NCBI GenBank assembly: GCA_021018995.1
Contig: CM037591.1
Location: 71,017,901 to 71,081,900 of the forward strand
Length of the DNA stretch: 64,000 nt
Origin: Chloranthus sessilifolius
Taxonomy: Eukaryota; Streptophyta; Magnoliopsida; Chloranthales; Chloranthaceae
Reading direction: 5' to 3'
Shown: piece after piece, positions 1 through 64,000 of the stretch
Position numbering within the stretch: position 1 is the first letter of the stretch
How the letters are laid out: the number at the start of each line of letters is the position of its first letter
Notes under the pieces: generated by a model
Seen by the model: only the letters and a program-made list of their open reading frames with translations
The model's database searches: none
Told to the model about the DNA's origin: nothing
Translations under genes and position numbers: made by a program

Positions 1-215
1 TAGCTAGATCAACATTAGTTAGGGTGCCAGATCTCTTACAGATCTGGTGATTTACCCAATTCCAAGCCACCTCTCTGTGGACTTCCCCTTACTTTTAAAA
101 CTTGCTACAAAGGACCCTGTACCTTGCAGGCCTAGGATTTCCCAGCTGTGCTAAACCCATCTCTATTTTCTCTTGATGTTTACACCATAAATGAGCACAA
201 TGGAATTCCGCAACA
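1..215 (+). repeat. 3' end of the 5' LTR of element A
   Basis: It is nearly identical to 10323-10537, with scattered substitutions (for example gtgccag/gtgtcag). It ends in CAACA just before the primer binding site, so the LTR terminus CA is at 214-215. Confidence 0.9.
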
Positions 216-221
216 AGTTTT

Positions 222-239
222 TGGCGCCGCTGTCGGGGA
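222..239 (+). promoter_or_regulatory. Primer binding site of A (tRNA-Asp type)
   Basis: TGGCGCCGCTGTCGGGGA follows the LTR end after a short agttttt spacer. This is the layout usual for Athila elements, which prime with tRNA-Asp (TGGCGCCGTTGCCGGGGA type). Confidence 0.85.
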
Positions 240-538
240 GGTGTTTGTGAATTTGGTAGATCTAGTTTTATTTTATAAATTTGTAACTGTGTGTTTGATT
301 TTACTAATTGCATTTGTAAGTTTTGCTATTTTTCAGTATTTTTGTTGTGCGCATTCCATCAGATCTAAGAACAGAGTGAGAGGAGAGCCGTGCTGAATGC
401 TGCTCTATAGTTTGCATCCCTTTTTCCCCTATTTATTTTTTAGATCTATTGATTTTTTTTTTTTAGATTAATTAGTCAGTTGTGCTGCTTCTTTCAGTTG
501 TGTGACGATTTATTCTCCATTCAATTTGTGAGTGTTGT
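240..538 (+). other. Untranslated leader of element A
   Basis: T-rich leader between primer site and gag. I see no palindrome cluster here, unlike the leader of B, and no convincing ORF. Confidence 0.6.
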
Positions 539-2302
539 ATGTTTGGTAGGAGAACTCTTCAACCTCAGATTATTCCACTAAATCCAAAGGTTGAAAAACT
601 TCTCAGATCCAGACCAACTACATCTATAGTTGTTGAAATGGGTGAGCAGCAGCAGCCTCGAACTCTCAAGGAATTTAATGCTTCAGGGATCTACAATTCC
701 CCCTTCTACATTCAGTTCCTTGCTGCTCAAGGAAACTATGAAATCAAATCTTCCATCAATCAGATGTTGCCCTCATTTCATGGCCTGACCAAGGAGGACC
801 CTTATAAGCATATAGATGAATTCTTAGGACTGTGCACTACCTTCAACATCACAGGTTTGGGGGAGGAGGCAACTAGGATGAGGCTCTTTCCTTTTTCATT
901 AGAGGACAGAGCCAGGACCTGGTTGTCTATGCTTCCACCCAACAGCATTCAGTCTTGGGGTGACCTCTAATGTCAAATTCTGGCCAAGTTCTTTCCCATG
1001 TCAAAAACCAGTCAGTTGAGGAAGGGTATCATCTCTTTTGCCCAAGATCCAACTAAAGACTTTCACCAATCGTGGGAGAGATTCATGGAGCTCCTTAAGA
1101 AATGCCCGCACCATCAAATCCCTGAATGACAATTGGTCCAAAGCTTTTATCAGGGAATTGATTCGAAGAGCAGGGACACGGTAGATGCCGCTTGTGGTGG
1201 CACCTACCTCCATAAAACTGCTAAGGAGGCATGGGAGTTGTTTGACATTATTAGTGAAAACTCTATGCAAAGGGAAACCTTAGCAAGAGATTTAGAGCCT
1301 CCTAAATTGATGAAATAGAACACCTCAAGAGGAAAGATATATGAAGTGAGTGTACCAAGTGATTTGGAAAGGAAAGTGGACAGCCTGGTAGTGAAATTTG
1401 ACAAGTTAATGGGAGCAATGCAGTCACCAATGGCTGCTAGAGTGGAGGAGGCATGTGCCATATGCCAGTCCCCTGCTCACTCCCTGGATGAATGCCCATC
1501 AGCTGCCCAATTTCCTGATTTTGTAATAAAGCATGTGGCTGCAACTCAGTCTTATGGGCAGCAGCCTGCTGCTGGGTATCAATGGAGAAACCACCGCAAT
1601 CAAAGGTGGAGACAAGATGCATACCCCAGCCAGCAGCAACAGGAGCCCCAGCAGCCCATGCCTTACAGAAATGCTTAGCCCTATCGAGAAGGTTATGCTC
1701 CAAGACCTTAATATCAATAACCCATTGCCCAACCTATAGCTCCTCCGGTGCAGCAAGTTGCACCTCCTCCACCTGTGAGAATACCATCTTTTGAGGAACA
1801 AGTTCTATCATCACTGCAGAACTTGAACACCTTAACCCAAACTGTGCACTCTCACAACCAGAGCATCAAAAAGATAGAGGACCAACTTGGTCAGCTATTT
1901 GATGCTCTGACTAGGAGAGAGGGAGGAAGGTTACCTAGCCAACCACAGGATAATCCACGAAGAAAATTTATAGTGGGTGAAGTTTCCTCCACCTATGAGG
2001 AAGCCAAATCTGTGATAACTTTGAGGAGTGGTAGGCTAGTAGACAATCAAGTGGGCTGTGAGCCTGCGAGAAGTTTGAAGGAAGAGAATGGAATGAGTTT
2101 TACAAGAACACAACAAAGGCCACCAGTGGTGGACCTGATAGAACAACCCACTGTCAATAAAGAGGATGATATGGATCCTCAAAGAAAGGAAAAAATAAAA
2201 AAGAACGAAGCCCCTTTGGCTAAGGCTACAAATGAGGGAGCAATCCCCCAGTTGCCATTTCCCAAGGCATTGCAAGGACCCTCCCCTTTTGACAAAGGGT
2301 AG
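539..2302 (+). pseudogene. gag: Gag of element A, interrupted by stop codons
   Basis: Gag is the structural protein that packages element RNA. One reading frame runs from ATG 539 to 2302 and aligns by eye with gag of element B: the FHGL block near 780, the LFPFSLEDRARTW block near 890-920, the CGG block near 1195, and a CCHC zinc knuckle (C-x2-C-x4-H-x4-C, CAIC...H...C) near 1456-1495. Stops break the frame near 968, 1127, 1316, 1676, 1710-1740 and 2300. Most are TAG or TGA where Q or R is expected (for example TGA at 1127), which is the pattern of C-to-T decay. No intact product is possible. The frame continues into the protease region. Confidence 0.9.
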
Positions 2303-3128
2303 GGCAAAATTGAGGAACTGATGGAGACTTTCAAGCAAGTTAAAATTAATTTGCCTTTACTTGATGCCATCAAACAAGTCTCAGCCTTTGCCAAATTTTT
2401 GAAAGAGTTATGCACCCATAAAAAGACAGTCTAGGACATACTTATCCAAGAAAGTCTTTTCAGCAGAGGAGGTAAAACACATTCTGTCCATTGCAACTCC
2501 CACCAAACTTCAAGACCCTGGAGTGCCCACTATCCCCTACATCATTGGGGATCATAAAATTAAGAAGGCCCTATTAGACCTGGGAGCCAGTGTGAACTTG
2601 CTGCCCTATGCAGTCTATGAAAAATTGGGCCTGGTAGACTTGAAGCCCACACCTGTGGTCCTGCAACTAGCTTACAGGTCTGAAAGGAAACCTGTGGGAG
2701 TCATTGAGGACGTCCTGGTGGGAGTTGAAAAGTTTTTTTACCCTACTGACTTTGTGGTATGAGATATGGAGCTAAGTAAAGGTATTTCCTCCATCCCTGT
2801 GATTCTGGGCAGGCCCTTCTTTGCCACTACCAATGCCAGTATTCAATGCAGATCTAGAATCATGGAGGTCTCCTTTTGCAACATGAAAGTAAAGCTGCAT
2901 GTGTACAGCACCAGCTCTCAACCCCCTTTTGATGAGACCTATTTTTCCATTGCAGGGCTGGAGGAGGCTCTGCATGATAATCCTCAACAGCTGCTACAGA
3001 GCAATGATTGGCCTATAGAGACAAGATTGCAACCAGGGGTTGAACAATTGCTGAGGAACGAATCCAAGAAGGATGACAAGTTCGAGGAACATGGGGAGGC
3101 CATTAACATTCCAGATCCTCCAGATTAG
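2303..3128 (+). pseudogene. Aspartic protease region of element A
   Basis: The retroviral-type aspartic protease cuts Gag-Pol. The active-site block reads LLDLGASVNLLP near 2573-2610, an Athila-type variant of D-S/T-G-A. A second conserved block, VILGRPFFATTNA, lies near 2800-2840. A frameshift near 2420-2430 separates this from gag, and TGA at 2761 breaks the frame. The reading frame ends at 3126-3128, and what follows (3129-3360) is AT-rich and non-coding. In element B the same protease continues into RT, so A has lost RT, RNase H and integrase by deletion near here. Confidence 0.85.
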
Positions 3129-3360
3129 CACCTGCAGTTTAGTATGTATCATATGTACCATATTTTGCTTTTATTTGAGATGTTTTACTTTGCATTTCTA
3201 GTAATATTTTGTTGCAATAATCATACCATGTTATCTATTGGGTCGCCATTTTATATTTGGCAGCTGCTCTAAAATAATGGGAGCTCGTCCACAAAAGAAT
3301 CCAATCGTAAGTGCTGAAGCTAAGGGTGCCCAGAAAAGCAATTTTATCTGGGTGTTGGAG

Positions 3361-3713
3361 CCTTCGATAGGCCAAATCTACCTTTCGTTAGGTTACATGG
3401 TGATTTCGGCTGGATATCTAATGGTTTCCATAAGCACTAGATGTTTCGATAGGTAAAACCAACTTCTCGACAAGTTAAATAAGGGCAAACAAAGATTTCG
3501 ATAGGTTCTGGGTACATATCGGGCACCTATCGAAAAGATATTTTCTGCAATTTAAACCTATCAATAGGATGGTCTCACTTATCGAAACCCTTTGGAATCA
3601 TCCCTTTTGAAAGCTTTGATTTCCAAGCTTTCGACAGGACGTAGCAACCTATCGAAACCATTCCATTCATCCTGTCGAAATCGCATTTTCACCTTTATGT
3701 ACCTGTCGATAGG
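3361..3713 (+). promoter_or_regulatory. Cluster of CCTATCGA/TCGATAGG motifs upstream of the extra ORF of A
   Basis: About twelve copies or close variants of CCTATCGA in both orientations, some as the full palindrome (cctgtcgatagg near 3702, cctatcaatagg near 3556). The cluster ends about 300 bp before the extra ORF. The next stretch has a CT-rich tract and AAACCCTAG boxes (near 3745 and 3912), as in plant 5' untranslated leaders. The same motif recurs in the LTR of A and nowhere else obvious in the window. Confidence 0.75.
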
Positions 3714-4014
3714 TCATTTGTGCTTCATTCCTTACCCTCTGAAAAACCCTAGCTCTCTTCCTCATTTTTTTTGCCTCCCTCTTTCTCTACTAAATCCTCA
3801 CAAAATCTTTCGTTGTTCAGTGTGCTATCTTGTCAATAGATTTAGCTTGCGTAGAGGAGCATTTTGCCCCTAATTTTGGAGAAATTGGAGTAGTGCATCG
3901 CTAGCTCTGTGAAACCCTAGGTACTTGGAGGTGAGTTGCCTTCCTACAATCAATCTGTTATTTTTCTAAGTTTTCCCATTCCAAGTTGGTGAGAAATTCC
4001 TTTTTGAGATTAAA

Positions 4015-6853
4015 ATGGAGGAGCCTGAGGAAAGCATGCTTGACATCATCAAAATCAAGCATCCACCCCTAAATCCTCCAAAGAAAGCGCTACTGCTACC
4101 AAACACCTATAAAGAGGAAGCTGGAGACACCAAAAGGTCTAAAGCTAAGAAAGCCAAAGCTGTTCAAATTCGAGAACACATGGTGAAACACCTTAGAGAA
4201 CACTACCCTGACAGACCCATTCTCAGACTCCCTATACTAACCAATGAATTTGTAGACAAGTTGAGCCTTGTCCCTGAGAGTGAATTTGATCTGGCATATT
4301 TTGCCAACATTGGAGAATGCAAGGAAACACTGAGTTATTTGAAAAAAGAAGGCTTGTTGCCCCTACTATCACCATTGAAAGAATCAGTGTATCCCAGGCT
4401 GGTGAAGTTATGGTACCAAAACCTGAAGAAGAAGGTGGCACAGGGGACTGATGATGTACTAGAGATCTCGATTGATGATTGGCAACTAACTATCGATCAT
4501 AGAGACATAGGAATGGCTTTGGGGGTCCCATACCAATTTGACTCCAACCGCGCTGAGGAAGTACCTGTTGGAGCTACATTTAAGGACATGGCCAAGCAGC
4601 TAACCAATGGGATTGTGGGTTCTGGAGAATCCTTGATGAGAAGAGACCTCCATCCTAGTCTCAGATTCATGGATACTATCTTAAGGAAAAATGTCTATGT
4701 TTGAGGACATTTACAGGAGAGAAGGTCCCCCATTAGTGGATGCTTTATTCTATTGTTCCCAGGGGCAATTCGTGAATGCACCTAAGCTGATCTTTGAAAC
4801 TATGGTGGACATGAATGACAAGGTGCTAAAAAGATAGGCTTTTGCTAAGGGAGGAGGCCTACCCTTCAGCAAACTCATCACCTGTCTGCTCAAAGCTGGA
4901 AAGTATAGGATTAAGGAGGCTGAGCCAGTGGAGAAAATGGCTCCCAAGGTTTTTGGAAAGAGGGCATGGTCTACAAGTTTAACCCTGATTCAAAAGACCA
5001 AGCCGGTTGAGGCAGAGGAGGAGATGCCCACTACCTTAGCAGTAGATCATGCTGCTGACATTCCCCCATCCACCATTCCCCCTACAGCACCCACTTTTTC
5101 ATCCACCTTACCTACACCATCACCTACTCCTTCACCCACCTTGCTTTTCACATTTGTCTCCGTCCCCCTTCCACCCACCACTCAGAATTTGACACAGGGT
5201 CCTGGAACTCCCACCTTCTCTCAGCCTATCCCACCATGTCCTCCCCGCCTCCTTCATGATTCCCCCCTCCACCACTACCTATACATACACAGGGTTTGGA
5301 CCAGTTCACTTCTATTGGTTTCACTGCCCTCATTTCTTCAATTATGGAGGATGTTGCTCATGAGTACACCCCACTGCCTGACTCCCCTCACCCCACTCCT
5401 TCTCATTTTACCCATGCCCCATCCTCTCCTTTCCATCCCATTCAAACACCCATCCCCTCTACTTCCACCCTGCCTGGCACTTTCACCCAAATCCTCTCCC
5501 TCCTACAGTTCATTTAGACCCAATTAGCCACTAACACTGACAACCAGGCTCTCATGAGCTCATGCCTCCAATCAATTCAATCCACCCTTACTCCCCCCCT
5601 TCAGTTTCCCTACCCCTTCCCACTTCTCCTCTCCCTCCGGATCCCTCACTTTTCCATTTCTCTCCCCCCTTTTCAACCATAGCCTCCCCCATCCCTACTG
5701 ATATCCTATTTGTAGAGTTAGCATCTCCAACCCTCCTCCTTCTCGTGATTGTTTTACCTTCATCCACCACACTTTTGTTTACAGAATTCTTTGAGATACC
5801 CACCACCCATTCCCCCTTTTCCTCTCCACCTTCTTTCCATGATGCTTCCACCCAAACTGATCCATGTGAGGATCTCATTTTCTACCCCCCCTCCTCTTCA
5901 TCCACTACACCTTTGTCCTTGCCTATTGTCCTTCTCCAATCCATGTACATACCTCCTTACCTCACCTGTATGCAATGAGGGAACACCCTTACATCCACAG
6001 AGATGTCTTAAGAGGTATGGTTGCACTTCGAGCTTCCATTGAGGCCCCTTTTGAGGAGAGGATTGCCTGTATCGAATTGGAGCACCGAATTCAACTCCGC
6101 GATATCTCTCAAGGGTCGACTGAAATTTTGACTCGTTGTAAGTCAGCAAAGCAAGTGGCCGCGGCTGAGAGTCTCATTGCCAAGTATGAGAAGAAGAGTT
6201 CTGAGCTCCCAAGAAAAAGTTAGCCAATGCTTAGGAGATCATCAAGGCCACCAAGGAGCTCTCAAATGCTAACCTCCTCTATGCTGCCAAGAAGATTAAT
6301 ATTTTGGAGAAAAAGGTTGCTTCATTATTGTCTCAACCCTTTCAGCCTACCCCTCTTGCTATAGCACCTCCTATTGCGCGTCCCTCCCCTCACCCATGTT
6401 CCCCCTCTACAACTATTCCTTCAGCGACCCCACCTATGGATGTTCCCCCTCCTCCTCCTGCCCAGGTACCTCCACCTGTCCAACCTATCCCTCCCAAACC
6501 AAAAAGGACTCCCTCCAAAAGAACCACCACCGCCAAGAGATCTGCTTCTTCTGCTGCCTCTATAAAAAAAGGAAAACAACTTGCTACCCCATCCAAAGCA
6601 GCTAAGCACACCAGGTCCTCCGCTCAATCTGACCCCCATGGCACCCTACTCTCTAGGGATGAAAGAAGGAAGGCTGCTGCGGCTCTAGGATTGGACACCA
6701 ATTGTCCTTTTCCCTTCCAATTAGGATTCTGGTTCTGCGCCTACTGTTGATCCTAAAGGTAAAAAGCCTGTTGTCCAGTCTGAGGAAGCTCCCACAAAAC
6801 AACCACAACAATCCAAATCCAAGGGCAAGGCCCCCATATCTACCTGTATCTAA
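4015..6853 (+). pseudogene. Extra ORF of element A (putative plant transposon protein domain), broken
   Basis: This ORF lies after the gag-pol position, where Athila elements often carry an extra or env-like ORF. From ATG 4015 I see a Lys-rich stretch (KRSKAKKAKA, about residues 41-50), then a domain with YPRLVKLWYQ near 4387. That motif matches the extra ORFs of B and E (PRIIRLFYQ, YPRLVRLFYQ) and, as I recall, the domain called putative plant transposon protein. A frameshift near 4690 and TAG at 4837 follow. A Pro/Ser/Thr-rich region covers about 5040-5960, an Ala/Glu/Lys helical stretch about 5990-6330, and a very basic tail (PKPKRTPSKRTTTAKR) about 6495-6540. More frameshifts occur between 5530 and 6725. 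A nuclear DNA-binding protein would fit, but no function is proven. It has no visible signal peptide or membrane span. Confidence 0.7.
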
Positions 6854-8589
6854 GGGGTAGCTGGCACCAAGCTCTATATGAATGTGGCCATTTGTTGTTT
6901 CAGTTTCTTTTTCATTTGTCTCTTGTATATATTTGACATTTTTGTTGTGTTATTCTATAGATATCTTCTTACCTTGTCTCTCTCTTGATTGCATTTTTTC
7001 AAAATAGTGAGGACACTGTTTGGTTAAGGTTTGGGGGTGTGGCATGTATGCCAATAAACTAGTTAATTTTAGTGCAGCCAAGTTAAAAAGGAATAATAAA
7101 AAAGAGAATGAATTCACCTCATATTTCTTGTTAAGGAAACTTTAAAAACCATTTACAACTGAAGTAAGCTGAAGTTTTAACATTTTTCATGAAGAAAATG
7201 TCAATAATTTTTGAAGAAAGTTTTTGATGTGTAATAAACCAGCAACGAGAAGAGACTGTGAAGATACCCCCCAGAAAAATTGGATGGAAGGCCATACCCA
7301 GTGAGAATTGGGCCTGAAAGATTTCTTTGAAGAGTGTCATGGCAATTCTTTCTGCTTTAAGGACTGATTGGGCCTAATCTTGATTACTAGAAGTTAGGCA
7401 AATCCGAGTTGAAACAACTTGACAACACTCAGGACATTGAAGATGTGAAGTAAGGCCATCCTTCGGACAGTTTGAGCCTAAAATTCCCCACCTTTGAACT
7501 GCCTTGATACACACCTTTTTGAGCCATAAAAAAGTCCCAGTTTTCTTTGATAGAAACCAGAAAGTTTGAACCCAAAACCCCTTTGGCCCATTTCAGTCTA
7601 CCCCCAATCTGAGAAATCAAGAAATGGAAGGAGAAATGAGGTTAGAGGAGCAAGGTGGCAAATTTGGTCAAAAGGAAGGAAAACACAGTTTGTGATATTG
7701 TGGCATTCCAACCCACACACATTTAAAAAAAAGAAAAAAAAAAAAAAGAAGAAAAAGCAAAGGAAAAGAATGAGAGAAGTCACTCCACTTAAAAATCTAT
7801 AAGAAGAGAAGAAGCTAATCACTTCAAGTCTGAAAATTTCAAAAGGACAGTGAAGAGGTTCTGAATTGAAGAAGGTGAAGTCATGAATTACCTCCTTGCC
7901 TTTACTGATTTCTCAATTTCGAACTCTGTTATCCCTTTTTGTTCCTTCACAAAGCTCATACCTAAGCCACATTACAACCCAATAAAAAGACCTTACTGAT
8001 CTGAAAGTAGATTGAGCTGTCTTGTGCAGATGAGAATCTGCTTAATCTATGGTGAAAAGAGCTAGAAAAGTCAGAAATTCAAGCAATGCCTATGCTCCTG
8101 CTTGCAATCCTATTTGAGGGTTGTAACAGCTATTAAGCTAAGAGATATGATTTACCCCTCTTCTCTGTACTAATGAGTGAACAGCCCTGGTGAGACTTGG
8201 ATCTGAAATCCAGTTGATGGGGGAAGTATTTGAGCAGGATCCTCAAATTGATGGGGAGTTATGCATAAAATTTCAGGAGAAATGCCTTGACACAAACTGA
8301 GTGATGATGGAGAGATTTCACCAAACTTTCATATTTTCAAATGGATGTTTTTCTGTTGAATTTCCTTTAATGAATGGGCATGATGTGAATTTATTTGATT
8401 TGCTTAAACTCTACTTTAACAGGTTGCACTATTATTAACTAAGTGTATTGGAGAAGTTTGTGGGTACCTTCACTGAAAACCCTCAGGAGACTTCACTCCT
8501 CCACTAGGGATCACCTAGGGGTTTAAAAGGCTTGATGCATAGGCTAAATGCATCCGTGCTCCCTACTCAGGGATTGGCAAAGCTTAGGA
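6854..8589 (+). other. 3' untranslated region of element A
   Basis: About 1.7 kb without a supported gene. It starts with a polypurine-like aggtttgggggtgtgg near 7028-7045 and includes an A-rich simple repeat (7724-7762). Patches resemble the B 3' region at 27700-28420, for example the ccattacaacc...aaaagacctt block near 7970. I see no RNA gene here. Confidence 0.6.
8468..8535 (+). promoter_or_regulatory. Conserved terminal block before the 3' LTR of A
   Basis: GGTACCTTCACTGAAAACC, then CAGGAGAC, CTCCTCCACTAGGGATCACC and TAGGGGTTTAAA, almost the same as 28340-28405 in element B although the surrounding untranslated DNA has diverged. The half-palindromic CTAGGGATCACCTAGG could form a small stem. 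It lies just upstream of the purine tract in both elements, so a role in plus-strand priming or RNA 3' structure is possible. Confidence 0.55.
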
Positions 8590-8598
8590 TTGGGAGTG
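8590..8598 (+). promoter_or_regulatory. Polypurine tract of element A
   Basis: ttgggagtg directly before the LTR start TGTTAAGTGG. The position matches tttgggggtg before the LTR of B, where the target duplication fixes the boundary. Confidence 0.65.
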
Positions 8599-8817
8599 TG
8601 TTAAGTGGTGAAAAATGCCACTTTTCACCCTTTAACCTGACCATCGATATCCCTGTGAGCACACTAATACCTTTGTTGAGTGCATTTTGTAGATAGCAGT
8701 GAAAGCTGGTAATAATGCAGAAAACCAATTAAGAATGCCCACAATGAAGTCATCTCTCAGCACCATGCAGACCCAGCAACAGAACAAGGGGAAGGAAGTG
8801 AAGATAGGTTCAAAACA

Positions 8818-9195
8818 TCCTATCGAGAGGATGTCTGAAGACTTCGATCGAAGCTGAGGGTTAAAAGGAAGGAATTCGTGCAGTTGAGATGGGTTCGATA
8901 GGATCAGAAGGCAGAGAAAGGAAGAATTTGTACAGAAGTGAAGAATTCGACAGGATCCAAGAACCTATCGAGCAGTTGAAAGAAAAAGAGAATTCAACCT
9001 ATCGAAAGCTGGCTTGAGGGAAAAAGGAGACATATCGAAAGATTCCCTAAACCTATCGAATTACTCTTCCAACCTGTCGAAGGCCCCAGATTAAGTGCAG
9101 TGAAGCTAAAGCATCTAAGCCCAACCTATTGGAACCTATCGAAAGGGGCTACAAACTCCTTTTCATCCTATCGGAAGCTTCTCCAACCTGTCGAA
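8818..9195 (+). promoter_or_regulatory. Cluster of CCTATCGA motifs in the LTR of A
   Basis: About a dozen copies in both orientations (near 8819, 8884, 8946, 8966, 8999, 9051, 9077, 9136, 9167 and 9187), with variants such as cctgtcga. Several neighbours are 20-21 bp apart, for example 9031, 9052 and 9073 by their tatcga/tgtcga cores. The cluster ends about 200 bp before the LTR TATA box. Confidence 0.75.
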
Positions 9196-9378
9196 ATTGC
9201 GTGCAGGACTTCTCAAAAATTCAGCTGTGCACATGCTGTGACTTGGTGACTTACTGCATGCAAACCGAGGCACTTTAGTGACCAGCACGATGTTCTAGAA
9301 GATGCCCTAGAAAGCCCTAACCAACCCACGTGCTCTAAAATAACCCTAACAAACTCTGAGGACCTTCTAGAAGGGATT

Positions 9379-9414
9379 TTTGGCGGGAAAAATAGAGGAG
9401 AAAGCTATATATAG
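9379..9414 (+). promoter_or_regulatory. LTR promoter of A: E2F-like site and TATA box
   Basis: TTTGGCGGGAAA at 9379-9390 is a full match to the E2F consensus, and TATATATAG at 9406-9414 is a plant-type TATA box. Their spacing and position in the LTR fit a Pol II promoter. E2F sites would tie expression to S phase; that part is inference. Confidence 0.6.
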
Positions 9415-9894
9415 AGATCCCCAATTGCCATTGGGGAGGATCAAAATTCTGAACAATTTCTTAGAGATCAAAGCTTGCAGCGAGATTCTATTTTCCTTCC
9501 TTTAGCCCAACCATGGTTGGCTAATTCCCTAGGAGCTGCAAGGAGTGAGTAAGATCTGTGATTAGGTAAGGTTAAGAGTGTTGCTAGGGGTTAATTGCTG
9601 CACAGACTATAGATCTGAGAGCATTCCATTGTAAGAGTGACCTTGTTTGTAATGTAAATGTTATTTTGAATGTTTTAATTAGATCTAAAGCTCTTTTGAT
9701 TCCTTTTGGTGCTCGATCGGATTTGTGTAGAGGAGTTGCTTGATCAGCTCACCCACTTAACAAATAGACCTCTTGGATATCATCTGAATTCCCTGGATCT
9801 AATATCCCTGTAATTTCCTGTGTCTGTGACATGGAAATTGCAGCATCTGTAGTGGTTTTAATAGTTCTAATTGAGGCTCTGGCTTTGTAGGAGA

Positions 9895-10053
9895 TCTATA
9901 GGATGGTCTGTCACCATTAAAGTGGACAGATCATAGCCTTAAGGTAAATCTAAGTGAAGGCCTCAATTGGAATCATCTGCTGCGATCCATGGATTCAATA
10001 AAGTCTATAGGATGGTCTGTGACCATTAAAGTGGACAAATCATAGCCTTAAGG
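9895..10053 (+). repeat. Short direct repeat in the 3' LTR of A
   Basis: A 50-bp unit beginning tctataggatggtctgt occurs at 9895-9944 and again at 10004-10053 with two or three changes. It holds ccattaaagtggaca and catagccttaagg. It lies downstream of the TATA box. Confidence 0.8.
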
Positions 10054-10632
10054 CCAGGTGGATCCTGTGATTTGGAGTGGAATTTATACCCTGCAACTAT
10101 GCTTGTGGCCAGCTGAGGGACTTGTGTCCTTTTGAACCCCAGTAATATGCTTAGCTCAACCTGATTGTAGTGAAAATAACCTCCAAGTTGTTCTTCTCCA
10201 TTTTCTGAGTTTTTAAACTCTCCATCTGCAAGATCTAAGGCTCCAAATTCGATCTAAGATAATCTGCATTTTAATTATAGTTTAGATTAAGGAAACCCCA
10301 ATCTAATCTCTCCCCTGTCTTTTAGCTAGATCAACATTAGTTAGGGTGTCAGATCTCTTATAAATCTAGAGATTTACCCAATTCCAAACCACCTCTCTGT
10401 GGACTTCCCCTTACTTTTAAAACTTGCTACAAAGGACCCTGTATCTTGCAGGCCTAGGATTTCCCAACTGTGCTGAACCCATCTCTGTTTTCTCTTGATG
10501 TTTACACCATAAATGAGCATACTGGAATTCCCCAACAGCTTCCTATAATGAGCTTATCAATCCCTAAATGATCCTGTCAACCTGAAATAGAACTTGTTGA
10601 CCAGAAGCATTGGACTGCTCGACATAATTCAA

Positions 10633-10790
10633 GCGATCGATTTATACTTCAATCGATCTGTTTGGACTTCGATCGATCAGTTTTCACTAATAAACACCTG
10701 ATTCTCTGTTTGGTCACTTACTCGATCAGTTTTCACACTCGTTCGATCGATTTCAAAATCGATTGATCATATTTCATTTCGATCGATCGG
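10633..10790 (-). promoter_or_regulatory. Cluster of ATCGATCGAT motifs in the 3' region of C
   Basis: About six copies of CGATCGAT or near variants, several in the frame TTCGATCGATCAGTTTT. It lies just after the pol stop of C, the same place where E has its CGATTAATCG array. In E an extra ORF follows; in C the sequence is cut by A before any ORF. The stretch 10791-10990 has no gene. Confidence 0.7.
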
Positions 10791-10990
10791 TTTTGAGAGA
10801 AAACCCTCAACTTGTTGAGTAAGTCTTCTTCTACCTGTCTTTGTAAGCATGATTTCAAAATTTTAATTGCTTACTATCATATAGCTCAAAATGGTGCCTT
10901 TTCATAGATGAAACAGTTACATAATCTAAAACACAATGCAGACAAAATCTTTATATTAATAATTACATGACATCTAGAGTCCCTCGGGTT

Positions 10991-12450
10991 TCATTGAAAC
11001 AAGTGTGGATATTGCTCGAGAATTTTTGGTTCACGCTCCCAAGTAGCCTCCGCTCGGGGATGATTCTTCCATTTTACCAACAATAAAGGAATGCGCTTAT
11101 CAAGCAACACTTGCATCTTTCGCTCGAGTACTTGCACAGGTTCTTCCCTAACAGTCAAGTCCTCGTAAATCTCGATCAACTGATCATCAAGAACATGAGT
11201 CAAGTCTTTCACGTATTTCCTTAACATTGATACGTGAAACACATTATGTACCCTATCAAGTTGCGGGGGTAATGAGACCCTATATGCAACTTCACCAGCT
11301 CTTCCCAAAATCTCATAAGATCCCATATAGTGTGGACTTAGCTTCCCATGCTTCCCAAAACACATTACTCCTTTCAGAGGTGAAATCTTTAGGAATACTT
11401 GGTCCCCAATCTCGAAGTTCACACTCGTCCGTTTTAAATTGGCGTAACTCTTCTGTTGGCTCTGAGCAATCTTTAGTCTCTCTATAATCCAACGGACTGC
11501 TTTAGTAGCTTTCTCAAGGATTTGTGGCCGTAAAACAAACTTCTCTCTGGTTTCTTCCGAATTGAGCGGAGATCTACATCGATGCCCATATAAAGCTTCG
11601 TAAGGAGCCATGCTAATGCTCGCTTGGTAACTATTATTATATGCAAATTTGATCAATGGTAAATGTCAATCCCACGATCCTCTAAAATTGAGCATACATG
11701 CTCTGAGCATATCTTTAATTACCTGATTTACCCTTTCAGTTTGTCCATCTTAGGGTGGAATGCTAAACTATAATCTAATCTCGTACCCATTCCTTCTTGG
11801 AACTTTTACCAAAACTGAGATATATATAATGGGTCGCGATCTGAAATAATGCTCTTTGGAATACTGTGTAATCGAACAATCTCTCTCATATACAGATCTG
11901 CCAATTTACTCACTGTATATGTAGTGTTATAGGGCAAGAAATGTGCTGATTTGATTAGTCTATCAACTACCACCCAAATGGCGGTATGTCGTCTTGTCGT
12001 CCGTGGTAATCCCAAAATGAAATCCATGGATATTGACTCTCATTTCCACTCTGGTATCGGCAAAGGTTGTAGCAAGCTAGATGGATGTCTGTGATCTACT
12101 TTCACTTGCTGACATACCATACATCTTGAAACGTACTCAGCCAGATTTTTCTTCAAACCTTGCCACCATAAACTCTTCTTTAAGTCTTGGTACATCTTCG
12201 TACCACTAGGATGAATGACATATCTTTATTGGTGTAGTTTGTCTAAGATAATTTGCCGGAGATCGACATCGGTTGGTATACATAGGCGTCCTGTAAATGT
12301 TAGCGGTTCATCCTCTCTTATGGAGAAATTTGAATTTGTGCCTTCTATCATCCCTTGTCTGATCTTTACTAATTCTATATCTTTCATCTGAAGTTCATAA
12401 TTTGATCAAAGATAGTTGGTCGAATCGTAATGTTTACCAACAAAGCACCT
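10991..12450 (-). pseudogene. Integrase and chromodomain of element C
   Basis: Integrase joins element cDNA to the chromosome. Reading leftwards from about 12400 there is a degenerate zinc-binding region, then MDFILGLPR near 12027, SDRDPLY near 11830, a gap with stops where the second half of the catalytic core lies, and a long intact frame at 11656-10991. That frame starts IKFAYNNSYQ and carries YEALYGHRCRSPL, the GPFEIL-like block and a chromodomain ending (LLLVKWKNHP...TWERE). Chromodomains read histone marks and steer insertion to heterochromatin in known elements. Several frameshifts and stops make the gene inactive. Confidence 0.85.
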
Positions 12451-12479
12451 AAATCTTGAACCTTGATCTTTTTGTCATA

Positions 12480-13900
12480 CTAAGAAAGATCTTCTGGAAG
12501 TCTCCACCTACGAATCCCCATAATCAGTCTAGACAATTGAGTCAAACTTTTCCAACTCAAGGCATCTGCCACAATGTTAGCCTTGCCTGAGTGATATTGA
12601 ATAGAGTCATTGTAGTCTTTTAGAAACTCAATCCATCTCTGTTGCATCATATTCAATTCCTTCTGTGTAAACAAATACTTGAGGCTCTTATGATCCGTGA
12701 AGATTTCAAACGTTTCTCCATAGAGGTAGTGCCTCCATATCTTCAACGCAAAACTCACTGCTCCTAATTCCAAATCGTGTGTTGGGTAATTCTTCTCATG
12801 GTCCTTCAATTGTCTAGACCCATATGTAATGACTTTCCAATGTTGGTTCAACACACAACCTAACCCACTGTAAGAAGCGTCACTATAAACCAGAAATCCT
12901 CCACTGCCTGATGGATAGCTAAAACTGGTGCAGAGGTAAGTCTCCTTATAAGTTCTTGGAAACTCTTGTCATACTCTTCAGTCCACTCGAACTTAACATC
13001 CTTCCTTCTGAGTTTGGTAAGTGCTCTTGAGATCTAGGAGAATCCCTCTACGAACCTTTTGTAATATCCAGCTAAACTAAGGAAACTGTGAATTTCTGTT
13101 GCTGTCGTTGGTTTCTCCCAATCTACCACTGCATCAATCTTCGCTAGATCTATTGTAACACCATCCTTAGACACAACGTGTCCCAGAAAACTCACTTGCT
13201 CTAGCCAGAACTCTCACTTGTTGAGCTTTGCATAAAATTGATGCTCACATAGCGTCTATAGAGCTATTCTGAAATGATGATCGTGTTCTTCCTTAAACTT
13301 TGAATAAAGTCGGGTGTCATCCACAAACACAACCACACACATATTGAGATGTAGTTTAAATACACTATTCATGAGATCCATGAATGAAGTTGGCGCATTC
13401 GTCAATCCGAATGACATTACTAAGAACTCGTAGTGCGCATATCTGGTTCTAAATGTCCTTTTCTGATTATCTTCTATTTTTACCTTCAACTGGTGATAAC
13501 CTAATCTCAAATCAATCATAGTAAAGAATCTTGCACCTTCCAACTGATCGAAGAGGTCATCTATTCTTGGCAAAGGGTACCAATTCTTTACGATCAACTT
13601 GACGATAGTCGATGCACAGCCTCATCGACCCGTCCTTCTTCTTCATAAACAAGATCGATGCTGCCCAAGGAGTCACACTAGGTCCTATGAATCCCTTATC
13701 TAGGAGTTCTTACAGTTGTTCCTTTAATTCTTTCAAGTCAGTTAGAGCCATTTGATAAGGTGCTTCAGAAATTGGCTTCGTACCCGGTGCTAAGTCAATT
13801 GCGAACTCCAATTCTCTATCCGATGGAATTCCTGGTAACTGATCTGGAAATACATCTTCAAACTCATAAGCAACTAAAATATTGGTTATGATGTGCTTCT
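12480..13900 (-). pseudogene. Reverse transcriptase and RNase H of element C
   Basis: RT copies the RNA to DNA and RNase H removes the RNA. RT blocks on the minus strand: [14 protein letters not shown] near 13580, [12 protein letters not shown] near 13510, [15 protein letters not shown] near 13400 and FVDD near 13320 (variant of the catalytic YxDD). RNase H appears as [21 protein letters not shown] near 12820, [17 protein letters not shown] near 12690, and the IVADALS block near 12570. The frame is broken between 12854 and 13256 and again upstream of 13597. Confidence 0.88.
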
Positions 13901-14386
13901 CTTCCTTTTGTTCTTGTAGAAAAGTAAGGTATCAACTACATCCGTTCTTTATCAAGCGCTCTGCTCGAATGGTGGATATAAGCGATATGATGGCCGATCG
14001 CATACATAAGAACCTAAATGATCTATCTCCCTTGGGACGAGAGGTGACTATCTTTCTTTGGCAATTGACGCTCGTACTATGGGCAGATAACCAATCCATG
14101 CCAAGGATCATGTCGAACCCTTGCATATCGAAAAAAATCAGATCAACTGCTGCCTCATGAACTATGTAATCCTTAATCACGACAACCATCGGCCTACACA
14201 CCATATCTCTGCTCACTGAGTTTCCCATTGGAAGTGATACCGCCAAGATAAACTCTAATGGTTTAGGAACGACTTGCATCTTTCGTGCGAATTGAGGTGT
14301 TACAAATGAGTTGGTAGACCCTGGGTCTATCAATACTCAAGCCTCATAATAATAATAGTCACCCTCTTTGTATATTTTTGAAGTAC
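13901..14386 (-). pseudogene. Aspartic protease of element C (exon after the intron)
   Basis: The active site reads IDPGSTNSFVTPQFA near 14325, and FDMQGFDMILGMDWL follows near 14075. The coding sequence starts just after a splice acceptor at 14387 and reads GT-ACT-TCA, completing a split Gly codon. TGA near 14337 stands where E2 has CGA, a C-to-T change. The frame continues towards RT. Confidence 0.8.
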
Positions 14387-14555
14387 CTAAGTTGCATACG
14401 TAAAATCTACATAGATGTATGCAAAAATATTAAGTAATTATAAACTAGCAATGAAAAAAGAAAGTGTAATGATTATCTACCATCCTATCATGTATCATGC
14501 ACCTTCTCTACCTAAAATCTAATAACATATCTTAACAACATACATGAGGTCCTAC
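14387..14555 (-). other. Predicted GT-AG intron between gag and protease of C
   Basis: On the minus strand the coding text GAA-GTG-ATC-CAA-G is followed by GTAGGACC (donor, 14555). An AT-rich 169-bp stretch ends in CAACTTAG (acceptor, 14387), and coding resumes GT-ACT. Element E2 has an intron at the same codon and phase (59277-59440), and both introns share an AGAAGGTGCAT block. Splicing would fuse gag to protease in frame. Confidence 0.75.
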
Positions 14556-15682
14556 CTTGGATCACTTCATTGGTATGCTGAGCATCTAGAGCAATGACTG
14601 CATACGCACGACCTTAAAACATAGGCCTCGTGGTCCTTATCAGTCGTGGTGTGGCAGTTGTAGCAGCCTTTTCCTTTCTCAATATTGGGCAATCTTAGAG
14701 CATGTGCCCCATCTTTCAACATTTAAGACATCCTCCAGTTCCCCATCTGCACTCTGCCGTCTTATGTGTCTTGCCGCAAGGGCACAAGTCTCTGTGGGAA
14801 ATGATGATGCAACTTCGGAAAACCCCTGTGTAACCGATGCTCCAGTGGTAGAAGTAAGGCTTTCATGACCAAAAGGTCTCGCTTGTACTAGCATAAGTGC
14901 CCTCTTATAATTTACTTGGGTAGGTGGTCTCGGAAGTGGTGCCATCAATCTCAGTTTTTTATTCACCTATTCATAATTTCCCATTCTCCCTTGACCAACC
15001 TTGCCTTTACTCTACTAATCACGCCTCTTATATAGTTCCTGGATATCTCTCTCGGCAACTATGGCCTTCCCCATAACTGCTCCATATGTCTCTAGCTCCA
15101 ATACGGAAATCCTATCACGAATATTCAGCCTTAAGCCGCGTTCAAATTGTTGGCCTTCATCAACTCCGTGGCCAAATATTCAGGACCAAATCAGGAAAGT
15201 CTCATAAACTCCCTACCATATTCCCGTATGGTCATTCCTCCTTCCAAGGTCATGAACTTTGGTGCCATTTGATTCCTAACTTGTCTCAGGAAATACTCTT
15301 TGTTGAATATCTCAACAAACTCATTCCATGTCCATGGCTCATCTGAACTCTCATGCTCTCTCCTTACCAGCCCTGCCTTCCAATAAGGATCGGCATCTCC
15401 CTCTAATTGAAAGGAAGCCCACCTCTCCTTCTTCTCTTCGGTACATGGCAATCTTAGTAGGAGCTTCTCTAACTGATTCAGCCACTTTTCCACCTCTAGA
15501 GGATCCGTCTGACCATAGAAGCTAGTAAGTTTCAGTCTCCTAAAATCTACAAATGATGATGGTTGTGGTGGCACAGGAGGTAGTGTCAGAGGTTGTTGCT
15601 GATGGCTATTTGCATTGTCAGCTGCCAACAATGCCGTCTGTCGAACCATAGCTGTTTCCACGGCTTCCATGGCCTGAGCCAT
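14556..15682 (-). pseudogene. gag: Gag of element C, main part
   Basis: The longest open part (15682-15191) starts MAQAMEAVETA and has the gag core WTWNEFVEIFNKEYF and GGMTIREYGREF, matching E2 gag (WTWEEFVEEFNKQYF, GRMTVREYG). A CCHC zinc knuckle near 14685-14730 is readable with two stops inside it (CLKC, GHML, DC). The last part (AYAVIA...EVIQ) runs to the splice donor at 14556. Element B interrupts the gene just upstream of the MAQAM codons; the 5' end is at 29801-29994. Confidence 0.85.
15678..15682. repeat. Target site duplication, left copy (GCCAT)
   Basis: GCCAT immediately before the 5' LTR of B, repeated exactly at 29801-29805 after the 3' LTR. Confidence 0.95.
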
Positions 15683-15931
15683 TGATCGGTGCTGAAATAT
15701 GACTATATTTCACACTTTAAATTCTACATTTAGCTGTTCAATGAAAGCATCTGATGGTTGTTGCGAGGTTTTGATGTTTACAGGTGTTTCTGACAGTTAG
15801 ATCATTCAAGTGCATAAAAGAAGGAAATTACAGGCTATAAAAGAGCTATGGACAAAAAGGTCCAAAGAAGCATTGAAAGCCATGAAGAGAATCAACTTCC
15901 ATCAAGAAAGGGAAGACTTTGCATTGAAGAT

Positions 15932-16099
15932 TCAATCGATTGAGGCATTATGGTCAATCGATTGACAGATGGAGTAAAACTCAACCCTAGAAAGTCAATC
16001 GATTGAGACATGAAATTCAATCGATTGAGACATGAAGCGTAGTGCCCTAAGGGAATTGAACTCAAAGTCAATCGATTGAGACTTGTCTCAATCGATTGA
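15932..16099 (+). promoter_or_regulatory. TCAATCGATTGA cluster in the 5' LTR of B
   Basis: Six palindromes arranged as three pairs. The first two pairs have 10-bp spacers; the third has 8 bp here and 10 bp in the 3' LTR. The last copy ends 29 bp before the TATA box at 16129. Confidence 0.9.
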
Positions 16100-16128
16100 G
16101 GCAATTAGGGTTAGGTATGTTTCGCCAT

Positions 16129-16136
16129 TATAAAAG
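16129..16136 (+). promoter_or_regulatory. TATA box of the LTR of B
   Basis: TATAAAAG after ttcgccat, repeated at 28981 in the 3' LTR. Its place just downstream of the palindromes suggests the element's genomic RNA starts about 30 bp later. Confidence 0.75.
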
Positions 16137-16951
16137 AGAGGCTACAAAGAATTGAAAAGGAGCTTTTTGAATAGAGAGTTTTAGTTTTGAGACAAATTTG
16201 TGTAATAATTAGAGACTTTTGTAAGAGGGTTTTCTTAGAGTAATAAAATTGTGTTGAGATTTTCCGAGAACATATTTTTCTTTTACACCTTCTTTGCTCT
16301 TTACTTTGGGAATGGTTTTGAATACAATTGAAGATCTTGCACCAAGGATGAGAGGCTAAAGGCTGTAGATCAAGGAGGATCACGATCCCAGATAAGTACC
16401 TATATTTTATGTTTAATGCCATAGTTTGATAATTTCATCATCAAATCGTTTTTCTCAAAGTGTAGTGATCATGTTTTTAGTGTTTTGATCTAAAATACCA
16501 TGAGATACGCTATGCTTTTCACATGATTCATACCGCGATTAGGCTGAGTCATTGTTTTTAGATAGGGTATGCCGGGTTAATGATCACGCTTAATTACTAG
16601 TCATGTTTCTCTTAGAATGATGGTGTGTTTGATGTTAATAAAATTGTGGGTTTAAAAATAGAAAAGGGTATAAATCTGGGGTAGCAAATTCCTTGATCTT
16701 GTTTTTAAAATTTGTTCTTAGATTTCTCATTACATAATTTTTATATTAATTTAGTTTCTTTCTTGCAATTAGAAAAGTGTTAATTTTTGGTAAAAATTAA
16801 ATCTGCCCCTTGGTACTTCCTCGGGGATATTTTCTACATCTCTAGGAAGAATTGAATAAAATTTCAGATTTCCCTGTGGGTTCGACACCCTTGTTCTTGC
16901 CTTACTAGAACAGATCTTGTACACTTGCAAGGGTTCATTTAAAATTGATCA

Positions 16952-17002
16952 AGTTTTTGGGCTGTCAAATCAATCAATGAAATTTAAATAAATTCTGACT
17001 AG

Positions 17003-17039
<37 letters not shown>

Positions 17040-17549
17040 CCTTAATTCTTCTCTCTTAGATTAGATTTTGCAATCTTCTTTTAGGAAGTTTAGGTTTTTA
17101 GAAATTCTTTGTTTAGTAGGATTTTTTTTTTTTTTTTATTATTTTATTTTTTTTTATTTATTTTCCTCTTTTAGATTTTATAGGATTTTCTAAAAATAGT
17201 TTTTAGGAAGTTTATATTTTTATTTTTTTTTATTCTTTTAGGAAGTTTTTATTTTTAGGAAGTTTATATTTTTATTTTTTTAGGAAGTTTATATTTTAGG
17301 AAGTTTATATTTTTAGGAAATTTATATTCTTAGTTTAGAAGTTTTCTTTTAGGAAAGGTTTTCTAGGTTTTTAATTTCTAATTTCTAATTTTCGAATTTA
17401 GATTTTATTTTTTTTATTTTTCTGGATTTTAATAAAAAAAAAAAAATATATATGTATATATATATAATAATAATAATAAACATAAAAATAAAAATTGAGT
17501 GGTTTTCTTTCTTTTTTCTTCTTACTTTGCTCTCTGTTCATAGCAGCAT
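16952..17549 (+). other. Leader of element B with damaged primer site and T-rich repeats
   Basis: The LTR is followed by agttttTGGGCTGTCAAATC, which looks like the tRNA-Asp primer site of A after loss of CGCC and GGGG. A long poly-T run is at about 17008-17039. At about 17205-17335 the unit TAGGAAGTTTATATTTT is repeated several times in imperfect tandem. No gene is visible. Confidence 0.65.
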
Positions 17550-17872
17550 TCAATCGATTGAAGCTCCTTTCTCAATCGATTGATACTGAGCCACTTTCTG
17601 TGTGCTCTCTACTCTTTTCTCAATCGATTGACATTCCTATGTCAATCAATTGATAGAATTCTTGTGTGTTTTTAATCTTTGAACCTCAATCAATTGGGAG
17701 AAGCCTCTCAATCGATTGACTGACAAAGTCTTTTTCTGATATTCTGTGTGCTTTCTGACTCTTGGAACCTCAATCGATTGAGAGTATCCCCTCAATCGAT
17801 TGACTGACAAGTCATTTGTGTGAAATTTTATGCTTACATCCATCTATTGAGACCACTGTCTCAATCGATTGA
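17550..17872 (+). promoter_or_regulatory. TCAATCGATTGA cluster in the leader of B
   Basis: Ten copies as five pairs, each pair with a 10-bp spacer (for example 17550 with 17572, and 17849 with 17861+). A few copies are degenerate (tcaatcaattga, tccatctattga). The cluster ends 55 bp before the gag ATG. Confidence 0.9.
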
Positions 17873-17927
17873 GTCTGTTTGAGGACTTATTTTGGGTTCT
17901 TCAAACCTTTGATTGTGGGTGTAGTGT

Positions 17928-19491
17928 ATGAGCTTTACTCGTTCTCATCACCCACATTTGCTACCGTTTAATCCGGAGATCGAACGATCTTTGCGAGACA
18001 ATCGTAGAATCCAACGGAATCAGTATCATCCTACTGATACCATGGCTGATCAAGAGCAAGAAATGAATGAAAACAACAATCAGAATGGCAACAATGTGAA
18101 TAATGGAAATAATGGGAACAATAATTACTATGGGGGACCTAGAACACTTGAATACTATAATGATCCTGGTTTTTACGAGGATCAGGAGTGTATCATGCAT
18201 GCTCCCATTCCAGGGAATCATTATGAATTCAAATCAGCGATGATTCAAATGCTACCAATATTCCATGGTTTGGCAAACGAAAATCCGCATGTTCATCTGA
18301 AGGAGTTCACTGGGGTATGCAAAATGTTCAGAGTCCACAATGTTACTGATGAGATAGCGAAGCTCCGACTCTTTCCGTTCTCTTTAAGAGACAAGGCAAA
18401 AACGTGGTTCTATTCTTTAGAACCGCAATCTATTCAGAGTTGGGCCGAGCTACATCGTCAGTTCCTAAAAAAATATTTTCCCATGACTAAAGCCATAGAG
18501 ATGCGTCAAAAGATCCTTTTCTTTTCCCAACAACCTACAGAGACATTCCATGAATGTTGGGAACGTTTTAAGGAGTTGATCAGAAGTTGCCCTAACCATC
18601 AAGTTCCAAGGTGGCAACAAGTCCAAAGTTTCTACAATGGACTGATTCCTGAAGAAAGACGCATGGTTGATGCATCTTGCGGTGGATCTTGTGCCACGAA
18701 AGAGGCCGATGAGTTGTGGGCATTGTTTGAGAAATTGTATCAAACCTCGATACAAAGTGAGACACTGGGGCGAACCACTTTGGACTTAGCACCTAAATCT
18801 CATGTGTTGACCAAAAGGATTGTATGAGGTCAACAATAATAACTCGATCTATCAACCAAGGTTGATATGTCATCCCAAAACAGATGAACATGTTGTTAGT
18901 GCAACCAAGCAAGCTAAAGTTCTGTCACCCCCAATCAGATGCTCAATTTGTGAACACCCAGGTCATATGGCTAATGAGTGCCCAACTACCTTGACATTCC
19001 TTCCTGATGAATCTACTCTTCCAGAGCAGATAAATATCACTCAATCTTATCAGCGGCAAGGTAGAAACGTGTACTCAAATACCTACAACCCAGAGTGGCA
19101 AAATCACCCCAACTTAGGATGGGGTGGATCAAACCAAACTGGTCAGGTCAACCAGCAATACCGAGCCAATCCTATGAGTGGACAACAAGCGTTTCCACAA
19201 AATTTTCAGCAAAATTTCCGTCCACAACAGAATTTTCAGCAGAATTCTAATTTTCACCAGAATTCTAACTTTCAGCAGAATGCTTCATATTCTCCTCCAA
19301 ATTCTGATTTCTGGAAAAATCAGAATTTCAATCAGAATCCTAATCAATCTCATCCAAGCACTTCAAAGGATTCTGATCTGGAAGAAAAGGTGATGCGCAG
19401 TATGCAATCTTTTCAACAGATGATAATCGACCAAGTCAGTCAATTGGCAAATCAACTGAGTCGACGAGAGGAGGGTAAGCTTCCCAGCTAA
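17928..19491 (+). pseudogene. gag: Gag of element B (one frameshift)
   Basis: ATG 17928 opens a 299-codon frame with an Asn/Gly-rich N-terminal part, the FHGL block near 18260 and the gag core (LRLFPFSLRDKAKTW near 18365-18405, SIQSW, FHECWERFKEL). A frameshift at about 18800-18827 moves coding to another frame, which carries the CCHC zinc knuckle CSICEHPGHMANEC (18940-18981) and a Gln/Asn/Phe-rich tract (19190-19350). That frame stops at TAA 19489, where CAA is expected. The protein would package RNA and form the particle. Confidence 0.92.
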
Positions 19492-20720
19492 CCCATCAAC
19501 AATCCTCGAGGCCAAGCATCATCTGATGAAGGACCATTAAATAGTCAACAGTTGAAAGCTGTTACTGTGTTGCGAAGTGGACGGGAAGTTCATAATCAAG
19601 TGGAAGTGCCTGTGGCAGCAGACGAAGAAAGTGAACCAGACAAAGCGCAGGGAGCAGAGAAAGAGAAAGAGTCAGCGAGAAAAGCGGAGAGAAGAAGAGC
19701 GAGAAGAGAAAGAGAAAAGAAAGAGGAAGAGAAAAGAAGAGAAGGGAAAAAAAAAGGTGATAGAGGATGAGTCTCCCTCAACTGTCCAACAAGGACAAGA
19801 CGAAGATTCAGAAGGGGAACCCGCACCTTTTGTCCCAAAGGCACCATTTCCTCAATGCCTAACTCCTCCATCAAGAATGGGAAAGGGACCAACAAAAATG
19901 GAAGATATTTTCGAAACATTTAAGCAAGTAAAGATAAACCTTCCATTGCTTGAAACGATCAAGCAAGTGCCTGAGTATGCAAAGTTTTTCAAAGATTTAT
20001 GCACTCGGAAGAGAAAGGCACGTAATCATGTTTCGAGGAAAGTGTTCTTGACTAATCAAGTCAGTTCTATATTGCAATTGGAAACCCCACAAAAACTAAA
20101 AGACCCTGGAGTTCCTACTGTTCCATGTGTCATTGGTGGGCAACCAGTTGGGAAAGCGTTATTGGATTTGGGAGCCAGTGTTAATTTAATCCCATATTCA
20201 TTGTACGAGAAACTCGGACTGGGTGAATTGAGACCCACAACGGTCACCGCAAGAATCGGATAGATCAGAAAGATGACCGAGGGGTGTTATTGAGGATGTC
20301 TTGGTTGGAATAGATAAGTTTGTCTTTCCAGTAGATTTTGTTGTGTTGGACATGGACACACCTGTTAAGTCACTTAATCAAGTCCCCATCATCCTTGGAC
20401 GTCCGTTTCTCGCTACGGCCAATGCGTGCATTAATTGTCGAACGGGAGTCATGGACATTTCTTTTGGGAACATGAAGGTTCGATTGAATATCTTCCATGC
20501 GATGAACCATTTCCCAAACGAGGATGAGGTCGAATGTTTTTACATCGATCAGATAGATGAAGTGGTGGATGAGGCATTACCTTCAATGCTTACCAAAGAG
20601 GAATTTGAAAATGCTTTGTTGGCCATCTATGAAGAGAAAGGATCGGAAGAGAAGCAGTCCGACGAGATAGAGTCTAGCTCATCATGCCAGGATGACCACT
20701 TAGATGCGAGTGTGCCAGAG
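19492..20720 (+). pseudogene. Protease region of element B
   Basis: Coding resumes after the gag stop with VTVLRSGREV near 19562 and a highly charged Lys/Glu/Arg tract (19625-19760). A run of A residues at 19748-19757 has shifted the frame. The next frame carries the aspartic protease LLDLGASVNLIP near 20160-20195. Another frameshift near 20260-20300 leads to VPIILGRPFLATANA near 20380-20425. The DLGAS active site equals that of A and is usual for Athila elements. Confidence 0.88.
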
Positions 20721-22310
20721 ATAGAATCATTACCTGTTGAGGTGAAGGACGTGCTGCCTCCATCACTTGAGCAACCACCACTTGTGGAATTGAAACAATT
20801 GCCAGAGTCCCTCAAGTATGCTTTTCTGGGACCTCATGAAACACTTCCAGTAATAATCTCATCCACGTTGTCGGCAGAACAAGAAAAAGAGTTGTTGAAG
20901 GTGCTGAAAGAGCACAAGGAAGCTATTGGTTGGACTCTCACTGATCTCAAAGGGATTGACCCATCGGTATGTATGCATAAAATACATTTGGAAGATGAGA
21001 GTAAACCTTCAAGGGAACCACAGAGGCGACTTAATCCAAACATACAAGAAGTTGTTCTAAAAGAAGTCATTAAACTCCTTGATGCTGGAATCATCTATCC
21101 GATTTCTGATAGTGAATGGGTTAGTCCAGTCCAAATTGTTTCGAAAAAGTCCGGAATCACTGTGAAGGAAACTGCTGAAGGAGAATTGGTCCCCACTCGA
21201 GAAACTACTGGATGGCGTGTCTGCATTGACTTTCGGAAATTAAACACCGCCACCAGAAAGGATCATTTTCCCCTTCCGTTCATTGATCAAATCCTTGAGA
21301 AGTTAGCTGGGCAAGAGTTTTACTATTTTCTTGATGGGTATTCGGGCTACAATCAGGTGCCTGTCTACCCAGCTGATCAAGAAAAGACAACGTTCACATG
21401 CCCTTATGGTACGTTTGCATACCACAGGATGCCATTCGGCCTATGTAATGCCCCGGCCACATTTCAACGGTGTATGTTGGCCATATTTTCAGATATGATC
21501 GACAAATTCATTGAAGTATTCATGGACGACTTCTCGGTTTTTGGGAGAACCTTTGATTCTTGTTTGAATCATCTTTCACAAGTGCTGCAACGTTGTGTTG
21601 ACTCCAAACTTGTTCTTAGCTGGGAGAAGAGCCATTTTATGGTTAAACAAGGGATTGTTCTGGGGCACATTGTCTCACAAAAAGGAATCAAGGTGGATAG
21701 AGCAAAAGTTGATCTAATTGCTAACTTGCCACCACCAACAAAGTGTTCACAAATTCGATCATTTTTGGGTCATGCAGATTTTATAGAAGGTTCATTAAGG
21801 ATTTCAAGGTGGCTAAACCATTGTGCATCTTGCTTGGCAAAGATGTTCCTTTTGAATTCTTGAGAGGCGCATGCAGCATTTTTGAAATTGCGAGCTCTTA
21901 TCCAATGCACCAATCATCCGACCATCGGATTATTCTCTCCCATTCGAACTCATGTGTGATGCATCCGATTACGCAATTGGAGCTCGTCCTAGGCAGAGGG
22001 TGAATAAATTACCTCACGTAATTTATTATGCTAGCAAGTCATTAATTGATGCCCAACTCAATTACACCACCACCGAAAAGAATTATTAGATGGTGTATGC
22101 TCGACAAGTTTCGTTCCTATTTGCTTGGATCAAAAATAGTGGTCTTTTCAGATCATTCCGCTCTGAAATATCTTCTAGCAAAGAAGGATACTAAACCGAG
22201 ATTAATCCGTTGGATCCTTCTGCTCCAAGAGTTCAATTTCGAGATTAAGGATAAGAAGGGGGTTGAGAACGTGGTGGCTGATCATTTGTCGAGAATTCTA
22301 CCTGAAGAAT
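20721..22310 (+). pseudogene. Reverse transcriptase and RNase H of element B
   Basis: The frame open from 20301 to 21863 contains the RT: WVSPVQIV near 21117, WRVCIDFRKLNTATRKDHFPLPFIDQ near 21210-21285, FLDGYSGYNQ near 21330, MPFGLCNAPATFQRCM near 21430, and the catalytic FMDD near 21518 (a known variant of YxDD). A frameshift near 21775 and small deletions near 22020-22100 damage the connection and the start of RNase H. Its later part is clear: [17 protein letters not shown] near 22140 and VVADHLSRI near 22270. The gene would need repair at several points to act. Confidence 0.92.
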
Positions 22311-23676
22311 CTGCAATACCTGAGACCATCCGTGACACGTTTCCGGATGAACATTTGCTAGCAATTGATGTAGCTTATGCAAAGGTTCCATGGTTTGCGA
22401 ACATTGTGAATTATCTGGTTACTGGCAGAATCCCCACTGAGTGGGGTAAGAATGATAAGAATCTTTTTTTCTCTCAAATAAAAAACTATTTTTGGGATGA
22501 ACCATGTCTGTTCAAATTCTGCTCAGATCAGATCATCAGGAGATGTGTACCCGAAGAGGAGCAAATGAGCGTCCTACACTTGTGTCATGCTGGGGCCTGT
22601 GGCGGCCATTTCGGAGGACAGAAGACCGCCCAGAAAATCCTTCAAAGCGGATTCTACTGGCCCTCCATCTTTCGTGACGCTGCTCAATTTTGCAAGGAAT
22701 GCCGACGATGTCAACAGCTTGGCAATATTTCAAAACGGAATATGATGCCTCTTAATCCAATTCTGATTGTTGAAATTTTTGATGTTTGGGGGATTGACTT
22801 TATGGGTCCTTTTCCCCCATCCTTTGGGTTTTCATATATTCTAGTGGCTGTTGATTATGTCTCGAAATGGATAGAAGTCAGCAACCCGATCGAATGATCA
22901 TAAGGTTGTGGTCAAATTCCTCAGAGAAAATGTGTTTACCCGATTCGGGATTCCAAGAGCAATCATCAGCGATGGCGGTTCGCATTTTTGTAATAGCCAT
23001 TTTGCCACCTTAATGAAGAAGTACGGCGTCACTCACAAAGTTGCTACGCCGTACCATCCACAGACTAGCGGTCAAGTGGAAGTGTCTAATCGGGAAATTA
23101 AGCGAATTCTAGAAAAAACGGTCCGCCCGGATAGAAAAGATTGGTCAAACCGGCTCTCAGAGGCTCTGTGGGCATATCGGACCGCATTCAAGACTCCGAT
23201 TGGAATGTCTCCATTTCGAATTGTTTACGGGAAAGCTTGCCATCTTCCTGTCGAATTGGAGCATAAAGCATTCTGGGCGATAAAAAGATTTAATTCTGAC
23301 ATGCACGCAGCCGGGTCGCATCGCCGATTGCAATTGAATGAATTGGAGGAATTACGCTACGAAGCGTATGAGAATTCGAAGATGTACAAGGAAAGGTACA
23401 AAAAGCTGCATGATGCGTCCATTTCTCGAAAAGAATCACGTTGGCCAAAAAGTTTGGTTATTCAATTCCCGACTGAAGCTCCACCCGGGAAAATTAAAAT
23501 CTCGATGGGAAGGCCCATTTCAGGTAGTGTCCATTAGTGCGCATGGTGCCATTGAAATTCGGAGCCTTGTTGACAATCGCATTTGTAAAGTTAATGGGCA
23601 AAGACTCAAACCAATGTTTGAGCCGATCACCCAGTTAATGATTGAGGCGATGCACCTCCGTGACCCTGAGGACTGA
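22311..23676 (+). pseudogene. Integrase of element B
   Basis: Zinc-binding HHCC region at about 22570-22720 ([13 protein letters not shown]...C-x2-C), then the DDE core: D in WGIDFMGPF near 22790, D in ISDGGSHF near 22965, E in [12 protein letters not shown] near 23070-23100. The C-terminal part, [11 protein letters not shown], is near 23500 in another frame, and the gene ends at 23676. TGA at 22895 and a frameshift near 23440-23480 break it. There is no chromodomain, as expected for Athila. Confidence 0.92.
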
Positions 23677-23858
23677 TCACTGAAAGGTCGAGCTGTCGAC
23701 ATGTAAACTCAGCGCTTCCTGGGAGGCACCCCAGTTGTTTTATTTATTTTTTTTTATGTGTGTCTTTCCATGTTTGTTGTTCTTTTCAGTTTAGTCTTAT
23801 TTTTCTAAAAAAAAAAAAAAAAAAAAAAACAAAAAAACAAAAAAAAAAGAGTCCACAG
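23677..23858 (+). other. Spacer after integrase of B
   Basis: Short non-coding stretch with a long A-rich run (23808-23848). It leads into the palindrome cluster. No gene seen. Confidence 0.6.
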
Positions 23859-24300
23859 TCAATCGATTGACTGTGATTCCTCAATTGATTGACGGGTCTT
23901 TTTCAATCGATTGACTGTGATTCCTCAATCGATTGACGGGTCTGTATCAATCGATTGAGCTTCATCATCATTTTTTTTAGTCTTTTGGCCTCAATCGATT
24001 GACATCTTAAGAGTTTGTGCATTTGTGTTGGAATTTGGACAGCCACCCGACAACTCTTGTCATGGCAGCTGCCTTCTTGGGATGGTTTTCCTTGGCCCTT
24101 TAAATGCCCTTCCGTTTCCAAGGACACCAACCGGCGCTATAAATCCTCAATCGATTGACACCTTAGTGTCAATCGATTGACCTTCAATAGTGGAGTAATG
24201 GCAAGAGCCCCTTTCTCCTGGCGATTGCCATTGCCGCTCCACCTCGCGTGGGAAGTCCATGCATCCTCAATCGATTGAGCATTCAGCCTCAATCGATTGA
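23859..24300 (+). promoter_or_regulatory. TCAATCGATTGA cluster upstream of the extra ORF of B
   Basis: Ten copies. A unit of about 46 bp holding two palindromes is duplicated in tandem at the start (23859-23960). Pairs with 10-bp spacers include 23859/23881, 24147/24169 and 24267/24289. The last copy ends 9 bp before a TATA box. Confidence 0.9.
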
Positions 24301-24309
24301 GGCTCACAC

Positions 24310-24320
24310 TATATATATGG
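24310..24320 (+). promoter_or_regulatory. TATA box upstream of the extra ORF of B
   Basis: TATATATATGG, 9 bp after the last palindrome and 83 bp before the ATG. It suggests an internal Pol II promoter, separate from the LTR. Confidence 0.65.
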
Positions 24321-24402
24321 TACTCCCCACCCGTGGAGTCCTCATTCGAAATCCAGCCAACTTGTCACGCCGAGATCTTTTGCTCATCCTTGTTTTGGTC
24401 AA

Positions 24403-25524
24403 ATGGCTGCCCTTATCCCACCACCGCGCTTGACCAATGATCCAAATGAGCATTATATCGATCTCCAATTCCAAACCGAAATTTTTTTCGATTTGGTGAA
24501 ATCGAACATCGCGGAATGCGCACGGTCGATCGAATTCATCGAGGCCCTCCGCTTGGAAATGCTGCTGACCCCACCACCCATCGATGTAGCCCCGCGCATC
24601 ATTCGGCTATTCTATCAAAAGATGGTGTGGGTGCCCGAGACCCTCTCCCCAACCGGCTTGCCGTTCATCACCATCGAGATCGATAACTGGCAATATAACC
24701 TCCATGCCGCTGATCTCGCCCGTGCTTTTAATTTCTACGAGGCTCGTCCCGTGAACCACCACCTTCCTCCGGCTATCGAGCGTAGCCAAGATGATATGAT
24801 CAACGATATGTGTGGTGGTCGTCGTGGGACCGGTCAGGCCACAAAGCGCGCTGTGTTGCCCATGGATATCCTCTTTTGGGATATCGTTATGGCCAATAAC
24901 CTTCTGCCACATGGCACAAAGACCGAGAGGACTTTGGGTCGGGTGAAGGCGCTCTACGCAGCACACACCAATCCTTGGGTTGATCTTTGAGTTGATGCTC
25001 ATGGAGATGTACGCTGCCATAGTGATATCGGGCCCGCCGTACCAAGCGTCAGCGATTCTCCTACACTTCCACACTATGTGATGCACCTTCTGGATCACCT
25101 TGGCTGCCCCATCTATGACGATGAGGTGATGGGTGACATGCAATTTTATCAATATGGTGTGAATGTTTGGGTCAAGAGTATCAAGGCGATCATCCGCGTG
25201 CAATCGGCCCCGGTTGAGGAAGCTCCTCCTCCTCCCCGTCCAAACCCCGCACAGCGCCAACGTGGCGGTGTTAGGCGACCTCGTCCTGAAGAGGTCCCCG
25301 ATTTTGATGCTGAGACGGCTGTTGCTTGCCTCGAGGTGCGGATGGACGGGCTGAATGCACGGCTCGGTGGTGTGGATAGGCGGTCCCGATTTCAAACCGC
25401 TCTCCTTATGCGGATGGCTCGCGAGTCATTCCCGGGTCGTGCCAACCATTTCATCGACGGCGCGAGAGCGGCAATGAACGAGGAGCGGGAACCAGAATAT
25501 GAGGATGATGATGATGATGTCTGA
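24403..25524 (+). pseudogene. Extra ORF of element B (putative plant transposon protein domain)
   Basis: ATG 24403 opens a 195-codon frame with PRIIRLFYQ near 24595, VLPMDILFWDIVMANNLLP near 24850-24910 and TERTLGRVKALYAAHTN near 24925-24975. These line up with the extra ORF of E (LPHYMWMLDSIIKCNLYP, TERIDMVQQALYAA). A small indel near 24985 puts about 90 bases in another frame; a second near 25070 restores the first frame, which runs to 25524. The C-terminal part has a Pro/Arg-rich basic stretch (25222-25290), a likely helix around VACLEVRMDGLNARLGG and an acidic end (EYEDDDDDV). Function unknown; a DNA-binding regulator of the element is my guess. The GC content is clearly higher than in the flanks. 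A long minus-strand frame over it (24607-25395) is a shadow. Confidence 0.75.
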
Positions 25525-25643
25525 TGATTTTTCTATTTTGTGTTTATTTTGTTTTTGTTGATGTATCGGATCGGTGTATGCAAGCTTCAATGATAATATT
25601 TTCCTTGTTTTGGGCCTATTTGTGGTTGATTTCTAGCTCTCAG

Positions 25644-25963
25644 TCAATCGATTGAGATCTCTCTCTCAATCGATTGATCTCCCTCATGCTTCCCTATATT
25701 TTCCTCAGTCAATCGATTGAGAATTCTGTCTCAATCGATTGACTGCTGCACCTCAATTTGGACAGTCCTGGTGTTGACCTCTATTTTTAGTTTGGTATAT
25801 CAATCGATTGACATTTAGGTGCCAATCGATTGAAACTTGCTTGGTCAGCCAGTCAATCCCTGCTGGAATAGGGAAGATTCTACAAATATTTGATTTGGAG
25901 ATCGGATTTAATATCTTTGACCTCTCTTGTCAATCGATTGACACCAACATGTCAATCGATTGA
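25644..25963 (+). promoter_or_regulatory. TCAATCGATTGA cluster between the two extra ORFs of B
   Basis: Eight copies in four pairs, all four with exactly 10 bp between palindromes (25644/25666, 25708/25730, 25799/25821, 25930/25952). It precedes the small ORF at 26127. Confidence 0.9.
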
Positions 25964-26126
25964 CTGTTACTTCTTTCTAAGAAAAAAAAAAAAATTTTCC
26001 ATGCACCGACTTCCGAAATTTCTTTCTTTAGAGTGTCCCTCTTTTAGGAACTTTTTAGCTATTTAGGGCACTTGCTGGGTCCTCCTCTTAGTCCCAATTT
26101 TTAGTATCCATCCCCACCTTGGCGCC

Positions 26127-26411
26127 ATGTCTTCCATCCGTCCTCGTACTCGAGCCGCAGTCCACAAGTTAAGGGAGCCCGCTCGCAAACGTGCCCGATA
26201 CACCGCTCCACCACCACCATTCGATTGGTCCACCCATGCCATCCTCCACCTTGATGAAGCATCTGTTTCATCACCCGTCTCACCGCTTACCCCACCCTTA
26301 TCACCACCTCGGGCACCAATCCCACCCGTCGGCGCGGTTGGAATTTCTGCAGAAATGTGGCGCTACGCTTTTCCGAAGCCGCGGGGAGGAATTTCTACCA
26401 TGGAGGACTAG
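26127..26411 (+). CDS. Small basic ORF of element B
   Basis: A 94-codon ORF from ATG 26127 to 26411. Its first 28 residues are strongly basic (RPRTRAAVHKLREPARKRAR), followed by a Pro/Ser-rich part and a short C-terminal segment with WRYAFPKPRGG. I do not recognise a family. It is flanked on both sides by palindrome clusters (25644-25963 and 26791-26916), and an AATAAAA signal lies at about 26573. It could be a separate small nuclear protein, a detached C-terminal piece of the extra ORF, or chance. The basic start would suit nuclear import or nucleic-acid binding. Confidence 0.45.
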   Translation: MSSIRPRTRAAVHKLREPARKRARYTAPPPPFDWSTHAILHLDEASVSSPVSPLTPPLSPPRAPIPPVGAVGISAEMWRYAFPKPRGGISTMED

Positions 26412-26790
26412 AGGATTTGTTTTCAGTTTTTAGGATCTCATTTTACATGTCTTTAGGGTAGGGTTGTTTTTATGTTTTCGTTGTTTCGGTTCGGTTTGTT
26501 TTCGTTTTGGGTACGTTTGTTTCGTGTTGCATCACATTCGATTTTGCTTTACTTTGTAATAATTTTCTTTTTAATAAAAATTTAGTTTCGTATTTGTGTT
26601 TTCTCTCTTTCACTTGCTCGGTTGTTTTGTCCTTTGATTGCATAGAACAGGTTTGGGGGAGCCCTTCTTCCCTTTCTCCGCATCATCACCAATGAGGACA
26701 TTGGCCAGTTCAGGTTTGGGGGGGTAATTGGTTGTTTTCTAAAAAAAAAAAAAAGTTTTAGCAGTTCTCGGATTTTTGAATGTTTATCAG

Positions 26791-26916
26791 TCAATCGATT
26801 GAGACTACTGTCTCAATCGATCAACTGATAAACATAAAAGGGTATAAGAATTTGTGGCTCAGTCAATCGATTGAGTCAATCGTCAATCAATTGAGAACTT
26901 GGTCTCAATCGATTGG
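26791..26916 (+). promoter_or_regulatory. TCAATCGATTGA cluster after the small ORF of B
   Basis: Five copies, some degenerate (tcaatcgatcaa, tcaatcaattga, tcaatcgattgg). Two spacings are 10 bp and one is 8 bp. Confidence 0.85.
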
Positions 26917-28007
26917 TGATGGTTGGCAAATCTTGTAATTTAATTGATTATTCATATTTGTGAGCATGAAGATTCTTCCAATTCCTTTAACCAATGCTAT
27001 CATACCATGGTTATTTTATGAGTGCCCATAAGGTGTAGATATTGAACATTAATGATCATGAATCATGCTTAAAAATAATTGTTTTCATCAATCGCTTTCA
27101 ATCTCAAAATCGGAGGATTAAGTGTGTAACATGGAATCCTAAAGATCACAAAGAAAGACTAAAACCTTGAAAGTCTTTGAAACACTTGTCCTCGTTCTTG
27201 ATGAGTGCTGAAATAAATTCGGAGTATCCTTGAAATTCTTGTTCCAATTGTTAAATCTCATTCCGGTTACTTTGATTTGTGATTTTATGTGTGTTATAAC
27301 ATTACACTAGAAATCATTGCATACTAACTTAAGGCAAATAGGCGTATTTTTCCATCATGAAAGGAAATGATCTAAGGCCATCATTGGTTCGTCTGTGCTT
27401 AAACTGTCTCACCTCATAAATTTATCCTTCTAGTACACCTTTGAGCTTATTGGAAAATTTACCTTTATACATTCTTTGATAAGCTGCAATAACCTTTAAC
27501 CCCTTACCGCTTCTGAAAATTCAGCTGGCCCTTACTTATTTCTGAGAAATTAGGAACAAGGGATGAAAATGAGTGAAAAGAGAGTAAGTGGGGATTATAT
27601 GTGTTGTAGTGTGTACTGAAAAAAAAAAAAAAGGAAATTGTAAAAACAATGAAAAATATATTGAGAAGAATGGTGAGAGACTAGAAAAGAAAAAGAATAG
27701 AAATACAAAATCAAAAGTTGTTTCTTTTCCAATTTCTCAGAAATTTTTGAATCCATCCTTCCCTTCTTTTCTTAACCTTAACCCGAGCCCCATTACAACC
27801 TTAGAAAAGACCTTTTTGATCCAATCATGAGTGATGAAATGCCTTGTGGAGAGTAAGTACATAATTGTCTATGGTGCTTGATATATGCATGCTTAAAATA
27901 CAGATATCTTTCTTAATGAGATTTCCCGTATAATTCTTTGATACACCGTCTTTCTTTAAACTTGTGAGATTTTCTTCTAATTGTGTTACAATTCCATCTC
28001 ACACATG

Positions 28008-28044
<37 letters not shown>

Positions 28045-28521
28045 ATTCATCGGGAGTGATTTCATTCTGAGTGTATACCCATGGTGAGGATTGGAGTCTA
28101 GACATGTGATCTAAAAGTTCCAGTTTAAGTTTTTCCTCTGACATAAGAACTTTGGGCAGTGATGATCTCATGACATTGAGGCATGAAATATGAACATTAG
28201 AAGACAATGGTCTGAACTGAATGTGGCATAAATGGAATGAACATGGTTAGATGTATTCTAAAAAGATTTTTCAGGGGCATCTAATTGCTAAAGGACATGA
28301 TTAATCAATTCTGAAATTCCGATAGCCTTGAAGTTTGTAGGTACCTTCACTGAAAACCTTCAGGAGACACAACTCCTCCACTAGGGATCACCTAGGGGTT
28401 TAAAGGCTTGTTGCACATGCTAAGTGCAATCGTGTTCCCTACGAAAGTGGCATTTAAATTTTAGGATGTTAGTTTTATTTTTATATTTATCATTCTCTTT
28501 GCTCGAGGACTAGCAAAGTGT
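26917..28521 (+). other. 3' untranslated region of element B
   Basis: About 1.6 kb with no supported gene. It is AT-rich, with poly-A runs at 27618-27632 and 28008-28040. A block at 28340-28405 matches the terminal block of A at 8468-8535. Two polypurine-like aggtttgggg stretches occur earlier, near 26650 and 26713. Confidence 0.65.
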
Positions 28522-28534
28522 AGGTTTGGGGGTG
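28522..28534 (+). promoter_or_regulatory. Polypurine tract of element B
   Basis: aggtttgggggtg directly before the 3' LTR start TGATCGG. Primer for plus-strand synthesis. Confidence 0.85.
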
Positions 28535-29800
28535 TGATCGGTGCTGAAATATGACTATATTTCACACTTTAAATCCTACATTTAGCTGTTCAATGAAAGC
28601 ATCTGATGGTTGTTGCGAGGTTTTGATGTTTACAGGTGTTTCTGACAGTTAGATCGTTCAAGTGCATAAAAGAAGGAAATTACAGGCTATAAAAGAGCTA
28701 TGGACAAAAAGGTCCAAAGAAGCATTGAAAGCCATGAAGAGAATCAACTTCCATCAAGAAAGGGAAGACTTTGCATTGAAGATTCAATCGATTGAGGCAT
28801 TATGGTCAATCGATTGACAGATGGAGTAAAACTCAACCCTAGAAAGTCAATCGATTGAGACATGAAATTCAATCGATTGAGACATGAAGGCAGAAGTGCC
28901 CTAAGGAATTGCTCAAAGTCAATCGATTGAGACTTACATCTCAATCGATTGAGGCAATTAGGTTAGGTATGTTCGGCCATTATAAAAGAGAGGCTACAGC
29001 AATTGAAAAGGGAGCTTTTTGAATAGAGAGTTTTAGTTTTGAGACAAATTTGTGTAATAATTAGAGACTTTTGTAAGAGGGTTTTCTTAGAGTAATAAAA
29101 TCGTGTTGAGATTTTCCGAGAACATATTTTTCTTTTACACCTTCTTTGCTCTTTACTTTGGGAATGGTTTTGAATACAATTGAAGATCTTGCACCAAGGA
29201 TGAGAGGCTAAAGGCTGTAGATCAAGGAGGATGCGATCCCCAGATAAGTACCTATATTTTATGTTTAATGCCATAGTTTGATAATTTCATCATCAAATCG
29301 TGTTTCTCAAAGTGTAGTGGTCATGTTTTTACTGTTTTGATCTAAAATACCATGAGATACGCTATGCTTTTCACATGATTCATACCATGATTAGGTGTCA
29401 TTGTTTTTAGATAGGGTATGCCAGGTTAATGATCACGCTTAATTACTAGTCATGTTTCTCTTAGAATGATGGTGTGTTTGATGTTAATAAAATTGTGGGT
29501 TTAAAAATAGAAAAGGGTATAAATCTGGGGTAGCAAATTCCTTGATCTTGTTTTTAAAATTTGTTCTTAGATTTCTCATTACATAATTTTTAGATTAATT
29601 TAGTTTCTTTCTTGCAATTAGAAAAGTGTTAATTTTTGGTAAAAATTAAATCTGCCCCTTGGTACTTCCTCGGGGATATTTTCTACATCTCTAGGAAGAA
29701 TTGAATAAAATTTCAGATTTCCCTATGGGTTCGACACCCTTGTTCTTGCCTTACTAGAACAGATCTTGTACACTTGCAAGGGTTCATTTAAAATTGATCA
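28535..29800 (+). repeat. 3' LTR of element B
   Basis: 1266 bp, copy of 15683-16951. It holds six palindromes at 28784-28952 as three pairs, all with 10-bp spacers, and a TATA box at 28981. It ends TGATCA before the right target duplication GCCAT (29801-29805). Confidence 0.95.
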
Positions 29801-29994
29801 GCCATCCTTTGTCACTCTTCTCTATCTTGCTCCCTTTCCTGGTTACATCCTTGACTTCCTCTTTCCGAAATAGTTATCTCTGGAATATCTCTGTTTTCGA
29901 TTTGAACTCTATTTGAACTAGTGGGAATCTCATCCCGACTTCTTAGATTCCATCTACGACCACCCCTCGATCATCCTCTACTTCTATTAGACAT
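29801..29994 (-). pseudogene. gag: 5' end of gag of element C
   Basis: On the minus strand ATG at 29994 opens MSNRSRG followed by an Arg/Gly-rich stretch, similar to the start of E2 gag (MSSRGRGRPRGG). A stop lies soon after (TGA where R is likely). Coding then continues across element B into 15682, with one stop just before the insertion point. The first five bases (29801-29805) are the right copy of the target duplication. Confidence 0.75.
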
Positions 29995-30102
29995 ATGTTC
30001 TGCAAACATGAAACCAAGGTTTCATTAGCAGATGGTCCCTATACTCTGATCACGTATCTCAAATTTAGGTTATGTGTTTGAGATATATCAGAAATTTCTA
30101 AT

Positions 30103-30119
30103 GCTTAACTTTGATACCA
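30103..30119 (-). promoter_or_regulatory. Primer binding site of C (initiator tRNA-Met)
   Basis: The minus strand reads TGGTATCAAAGTTAAGC, four bases after the LTR end. TGGTATCA is complementary to the 3' end of plant initiator tRNA-Met. Confidence 0.85.
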
Positions 30120-30123
30120 ACTA

Positions 30124-32667
30124 TGACAGCCCTGATTTCTACACCCGGATGCCCATGCCGTCATACCACCAATAGAGCGATCCCCGAATGAATTGACACT
30201 CGAACACTTGGTACACCCATACACAAATCAAAAAACAAAGCACAACTCTAACTAAGCAGATATAGTCATCATATAAGCAAAAGAAATCTCCAGTTCTACT
30301 ATTAAAATGCGCTAAAAATAACGATTCTAATCCCATGTAGAAACACATGGACAAAAGAACTTAAAAGAACCATCGGTGATAGCCATCCATCTCCGAAACA
30401 TGGTTCACAAAAATGATATTTATAATATTTATATGAATCTGAAATCTAAACATAAGGGTTGGACGTACAAAGCCGAATTTACACACAAAACTCAAAAGTC
30501 TACGACCACAATTTCCCCCTAAGGGAAATAATCCTCAGGGGAAGGTTCTAACTCTTCCTCTGGCGCGAACTCAGGATCCTCAAGCTCACAATCCTTCGTA
30601 CTAGAATCTACACCTGTACCTGTGACGTATAGTCGAAGGGTGAGCTAACAGCTAAGCTCAGTAGGGAAAAAGTGCAGAGCATATTTATCATCACATCACA
30701 CATATATTTCATGACAGATATCAAAATAAATGAGGAATTGAAATCAAGAGCATTTGAATCAAAATGAAGCTACTTGAGATGCAGTTTTCATGGTTAATCA
30801 CATGATTCGCAACGTCTTTCACACACACAAGAAGAAACTCAAATTGATCACTTAACTACACTCCCGAGCTTATATAGCATTGTGAGCCCCAATAAATCAA
30901 TGGGAATACCCACCATCATCGTTCAATGAACTATTTCACAAAAGAAGCCCCTTAGCTACATTAACAGGGTCACTTGTATTTCACATTAACCATTTATGGG
31001 CCACAATGTACTAATATCCCGCCGTACCAGCTACACAAATTGTACAGATATCCCACCGTACCAGTCACGGATATCCTGCCGCGTCGGTCACGGATATACC
31101 ACCGTATCGGGTGGGTATTCACACACAAACCTTGAAATAACTTATAGTTTATCACCATGAATTGTTGTAGTATATAGCTAGGTTTAGGGTTTGGAAAACT
31201 GAAGTTCACACACACACATACTCATGTCTAACTGAGTTCAGACATACACATATTAGTGTCTTACTGAATTTACACACACACGTATGTCACACACACACAT
31301 GTTTACACTTGAATCCGTGTACAAAGATCATGCATGTTAACTAATGAAGTTTCATGATTTTAACAAACACATTGATCATATCAGAATTCACATGCTTATT
31401 GTAACATGGCAACATGTTATAGGATTTTCCCTACCTCACACGAAGTCCACACGAAGGTCCTTCTTTGTCAAGGTACTCCCTTCATCATGCACACATGTTA
31501 ACCTAAACACATCACATTTATGTCTTACACATCAGAAGTGACGAAGGAAATAGGTCTCAAAAGTCCTTTTTCTCAAAACAAATAAATGCCAGAATCTGAA
31601 AAAATTGATCGATCGAATCCTAATCCGATCGATTGGTTCACAAAATCGATCAATCGAAATATATTTTGATCAGTCAGTTTCCTTCCAAAAACACACACAT
31701 CTTTGTTTATATAATATGTCCCACACTCAATCGATCGGTTTCTAGATCGATCGATCGATTTCTAAATCAATCGATCGGTTTACTCAAAGACCAATCTCTT
31801 CTTCACATCTCATCCTGTTGACTCTATAGGAATCTGTCGACTTCACAGGTAATCTTGTTGACCCTTCAGGAAACCTATCAACACTTCAATGGAGCCTGTC
31901 GACACACGAATCGATCGATTGTATTCCATTCGATCGATCGGTTTTCACTCAGAAAATCTTCCTTCTCTGTTCTGTCAATTCTCTTCACATTCTGTCAAAA
32001 TCGATCTATCGGTTTTCACAGACTCTTAGTAACACGGGTTACTTCTCTTAAGTTTGTTTTTCCCCAAATTCTTAACACATTTATTAGAACCTTTTTAGGG
32101 CATTTATTGTCTAACCACACATCATGGTTGCACATTAAATTCTAATTCTTTAGGGCATTTATTACTCAACATAAATACCCACATAATTCAAATCTTTTTA
32201 GGGCATTAATTTACCAACTACCAATCATAATTACACATGCTTTCAAACATAATTTCTTATCTCAAAATCAAGACCTTTGCACACCAATGGTCTAAGTCTT
32301 TAAATCTTTGGCTCCTCTTTTCCCATGAATGAAAGTGTTTGAAAAACTATGTCCTTGCGATCAAATCGAGCACACACACACAGGAATTCTCTTCTTCTCT
32401 TCTCTCTTCTTTACACACCAGTCTTAACCAACTAAATAAGGAAACAAATCTCCTATCCAAGTTAGACTTTTATACTTAACGTCTTAGTTTGGGTGTTAAG
32501 CCGGTACACCATACTTTGGTGTACGCCATCTCATTAACGATCATTTTATCTTTAGTTTTTATCCTTGTTCACCTAACGAATCACATTTATCATCTTAAAC
32601 TACGTGACCCATCGAAAACTCATCCCAAGTCGGATGGTTTGAAAATGAAAATGTTCAGGATGTTACA
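30124..32667 (-). repeat. 5' LTR of element C
   Basis: About 2.5 kb. On the minus strand it starts TGTAACATCCTGAAC and ends GGGCTGTCA, matching the termini of the LTR of E (TGTAATATCCCGAA, GGGCTGTCA). A short run of imperfect repeats with GGATATCC and CGGT/CCGT blocks (about 31015-31115) has a counterpart at 56850-56910 in E. CA-rich microsatellites lie at 31200-31310. The right boundary rests on the terminal match only. Confidence 0.75.
31606..32012 (-). promoter_or_regulatory. ATCGATCGAT cluster in the LTR of C
   Basis: About a dozen copies of ATCGATCGAT, GATCGATTGG and variants, some in the frame AATCGATCGGTTT. Mixed in are GTCGAC and GTTGAC boxes near 31817-31900. The same motif is in the 3' region of C (10633-10790). 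Confidence 0.75.
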
Positions 32668-33180
32668 TGAAATCACTTGGGTTTTGCTCTTCCGTCATGG
32701 GGTTTATGTTTTAAGGACAGAGGGAAGAGAAAGGTTGTGAGATGTTCCTAATCTGTGGATGGGTATGGATTTATAGGGAAGAGGTTAGGCTTGAATCGTC
32801 ATTTTGGGTTAAATGTCGAGGTGTAGGTTTTAAGGCTTGGTCAGATGGCAGGTGCCAAAATTGAATGTGTTGCATGTCTGCTTCCTCTACAAATTAAATG
32901 GGTCTGAATCCCAGTGTAATCGATTAGATCGATCATTGGAATTACCTATTCCCTAGAATTGCCGTTTGCAATTCTATAGAACGAAAATGAAACTCTATGA
33001 TGCTTCAAATCGTACTCGCTATGATTTAACTCCACAAATCACAAGCAATCATAAATCCATACGTTTAAAGTGATTGTGACCTGACCAAAGAGTCTTTACG
33101 ATTGAGTGTACTTTCGCATACTATAAATCATAAAATACTCTCAAATATTAAATTATATATACATATGTAACAGGTGTTCG
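32668..33180. other. Unassigned stretch between C and F
   Basis: About 500 bp, AT-rich, without a convincing gene. It has one taatcgattagatcgatc stretch near 32917 that resembles the motif of C, so the LTR of C might extend further right than I placed it, possibly to about 33169. Confidence 0.4.
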
Positions 33181-34331
33181 CTACGGGTGAGTCGGTAGCT
33201 CGACGGGTGCTAAAGGAATTGAATTTAAAATAGAGGGAGTTGATGTGCCTCCCATAAATACACGTCCTCTAGACGTACCAACTGCATGTGAAGAAAGTAC
33301 GTTACTCTCTCTTTCAAAAAGGGTTAAATGCTCAATTTGAGTTTCTAACCTTACAACAAATTGTCGAAGGTGATTGAGTAATTGTGTCTGGATGCGGCTA
33401 TGTTGCTCCCAACTATCAGCTATTTGTAACAAGGCATCCTCTGTAACAGTGTGGTTTTGAGCCTCTGTGGGGTAAGAAGAAATAGTTGGAGGTTAGGAGA
33501 CTGCTTGAGTTAGCCCATGGTTAGGACAACAAGGTTCTCCTTTTTGAGATGTTGGGTACAATCTTATACCGATCAGAGATTGAATTTTTTCTTTCCAAAG
33601 CTTTAGCCTTGGAAAACCTTTCATCATTGACTTTAATTTATAATCCTCCTTGCTTAGGAAGTGTATTTGTTAAAGTCTCTGAATCAATCTCACCCGATGC
33701 GTGGTGTTGCACCGGTTCTTCGTTAAGGATCTCAAAGAGTTCCCAAGCTTCTTTTATTGCTAATGTACAAAATTTACCACCATAGGCCACATCAATCATA
33801 TGCCGGTTTACATCTTCAAGGCCTTCATAGAAAGTGAACACAAGTTGGCTGCGCATAACCCCGTGGTGTGGGCACTTGTGCGTAATAAGATCCTTAAGAC
33901 GGATCGAACATTCCTGCAGAGATTCATTCGGGAATTGGTGAAATGTTATGATAATATGCCAGATTTTATTCGTTCTACAGATTGGAAAGAATTTTATAAA
34001 AAACATACGTTCCAGACCTTCCCAATTAGTAATCGAATTATGAGGTAGAGTTTATCCACTTCTTTGCTTCATATATGAGGGAATATGCAAACAGCCTCAA
34101 TCGAGTGGATTCTTCTGTCAAGTTCTTAATTCTAATAATGTGGCACACTTCTTTGAATTTATTTAAATGAAAATAGGAATTTTTGTCCATTAGCCCATGA
34201 AAAGTAAGAAGCATTTGCAAGACATTGGGCATAATTTCAAAAGTTTTATTATCGGCTGTAGGGTGTATTTGAATACATGGGGGAGGTGTAAGAGGTGTCA
34301 ATGCATAATACTCCTCCAATGCTTTAGCCAC
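33181..34331 (-). pseudogene. gag: Gag fragment of Athila-like element F
   Basis: Minus-strand frames at 34331-34038, 34006-33638 and 33432-33181 carry MLLTFHGL, LRLFAYSLIYEAKKW, FHQFPNESLQECSIRLKDLI and IDVAYGGKFCTLAIKEAWELF. These line up with gag of A and B (FHGL, LRLFPFSL..K.W, CGG...EAWELF). Frameshifts separate the pieces. Zinc knuckle, protease and pol are absent in the window; C seems to have inserted, or the element was cut, just after gag. Confidence 0.8.
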
Positions 34332-34630
34332 AAATTATTCCTTTCCTGCCATTCTGAATTGAGTTAGCGCAGAGAAGGGTGGCTAAAACAGTTATTATAA
34401 ATGTCTATTTTATTTTTAGTTTTATCTTATTTTTATTCCAGAAAGCAGGGAGAGAGAACAAATCTAAGCCTCGAGCTTCTCTGATCATGGGAAGTTGAAA
34501 CTCTGATTCGTCACTCTAAATAAACCAGTAAAAGATTAAGAAGTGATCAAATAAATTTAAAGATATAAAGAAATATAAAAGAGAAAGATAAATACTTGTT
34601 TTCTTAAATTAATAAATAAATATAAAAGGT

Positions 34631-34650
34631 TATCCCCGGCAATGACGCCA
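34631..34650 (-). promoter_or_regulatory. Primer binding site of F (tRNA-Asp type)
   Basis: The minus strand reads TGGCGTCATTGCCGGGGATA after agttttt, the Athila-type arrangement seen in A, with one or two changes. Confidence 0.8.
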
Positions 34651-34656
34651 AAAACT

Positions 34657-35109
34657 TGTTCGGCTCTAATATGTGTCTAATAAAGTCTTAACCCTATTGC
34701 AAGCGTGCCATAGGAATCATAGTATTAGCATAGGATCGTTCCCACGAAGATAGGTTGTACCATATATATTAATTTTTTGAAAACTTATACTTATCTTTTA
34801 AGTTCCTAAACTACTGGAGAAGTATGAATAAAGAATGGTTTCTTAATCTAAATTTTGCAGAAAATAAATCCTAAATCCACTTTCTTCAGATTGTGGTCGT
34901 CAATCACAATCTTCGGCTATCGGATATTTATGAAATTAAACAGTATAGTTACAGCATATATCAAGTTTCCTAGTATTGTTCGTTAATCAACTCTAAAATC
35001 CTATCAACATGGATTTAATCTAATCAACAATCTCCTAAAAATTAGGTGTCAATATAATTTTAGAAAATTGAAGATGGAAAAGTAAAGTCGTTACTCTAAT
35101 CTACAAACT
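34657..35109 (-). repeat. LTR remnant of element F
   Basis: On the minus strand it ends GAGCCGAACA directly before the primer site. AT-rich. Its start is missing, cut by the edge of D near 35110. Confidence 0.6.
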
Positions 35110-35173
35110 TGTGCACCCGTGGGAATCGATGCGATCCCGTTGCGACAATGCGTTCTCTAACGATAAAAATATA

Positions 35174-35182
35174 GAGTCGCCA
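35174..35182 (-). promoter_or_regulatory. tRNA-Arg-type primer site next to the LTR of D
   Basis: The minus strand reads TGGCGACTC, complementary to the last nine bases of plant tRNA-Arg(ACG), the primer type reported for Ogre. It sits at the far end of the LTR from the polypurine tract. So the LTR has 5' LTR features on this side and 3' LTR features on the other. Confidence 0.5.
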
Positions 35183-35831
35183 CCCAGAGCTATCGGTGTC
35201 CCGGGATGCCTAGTTCATTTTTATGAGCACCTAAGTGCTAAAAATATGACTCTGAATCCGGTCCACACTAAAGGCTCTTAGGTAGGGGCTTCGGTTATCG
35301 ATCAGGAAGGTGCTAGGCACCCGATCAACCCGCTTAACGCGGTCTCTACTTATGGCTAAAAATAAAATAATGTAAAAGACAAGGAAATGGTTCCCTCTTG
35401 CCCAAATGGGCCTCCAATCCTATTTGTGCCCCTCCGTTCCTACCAAAAATTTGGCCGCATAACGGCACAAATGAAAGAGTAAGAAATGCCAAAAGGAGAT
35501 AGGAGAAGAAAGGGGAGAGCCGGAGCCCTCGGGCCCTTGTAGCATCGTAGGAGAGCCTTGTGTGGCTTGCTTTGATGAGCTCTTGAAGGCTTTGTATGGT
35601 AGAAAATGGGGTTCTAACTCCTAGGACTTGAAGCTAAGAGGTAGGGGAGGGAGGCTAGGGTATCACAAACACCTAGGCTAAGGGTTTTAGATGCAAGAAC
35701 AAGCTTGAAATGAGGTTGGGAGGTTCTAGAATTTGGGTGAAAATAGTGCAACAAGGGAGGAAGAACTTCTCACTTTGAGCTCTTTCTCTCTTAAGCAAAT
35801 TTCTCAACCCTTAAACCAAAGGGAGGGGGCT

Positions 35832-35842
35832 CTATTTATAGG
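35832..35842 (-). promoter_or_regulatory. TATA box of the LTR of D
   Basis: The minus strand reads CCTATAAATAG, a textbook plant TATA box. It lies about 275 bp downstream of the palindrome cluster in the direction of transcription. Confidence 0.7.
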
Positions 35843-36117
35843 AAATGGGTGGGTGGGCCTACTTAGATGCTAATTGAGTTTAGCAATTAGGTGATCTCAA
35901 ATCTAAGGTTTCCTAGAATTTTGAGAGCTTAGAAAGGTGTCAAGGTGGTTCTAATGGTGGATGATGGGGTGAGGCTTTAGGCTACTTGGAGGGTTGCAAA
36001 TAGGTAAGGAATGGGTGCAATAGAACTATCAAAATACACCTCAAAGGTCGAGGTGGTCAACAAGTCAAACCCCAAACATGAAATTTGAGGGAAAATCCCA
36101 TAGTTACTGTTCGTATG

Positions 36118-36482
36118 CCTGGCGCAACTAATTAGTTGCGCCAGCCAAATGTACAGTAAAACAGTGAAGAACAGTACCTGGAAGTGAGATCGCAGGGGTG
36201 GGGCCCACTGTTGAACCTGCCACAACTATTAGTTACGCTAGGCAAAAATCCTGAGAAGATTGACCTGGCGCAACTATTTAACGGTACCTAGAAGTGAGAT
36301 CGCAGGGGTGGGGCCCACTGTTGAACCTGGCACAACTATTAGTTGCGCTAGGCTAAAATCCTGAGAAGATTGGCCTGGAGCAACTAATAGTTGCGCTAGG
36401 CTAAAATCCTTAGAAGATTGGCCTGGCGCATCTAATAGTTGCGCCAGGCAAAATTATACCTGGCGCAACTATGAGTTGCGCC
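36118..36482 (-). promoter_or_regulatory. Cluster of D palindromes in the LTR
   Basis: About seven copies built on GGCGCAACTA/TAGTTGCGCC (near 36118, 36215, 36263, 36324, 36371, 36423 and 36461), most separated by a repeated spacer with aaaatcctgagaagattg. Step length is about 38-52 bp among the later copies. Several have CG changed to TG or CA. Confidence 0.85.
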
Positions 36483-36885
36483 AAATCCCTAGGGGTCCCA
36501 CATGTTTTTATCTTTTTTGCCCCTGGGGTTTGGTTTGCCATATCTTTTGACGTAAACCTCTGATTGGGGCGATTCTTAGACCGTTGGAAAGCTGACGACC
36601 TCTACTCTTCAAATGTATAGGAGTTGGTCACTATAGAAGGTTGTAGCTAGTTCTGGCACACCCCTCCTCCTTATTGCCAAGGAAGGCTAGGTTAGGGTTC
36701 GAAAAGGGTTCTAAGGGTCGGGGTTGGTTTCTAAAGGTTCGAGGTAGGTTCCTAAGGGATATAGGGTGATTCCTAAGGGTTTAGGGTGATTCCTAAGGGT
36801 TTCATATATGCCATCAAAAGCTCAGAATTGCACCTCTCTCAAAAGGTGTTTTGATCAGGCCTTGGGTCAAATTTGGGTGTCTACA

Positions 36886-36900
36886 AATGCCCCTCTTTGG
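36886..36900 (-). promoter_or_regulatory. Polypurine tract of D
   Basis: The minus strand reads CCAAAGAGGGGCATT immediately before the LTR start TGTAGACACC. Confidence 0.7.
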
Positions 36901-38610
36901 TATCCGATCACTAATGATCGTATGCTAAATAAAAGAGACATCCGAAGAGGCCCAAGGCATTACTGACGGGTCCACTGCACTCAAAATGAACTTCAAACAT
37001 TAGGTGAGTAACACGGTGAGAAAATGAAAGCCCTGGAGTGCCAGGCTAATTATTCGTTTCTCAAGGAAATCGGTTCCCAAGCACTTAGCGACATTATTGG
37101 GCATAGCCGAGGTGGAATGAGTTGCGAAAGCTCAATAGCTGGGAAAAATGTTCGCCTCTCGAGTTGCGAAAGCCCCCCGTTAGTGGGGAAAAATGTCCGC
37201 TTCTCGAGATGATTTGAAGGTGATTGATGTTCGAGATTTATTCCGATACAACAGTTTTATAAGTAAGAGGGGTGATCGACCCACATTCAAAGATAGGCAC
37301 GAAGTAAACATACGCAAGGCTCCACAGTTTGCGTCCAATCCTACAAGGGATTTGGTGACCTCATTGGATTATTCGCAGGTGCCCCTACTGAAAGCAGGGC
37401 TCGAGATCTTTGGGCGAACCCATCGATCCCAAAGTTTATTTAGCATGACCACCCGAGCGAAGTGAATAGATGTCACAATGCTTTTTGGTAGTACGTGCTA
37501 TTTTTTGAAAGCCTGCCTCAACTCAGCATGACCTAGAGTATCCGATTTCGACTCCTTTGAAAAGGTCCAGCCCAATATTGGGCACCTTCCCACAAAAGGG
37601 GGGCATGGCCTCTGTTGACAATGATCATAATCATCAATTAACTATGCATAACCATGCACCCATCGGGGGCAATAAACAATAATAAAGGCAATGGAAACCC
37701 CGACCCAGACCCGCCTGGGTATAATTTACAAGGACAAACGACCATCCTACGGATACCCAGACACATGGCGTACACTTTACAGGGATACCGCTGCCAAACA
37801 GGTTTTAAGCCTGCAGAAAATAAAGGGAAATGAACCCTTCTAAATGCATGGTTGCACATAGTTTGATTGATATGGAATCTCATTCTCAACAGGTTGGTCT
37901 CAACCAATGATTGATCTTTTCCAATGGAGAATCTGAAGCTTAAGACACTTCAGTTCACATGAACCCAAAGACAGCGCTTGGCTCAAAAAATTTAGCAGTG
38001 GAGTTGACTCGATCGAAACATTGACTGTTTGACTGGGACTAACACCGTTGCTCCTTCCTTGAAGAAGGATCCCGAATCCAAGGCGTGCCTTAGACTTAGG
38101 ACATTAATTTTGCACAACTACATTGTCGATAAAAGATTGATATTTTACCACATCAAAAATATGCGAGTCCGTTGCTGTGCATAGTTCAAATCAGTTTTTG
38201 ATTTTTCTATCATTTTATGCGATTTTTTTAATTTTTCAACCGTTATTTTATGGGATTTTTTGAATTTGAAGCTACTATCTTATGTGAATGTTTTTGGAAT
38301 TTTAGAGCTATTATTTTATGTGAATTTTTTGGAATTTTATCATTTTATGTGGATTTGTCTCGTGAATATTTCCGGCATCTCTGTGGGGATTATATTTTTT
38401 TGGATTTTCCTTGTGTGTAGGACGGGGAGCTCGTTCACCTCGGCCCATACTTATTTTAGCACGGCTTTCTTGGCAAGTTGAAGGATGACCGAAATGCCGC
38501 CTTGGGAGCGCGTGCATCTGTCAGAAGTGACAAAACAAACAAATAAAAGGAATTGGGGGGGACCGGTCTTCCCATCTGGCCCACACCAGGCCCAAGACCC
38601 GGCCTGAGTG
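36901..38610. other. Non-coding region of D between LTR and first opposite-strand gene
   Basis: No gene supported over about 1.7 kb. A unit of about 45 bp with gttgcgaaagc and gggaaaaatgt, then cgcctctcgag or cgcttctcgag, is repeated in tandem at about 37119-37207. A purine-rich aaaggggggcatgg stretch lies near 37595. The region 38190-38400 is T-rich with repeated ttttatg(t/c)gaattttt units. Confidence 0.6.
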
Positions 38611-38732
38611 CCTGGTGCAACTATTAGTTGCGCCAGGACACTATGGGCCCAAAGATAGTCTGGCGTAACTATTAGTTGCGCCAAGCTAAAGGAGGGTGAA
38701 AACTTGCCAGGCGCAACTATTAGTTGTGCCAA
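38611..38732 (+). promoter_or_regulatory. Cluster of D palindromes before the intron-containing gene
   Basis: Three copies at about 38611, 38657 and 38706, step about 46-49 bp. It ends about 75 bp before a TATA-like box on the plus strand. Confidence 0.8.
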
Positions 38733-38804
38733 GTTTGGCTGAGAGATTTAAACAGCCTGAACTCGGGCTGTGGGGCATCATTTCAAATTTTTCCCCCTCT
38801 CCCT

Positions 38805-38937
38805 CTTTAAAACTGAAAACCGCTCACCCCCCTTAGGGTTCCTTAACATTGCCTTTGCGCGTGCCCTATTGCCTTTACTTTGCTTGTGGATCGATCGCGG
38901 GCTTACCTAAGACCAAAGACCCCTTCTTCTTCATAAG
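38805..38937 (+). promoter_or_regulatory. Likely promoter and first untranslated exon of the PMD-like gene of D
   Basis: A TATA-like CTTTAAAA at 38805-38812 is followed by CT-rich sequence and a telo-box (TTAGGGTT, 38833-38840), both common in plant promoters and leaders. A splice donor ATAAG/GTAATC lies at 38937/38938. Confidence 0.5.
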
Positions 38938-39117
38938 GTAATCATTTAAAACTCTGTTTTTTTTTTTGTCTTGATTTTTCTTGCTTTTTCATGCAAATAT
39001 GATCATGATCTTGCATTTCTAGATGACAAATGGTTTATTTCCATTGTAAGCATGTTGATTGATGATGTGTGAATGAATAATGCCTTATTTTTGTGGTTTT
39101 ATGGCTTTTATTGGTGC

Positions 39118-39158
<41 letters not shown>

Positions 39159-40134
39159 TGTGCTTAGAAAAGGGGTTTTATTTTTGTTTGTGTTTTTTTT
39201 TGTTTTTATCTTAAATGCAAGGCCAAGATTTTATATATTATTTTGAAAACTAGTTAGGAGAAAGGGAATTTTTAGTTTTCTTTCTCTTTTTTTTTTTTGA
39301 AAGATTAATTAAGAGAATGATGATTTTTTTTGGTTCATATATACATTGAGAATTAATCAAGGAGAATGCTTTTCTTTTTTCGATTTTTTTTTCTTCAATT
39401 AATTAATGAAAAGGATTCTACCTTTGATATATATATTCTTTTTAGTTTTAGTTCTTTTTTGTAAAAGAACGATTTTTTTTTTATTCTATGGTCACAAAAG
39501 GAAGGATTTTTTGAAAGGAAATTTTTTTGATTTTATGGATCATGACAAAAAGGATTTTTTTTTGTTTTTAACCTTTGTTTTTCTAAACATAAAAGAAGGA
39601 TTTTTTTGTTTCCTTTTTGATAATGAAAATGATTCTTTTTGTGTTTTTATGATTTTATAAGATGATGAAATTTTTTTTTTTCTTTTTAGTTTTTCTAAAC
39701 GGAAGGACTTCTTCTTTTTTTTTTTCTTTTTTAAGTAAACAAACCATAAGACTTCTTTTTTTTTGTCTCTCTCTCTTTTTCGTTGTTGTTTTTGTTTTTT
39801 TTTTTTTTTTAAACATAAAAGAATGGCTCTTTAATTTTGATGATGATTTTTTATTTCAACTAGCTTTTATTCTTAAACATAGAAGAAAAGGAAGATTAAT
39901 TTTACTTTACTTTATTTATTTTTTTAGGATGGAAAGGAAGGGATTTTTTTGCAATTTCAATCTAAAAAGAAAGGATTTATTCATTTTATTATATATATAT
40001 TTTTTGCATGTGTGCATCTTTATTTTGACAATGAGTAGAAAGAGGATGAGCATACTTACCTTCCCTTAATGTTGTGCACATAAATAGTTCCTTTGTCACT
40101 GATCTGCTTTGATGTGACTGTTTTGTTGCCCCAG
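38938..40134 (+). other. Likely 5' leader intron of the PMD-like gene
   Basis: About 1.2 kb of very T-rich DNA running from GTAATC to a TTGCCCCAG acceptor, one base before the ATG at 40136. It contains an (AT)n run at 39119-39155 and many tttttt tracts. U-rich long leader introns are frequent in plant genes. No ORF in it looks real. Confidence 0.55.
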
Positions 40135-40135
40135 C

Positions 40136-42565
40136 ATGTCGGGCGGTGATGAGCACATTCCCGAGGAGGGCCACGAGGAGGGGCCTGAGATAGTGCATGG
40201 TCCCCGGGGAGAGCAGTTCCTCTAGGTGGAGCGGAGAGTAGGCACATGGCTCGTGATGCAGGGTGAGGCCGCCCGGGTCGGCCTCCTCCATCAGCAGCAC
40301 ACCCATATCTCAAATTTTGAAATAGCGGATAAGGTAAAAGATAGGTTCAATTTCTTTCCTTTGCGCATTTTGTTTTTCTTTATCTCTGCCATCTGAAGTA
40401 TATTTCTTTGGGTGCAGGAGCTGCCCAACATTGTGTTCCGCGGGGGGTGGCTCGACTTCCACGAGTTCTACCTTTATGTCCCCTTTGTGGTGAAAGTCTT
40501 GTTAGAGCAGGTGGGCTTTGGGGAGTTCTTGTCCTGCCCTGCCATGAGGGCTGATGCCGCCTATCTGAAGGCCCTCATCGAGATGTCTCATCCCGAGACC
40601 ATGACGTTCCACATGTCGTACACCGAGCTGACGCTGACGCCCGTTGATTGGGCCATGATTACTAACATTAGGATAGGTGGAGTCCCGATATAAACTTTGG
40701 CGGTACCGAGTCAGGAGGACATTATTCGGTTGATCGGGGCCTATCCTCCTAGTGGGCAGACCCATGGCACAGAGGTTAAGATGTCCTTAATGACCTCCCT
40801 CTTTTTTGCTGATGAGTTGGTGGACCTGGGCCAGCTAGAACGGGTGCTTTACATTGTGCCAGAGCGGGCAATCGTTTTAGCTCGCATCATCCTCCTACTC
40901 CTGCTGGGCAAGACCGTTTTTACCAATGCCAGCTAGGGACGAGTCAACCTGGCCTTGTTGAGCGTGATGGATAATTGGGGCGACGTTCCCAGGCATGACT
41001 GGGGAGGGGCGGGATACGCCTGGCTAATGTACAACTTATCCCGGGTTACGATCGGGGACTCGAAGTCTGTCGTGGGATTTTGGGCCGTCCTGGAGGTAAG
41101 TCCTCACCCCTTTGCTTTTGCTATCACTATCATCCATTCATCATTTTTTTTTGCTTTGACTGATCCATTTATGTTACTGACCTGCTCTTGTGCCATGCCC
41201 CTTTTTCAGGTACGGGGATATCACCATATTCACCCTGGGCGCCCGCTCCTTTTCTCAGAGGTGCTCACCTATCCCCTCCTCAGCAACTAGCATCAGGCTC
41301 GAATTCGTGACGTGGGCCTAAAGCACCTGGAAATGGGCCTAAGGTCCCAGCTTGATTTGATGGTGCCTGAGCAGGTGATAACTTTTTAACCTTTGTTCAC
41401 TTTCAGCTTGGACAATTCTTTTGATTGAGGTGTTGCTTACTTGGTCTCTCTTGCCTTTTGATTTTGAGCAAATCCTCCTCGATCCGTACCTGACATCCCC
41501 CTTCTGGGATCGAGCAGCAGTGGGTGCCTCCCACCTATTCAACAATCGCCACGTCGTCTTCTTTTATGGAGCGTGGGCCAGATGCTACTATCTGGGGGAG
41601 CGAGTGGTGCTCCAGTTTCAGGGCTACTATGCCATACCCGTTGACCCCCCGGCTGACGTTTGGAGTCCCGCTGGTAGTATTAAGGAGCTGACGATGGCCT
41701 TCTTCAACAATGGGTTCCCCATTTACGCTCTTCATGTGCCTGGGGATTATCATGCCTGGTACGAGTGCTTGCCCTACCGGTTCATCCTATCGCGTTTTGT
41801 CCCTAGCACTAATTTCCTTGCACTCGGGGGCCCACTTGGTCAGGTAACTTCTTCTAAACTTGGGTTAGTTTCTCTTTCACTTTTACTCAGCCTTGGTTTT
41901 ATCTGAATAGATTCTTATCTGGTTCTCAGTTTGCTCCGGGGGACGGTTCGGACGGTGAAGGTGGGTCGAGTGCTGCTGACATGTCAGGGGTAGATCCCTC
42001 TGGTGTTGGTCCTTCTGGTGCGGGTCCCTCGGGCGAGGGTTCATCAGGTGCTGATCCGTCTGTAGCCTACGGGACCTTTCAGCTTCTTGACGATGGATTC
42101 CTCTCAGACCTATGTGTCGACGTAGATCGACAGGCATGGCTCTCTACCGAGGCAGCCCGCGTTCCTCCTCCTGAGGTGGCCCCTGGGGTAAATTTTATGA
42201 TGAGCCACTTCTCCTTCATTTTAGTTTCCTTCTGCACAGGCTTTCAGGGTTGTTCTGACAATTGAATATTGTATCGCAGGACTTCTACTCGGCCATGGAA
42301 TATGCGGAGTACCATCGTCATCTGGCAGAGCTTCGGGAGGTGGAGACGATGAGTACTTCGCTGCTCGACTCCTCTCGTTCTTTTCATTATCATTGGTCCT
42401 TTGACTGATCTTGTCCTCGACTATGTCTTGTAGCGTGCCTGGGCTAAGGTGTCGTGTTCCCTGCTCAATAGGATTTCGCAGGCATGGTCTAGAGTGGGGG
42501 ACATGAGGACTTATCAGAGCTCCTCTCGCCGTCGTAAGAAGTCCAAGGGGGTGAGCAAGGAATAG
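40136..42565 (+). pseudogene. PMD-like gene with introns, antisense to the pol of D
   Basis: The product resembles the plant mobile domain (PMD, aminotransferase-like) family, whose cellular members MAIN and MAIL1 are nuclear and act in transposon silencing. Seven coding exons can be read: 40136-40333, 40418-41095, 41210-41374, 41469-41843, 41930-42187, 42280-42348 and 42434-42565. All junctions are phase 0 with GT and AG ends, except that the sixth donor reads AT. PMD-type blocks include LIEMSHPETMTFHM and ELTLTPVDWAMITNIRIGG in exon 2, RPLLFSEVLTYPLL in exon 3 and WARCYYLGERVVLQFQGYY in exon 4. The end is basic (SSRRRKKSKG), a likely nuclear signal. In-frame TAG or TAA codons near 40190, 40691, 40934 and 41288 could have been CAG or CAA. 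The exact exon ends are my reading, not proven. Confidence 0.65.
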
Positions 42566-42941
42566 GCTATTAGTTTCCTTCAGCATTCTTTTTGAATTTG
42601 TTTTGGATCTGTTTTTAAACAATTTGGAGAATGGTTGGTGTGGTTCTTTGGAAACAAATTTGATTTTTATTATCATTTGGGAGATGGTCTTGCTTTGATT
42701 TTATGCCCCGATTGCTTGGTATCAAATCTGTTTCTCTGCACGATGTGCCTACTCAATGCCTTTTTTTTTTAGAAAGTGGCTCTTTGGGTCGCATGCCTCT
42801 ACATAGGACCAATCTTGCACATAGCAAAGTAATTCTCAAACCATCAATGGTCTAAAGTGCAAATATATGTGAAACTAATAAAAAGGGGAGAAGTCCCCTC
42901 CTCAGTTCAATATTGAGATTGTTGTAGAGGGGGGATTTTAG
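42566..42941. other. Spacer between the two opposite-strand genes of D
   Basis: Non-coding AT-rich DNA, probably the 3' untranslated region of the PMD-like gene. No further feature seen. Confidence 0.5.
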
Positions 42942-43066
42942 TCTGGTGTAACTAATAGTTGCGCCAGGCTAAAATACCAGGGAAATTACATTGGCGCAAC
43001 TAATAGTTGCGCTCGGCCAATGCAGGAAGCAATACGTGCACTAGCACAACTATTAGTTGCACCAGG
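42942..43066 (+). promoter_or_regulatory. Cluster of D palindromes before the DUF7745-like gene
   Basis: Three copies near 42942, 42989 and 43041, some with TG/CA decay. It ends 160 bp before the ATG at 43226. A CTTATATG at about 43089 may be a TATA box. Confidence 0.8.
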
Positions 43067-43225
43067 TTTGACCTGGGGGCAGTGGGGCCTTATATGCCCG
43101 AGTTGGCCAAGAAATTATTTCTTTTTTGTTTGACTTGGCTCCTTTGACCGGCCTCTTTTGCATTTATTTTTCTAAGGTGGGCCCATCACCCTACATTGAT
43201 TCTTATCTTCCCAAAAGATCCTTGT

Positions 43226-44749
43226 ATGTTCATGGATCCGCTTCCTAACCCTCCCTTACCTAGAGGGCCTGGAGCCAAGGTATCCTCTTTGTTGGGCATG
43301 GGGTCCAAGTTCCTGGCGGCTTGGTTTAGGTGTCTGAATGAGAGTGAGCTCGCTGACTTGGAGCACCTTGGGCTATCTCGCCTTCCTTCCTTCCTAGAGA
43401 TTCCTCTTCGATGGGAACTCCTTCATGTCGCCGCTTCGTGCTGGGATGTGGACCTCCATGTATTCCATTTTGGGAAGCGGGAGCTGACCCCAACCCTTGA
43501 GGAGCTATCCAATCTGTCTGGCCTGAAGCTTCATAGGGACCTTGCAAGAGTTATGCCTAAGCCAGGGTATTCCAGATCCGTTCACCTTACTCTCGGTTTG
43601 AAGAAATCTGAGTATGAGATGAGCCTCATCGGAGGGCCCACAAGGTGTTCACTGAAATTCCTCAAAGAAATTTTCGGTGATGAAAGCCTCCAAAGATTGT
43701 CGGTTAGGAGTGTCTTCAACGTGAAAGCTCTAGCACTTGGTCTCATCTCTGAAATCCTCTTCTACACTAGGGGAGAGAGCTTCTCATTAGTAGTTTGTAA
43801 TATTTTGATGGAGCTGGAGGCGAGCCGGTCCATGATGCACTTGGTGCTTCCCGAGCTGTATCGATGCCTTGATTCTTTTGCCTTGGGCAAAGTGGAGGGC
43901 CTTCGGGGATGCCCCTTGTTGCTCCAGGTTTGGTTGGGTGAGCATTTTGCCATTTTGGGGCCCGTGCCTCGCTTTTATGTTGCTCGAGGTGAGGTGGCCC
44001 AATGTTTTTTGGGTAGATGCCACTTACTTCCCCAGGGTGATACGTCGGCTCTAAAACTTTGGTTGGTCGATGCTGAGCTGACATGGAGGCTTCCTTGGTT
44101 GGACCGAACCTTCCCAGTGATTCGTTCTAGAGACCATGAGGGCATCACCCTCCTAGGACTGACCAACAGCACCTTCTACTTCCTATTCCGGGTGCTGCAT
44201 TAGTTCGGCTGCCCTCAGCAGGTGCCTTGTGAGGCCAGACCCCCTTTATGTGATTTGATCTTTTCTAGGGGATCTTCTAGGGACATAGATCAGATTGCTG
44301 CTCTTTGGGAGACGCGTCAGTCAACTTTGATGTGTGATTTTGAGCAGAGAGACTCAGTTCGAACTTCTCTTGAGTACGAGGCCTGGCTATTGACTGAGCG
44401 GCCTGTCGCTGATGGCCTAGATTTGTCAGAGATCATTGATACTGGAGGCCCCTGGCCAAATAAAGACGCGGCGCTCCGAACCTGTATCGAGCTATTGGTG
44501 GATGAGAAGAGGGTCTTGCGAGAACTCTTGGCATGGAAGAGGGTTAGAGCAGACACAGCAGAGAACGAGGTTCTCCGTTTGAAGGAATCACTGAGCATTG
44601 CTTTTAGAGCTGCCGACTCTTCTCGGAAGAAATTCAAGAGCCTGCATGGTCGTTGGCTGACTGAGCGGAATGTCCGAGAGGATGATCTTTATGCTAAGAT
44701 TAGCGCTTTGAAGCCGAGCTGGGCCGTTAACTCATTCCTGCACACATAA
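43226..44749 (+). pseudogene. DUF7745-like gene, antisense to the pol of D, with one stop
   Basis: From ATG 43226 one frame runs to 44749 (about 507 codons) with a single TAG at 44201, where CAG is likely. The first two thirds resemble a family of unknown plant proteins labelled DUF7745: FLEIPLRWELLHVAASCWD, FHFGKRELTPTLEELSNLSG, SVFNVKALALGLISEILF and LLLQVWLGEHF. The last third is charged and helical (about 44460-44690), a probable coiled coil. An alternative upstream TTG at 43196 is less likely as start. Its coding strand is opposite to pol, so it must be made from its own promoter. No catalytic motif is evident. It may have the same origin as PMD genes, with related fold and role in the nucleus. 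Confidence 0.65.
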
Positions 44750-46145
44750 CTTTTTGCACAGATCATACACACAGAAAAAAGGGGCGTAGAAAACCCCTTT
44801 ACAGATACACACATTTTTGGTATACATATATATATATATATATATTTATTTTTTTTAGTTTTTGTTGTTATTGTTTTTTTTGCTCTATACTTGTAAAAAG
44901 GAAAACACGCTAGTCATCACACCAACTATTTTTTGAGATGTGGTGTAAGTGATGCAAAAGGCAGTTATATACATCTATACAGATCTATTTTTGGTTTATG
45001 TATTATCTCCTCCCTCTTTTTTTTTGTTGTGCCTTAATCATCGGGTGATACTTTGGGGAATCCTGGGTCTACTTTTTGAGCATGGTCGAACCGTTTCTTT
45101 GGAGTCGGACTTGGGTGGGTTTCCGAATTTTTCCAAGGCCGGAATATGGATCCCCTTAGATTGAGTTAAACCTTTCTCCTTACCTCAGGCCATACATTTG
45201 ACTGTGCGGGTTTCACAAAGACAATTCTGGTTGGGGCCTGATTTGAACTAGCATGAACGGCCCCCCAAAATCAAGGGGGCAAGGGGAGTAACCAAGGAGG
45301 CTCTTCAATAATTTCTTTCAGTCCAAACTTTTCTTTTTTTGTTTCTTCTTTTTTATTTATCTCTTCTCCCTTTTTTTTTTTCCCCGTGGCACCCTTCGGG
45401 TTTTCACCACGTCCATGGGTTTAACTCTCTTATCTCAAGTGCCCTTTCGGGTTTTCACCTGGTCTGCACAAGCTAGCTATTTTTATTCGTAGCGCCCTTT
45501 CGGGTTTTCACTACGTTCATCTTGCTTTGAGCTTGTATTTTTATTTTATTTTTTATTCTTTTTATTATATATATTTTTTTTTCAAGTGCCACGACATAGA
45601 CGTCGATTCCGTCATAGCCGGTCGGATGGGGCTCTGGTGTCGTCTCACAACTTGGCTCATGTTGACTTAACAGATATTATGACTGCTTGCGAACCTACAA
45701 AGAGGGCTTCCTTCAGGGTGTAGCTTGGCCATGGTTTAGGTTAGGATTTCAAGGTATGCTGGGCTAAAAGGGTTTCCTTGATACGACTTTTGTTTTCTCA
45801 ACATACTTTCTTCCTTGGGGGTTTTGCTGTACATGCCTTGCGATTCTTCTTTGTTCTTTTTGCTTTATTTGAGGCAATTTCTCTTTGAGGTTTTGCTTTT
45901 TCAATTTTTTTGGATTTTGATAGTAATTCTACTTCATCTTTTGTGGTTTTTTTTGGTATATGTACACGTATATTTTTGGGAAAGGGGTTTATTGAAAGAA
46001 AGGCCCAGGCTCAAATGGGGTAGCAAAGGATATCATCATTTTTAGGGATACTTTTTTGCTACTGTGCTTGGAATGATGGCCTCTTTTGGGTGGTTCTTAA
46101 GCAGTCACGTATCTGTTTCATCAATACTTACCTTATCGCGATAGA
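44750..46145. other. Non-coding region between the DUF7745-like gene and integrase of D
   Basis: T-rich, with an (AT)n run near 44825-44846. Three hairpin repeats lie at 45386-45515. No gene is supported. The region would be the 3' flank of both converging transcription units. Confidence 0.6.
45386..45515. repeat. Three hairpin repeats with matching arm changes
   Basis: Units near 45385-45411, 45436-45462 and 45488-45515 share the core CCCTTTCGGGTTTTCAC (first copy cccttcggg). In the first the arms are CGTGG and CCACG; in the third they are CGTAG and CTACG. The paired change keeps the stem. In the second copy the arms pair at five of six positions. Confidence 0.7.
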
Positions 46146-47330
46146 CTAAGAGTAGAACCGTCGAACGTATCCAACGTTGATGGGCTCAGGAAGATGATCT
46201 CCGTCCATGGTGGCGAGGCGGATGGCGTATCCTGGCAGCACTTCTTGGATGACATAAGGTCCTTCCCAATTTGGCTTAAACTTTCCTCTTGGATCGACAT
46301 GGAGGGATGGGAAGATCTTCTTCAGCACAGTGTCTCCTACCTTTAGATCTCGACCACGAACACGCTTTTTGTAAGCGCGTGCGATTCGCCCCTGGTATAC
46401 TTGGATATGGCATAAGGCTAGGAGTCTCTTTTCGTTCAGTAAGTTCAGCTGATCAAAGCGTGATCTCTCTTTTTCTGCTTCTGGTCAGCCTAATTCCATG
46501 AGGATTTGGAGTGAGGGTACTTCAACCTCTACCGAGAGGACAACCTCGGTTCCATACACAAGGGAGAATGGTGTTGCCCTTGTAGCGGTACGGATCGACG
46601 TTCGGTAGGGCCACAAAGCAAATGGCAGCATTTCGCTCCAATTTTGATAATTGACGACCATTTTCTCAAGGATGCGGACGACTGTCTTATTCGCGGCTTC
46701 CATGGCTCCATTAGTTTGAGGCCGATAAGGGGATGAGCGATGGTGCTTGATCTTGTATTGCTTGCAGAAGTCTCGGATGCACTTATTCGCAAAGTTTGTG
46801 CTATTGTCCGTGATGATATCTTTGGGTACTCCAAATTGGCACACAATATTATTCTTGAGAAACTTCTCGACGTGACTGGCAGTGATGTTGGCATATGACG
46901 TTGCTTCTACCCACTTGGTGAAGTATTCAATGGCGATGAGGATGAATCGATCTCCGTTTGATGCTTTTGGATTAATCATTCCGACAATGTCAAGGCCCCA
47001 GGTAGCAAATGACCAAGTAGTGGTCATGCAGTGAAGATCAATGGTAGGAGCGTGTATCAGACTGGAGTGTTTTGAACACTTGTAGCATTTTTAAACATGT
47101 TTGCAGTAATATGATTCCATGGTGGTCCAAAAGTATCCATGTCGTAGGATTTTCTTAGCGAGCATGTGACCGCTGACGTGGGCTCCGCATACTCCCTCAT
47201 GGATTTCTTTCATAATATTGACCGCGTCACTTTCAGTAAGGCACCAGAGTAAGATGTTATTGTATGATCGCTTGTAGAGGCATTCCCCGCAAATGACGTA
47301 ACCTGCCACTAAACGTTGAATGGTTCGTCG
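46146..47330 (-). pseudogene. Integrase of element D
   Basis: Zinc region on the minus strand at 47309-47050 (HEGVCGAHVSGHML...YYCKHV), then the core at 47027-46485: D in TWGLDIVGMI, D in IITDNSTNF, E in TNGAMEAANK. The C-terminal part is at 46328-46146, with PNWEGPYVIQEVLPG. TAG near 47089 and a frameshift between 46485 and 46328 break the gene. No chromodomain. Confidence 0.9.
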
Positions 47331-48060
47331 GTTTGTCTTAGATGTACCCTATGGGAAAGTTAGGGTCTTGATGAAATTCTTGATATCTGAGAACCAAGGT
47401 GGCTCATCATCAGGCTTTGTAGGTTCCTTCATCTGGAGGCAGAAGGCCAGTTCATTCCTCTGCTCGATCACGATCGGCTTCATCTCAACACCATAGGGGA
47501 TTTCAATCATTCACGCTAGAGTGGCTAACGCGTCAACAAACTGATTCCTTATCCGGGGGACGTATGAGAAAGTCACATCTTGGAGGCAAGCTATCAGATC
47601 CTCGAGGTGTTCATGATAGGGGATCAGTTTCTCGTCTTTCATCTTTCAGTCACCATTCGTCTGGCATATGATTAACTGTGAATCGCCAAATACTCAAAGG
47701 TGAGTTACATTCAGATCAAGAGATGCCTGCAGACAAGCGGCGCAAGCTTCGTACTCAGCCATATTATTAGTGCAAGGGAAGTTGAGCTTGATAGAGACCG
47801 GTACATGGGATCGTTTTGGTGAAATCAGGATGGCGCCAACTCCTTGGCCCTCGACATTTGTTGCCCCGTCAAAGTGCATTACCCATGATTCTTCTACTTC
47901 TTCTGTATCGTCTTCTGTCATGAACAGAATGTCTTCATCTGGAAACACAGTCCTTAAGGGCTCATAGTTAGGTAAAGGATTATCAGCAAGATGATCAGCA
48001 AGCGTCTGTCCCTTGATCGACTTCTGAGTGACGTACATGATGTCGAATTCAGATAATAAG
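47331..48060 (-). pseudogene. Second RNase H domain of element D
   Basis: The minus-strand frame at 48038-47694 has WVMHFDGATNVEGQGVGAIL near 47885 and NNMAEYEACAACLQASLDL near 47765, the marks of an RNase H1-type domain with catalytic D and E. It lies after the gypsy RNase H and before integrase. A second, archaeal-type RNase H in this place is a published trait of the Tat lineage. Coding continues in broken frames to about 47331, including VPRIRNQFVDALATLA near 47570-47525. Confidence 0.85.
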
Positions 48061-49744
48061 AGTTGCCATCGTGCGGTTCATCCAGTGAGAGCTGGCTTTT
48101 CAAATAGGTATTTCAATGGGTCCATTCGGGCCAAGAGCAGAACGGCCTGGGATAGTAAGTAGTGGCGAAGCCTTTGAGTAGCCCATACAAGAGCTAGGCA
48201 TGCTTTCTCCAAATGAGAGTAGCGCGTCTCGTAATTAGTAAACTTCTTGCTCATATAGTAAATGGCTTGCTCTCTTCTTCCTGCTTCATCATGCTGCCCT
48301 AAAACACATCCCATCGAAACTTCTGTCGTGGAGAGATACATCAAGAGTGGTCTCCCTAGCTCAGGTGGTACCAAAATAGGTGGATTAAGGAGGTAGCCTT
48401 TGATTTTTTCGAACGCTGCTTGGCAATCGTCGTTCCATTCAACGGGCGAATTCTTCCTTAGTAACTTGAAGATCGGCGTGCAGATTGGAGTTAGTTGTGC
48501 AATGAACCGACTTATATACTGTATTCTACCCAGAAACCCTCTAACCACTTTCTTGGTAGACGGCGGTGGCATTTTAGTGATGGCTTTGACTTTAACTGGG
48601 TCGACCTTGATCCCTCTCCTGCTGACGATGAACCCTAGCAGTTTCCCTGACATAGCACCGAACGCGCACTTTTGTGGATTCAGATGTAGTCTATATTTCC
48701 TCAGCCTTTCAAACAGCTTCTGAAGGTTTACCAGATGGTCGCTTCACTCTGGTGACTTGGCTATCATGTCGTCGACATACACTTCAATCTCTCGGCGCAT
48801 CATGTCATGATATAGTGCAGTCATAGCTCTCTGGTATGTTGCACTGGCATTCTTCAGCCCGAATGGCATGACTCGATAGCAAAAGGTTCTCCAGGGGATA
48901 ATGAATGTTGTCTTCTCGCGATCAACCTCAGCCATTTTGATCTAATTGTATCCTGAGAATCCATCCATAAAAGAAAGCATCTCATGCTTAGCTGTGTTAT
49001 CAATCAAGATGTCGATGTGTCGTAGTGGGAAATCATCCTTTGGGCTTGCTCTGTTCAAATTATAGAAATCGATGCACATGTGGACCTTTCCGTCTTTCTT
49101 CGGTACAGGCACGATATTGGCTAGCCACTGTGGGTATTTGGATACCATGAGAAACCCTGCATCGTATTGCTTGATGACCTCATCTTTGACTTTCAGCATC
49201 CATTCGGGTCGGAGACATCTCAGTTTCTGCTTGACTGGCTTCATATCAGGGTAGAGAGGCAACTCATGCTCGACCAAATCAGTATCCAGACTAGGCATGT
49301 CCTTGTACGACCAGGCAAAAATGTCTTGGTATGACCGAAGGAAGTCGATCATGCTTTTTTTTTCCTCAGGAGACAGTGATGTTCTAATTTTGGTTATTCT
49401 GGGAACCTCCTCAGTTCCTAGATTGACATCTTCGGTCTCTTCGACAATGGGGGTAGGGCCATGCCCAAAGTCGGCAAATCGGTCAGGGAGCTCATCGGGG
49501 AGCTCCTCGAAGGGAACAACTTCGTCCAGACTCGTGATCCCTACCTCTTCTTGTATTTCTACAGGGAAGGGGTCGATTTCACGTGGGATGGGCATTTTGA
49601 TTAAGGCATCCTTTTGTGGGACATTTTCTGGAATTTTAAATGACAATATTTTTGAACTTTGGATTTTTTCAATGTTTTTAGGATTTTGTATTTTTTCCAT
49701 GTTTTTGAGATTTTATATTTTTTCCATGTTTTTGAGATTTTTTT
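48061..49744 (-). pseudogene. Reverse transcriptase and first RNase H of element D
   Basis: The frame at 49700-48942 carries the RT start (RPEWMLKVKDEVIKQ, MCIDFYNLNRASPKDDFPL, MLSFMDGFSGYN). The frame at 48935-48744 has VMPFGLKNASATYQRAM and the catalytic YVDD. The frame at 48653-48078 has the connection (GFLGRIQYISRFI) and RNase H (YYMSKKFTNYETRYSHLEKACLAL). Stops near 48940 and 48740 interrupt it; only a few changes separate it from an open frame. Further upstream, 49745-50376, coding is too decayed to read with certainty. Confidence 0.9.
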
Positions 49745-50376
49745 TTTCTTCAGAGACGGACCCTTGGCAAGGCGGGTTTGTGTATATACAACGTATTGCC
49801 TGCCAAGGGCTTATCACACTTTTTATAGGTTATTTTATTTTGGGAAACGGGTGCCAAATGTTAGGCCACTCCCCGCTTCCAGAGTTTGGGGCAAAGATGC
49901 CCAGTTGCGTACCTGAGGGGTTACTCCTTTACCTGATTGGATGAAGGGTGCTGACTGATATGGATCCTTGGGGTCAACTTCCATCATTTTAATCCCATTT
50001 CGTCTGAGATGATATCCTCAAATGTTAACAAGGCTTTGTGGTGATTCACCACAGGGGGAGTTTGTTCAGATTTCGACCGTCGTTCCTCGAAAAGGGATAA
50101 CGCGACCAAGTCTATCTCCAAGCTGGGAACGGAGATTTAGGGATTGGTGGGATGGACTGGGGCTATGGGTTTGTGTGGGGTCAAATGGGTTGCCCCATTT
50201 CGATCGATCTTTACGGCCCCTACACTGATAAAAGAATCCCCGATGTGCGGCCTAGGGCAAGGTTTCTCTTCTATGTTGATTACTTGAGCTCTTGCAGCCG
50301 TGGCCACCCTTTCTTTCTCTTTGGCCTCTCAGACCTCTTCTTCTGTGGGCTTGTATCCTAGCCCGAATCTTACTTT

Positions 50377-50733
50377 CTATCCCTTAGCCACAACTGGCTC
50401 TCTTCTGCCTTGTAATTTGGGTCCCAGACCCCTTCCTTTCTGATAGCCCCACTTTTGGAGCATTGCCATTGCCGCAACCATACCGCCTCCTGTTTTAGAC
50501 ATGATGCCCTCAATGGGTTCTGAGAGTATTGCCAACACCTCGTACTTGAAACTGTGGAGGTCGACGTCCTCAGCGGTGTGTGGTATATCTAGCATATTGG
50601 GTTTCTCCACACTATTGGTGGCCTTTTCTTTCTCACTGTGCCCTTCTCCAATGATCGTGATAATCTTGTGCCCAGATGCAAATTTGAGTTTCTGGTGCAA
50701 TGTGGAAGGTATGGCTCTGACTTCATGTAGCCA
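50377..50733 (-). pseudogene. Protease C-terminus and G-patch of element D
   Basis: On the minus strand the text starts inside the protease end (WLHEV, then IPSTLHQKLKF) and reaches a G-patch at about 50510-50395 (MLQKWGYQKGRGLGPKLQGR). G-patches bind nucleic acid and occur between protease and RT in Tat/Ogre elements. Past the stop at 50377 the same frame still looks coding (FGLGYKPTEEE) to about 50280. The active-site half of the protease is gone, lost at the junction with E1. Confidence 0.8.
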
Positions 50734-52262
50734 CCGGTGGAAATTATTGGAAGACCTGGCACTTTACGATGCGAACATTGAGTCGAAAGCTCCAGGATCC
50801 TTTTTGGCTAACATATCAGTGAAGCCCATAATATTTGAGCATATCCACGATCTACATTTGAAAGATCCGACCTTAACAAAGATTCATCAAGACGTGATTG
50901 AGGGCATCAGGCCGGACTTCTCAGTAAAAGAAGATGGTTCTTTATTGTTCAAGGGCCGTCTCAGCATTCCGGACAATGCCTATCTAAGACGAACGATTCT
51001 TGATGAAGCTCATAAGTCAAATTATGCTATCCACCCTGGTAGCACCAAAATGTACCAAGACTTGAAAAAGAACTACTGGTGGAGAGGTTTCAAGCAAGAC
51101 GTGGCTGAATACGTGTCACGGTGTTTGACTTGTTAGCAGGTGAAGATTGATCATAGTCATCGGGCTGGACTATTACAGCCTTTACCAATACCAGAATGGA
51201 AGTGGGAATCGATCTCGATGGATTTCATCGTTGGATTGCCGCATACTGCCAAGTGACACAATGCCATTTGGGTCGTCGTAGAACGATTGACCAAATCAGA
51301 GCACTTTTTGCCGTACAATACGATGTATACGGCAGGAAGACTGGCAGACTTATACATGAAGGAGATTGTAAGACCACGAGATTCCAAGCAGCATAGTTTC
51401 AGATCGTGATCCACTTTATACGTCCAAGTTTTGGAAGAAATTTCAAGAAGGAATGGGAACACGACTAGATTTTAGTTCAGCTTTCCATCCTCAAACCGAT
51501 GGGCAGACCGAACGAGTGAACCAAGTGATAGAAGACATGCTCAGAGCGCGCATGATGGATATGAAAGGATACTGGGATGAGTATCTACCGTTGATCGAAT
51601 TCGCATACAAGAACAGTTTCCAAATGAGCATTGGCATGGCACTGTATGAATCTCTATACGGACGACGATGTAAATCACCCCTAAATTGGGAATAAATAGG
51701 TGAAAAGTTCATTTTGGGACCAGAACTGCTTGAAGATAACGCCACTGTAGTGCGTATAATCAGAGAGAGGCTGAAGTCAGCACAGAGTAGACAGAAAAGT
51801 TATGCCGACATCAAGCGGACTAGTGTCGACTATAAAGTGGGTGAACACGTGTTTGTGAAAGTGTCGCCTATGAAAGGTGTAATGAGATTTGGCAAGGGAG
51901 GTAAGTTAAGTCCCCATTATGTTGGACCATTTGAAATTTTGGGACGCATAGGTGAAGTGGCATCTCGCATTGGCATACCACTGCTATTTGATCGGGTACA
52001 TAATGATTTCCACATATCGAAGCTCAGAAAGTATGTGAACGATCCATCTCATGTGTTAGGAAGTCAACCTATGGAGATGTGTGAGGACATGAGCATGATA
52101 GAGGAACCAGTGGAAATCTTGGATCGAAAGGAACAAGTATTGCGCACTAAAGTGATTCCCTTAGTGCTTGTTTGATGGAAAAATCATCCTAACGAAGAAG
52201 CTACGTGGGAACGAGAGGCTGATGTGAAAGAACAATATCCAGCCTTGTTTCCAACGACTTGA
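50732..52262 (+). pseudogene. Integrase and chromodomain of E1
   Basis: Begins within HRWKLLEDLAL and carries the zinc region (SNYAIHPGSTKMYQDL, CLTC followed by TAG where E2 has CAG), [10 protein letters not shown] near 51220, FHPQTDGQTERVNQVIEDM near 51485-51540, YESLYGRRCKSPLNW near 51647, GPFEILG near 51930, and a chromodomain ending WKNHPNEEATWEREADVKEQYPALFP (from about 52178). Stops at 51134, 51253 and 51693, TGA at 52173 (E2 has CGA there) and frameshifts around 51370-51450 break it. Confidence 0.9.
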
Positions 52263-52475
52263 GAATCCAATGTAAACTACAAACATGTTTGTGGAATCTC
52301 AACAATACTTGTAATTCAATGGAAGTTTTGATCAAGGTATGATAAATGAATAAATTTTTATATACACATGACCTTGAGGATGTGTTTTGTGGAACTAAGG
52401 ATCACTTGATGTCATAAACTACAAGAGAAATTAAATTAACAAAGAACTTGAAAATCTACAGAAATTGGGCGAAAC

Positions 52476-53261
52476 CGATTAATCGAATTTCAAATCGATT
52501 AATCGATTTGGAATTTTGATTAATCGATTTTGTTCGATTAGTAGACTGGCATGTGCCAGTGACTGTAAACTTGAGTACGAGTTAGAAAACATACAGAATG
52601 AAATTTCGATTAATCGATTTAGGTTTCGACTAATCAATTTAGGTTTTCGATTAATCGAACTGCATGTTCGATTAATCGAACAAACTGGGAATGTTAGAAG
52701 AATTTAGAGGGAATTACTGAATTTTCGATTAATCAAACCGAGAATTCGATTAATCAAATAACTTAAGGGATTTATGAAAATTTGGAGTAAGAGGAACGAT
52801 TTCGATTAATTGATGTGAAATTTGATTAATCAATTTTAGATTTCGATTAATCGAACCATAGTTCGACTAATCGAATAACTTAAGGAATCCTGAAAATTTT
52901 GGAAAGGACAGCACGATTTCTATTAATCGAAGGGAATTTCGATTAATCGATTTTGAAATTTTGATGAATCGAAATGGATTTCGATTAATCGACTGCCTCG
53001 CGCCAGTGAGCTCTAAAACTTGAATTTTTAAACTGATACGATTTCGATTAATCGAAATTATTTCGATTAATCGATTTTGACTTTCGACTAATCGATTTTG
53101 ACTTTCGACTAATCGATTTTGGAAATCGATTAATCAATTTTGCGCGGCTTAACCTAGTTTTGAATCTCGATTAATCGACTTTGGATTTCGATTAATCGAT
53201 TTTGTGCGGCTTAACCTAGTTTTGAATCTTGATTAATCGACTTTGGATTTCGATTAATCGA
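52476..53261 (+). promoter_or_regulatory. CGATTAATCG array in the 3' region of E1
   Basis: About 27 copies of CGATTAATCG or one-change variants, with spacers mostly of 10-11 bp, giving steps of 20-21 bp (for example 53044-53150). A unit of about 57 bp ending in two palindromes is present twice at 53148-53262; E2 has it once. The array ends 11 bp before a TATA box. Confidence 0.92.
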
Positions 53262-53272
53262 GCTGACGCCCA

Positions 53273-53283
53273 TATATATAAAA
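53273..53283 (+). promoter_or_regulatory. TATA box upstream of the extra ORF of E1
   Basis: TATATATAAAA, 11 bp after the last palindrome and about 220 bp before the ATG. E2 has the same box at 63816. Telo-boxes (AAACCCTAAA near 53433 and AAAACCCTAAA near 53477) follow in the leader. Confidence 0.7.
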
Positions 53284-53505
53284 TTGGGGATTTCACTCCC
53301 CATTTGAAATCATTTGAACTTTTCGGATTTTGGGCGTTTCTTCTTCTCCTTCTCCAAATATCCGACGCCCTAGGGTTGCGTATTCATTGGTGTTTCAGAT
53401 CGGATTCACATGCCAGCACATCCAAAACCCACGGTAAACCCTAAAATTAGCTTTTTCCTTCAATTTGAGCTAGACAAAACCCTAAATTTTGCCATTTTAC
53501 CAAAA

Positions 53506-55021
53506 ATGCCACCCAAAACTCGGTTGTCTTCGAAGAACGCAACCTCTAAGCTTCCGATTCGGCGTAAGAACGCCGCACCACCACCACCGACCCCATCACC
53601 CGTGAGGACCCCGTCACCATCGACATCGGACACCACGTCCTGGTCGACAAGCGCGTCTTTGCATGGGTCTTCACGTGAGTCTACCCCTATGCTACCACCA
53701 CCCACTAACGTGGTACAACCCAATGAGTGGTGGGCCACAAAGACCTTTGAGGTCGAGTACCTTTTTCACAAATCCCGATGTGCCGGGTGAGACCCAATGG
53801 GCTCGTAACTATCTTAGGAATGCCGGTCTCGGCAACCTTCTCAAACCAATCTGGGGTTCCTACTACCCTAGATTGGTGAGGTTGTTTTACCAAGGGCTTG
53901 TGGACAGCCCTACCGACGATGTGATCAAGACCACCATAGAGGGTCGAGAATACATGATCACCTGTCGCCACATACACGAGGTGCTCGAGTGCTACCTCGA
54001 TTTCACCCCTGAGACCACCCTCTTCCCACCCTTTGAGGAGGACCCTCGGTTTGAGGAGATCATGACCCGCATGACCAACGAGAAGAAGGGGTCGGGATCC
54101 TCCATCAAGCGGGTCGACCTTCCCCACTACATGTGGATGCTTGATTCCATAATCAAGTGTAATCTCTACCCGTTGCGGCACGACACCGAGCGGATAGATA
54201 TGGTGCAACAGGCACTGTATGCGGCCTTCTGTGGCCGGTGGTTCGACGCCACCATGCTCATCCTCGAGGGGATGAGATATATTAAAGGAAAGTTAATGAA
54301 GGGCAACTTAAGGCCCAAGGAGAAGATGCCCTATGCTCGCCTCATCTCGAGGTTGTTGGAGTGCTACTCCAACGATCCCTCCTACACCATCTCGCCTCAC
54401 GAGGTGAGGGCTACGGACCGTGTGAAGACATTTTCGAAGTCTTCATTGACCCGCAGCTACAACTTACTAAAGCGGACTCTACCGGCTCCGAGTCCGACTC
54501 CAACAATAGCAACAGCAGTAGCACCACCACCACCCCCACCACCACATCAGGACCCACCCGTGGGTGGGGCACACCCAGCCGAGCCATCAGTGGAGAGGGC
54601 TACCTCTCAGACCACAGCCTTCACCAAACCACTTGACTCACTCCACCCCGCTACACCCACATCATCATACCCGCGTAGCGTAGCTCCATCCGGTCCTACC
54701 ATCGAGGAGGTGTTGGCTCGCATGGAGGCCAACAACGAGCGGATGAATCAGAGGATGGACTTCCTTATGTTCCATACCCTCCGCTGCATCTACCCGTCGG
54801 ACTACCAGCGCTACCTCGCTCAGAAGGAGGAGTGGACTGCAGGACGGACCGCCTTCCACAGAGGTCCCGTCTTCCATCCGACCACCGCCACTATCGGCAC
54901 TGCTCCTTCCACATCTACATCTGCTCCGCCGACTGAGACGCCGCACTTACCGCAGCCGCTATCGCCTCGGACCGCCCAACCAGCACAAACTTCACCACCC
55001 TTGATCACTGACCAGCTCTAG
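53506..55021 (+). pseudogene. Extra ORF of element E1 (putative plant transposon protein domain), one frameshift
   Basis: I choose ATG 53506 (MPPKTRL) because a leader with telo-boxes precedes it; an upstream in-frame ATG at 53410 is possible. The N-terminal part is basic (KLPIRRKN) and then Pro/Ser/Thr-rich. A one-base insertion near 53760 shifts the frame, and from there one open frame runs to 55021. It holds YPRLVRLFYQGL near 53868, ITCRHIHEVLE near 53955-53985, LPHYMWMLDSIIKCNLYP near 54120-54170 and ALYAAF near 54212, aligned with the ORFs of A and B. A Pro-rich linker (54480-54700), a helix around EEVLARMEANNERMNQRMDFL (54703-54765) and a Pro/Ser/Thr-rich tail follow. Such an ORF after a chromodomain pol is unusual. 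Function unknown; it is nearly intact. Confidence 0.75.
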
Positions 55022-55355
55022 CAGACCCTTGACCCCATAGCACCGTCGGCTCAGTTGAGCACTGCTCTATGCGGACCAGCTGACTGCATGAGCCTCGTGC
55101 TCTCATTTTTGAGTTCTATTGTATGCATGTATGTAGTGTACGCCAACTTATTTGGCGCGTTGTAAAAATTTTCAGACATTAATAGAAATAAAAAATTTTG
55201 GTGTAAATTTTTCATTATCACAACCTTTATATTCTATGTTGTCTTTTTCTTATTACCGTAGTACATCTGAGTCTACTGGGCCACCTCACCTGCGAGTGTG
55301 GGGGGGAGACCCAGACCTACGCACCTTTGGGTTATTTTCGAGGACGAAAATTCCC
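55022..55355 (+). other. 3' untranslated region of E1
   Basis: AT-rich with an AATAAAAA signal near 55187. It ends with TTCGAGGACGAAAATTCCC, a stretch commonly seen before the purine tract in Del/Tekay elements. Confidence 0.6.
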
Positions 55356-55368
55356 AAGGTGGGGAGGA
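55356..55368 (+). promoter_or_regulatory. Polypurine tract of E1
   Basis: AAGGTGGGGAGGA directly before the LTR start TGTAATATCCCG, as usual for chromodomain elements. Confidence 0.9.
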
Positions 55369-57793
55369 TGTAATATCCCGAAAAATAAAGTTAAACAGTG
55401 ACCTCGGGATCTGTGCCCGATTGGTCATGGGTTTGACCAATTAGGAGTTCAATAGTAAGCATAGAGTGTGATGAATGGATGAGATGTGATAAATTGATGA
55501 ACTGTGTGGTGTGTGATGTAAATGTGAAGTCACATACACCTATCGCGGTGCATGTGCTCAACACACAATTGAGAGGAGAGATAAAAGGGTTTAATAACCC
55601 TAAGTTGTATGTTTTGGGTTGTTGGGAGAGAAGTAAAGAAGAGAGAGAGAGGAGTAAAGAAGGTTGAGCAAGGAGTGATTGTGAGTGATTGGAAGGGGGA
55701 TTCAAGCATTAAAGAGGCCAATTCAACACGAGGAATCCGTTCAAGCCAAAGCTGGAACCCTAGCCTTTCCAACCACTTGATTTAAATCAATTTGAAATTG
55801 ATTGAAGGTAAAATTCTTATAGATTAAATGCACAGATTGAAGAGTTAGATTGTAGTTAGAAATGGGTGAAAATATAGGATAAAGGCTTAGAAAAATGAAG
55901 GAAAAAGAAAGGGAAAAAGATTGGGAAGAACAACCAAAAGGGGGCTGAATCTGCCCATTTCGATTAATCGAAATTGAGTTTCGATTAATCGATTTTGGCC
56001 AAGAAGTTGAAAAGTTAGAGGACCCCGATCTCGATTAATCGAATTGAGTTTCGATTAATCGACTTTGAATTTCGATTAATCGAATTGGTATTCGATTAAT
56101 CGACCGGGAACCTACAGTGAACTCCAGTGGAGAAAAGAAAAGAGCTTGGAGAAATCGACTAGTCGAAATGAGAGTTCGATTAATTGATTTTGGAAACTCG
56201 ATTACTCGAATTGAGAATCGACTAGATAGAATAGAGAAATTCGACTAATCAAATGGGAATTTGATTAATCAAATGAGAATCGATTAATCGATATTGAATT
56301 TCGATTAATCAATTTTGAAGTTCGATTAATCGACTGTGCCAGTTTATGTTGACTTTTAAGTTTGACTTTAAGATTCTTGGAGGGTCTTGGACCTTCTTTA
56401 TTACATCTTTAGTGATGTGTTTCACACGTTATGTGGTACCATAGGTGGTACGTGTGAGCTTGGGCACAAGGAGCCACGTGGGACCTTGATGCATGATCAA
56501 ACAGAGACTTGAGGTAGGGAACACCTTGAACATGTACTTTATTTGGAAGAGCTTGTATGTAGTGATATAGAATTCGATTCAAAATATTTTATTGCTTAAG
56601 AGTTTGTGAAAAGTGTGTGTGTGACATCAATAAGAGTAATTATAATGAGCCATCCCCAGGGGATGAGGAAGTAAAGAGATAAGAGCATCAATGTGTGATG
56701 CAAGTGAATGGATACATCCCAGGGATGTATCCAAGTTTGAATCATGTTTGATAGGGCCTAACTGATATAAGATAACACACTTACACGGTGAATAACTATA
56801 TGTAAAGCACCTAATACTTTTGTTATTTGAGGTTTGATAGGGTACCCCACCGACATGGCAGGATATCCACGACTGACACGACAGGATATCTGTGACCGAT
56901 ACGGCGGTGAAACCGTGAAGCAGTCATGAGGATTATCCGGAGTTGAGACAAGTGAAACCCCGCCACCAATCCCCAGGGGAAAGGGGCTTGGGTACTATTT
57001 ATATTCCCAGGGAATACTTTTAAAACTGTCTATATAGATGACGATGATGGGTATCTCATCGGGGCTCAATGCTATATTGCTCGGGGATTACTTAAGTTGA
57101 AGGTTTAAGTTTGCTTTAGGCCTTTTCAGCATCATTAATGAATAAGTAAAAGATATGAGTAAACTACCAGTAAGAATGTGATTCTTTTCAAACTGTTTTT
57201 CATCAGTAACTGCATAGACACATCATGCATGACATATCATGGAATATATGTGAGTGGTAATTTATAGGTTCAACTGTGTTCTGTTCCCTATTGAGCTAGG
57301 ATGTAGCTCACCCTTTAGACTATACGTCGCAGGTCCACTATTAGCAGCTGCCGAGGCTTCAGGAGACGTTGACCCCGGTGAGTCGGACCTTGCCCCTGGA
57401 GACGAGTTGGAGCCACCTCCTGAGGACTTCTTCTAGAGGACTCCGTTGTGCAGCTTTGAGAGTTTTGACAGATTTTTATACGGCTTCGTATGTCAGGCCT
57501 TGTTTTGATTAAACAATATATATGTATAGATTTGTGATAATTCTTTTGGGTGAACCATCTATGATGATTAGCTATCATCGATGGTTCGGATCTGTTCTCT
57601 GTTCATGTAGAGGCATGAGGGTAGAACTGTATTTTGAGAAATGCTTATACAGTAATTTAATTCCGCAGCTTCATTTACTATTTCAATTTAATTCATTGCT
57701 TGATATACCAATGTTCCATGCATAGCTAAGGGGCACGGTCAAGATAATCGTGCTGATGGCATGGGTTTCGAGGTGTCAAAATCCGGGCTGTCA
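55369..57793 (+). repeat. LTR shared by E1 and E2
   Basis: 2425 bp, TGTAATATCCCG to GGGCTGTCA. A purine tract lies before it and a primer site after it, so it ends one element and begins the next. It contains a CGATTAATCG cluster (55961-56332) and GGATATCC-type repeats (56855-56910) shared with the LTR of C. No other gene is supported in it. Confidence 0.88.
55961..56332 (+). promoter_or_regulatory. CGATTAATCG cluster in the LTR of E
   Basis: About fifteen copies, several in a row with spacers of 10 or 11 bp (for example 56033, 56053, 56074 and 56094). It lies in the first quarter of the LTR, as in C. Confidence 0.88.
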
Positions 57794-57797
57794 CAGT

Positions 57798-57810
57798 TGG
57801 TATCAGATCC
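57798..57810 (+). promoter_or_regulatory. Primer binding site of E2 (initiator tRNA-Met)
   Basis: TGGTATCAGATCC four bases after the LTR end; complementary to the 3' end of initiator tRNA-Met. Confidence 0.9.
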
Positions 57811-57897
57811 ATTTCTTTTAGCAATTCTGACAATCATTCTTTTGCCATAACATAGGGACTTCTGCTAACGAGACTTTAGTTTCAATTGCAGCCGTCA

Positions 57898-59276
57898 ATG
57901 TCGTCTAGAGGAAGAGGCCGACCAAGGGGAGGCCAACAGAGGAGTCTGCATAGTGGAGATGATTACATCTCTCCTACCAATAGAGTGCCTTTAGGAGGTA
58001 CCGACGCCCCAGGGGGCAGTAGTAGTAGACAGCATGATGATGAGGATCGAGATCGTCAGGATCAAGATCAAAGAGAACAAGAGAGACTTAGAGAAAGACA
58101 AGAGGACAGAGAGGAGCGATAAAGGATGATGCATACCATGGAGACCATGGCAGCTGCCATGGCACAACAAGCTGCATCCTTTGCAGCTCATGCAGCGAGA
58201 GAGCAGCAGCCGCCTACACCACCTATAGGACCCGCACTGCCTGTGCCCTCATCCTTTACAAAGTTTAGGAGGATGAGACCTCCTTCATTTTCAGGGCAGG
58301 CAGACACGATGGCAGCTGAAAATTGGCTGATGGAAATGGAGAAGGTCTTTAGCGTGCTGACATGCACGGAAGATGAGAGTGTGACATGGGCAGCCTACAT
58401 GCTGGACGGGGAGGCTGGGCCTTGGTTGAAGTTCGTGATATGGACGAGGGCTCAGGAGACCTCGGAGTTGCCTTGGACTTGGGAGGAGTTTGTTGAGGAG
58501 TTCAACAAACAATATTTTTCGGAAGTGGTAAAGAATCAACTTGAAATACAATTTCTACAATTAGTGCAAGGGAGAATGACAGTGAGAGAATATGGGGTGG
58601 AGTTTCTATGACTTGCCCATTTTACTCTGGATTACGGCGCTACCGATGTGATGAAGTCAAAGAGGTTTCAGCAAGGTTTGAAGCCTGAGGTTAGGGGAGG
58701 AGTAGCTCCATTTCAGTTGAGGACCTATGAAGAGGTCATGAGCAAGGCACTGGTTGTGGAAGAAGAAAATACAAATAGATATAGACAGAGAGAGCAACAG
58801 AGAGGAGGAAATGATCAAGGAAGATCGGGGAACTACGAACCGGTGAACAAAAAGCCGAGGTTCGTGGCCCAAAATCAGAGACCACAGTTCCAAGGGGGTT
58901 TCGGAAGACCGACGCAACAGCAACACCAACAGAGGTTTCCATTACTTGCGTCGGGGAGACCTTTACGCTATGAGAGCCCTGCCATGTCTACTAGCACTAC
59001 TATCACACAGGGTTCTCGTACAGTTTCTTCCGCGCCTCGAGAGACTTGTGCCAAGTGTGGCAAGCCTCAGAACGGTGGATTGTAGAGCAGAGACTAGGGG
59101 TTATTTTCGATGTGGCAAGGTGGGCCACTTGATCAAGGATTGCTCCGAGACTGACAAAGGAAAGACGGCTTCGGTTGCAGCACCACGAACCATTCAAGCA
59201 CAGAAGCCGGTCGTTCATGGGAGAGCCTATGCAGTCACTGCTCAGGAGGCAGGGAACGTGCATGACGTCATCCAAG
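57898..59276 (+). pseudogene. gag: Gag of element E2
   Basis: ATG 57898 starts MSSRGRGRPRGG. The frame has TAA at 58120 and TGA at 58609 (R expected), and carries FRRMRPPSFSG near 58266, WTWEEFVEEFNKQYF near 58472 and GRMTVREYG near 58570. A frameshift near 59080 follows. The zinc knuckle near 59098-59145 reads YFRCGKVGHLIKDC: its first Cys is Tyr (TAT), so metal binding would be impaired. The end (AYAVTAQEA...DVIQ) matches gag of C and stops at a splice donor. Confidence 0.88.
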
Positions 59277-59440
59277 GTGAGACTCTTTTAAATTAAGGAA
59301 AATTCAAAATTTTTTTTTTTTATAGAGAAGGTGCATTCACTAGGAATAGTATAGTTTCTTTCACTAAACACTAAATTTATAATTGAATTAGGGGTGTAAA
59401 TTGATGTGTAAATTATTGTATGTATGTATGTCTACTATAG
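59277..59440 (+). other. Predicted GT-AG intron between gag and protease of E2
   Basis: CAA-G/GTGAGACTC (donor) to CTACTATAG/GT-ACT-TTA (acceptor), 164 bp, with a T-run and in-frame stops (first at 59294). Removing it joins gag to protease in frame through a split Gly codon. C has an intron at the same place (14387-14555). Confidence 0.78.
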
Positions 59441-59960
59441 GTACTTTAACTATATATGAGAAGGGATGCTTTGTTGGATATGACGCGAGAGTGTTGATAG
59501 ACCCAGGGTCTACCCACTCATTCGTCACTCCACGTTTTGCCAAGAGGATGAAGATTGTTCCAGAGGTATTAGACTTTGTCCTATCTGTGTCTATTCCGAC
59601 TGGAGAGTTAGTGGACACGGAGTTAGCTCGCAAATCTGTCATTGTAGCAGTTCGAGACCTAGAGGTGCATGAATTGGAAGCAAAGTTGATACTGCTGGAC
59701 ATGCAAGGATTTGATGTGATCCTTGGCATGAAGTAGTTGGCGCAGCACAGTACAACGGTCGATTGCAAGAACAAAGTCATCATTTTCAGACCCAACATAA
59801 GAAGATCATTTCGGTTTCAAGGAGTGAGGTCGTCATCTTTGCCACTGATCTCAGCAGTAAGGGCCAAGAAAATGATCAGAAAGGGTTGCAGTGGATACTT
59901 GGCTTTCTTAAAAGAGGACAAGGAAGAAAAGAATGTCATTCCTGAGATAGCCGTTGTGCG
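59441..59960 (+). pseudogene. Aspartic protease of E2
   Basis: Active site VLIDPGSTHSFVTPRFA near 59493-59540, and LLDMQGFDVILGM near 59695-59733, followed by TAG at 59734 where TGG (W) is expected. The frame then continues open through the linker to RT ([16 protein letters not shown] region near 59875). Confidence 0.9.
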
Positions 59961-61273
59961 AGACTTCGCCAACGTGTTTCCAGAAGAATTGCCTGGATTA
60001 CCTCCAGAGAGAGAAGTGGAATTCGTCATTGACTTAGCACCGGGAATGGAGCCTATTTTGAAAACGCCATATAGAATGGCTCCTGCTGAGTTGATGGAAT
60101 TGAAAGAACAACTGCAAGAGCTCATGGACAAGGGGTTTGTCAGACCGAGTGTGTCTCCATGGGGAGCATCGATCTTGTTTGTCAAGAAGAAAGATGGGTC
60201 AATGCCACTATGCATTGACTATCGACAATTAAACAAACTCACTGTGAAGAACCGCTACCCTTTTCCTAGAATTGATGATTTGTTCGATCAACTACAAGGA
60301 GCAAGGTATTTTTCCAAGATCGATCTGAGATCTGGATACCATCAGTTATGAGTCAAGGCAGAGGACATTCAGAAGATAGCTTTCAGGACACGGTATGGAC
60401 ACTATGAATTCCTTGTGATGCCGTTTGGGTTGACGAATGCTCCGACTTCGTTTATGGATCTGATGAATCGAGTGTTTAAACCACACTTGGACTCCTACGT
60501 CGTAGTGTTCATTGACGATATCTTGATATACTCCAAATCTAAGACGGAATACAAAGAACATTTGAGGATTGCTCTACAGACGCTATGTGAACACCAATTG
60601 TATGCCAAACTCAGCAAATGTGAGTTTTGGTTGGAAGAGATTAGCTTTTTGGGACATGTTGTCTCAAAGCACGGTGTCACGGTAGATCCAGCAAAGATCG
60701 AAGCAGTGGTTAAATGGGAGCAACCAAAGACAGTGACCGATGTCCAAAGTTTTCTGGGCTTAGCAGGCTATTATCGACGTTTCGTCGAGGGGTTTTCAAA
60801 GATATCGGGACCTCTCACAAAGCTGACACGAAAGGATTCAAAATTTGAGTGGAGTGAGGCATGCGAGAAGAGTTTTCAAGAACTCAAAACGAGACTCACT
60901 TCGGCTCCAGTGCTAGCGATTCCTTCAGGTAGTGGAGGATACGTAGTGTACAGCGATGCGTCATACAATGGGTTAGGTTGTGTGCTCAACCAGCACAAGA
61001 AGGTGATAGCTTACGGATCAAGACAACTGAAAGAACACGAGAAAAATTACCCGACTCATGACTTAGAGCTAGCAGATCATTTTGTCTTTGAAGATTTGGA
61101 GACATTACTTGTATGGTGAGACGTTTGAAATTTTCACCGATCATAAGAGCCTCAGATACCTGTTTACACAGAAAGAGCTCAACATGAGACAGCGCAGATG
61201 GATGGAGTTCCTAAAGGATTATGATTGTTCTATATAGTACCATCCAGGCAAGGCGAACGTAGTAGCCGATGCC
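59961..61273 (+). pseudogene. Reverse transcriptase and RNase H of E2
   Basis: One frame, broken by TGA at 60349 (R expected), runs to 61119. RT blocks: [25 protein letters not shown] near 60160, [25 protein letters not shown] near 60272, [15 protein letters not shown] near 60424 and the catalytic IDDIL near 60513 (FIDD type). The RNase H has [15 protein letters not shown] near 60945 and [20 protein letters not shown] near 61013. A small deletion near 61075 shifts the frame; [17 protein letters not shown] and NVVADALSRK follow in the other frame, with TAG at 61237. Confidence 0.92.
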
Positions 61274-62854
61274 TTGAGTCGGAAGGGTTCATCTCAGTTA
61301 GCTTGCTTGATTTTTGGTATGCACCGGTGGAAATTATTGGAAGACCTGGCACTTGACGATGCGAACATTGAGTCGAAAGCTACAGGATCCTTTTTGGCTA
61401 ACATATCAGTGAAGCCAGTAATATTTGAGCATATCCACGATCTACAGATGAAAGATCCGACCTTAACAAAGATTCATCAAGACGTGATTGAGGGCATCAG
61501 GCCGGACTTCTCAGTAAAAGAAGATGGTTCTTTATTGTTCAAGGGTCGTCTCTGCATTTTGAACAATGCGGATCTAAGACGAATGATTCTTGATGAAGCT
61601 CATAAGTCAAATTATGCTATCCACCCTGATAGCACCAAAATGTACCTAGACTTGAAAAAGAACTACTGGTGGAGAGGTTTGAAGCAAGACGTGGCCAAAT
61701 ACATGTCACGGTGTTTGACTTGTCAGCAGGTGAATATTGATCATAGACATCCGGCTGGACTATTACAGCCTTTACCAATACCAGAATGGAAGTGGGAATC
61801 GATCTCGATGGATTTCATCGTTGGATTGCCGCGTACTGCCAAGAGACACAGTGCCATTTGGGTCATCGTAGATCGATTGACCAAATCAGCGCACTTTTTT
61901 CCATACAATACGATGTATACGGCAGGAAGACTGGCAGACTTATACATGAAGGAGATTATAAGACTACACGGGATTCCAAGCAGCATAGTTTCTGATCGTG
62001 ATCCACTTTATACATCCAAGTTTTAGAAGAAATTTCAAGAAGGAATGGGAACACGACTAGATTTTAGTTCTGCTTTCCATCCTCAAACCGATGGGCAGAC
62101 CGAACGAGTGAACCAAGTGATAGAAGACATGCTCAGAGTGTGCATGCTGGATATGCAAGGATACTAGGATGAGTATCTACCGTTGATCAAATTCGCATAC
62201 AATAACAGTTTCCAAACGAGCATTGGCATGGCACCGTATGAAGCTCTGTACGGAGGACGATGTAAATCACCCCTAAATTGGGAAGAAACAGGTGAAAAGT
62301 TCATTTTGGGACCAGAACTGCTTGAAGATAACGCCACTGTAGTGCGTATAATCAGAGAGAGGCTAAAGTCAGCACAGAGTAGACAGAAAAGTTACGCCGA
62401 CATCAAGCGAACTAGTGTTGACTATAAAGTGGGTGAACACGTGTTTGTGAAAGTGTCGCCTATGAAAGGTGTAATGAGATTTGGCAAGAGAGGTAAGTTA
62501 AGTCCCCGTTATGTTGGACCATTTGAAATTTTGGGATGTGTAGGTGAAGTGGCGTATCGCATTGGCTTACCACCGCTATTTGATCGGGTACATAACATTT
62601 TCCACATATCGAAGCTCAGAAAGTATGTGAACGATCCATCTCATGTGTTAGGAAGTCAACCTATGGAGATGTGTGAGGACATCAGCATGATAGAGGAACC
62701 AGTGGAAATCTTGGATTGAAAGGAACAAGTATTGCGCACTAAAGTGATTCCTTTAGTGCTTGTTCGATGGAAAAATCATCCTAACGAAGAAGCTACATGG
62801 GAACGAGAGGCCGATGTGAAAGAACAATATCCAGCCTTGTTTCCAATGACTTGA
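61274..62854 (+). pseudogene. Integrase and chromodomain of E2
   Basis: One frame from 61274 to 62854 with TAG at 62024 and 62165 (W expected at both) and TGA at 62717. Zinc region SNYAIHPDSTKMYLDL...CLTCQQ; core D in [11 protein letters not shown] in VSDRDPLY, E in DGQTERVNQ; YEALYGGRCKSPLNW near 62240; chromodomain from about 62760 (VRWKNHPNEEATWERE). Close copy of E1. Confidence 0.92.
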
Positions 62855-63067
62855 GAATCCAATGTAAACTACAAACATGTTTCAGGAATCTCAACAATAC
62901 TTGTAATTTAATGGAAGTTTTGATCAAGGTATGATAAATGAACAAATTTTTATATACACATGACCTTGAGGATGCGTTTTGTGGAACTAAGGATCACTTG
63001 ATGTCATAAACTACAAGAGAAATTAAATAAACAAAGAACTTGAAAATCTATAGAAATTGGGCAAAAC

Positions 63068-63806
63068 TGATTAATCGAATTTCAAATCGATTAATCGATT
63101 TGGAATTTTGATTAATCGATTTTGTTCGATTAGTCGACTGGCATGTGCCAGTGACTGTAAACTTGAGTACGAGTTAGAAAACATATAGAATGAAATTTTG
63201 ATTAATCGATTTAGGTTTCGACTAATCGATTTAGGTTTTCGATTAATCGAACTACATGTTCGATTAATCGAACAAACGGGGAATGTTAGAAGAATTTAGA
63301 GGGAATTACTGAATTTTCGATTAATCGAGGAGATTTCGATTAATCAATTTGTGATTTCGATTAATTGAATCGGGAATTCGATTAAATGAATAACTTAAGG
63401 GACTTATGAAAATTTGAAGAGGAACGATTTTGATTAATCGATGTGAAATTCGATTAATCGATTTTAGATTTTGATTAATTGAACCATGGTTCGACTAATC
63501 GAATAACTTAAGGAATCCTGAAAATTTTGGAAAGGACTGCATGATTTCGATTAATCAAAGTGAATTTTGATTAATCGATTTTGAAATTTCGATTAATCAA
63601 AATGGATTTTGATTAATCGACTGGCTCGCGCCAGTGAGCTCTAAAACTTAAATTTTTAAACGGATACGATTTCGATTAATCGAAATTATTTTGATTAATT
63701 GATTTTGACTTTCGACTAATAGATTTTGGAAATCGATTAATCGATTTTGCACGGCTTAACCTAGTTTTGAATCTCGATTAATCGACTTTGGATTTCGATT
63801 AATCGA
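63068..63806 (+). promoter_or_regulatory. CGATTAATCG array in the 3' region of E2
   Basis: About 24 copies, aligned with the array of E1 but shorter: the terminal unit of about 57 bp and one cgactaatcg unit are present once instead of twice. Many differences between E1 and E2 are C/T changes at the CG of the motif. The TATA box TATATATATAAAA follows at 63816. Confidence 0.9.
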
Positions 63807-64000
63807 GCCGGCGCCTATATATATAAAATTGGGGATTTCACTCCCCATTCGAAATCATTTGAGCTTTTCGGATTTTGGGTGTTTCTTCTTCTCCTTCTTC
63901 TCCAAACATTCGGCGCCCTAGGGTTGCGCATTCGTTGGTGTTTTGGATTGGATTCACGTGCGAGCGCATCTAAAACCCACGGTAAACCCTAAAATTAGCT

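Follow-up and report, generated by a model that had tools for sequence, protein, structure and literature searches.

What do dense clusters of short motifs do in a 64,000-nt stretch of DNA (the window) whose retrotransposons carry extra ORFs? The original prediction held that each of five families has one clustered palindrome, recognised by its own extra-ORF protein. The reading favoured here, with a probability of about 0.6, is that these elements encode a DNA-binding regulator of their own LTR and internal promoters.

An unbiased 8-mer scan of the whole 64,000-nt stretch in 700-bp segments recovered five motif clusters, A to E. Among 543 shuffles, the top 8-mer count was 1–3 in 534, 4 in eight and 5 in one. 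Motif B, TCAATCGATTGA, has 37 perfect copies and 42 at ≤1 mismatch, all inside 15683–29800; of 89 permuted palindromes, not one occurs there in perfect form. Motif E, TCGATTAATCGA, has 29 perfect copies and 56 at ≤1 mismatch, of which 55 lie inside 50732–64000 (0/119 permuted palindromes with a perfect copy). The 11 sites of motif D (≤4 mismatches) are all inside 36220–43062. Motif C is represented by three perfect copies of ATCGATCGAT, two overlapping each other, and at ≤2 mismatches its consensus is found at 18 places in C, but also at 43 in B. The palindrome predicted for A, CCTATCGATAGG, has no perfect copy in the window; motif A is actually the asymmetric CCTRTCGAAA, with 22 of 30 sites (≤1 mismatch) within element A, where 200 permuted consensi averaged 1.08 sites and reached 8 at most. 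The B, C and E motifs are 10–12 bp palindromes without a loop, and D has a one-base spacer. The arrays are real, B and E being far above chance, D solid and C weak; one clustered palindrome per family was borne out for B, D and E, but not for A, and weakly for C. The 8-mer scan also flagged low-complexity repeats, TTCCTAAA near 17.2 kb and AAAAAATC near 39.5 kb, along with a small number of weak clusters (count 4) outside any family.

The layout is most complete in element B, an Athila-type Ty3/gypsy retrotransposon on the plus strand. Its 5′ LTR (15683–16951) begins with TG, ends with CA and is 97% identical to the 3′ LTR (28535–29800), and a 5-bp duplication, GCCAT, is present at both borders. 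The gag (17925–18827; Retrotrans_gag, E 3.7e-23) and the pol (20277–23537), with RT (RVT_1, E 2.6e-28), RNase H and integrase pieces in several frames, are followed by an extra ORF (24403–25524) with one in-frame stop (24988–24990). Palindrome arrays occupy the 5′ LTR (15932–16099; TATA at 16129, 30 bp past the last site), the 3′ LTR (28784–28952; TATA at 28981, 29 bp past the last site), the leader 5′ of gag (17550–17872) and both flanks of the extra ORF (23859–24300 and 25644–25963), and additional palindromes lie ahead of the 3′ LTR (26791–26916). The array 5′ of the extra ORF is followed by TATATATA at 24310, 10 bp past its last site; the leader array and the one 3′ of the ORF have no TATAWA within 45 bp.

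In element E, the extra ORF (53506–55021, plus strand) is open over 53663–55021, its N-terminal part being in another frame. The array 5′ of it (52475–53261) is followed by TATATATAAAA at 53273; the 3′ array (55960–56333), probably located in the LTR, has no TATAWA within 45 bp. A second E copy, also on the plus strand, has a primer-binding-site-like sequence (57798–57809; initiator Met type, one mismatch), a gag-pol (58123–62719) with an RT piece (RVT_1 E 2e-6, just under the cut-off), an integrase zinc-binding domain and a Tf2-1-like SH3, and an array (63067–63806) with a TATA at 63816. Element A, whose only gag or pol content by Pfam profiles is a gag fragment below the cut-off, has helically phased asymmetric sites (3362–3713) 5′ of its extra ORF (4015–4704, plus strand) and a further array toward its 3′ end (8819–9196). 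In D, arrays at 36220–36481 and 38615–38729 are joined by three sites (42946–43062) 5′ of an extra ORF (43226–44203, plus strand), which is antisense to the adjacent pol pieces (46485–49712, minus strand). The C arrays are real but loose: one (10629–10790) is downstream of a minus-strand chromovirus-like pol (10991–15682) with a Ty3-type SH3 and a chromodomain near the cut-off, and the other (31605–32012), on the opposite side of the inserted element B, probably belongs to that chromovirus as its 5′ end. The predicted position of clusters upstream of extra ORFs was therefore found in A, B, D and E, but no extra-ORF protein was seen for C; the position upstream of LTR promoters was found in both B LTRs, and is weak at most in A, C, D and E.

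When the extra ORFs of A, B, D and E were scanned against Pfam at E ≤ 10, element E gave Transposase_32 (E 5e-9), D gave a plant mobile domain (PMD; PF10536, E 7e-11, 42.3 bits vs. a cut-off of 34.9) with DUF7745, and A and B gave nothing; the VANC domains DUF1985 and DUF287 did not come up. A search with Transposase_32, that is, through the protein family alone, reached a sixth family, F, which is absent from the window and has its own palindrome, ACGGACGTCCGT. Against the 45-bit cut-off of Transposase_32 (PF20167), F scores above (63.4) and E below (36.7). In single BLASTP comparisons, the A and B proteins matched that of E (E 3e-17 and 5e-11), and B also resembles A; by this similarity the A, B and E proteins are homologous and Transposase_32-like. 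A basic N-terminus was seen in the E, F and A proteins and none in B, and the C-terminal segments of B, E and F show heptads like those of a coiled coil; structure predictions were of low confidence (mean pLDDT 36 and 40). For the D protein, no similarity to the other extra-ORF proteins was shown, which speaks against a shared model.

Genome copies allow the pairing of motif and protein to be followed in B, E and F. At least three sites of the E motif were found in 30/30 E loci and 0/30 F loci, and at least three of the F motif in 29/30 F loci and 0/30 E loci. Against the model, a C-like word also reached three sites in 4/30 E loci, and B arrays occur in two loci, L003 and L004, that resemble element B in nothing but the motif. 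Because motif and protein are passed on jointly from copy to copy within a family, the pairing in each family amounts to about one event. No site was found in the matched ORF of E (37.5 kb over 30 copies), nor in the domain stretch of F (30 copies) or B (eight copies). Of the remaining predictions, avoidance of coding DNA thus agrees with every stretch counted, and a motif that changes with its protein is supported by the homologous A, B and E proteins with their differing motifs and by the same pairing in F. The match of motif to family stands for E and F and is loosened by the stray B arrays. The limit to Ty3/Gypsy elements was not borne out, as F has a Ty1/copia pol (RVT_2, E 8.8e-39, at the one locus examined). 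First-look genome searches gave 54,657, 13,855 and 31,610 candidates for extra ORFs of this kind, of which only 93, 150 and 150 were scored.

The sites are placed and spaced in a regular way. The last B or E site before an extra ORF of the window lies 10–12 bp from a TATA box, and in genome copies a TATAWA stands 10–14 bp past the last pre-ORF site in 29/30 E, 8/8 B plus 3/3 diverged copies, and 11/30 F, against a background of 0.02 within 15 bp of random non-coding places. However, 19/30 F loci, one of them without an array, have no TATAWA within 60 bp of the last site, and 11 of the 16 window arrays, among them the array 5′ of the ORF in A and in D and the one 3′ of the ORF in E, have none within 45 bp downstream, which counts against the model. 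Doublets are spaced by 22 bp in B, mostly 18–22 in E and mostly 20–22 in F. At 22 bp past the 42 B sites with ≤1 mismatch, 20 further sites (≤2 mismatches) and no half-decayed ones (3–4) were found; the B sites are sharp amid diverged spacers. The A gaps lie near multiples of 10.4 bp (0/4000 jittered sets equally phased; p 0.004 and 0.009 per array at ≤1 mismatch), but not significantly so with the nine perfect sites alone (p 0.094; per array 0.055 and 0.078), and longer gaps are unphased in B (p 0.97) and E (p 0.85).

Both parts of the module are constrained. Median dN/dS was 0.16 for the E protein (105 pairs of 15 stop-free copies) and 0.18 for the domain of the F protein (157 pairs with dS >0.05, 21 copies), so both are under purifying selection. 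Substitution rates were compared at non-CpG sites, with site positions set by a third copy, and the motif/spacer ratio was 0.22–0.25 in E and 0.33–0.45 in F; these motifs, too, are under purifying selection. When the E array was compared between its two copies in the window, the motif constraint was not significant (5/197 vs. 26/628 non-CpG changes, p 0.39).

Each family would then hold a two-part regulatory module, a regulator gene (the extra ORF) and arrays as its putative binding sites. The regulator, with a Transposase_32-like core, or a PMD in D, may bind symmetric sites as a dimer, with cooperation between neighbouring sites two helical turns apart. Binding upstream of the LTR TATA, for genomic RNA, and of the TATA of an internal promoter that serves the extra ORF could create a self-activating loop with own-family recognition; we infer activation rather than repression, and likewise the feedback.

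The strongest competitor, though unlikely, is VANC-like anti-silencing, whereby an array-bound protein would strip DNA methylation from the element instead of activating a promoter. Dense, family-specific non-coding motifs with fast turnover among relatives are the layout described for VANC targets (PMC5735166), CpG is present in all five window motifs and in that of F, and a 2026 sunflower paper, in its available text, asks the same of extra ORFs (PMC12844716). However, VANC21 sites are described as asymmetric, in the same orientation and often tandemly repeated (PMC5735166), whereas B to F sites are palindromic, and the B and E arrays adjoin TATA boxes, which favours promoter activation at least as much as anti-silencing. 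Also against it, mismatches in E are often of the CpG-decay type (30/50; B 5/13), a sign that those copies may once have been methylated. It is less likely still that the arrays bind host transcription factors while the extra ORF serves another purpose, env-like or in nuclear import. The Sirevirus study found mostly stress-factor sites as matches for its motifs (PMC2829016), a likeness to env has been drawn for sense extra ORFs (PMC7264820), B arrays occur away from element B, and several arrays are distant from an extra ORF. Yet array type tracks extra-ORF type, the F palindrome was reached via a protein-family search, and in A, B, D, E and F an array stands immediately 5′ of the extra ORF; all three would be surprising for an unrelated ORF.

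Two further explanations are improbable. The palindromes might form RNA or cruciform hairpins, or be small-RNA hot spots of host silencing, as the palindrome regions of maize Sirevirus-type LTRs are reported to be (PMC5311732). The D motif with its one-base spacer could fold, but loopless palindromes of 10–12 bp should make poor single-strand hairpins, and purifying selection is not expected on a target of the host; we regard this as very unlikely. Functionless minisatellite expansion is the least credible of all. Many 20–22 bp arrays were found by TRF in the window, array lengths differ among genome copies of a family, and B spacers may share descent, since they are more alike than shuffled ones (36% vs. 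25%, SD 1%). Such expansion does not account for strongly unequal motif and spacer rates, for A gaps mostly unequal in length yet following the helix, or for TATA adjacency repeated in B, E and part of F.

For a self-recognising regulator, the closest precedent is the set of palindromes next to ENV in Sireviruses; VANC and foamy-virus Tas are analogues. In Ty1/copia Sireviruses, family-specific palindromes (RMs) cluster in LTRs, where they are drawn upstream of the TATA box, and, in 9/9 ENV-bearing elements and 0/4 without ENV, in the linker that precedes this gene (PMC2829016). The Usier RM, GTCGGACGTCCGAC, includes the F core CGGACGTCCG, and the Tnd-1 RM, ACAATCGATTGT, the B core CAATCGATTG (PMC2829016). 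The RM was termed Sirevirus-specific, with host stress factors indicated, and the available text does not propose that ENV binds it (PMC2829016). Here, Ty3/gypsy elements have arrays as well, some arrays lie 3′ of the extra ORF, and a Transposase_32 protein goes with them. No Ty1/copia affiliation was seen in A, B, C or E, unlike in F (1/1 locus); palindromes upstream of both the LTR TATA and the extra gene were seen in B only, and in E and F upstream of the extra ORF only; and the CGG-CCG core is present in F but absent from the A to E consensus words. Sunflower Athila elements likewise have a 3′ extra ORF that partly matches PF20167 and is predicted to carry a nuclear localisation signal, but the account available discusses env-like and RNA-silencing roles and does not describe motif arrays (PMC11728184).

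VANC of VANDAL elements is also a TE-encoded protein with dense, short, family-specific non-coding motifs, motif and protein diverging between families; it differs in its domains (DUF1985/DUF287), in its asymmetric, same-orientation motifs in tandem repeats and in its DNA transposon host, and binding and demethylation were demonstrated (PMC5735166), whereas the present system is known from sequence. Tas is a retroelement-encoded activator that binds the LTR and an internal promoter (PMC4929722); here the likeness is one of circuit, seen in site layout alone, and homology is not claimed. Retand TRP28 and Grande gene23 are accessory proteins, nuclear or predicted to bind DNA, encoded between pol and the 3′ LTR; gene23 has its own promoter and Retand tandem repeats are family-specific, but these genes are antisense and the available texts do not describe a motif-protein pairing (PMC11963269, PMC7264820). 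The D extra ORF encodes a PMD protein, as do MAIN and MAIL1. PMD-A clades are encoded by Gypsy elements, and host PMD genes are required for the expression of DOWN-motif genes, direct DNA binding being left as a question; the DOWN motif (CATGCAGTTT at MORC1) is unlike motif D (PMC7156037, PMC5418596, PMC9899485).

It is conceivable, at slightly less than even odds, that both superfamilies of plant LTR retroelements share a mobile cassette in which a Transposase_32/PMD regulator gene is joined to its cognate array-TATA promoter, and may have exchanged it among Ty1/copia Sirevirus-like, Ty3/gypsy Athila-type and chromovirus-like families. If so, the 'env-like' genes of Athila and Sirevirus would be self-recognising transcription factors with foamy-virus-like positive feedback, and motif and protein would have been re-paired between lineages. 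One testable function would cover three puzzles, namely the Athila/Sirevirus env-like ORFs, the Sirevirus palindromes and DNA binding by PMD proteins. A set of orthogonal protein-DNA pairs is predicted, by which retrotransposons would boost their own expression and leave host genes untouched. Across the genome, B doublets number 20,529, and the reversed control gave 0.

The window consists of LTR retrotransposons nested within one another, from a genome of 2.17 Gb whose element types point to a plant. The lineage names used here are presumptive, as they are taken from domain content and known features rather than from trees. Element B (15683-29800) is taken to be an Athila-type Ty3/gypsy element with gag and pol, LTRs that are 97% identical and a 5-bp target duplication. 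Its leader also holds a tandem repeat of TTCCTAAA units at 17200-17355, which is unrelated to the palindromes. Element B interrupts element C, a chromovirus-like element on the minus strand (10991-15682, resuming from 29801), in which gag, protease and Ty3-type SH3 domains were matched, and the chromodomain match fell slightly under the cut-off. Element E is present in two copies (50732-64000) that are 95% identical across 2 kb, the second with an initiator-Met-type primer site at 57798. These copies stand in tandem, about 10.59 kb apart, with one LTR region apparently common to both, and the pair could have arisen by unequal recombination. C and E share 68% identity across 3.4 kb; the last-scanned pol piece of E matched SH3 only, so that the chromovirus label of E depends on its likeness to C. 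Element A (1-10537) comprises remnants of LTRs that are 94% identical, part of gag, an extra ORF, i.e., an added gene beyond gag and pol, and motif arrays. No pol was found in the five of its six listed ORFs of at least 130 aa that were scanned, and A looks like a non-autonomous element that kept its regulatory module.

The original prediction assigned to each family a clustered motif of its own. This was largely borne out and was strengthened by genome copies of B, E and a sixth family, F, except that the motif of A, described as a palindrome, is the asymmetric CCTRTCGAAA. The proposed enrichment was confirmed for the perfect 12-mers of B (37) and E (29), as against none for the permuted palindromes (89 tried for B, 119 for E). 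Element B has 22 doublets at 22-bp spacing, with 19 different spacers among them; the alikeness of these spacers is 36%, compared to 25% when shuffled, yet far below that of the motif. Sites are mostly 18-22 bp apart in E and mostly 48 bp apart in D. The 20 merged sites of A (up to one mismatch) occur in both orientations in two arrays, and their 18 gaps (20-23, 31-33, 49-55, 61-62 and 72 bp) track the helical repeat, although the phasing is not significant on the nine perfect sites alone. The longer gaps of B and E were tested for phasing, and none was found. Three diverged copies of B from the genome, whose matched proteins are 84, 77 and 76% identical, preserve three 22-bp doublets (up to two mismatches) and a TATA 10 bp past the last site, while the spacers inspected were different.

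If extra ORF and motif are paired, other families with the same protein should bear their own palindromes. A genome search with Transposase_32 (PF20167) gave 13,855 first-look candidates, of which 150 were scored and the best 30 fetched. In 29 of these 30 loci, which define family F, ACGGACGTCCGT clusters were found upstream of the ORF, and neither B nor E arrays were present in the 30. The sole locus traced further upstream has a Ty1/copia pol (RVT_2). In F, the place of ENV is taken by a gene for a Transposase_32 protein, and we infer that F is a Sirevirus member. Among published Sirevirus motifs, that of Usier contains the F core CGGACGTCCG and that of Tnd-1 the B core (PMC2829016). Because both cores lie within Sirevirus motifs, the published motifs and the present arrays look like one phenomenon. 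The match between motif and family held for F. It did not hold strictly for B, as two loci (L003 and L004) carry B-type doublet arrays of 19 and 15 sites (up to one mismatch) in 3-kb stretches that, the motif apart, showed no likeness to element B and matched none of the extra-ORF proteins. This speaks against a strict motif-protein pairing, and the B palindrome may be used by another family as well. Pairings within one family are non-independent, and the evidence on those of A, C and D comes from the window.

The palindromes of maize Sireviruses were reportedly the subject of Bousios et al. 2016. The literature searched, most subscription papers being outside it, yielded no account of such arrays for Ty3/gypsy elements or of a link between them and Transposase_32. 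For Arabidopsis Athila6A, an internal promoter region is mentioned in one paper (PMC4977677).

Both the proteins and the motifs were compared between genome copies. Median dN/dS of stop-free copies was 0.16 for E (15 of 30 loci, matched ORF) and 0.18 for F (21 of 22 stop-free loci, L042 left out; domain stretch), the pairs being non-independent. Motif and spacer substitution rates were compared twice, with sites set by one pair member and then by a third copy, using in both cases 28 of 30 E loci (all but L011 and L021) together with 24 of 30 F loci; badly aligned stretches were dropped, and one of the three F placements comprised 21 pairs. With third-copy placement, the motif/spacer ratio was 0.22-0.25 for E and 0.33-0.45 for F at non-CpG positions, and 0.50-0.53 and 0.13-0.38, respectively, at CpG positions. 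When sites were placed by one pair member, inter-site spacers and other flank were equally variable. Motif constraint was not significant between the two window E arrays and was present in the larger copy sample. The predicted avoidance of coding DNA was also seen: E sites in the genome loci numbered 0 inside ORFs (37.5 kb), 731 upstream and 494 downstream.

Readings of the arrays as minisatellites, hairpins or host-factor sites were weighed and set aside. The extra-ORF protein as a putative self-recognising transcriptional activator is favoured over a demethylator on sequence grounds, because of a TATA geometry that recurs in B and E and in some of the F loci. The array ahead of the extra ORF in B and in both E copies stops 10-12 bp short of a TATA box. 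Genome loci have TATAWA 10 bp from the last site in 8 of 8 for B, at 10-14 bp in 29 of 30 for E and at 11-13 bp in 11 of 30 for F. In both B LTRs, the array ends 29-30 bp before the TATA box, and D has TATATG about 29 bp past its last site, with no TATAWA match. However, 11 of the 16 window arrays scanned, those ahead of the A and D extra ORFs among them, lack a TATAWA in the next 45 bp, which counts against the activator reading. The predicted interpretation stands in outline, its mechanism still being a proposal, but it erred on motif A, and its restriction to Ty3/gypsy hosts was too narrow, given the Ty1/copia locus of F.

The E protein matched Transposase_32 under the cut-off (E 5e-9), and the A and B proteins matched no Pfam family. 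Single BLASTP comparisons linked A to E (3e-17), B to E (5e-11) and A to B (6e-13); F matched A weakly (E 0.005-0.03) and is linked to E by their common Pfam family. Read from sequence, a basic stretch lies near the N-terminus of the E, F and A proteins, and those of E, F and B have a C-terminal segment with an apparent pattern of hydrophobic heptads (a/d positions 0.64-0.88 hydrophobic versus 0.24-0.35 elsewhere, as the best of seven registers). Two AlphaFold predictions of extra-ORF proteins had mean pLDDT values of 36 and 40, too low for a confident fold. Against solved structures, the D protein had no match and the E protein six at chance level (E 0.63-0.96), and a single protein database search with the E ORF returned no external relatives. 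Viral contigs gave no match for two motif patterns or the B and E RT pieces, nor did plasmids for the B LTR. The pol pieces of element D (RT, RNase H and integrase; Ty3/gypsy) lie at 46485-49712 on the minus strand. Its extra ORF, which encodes a plant mobile domain (PMD), is antisense to them (43226-44203, plus strand) with the D palindromes directly upstream, and is a possible model of DNA binding by PMD proteins.
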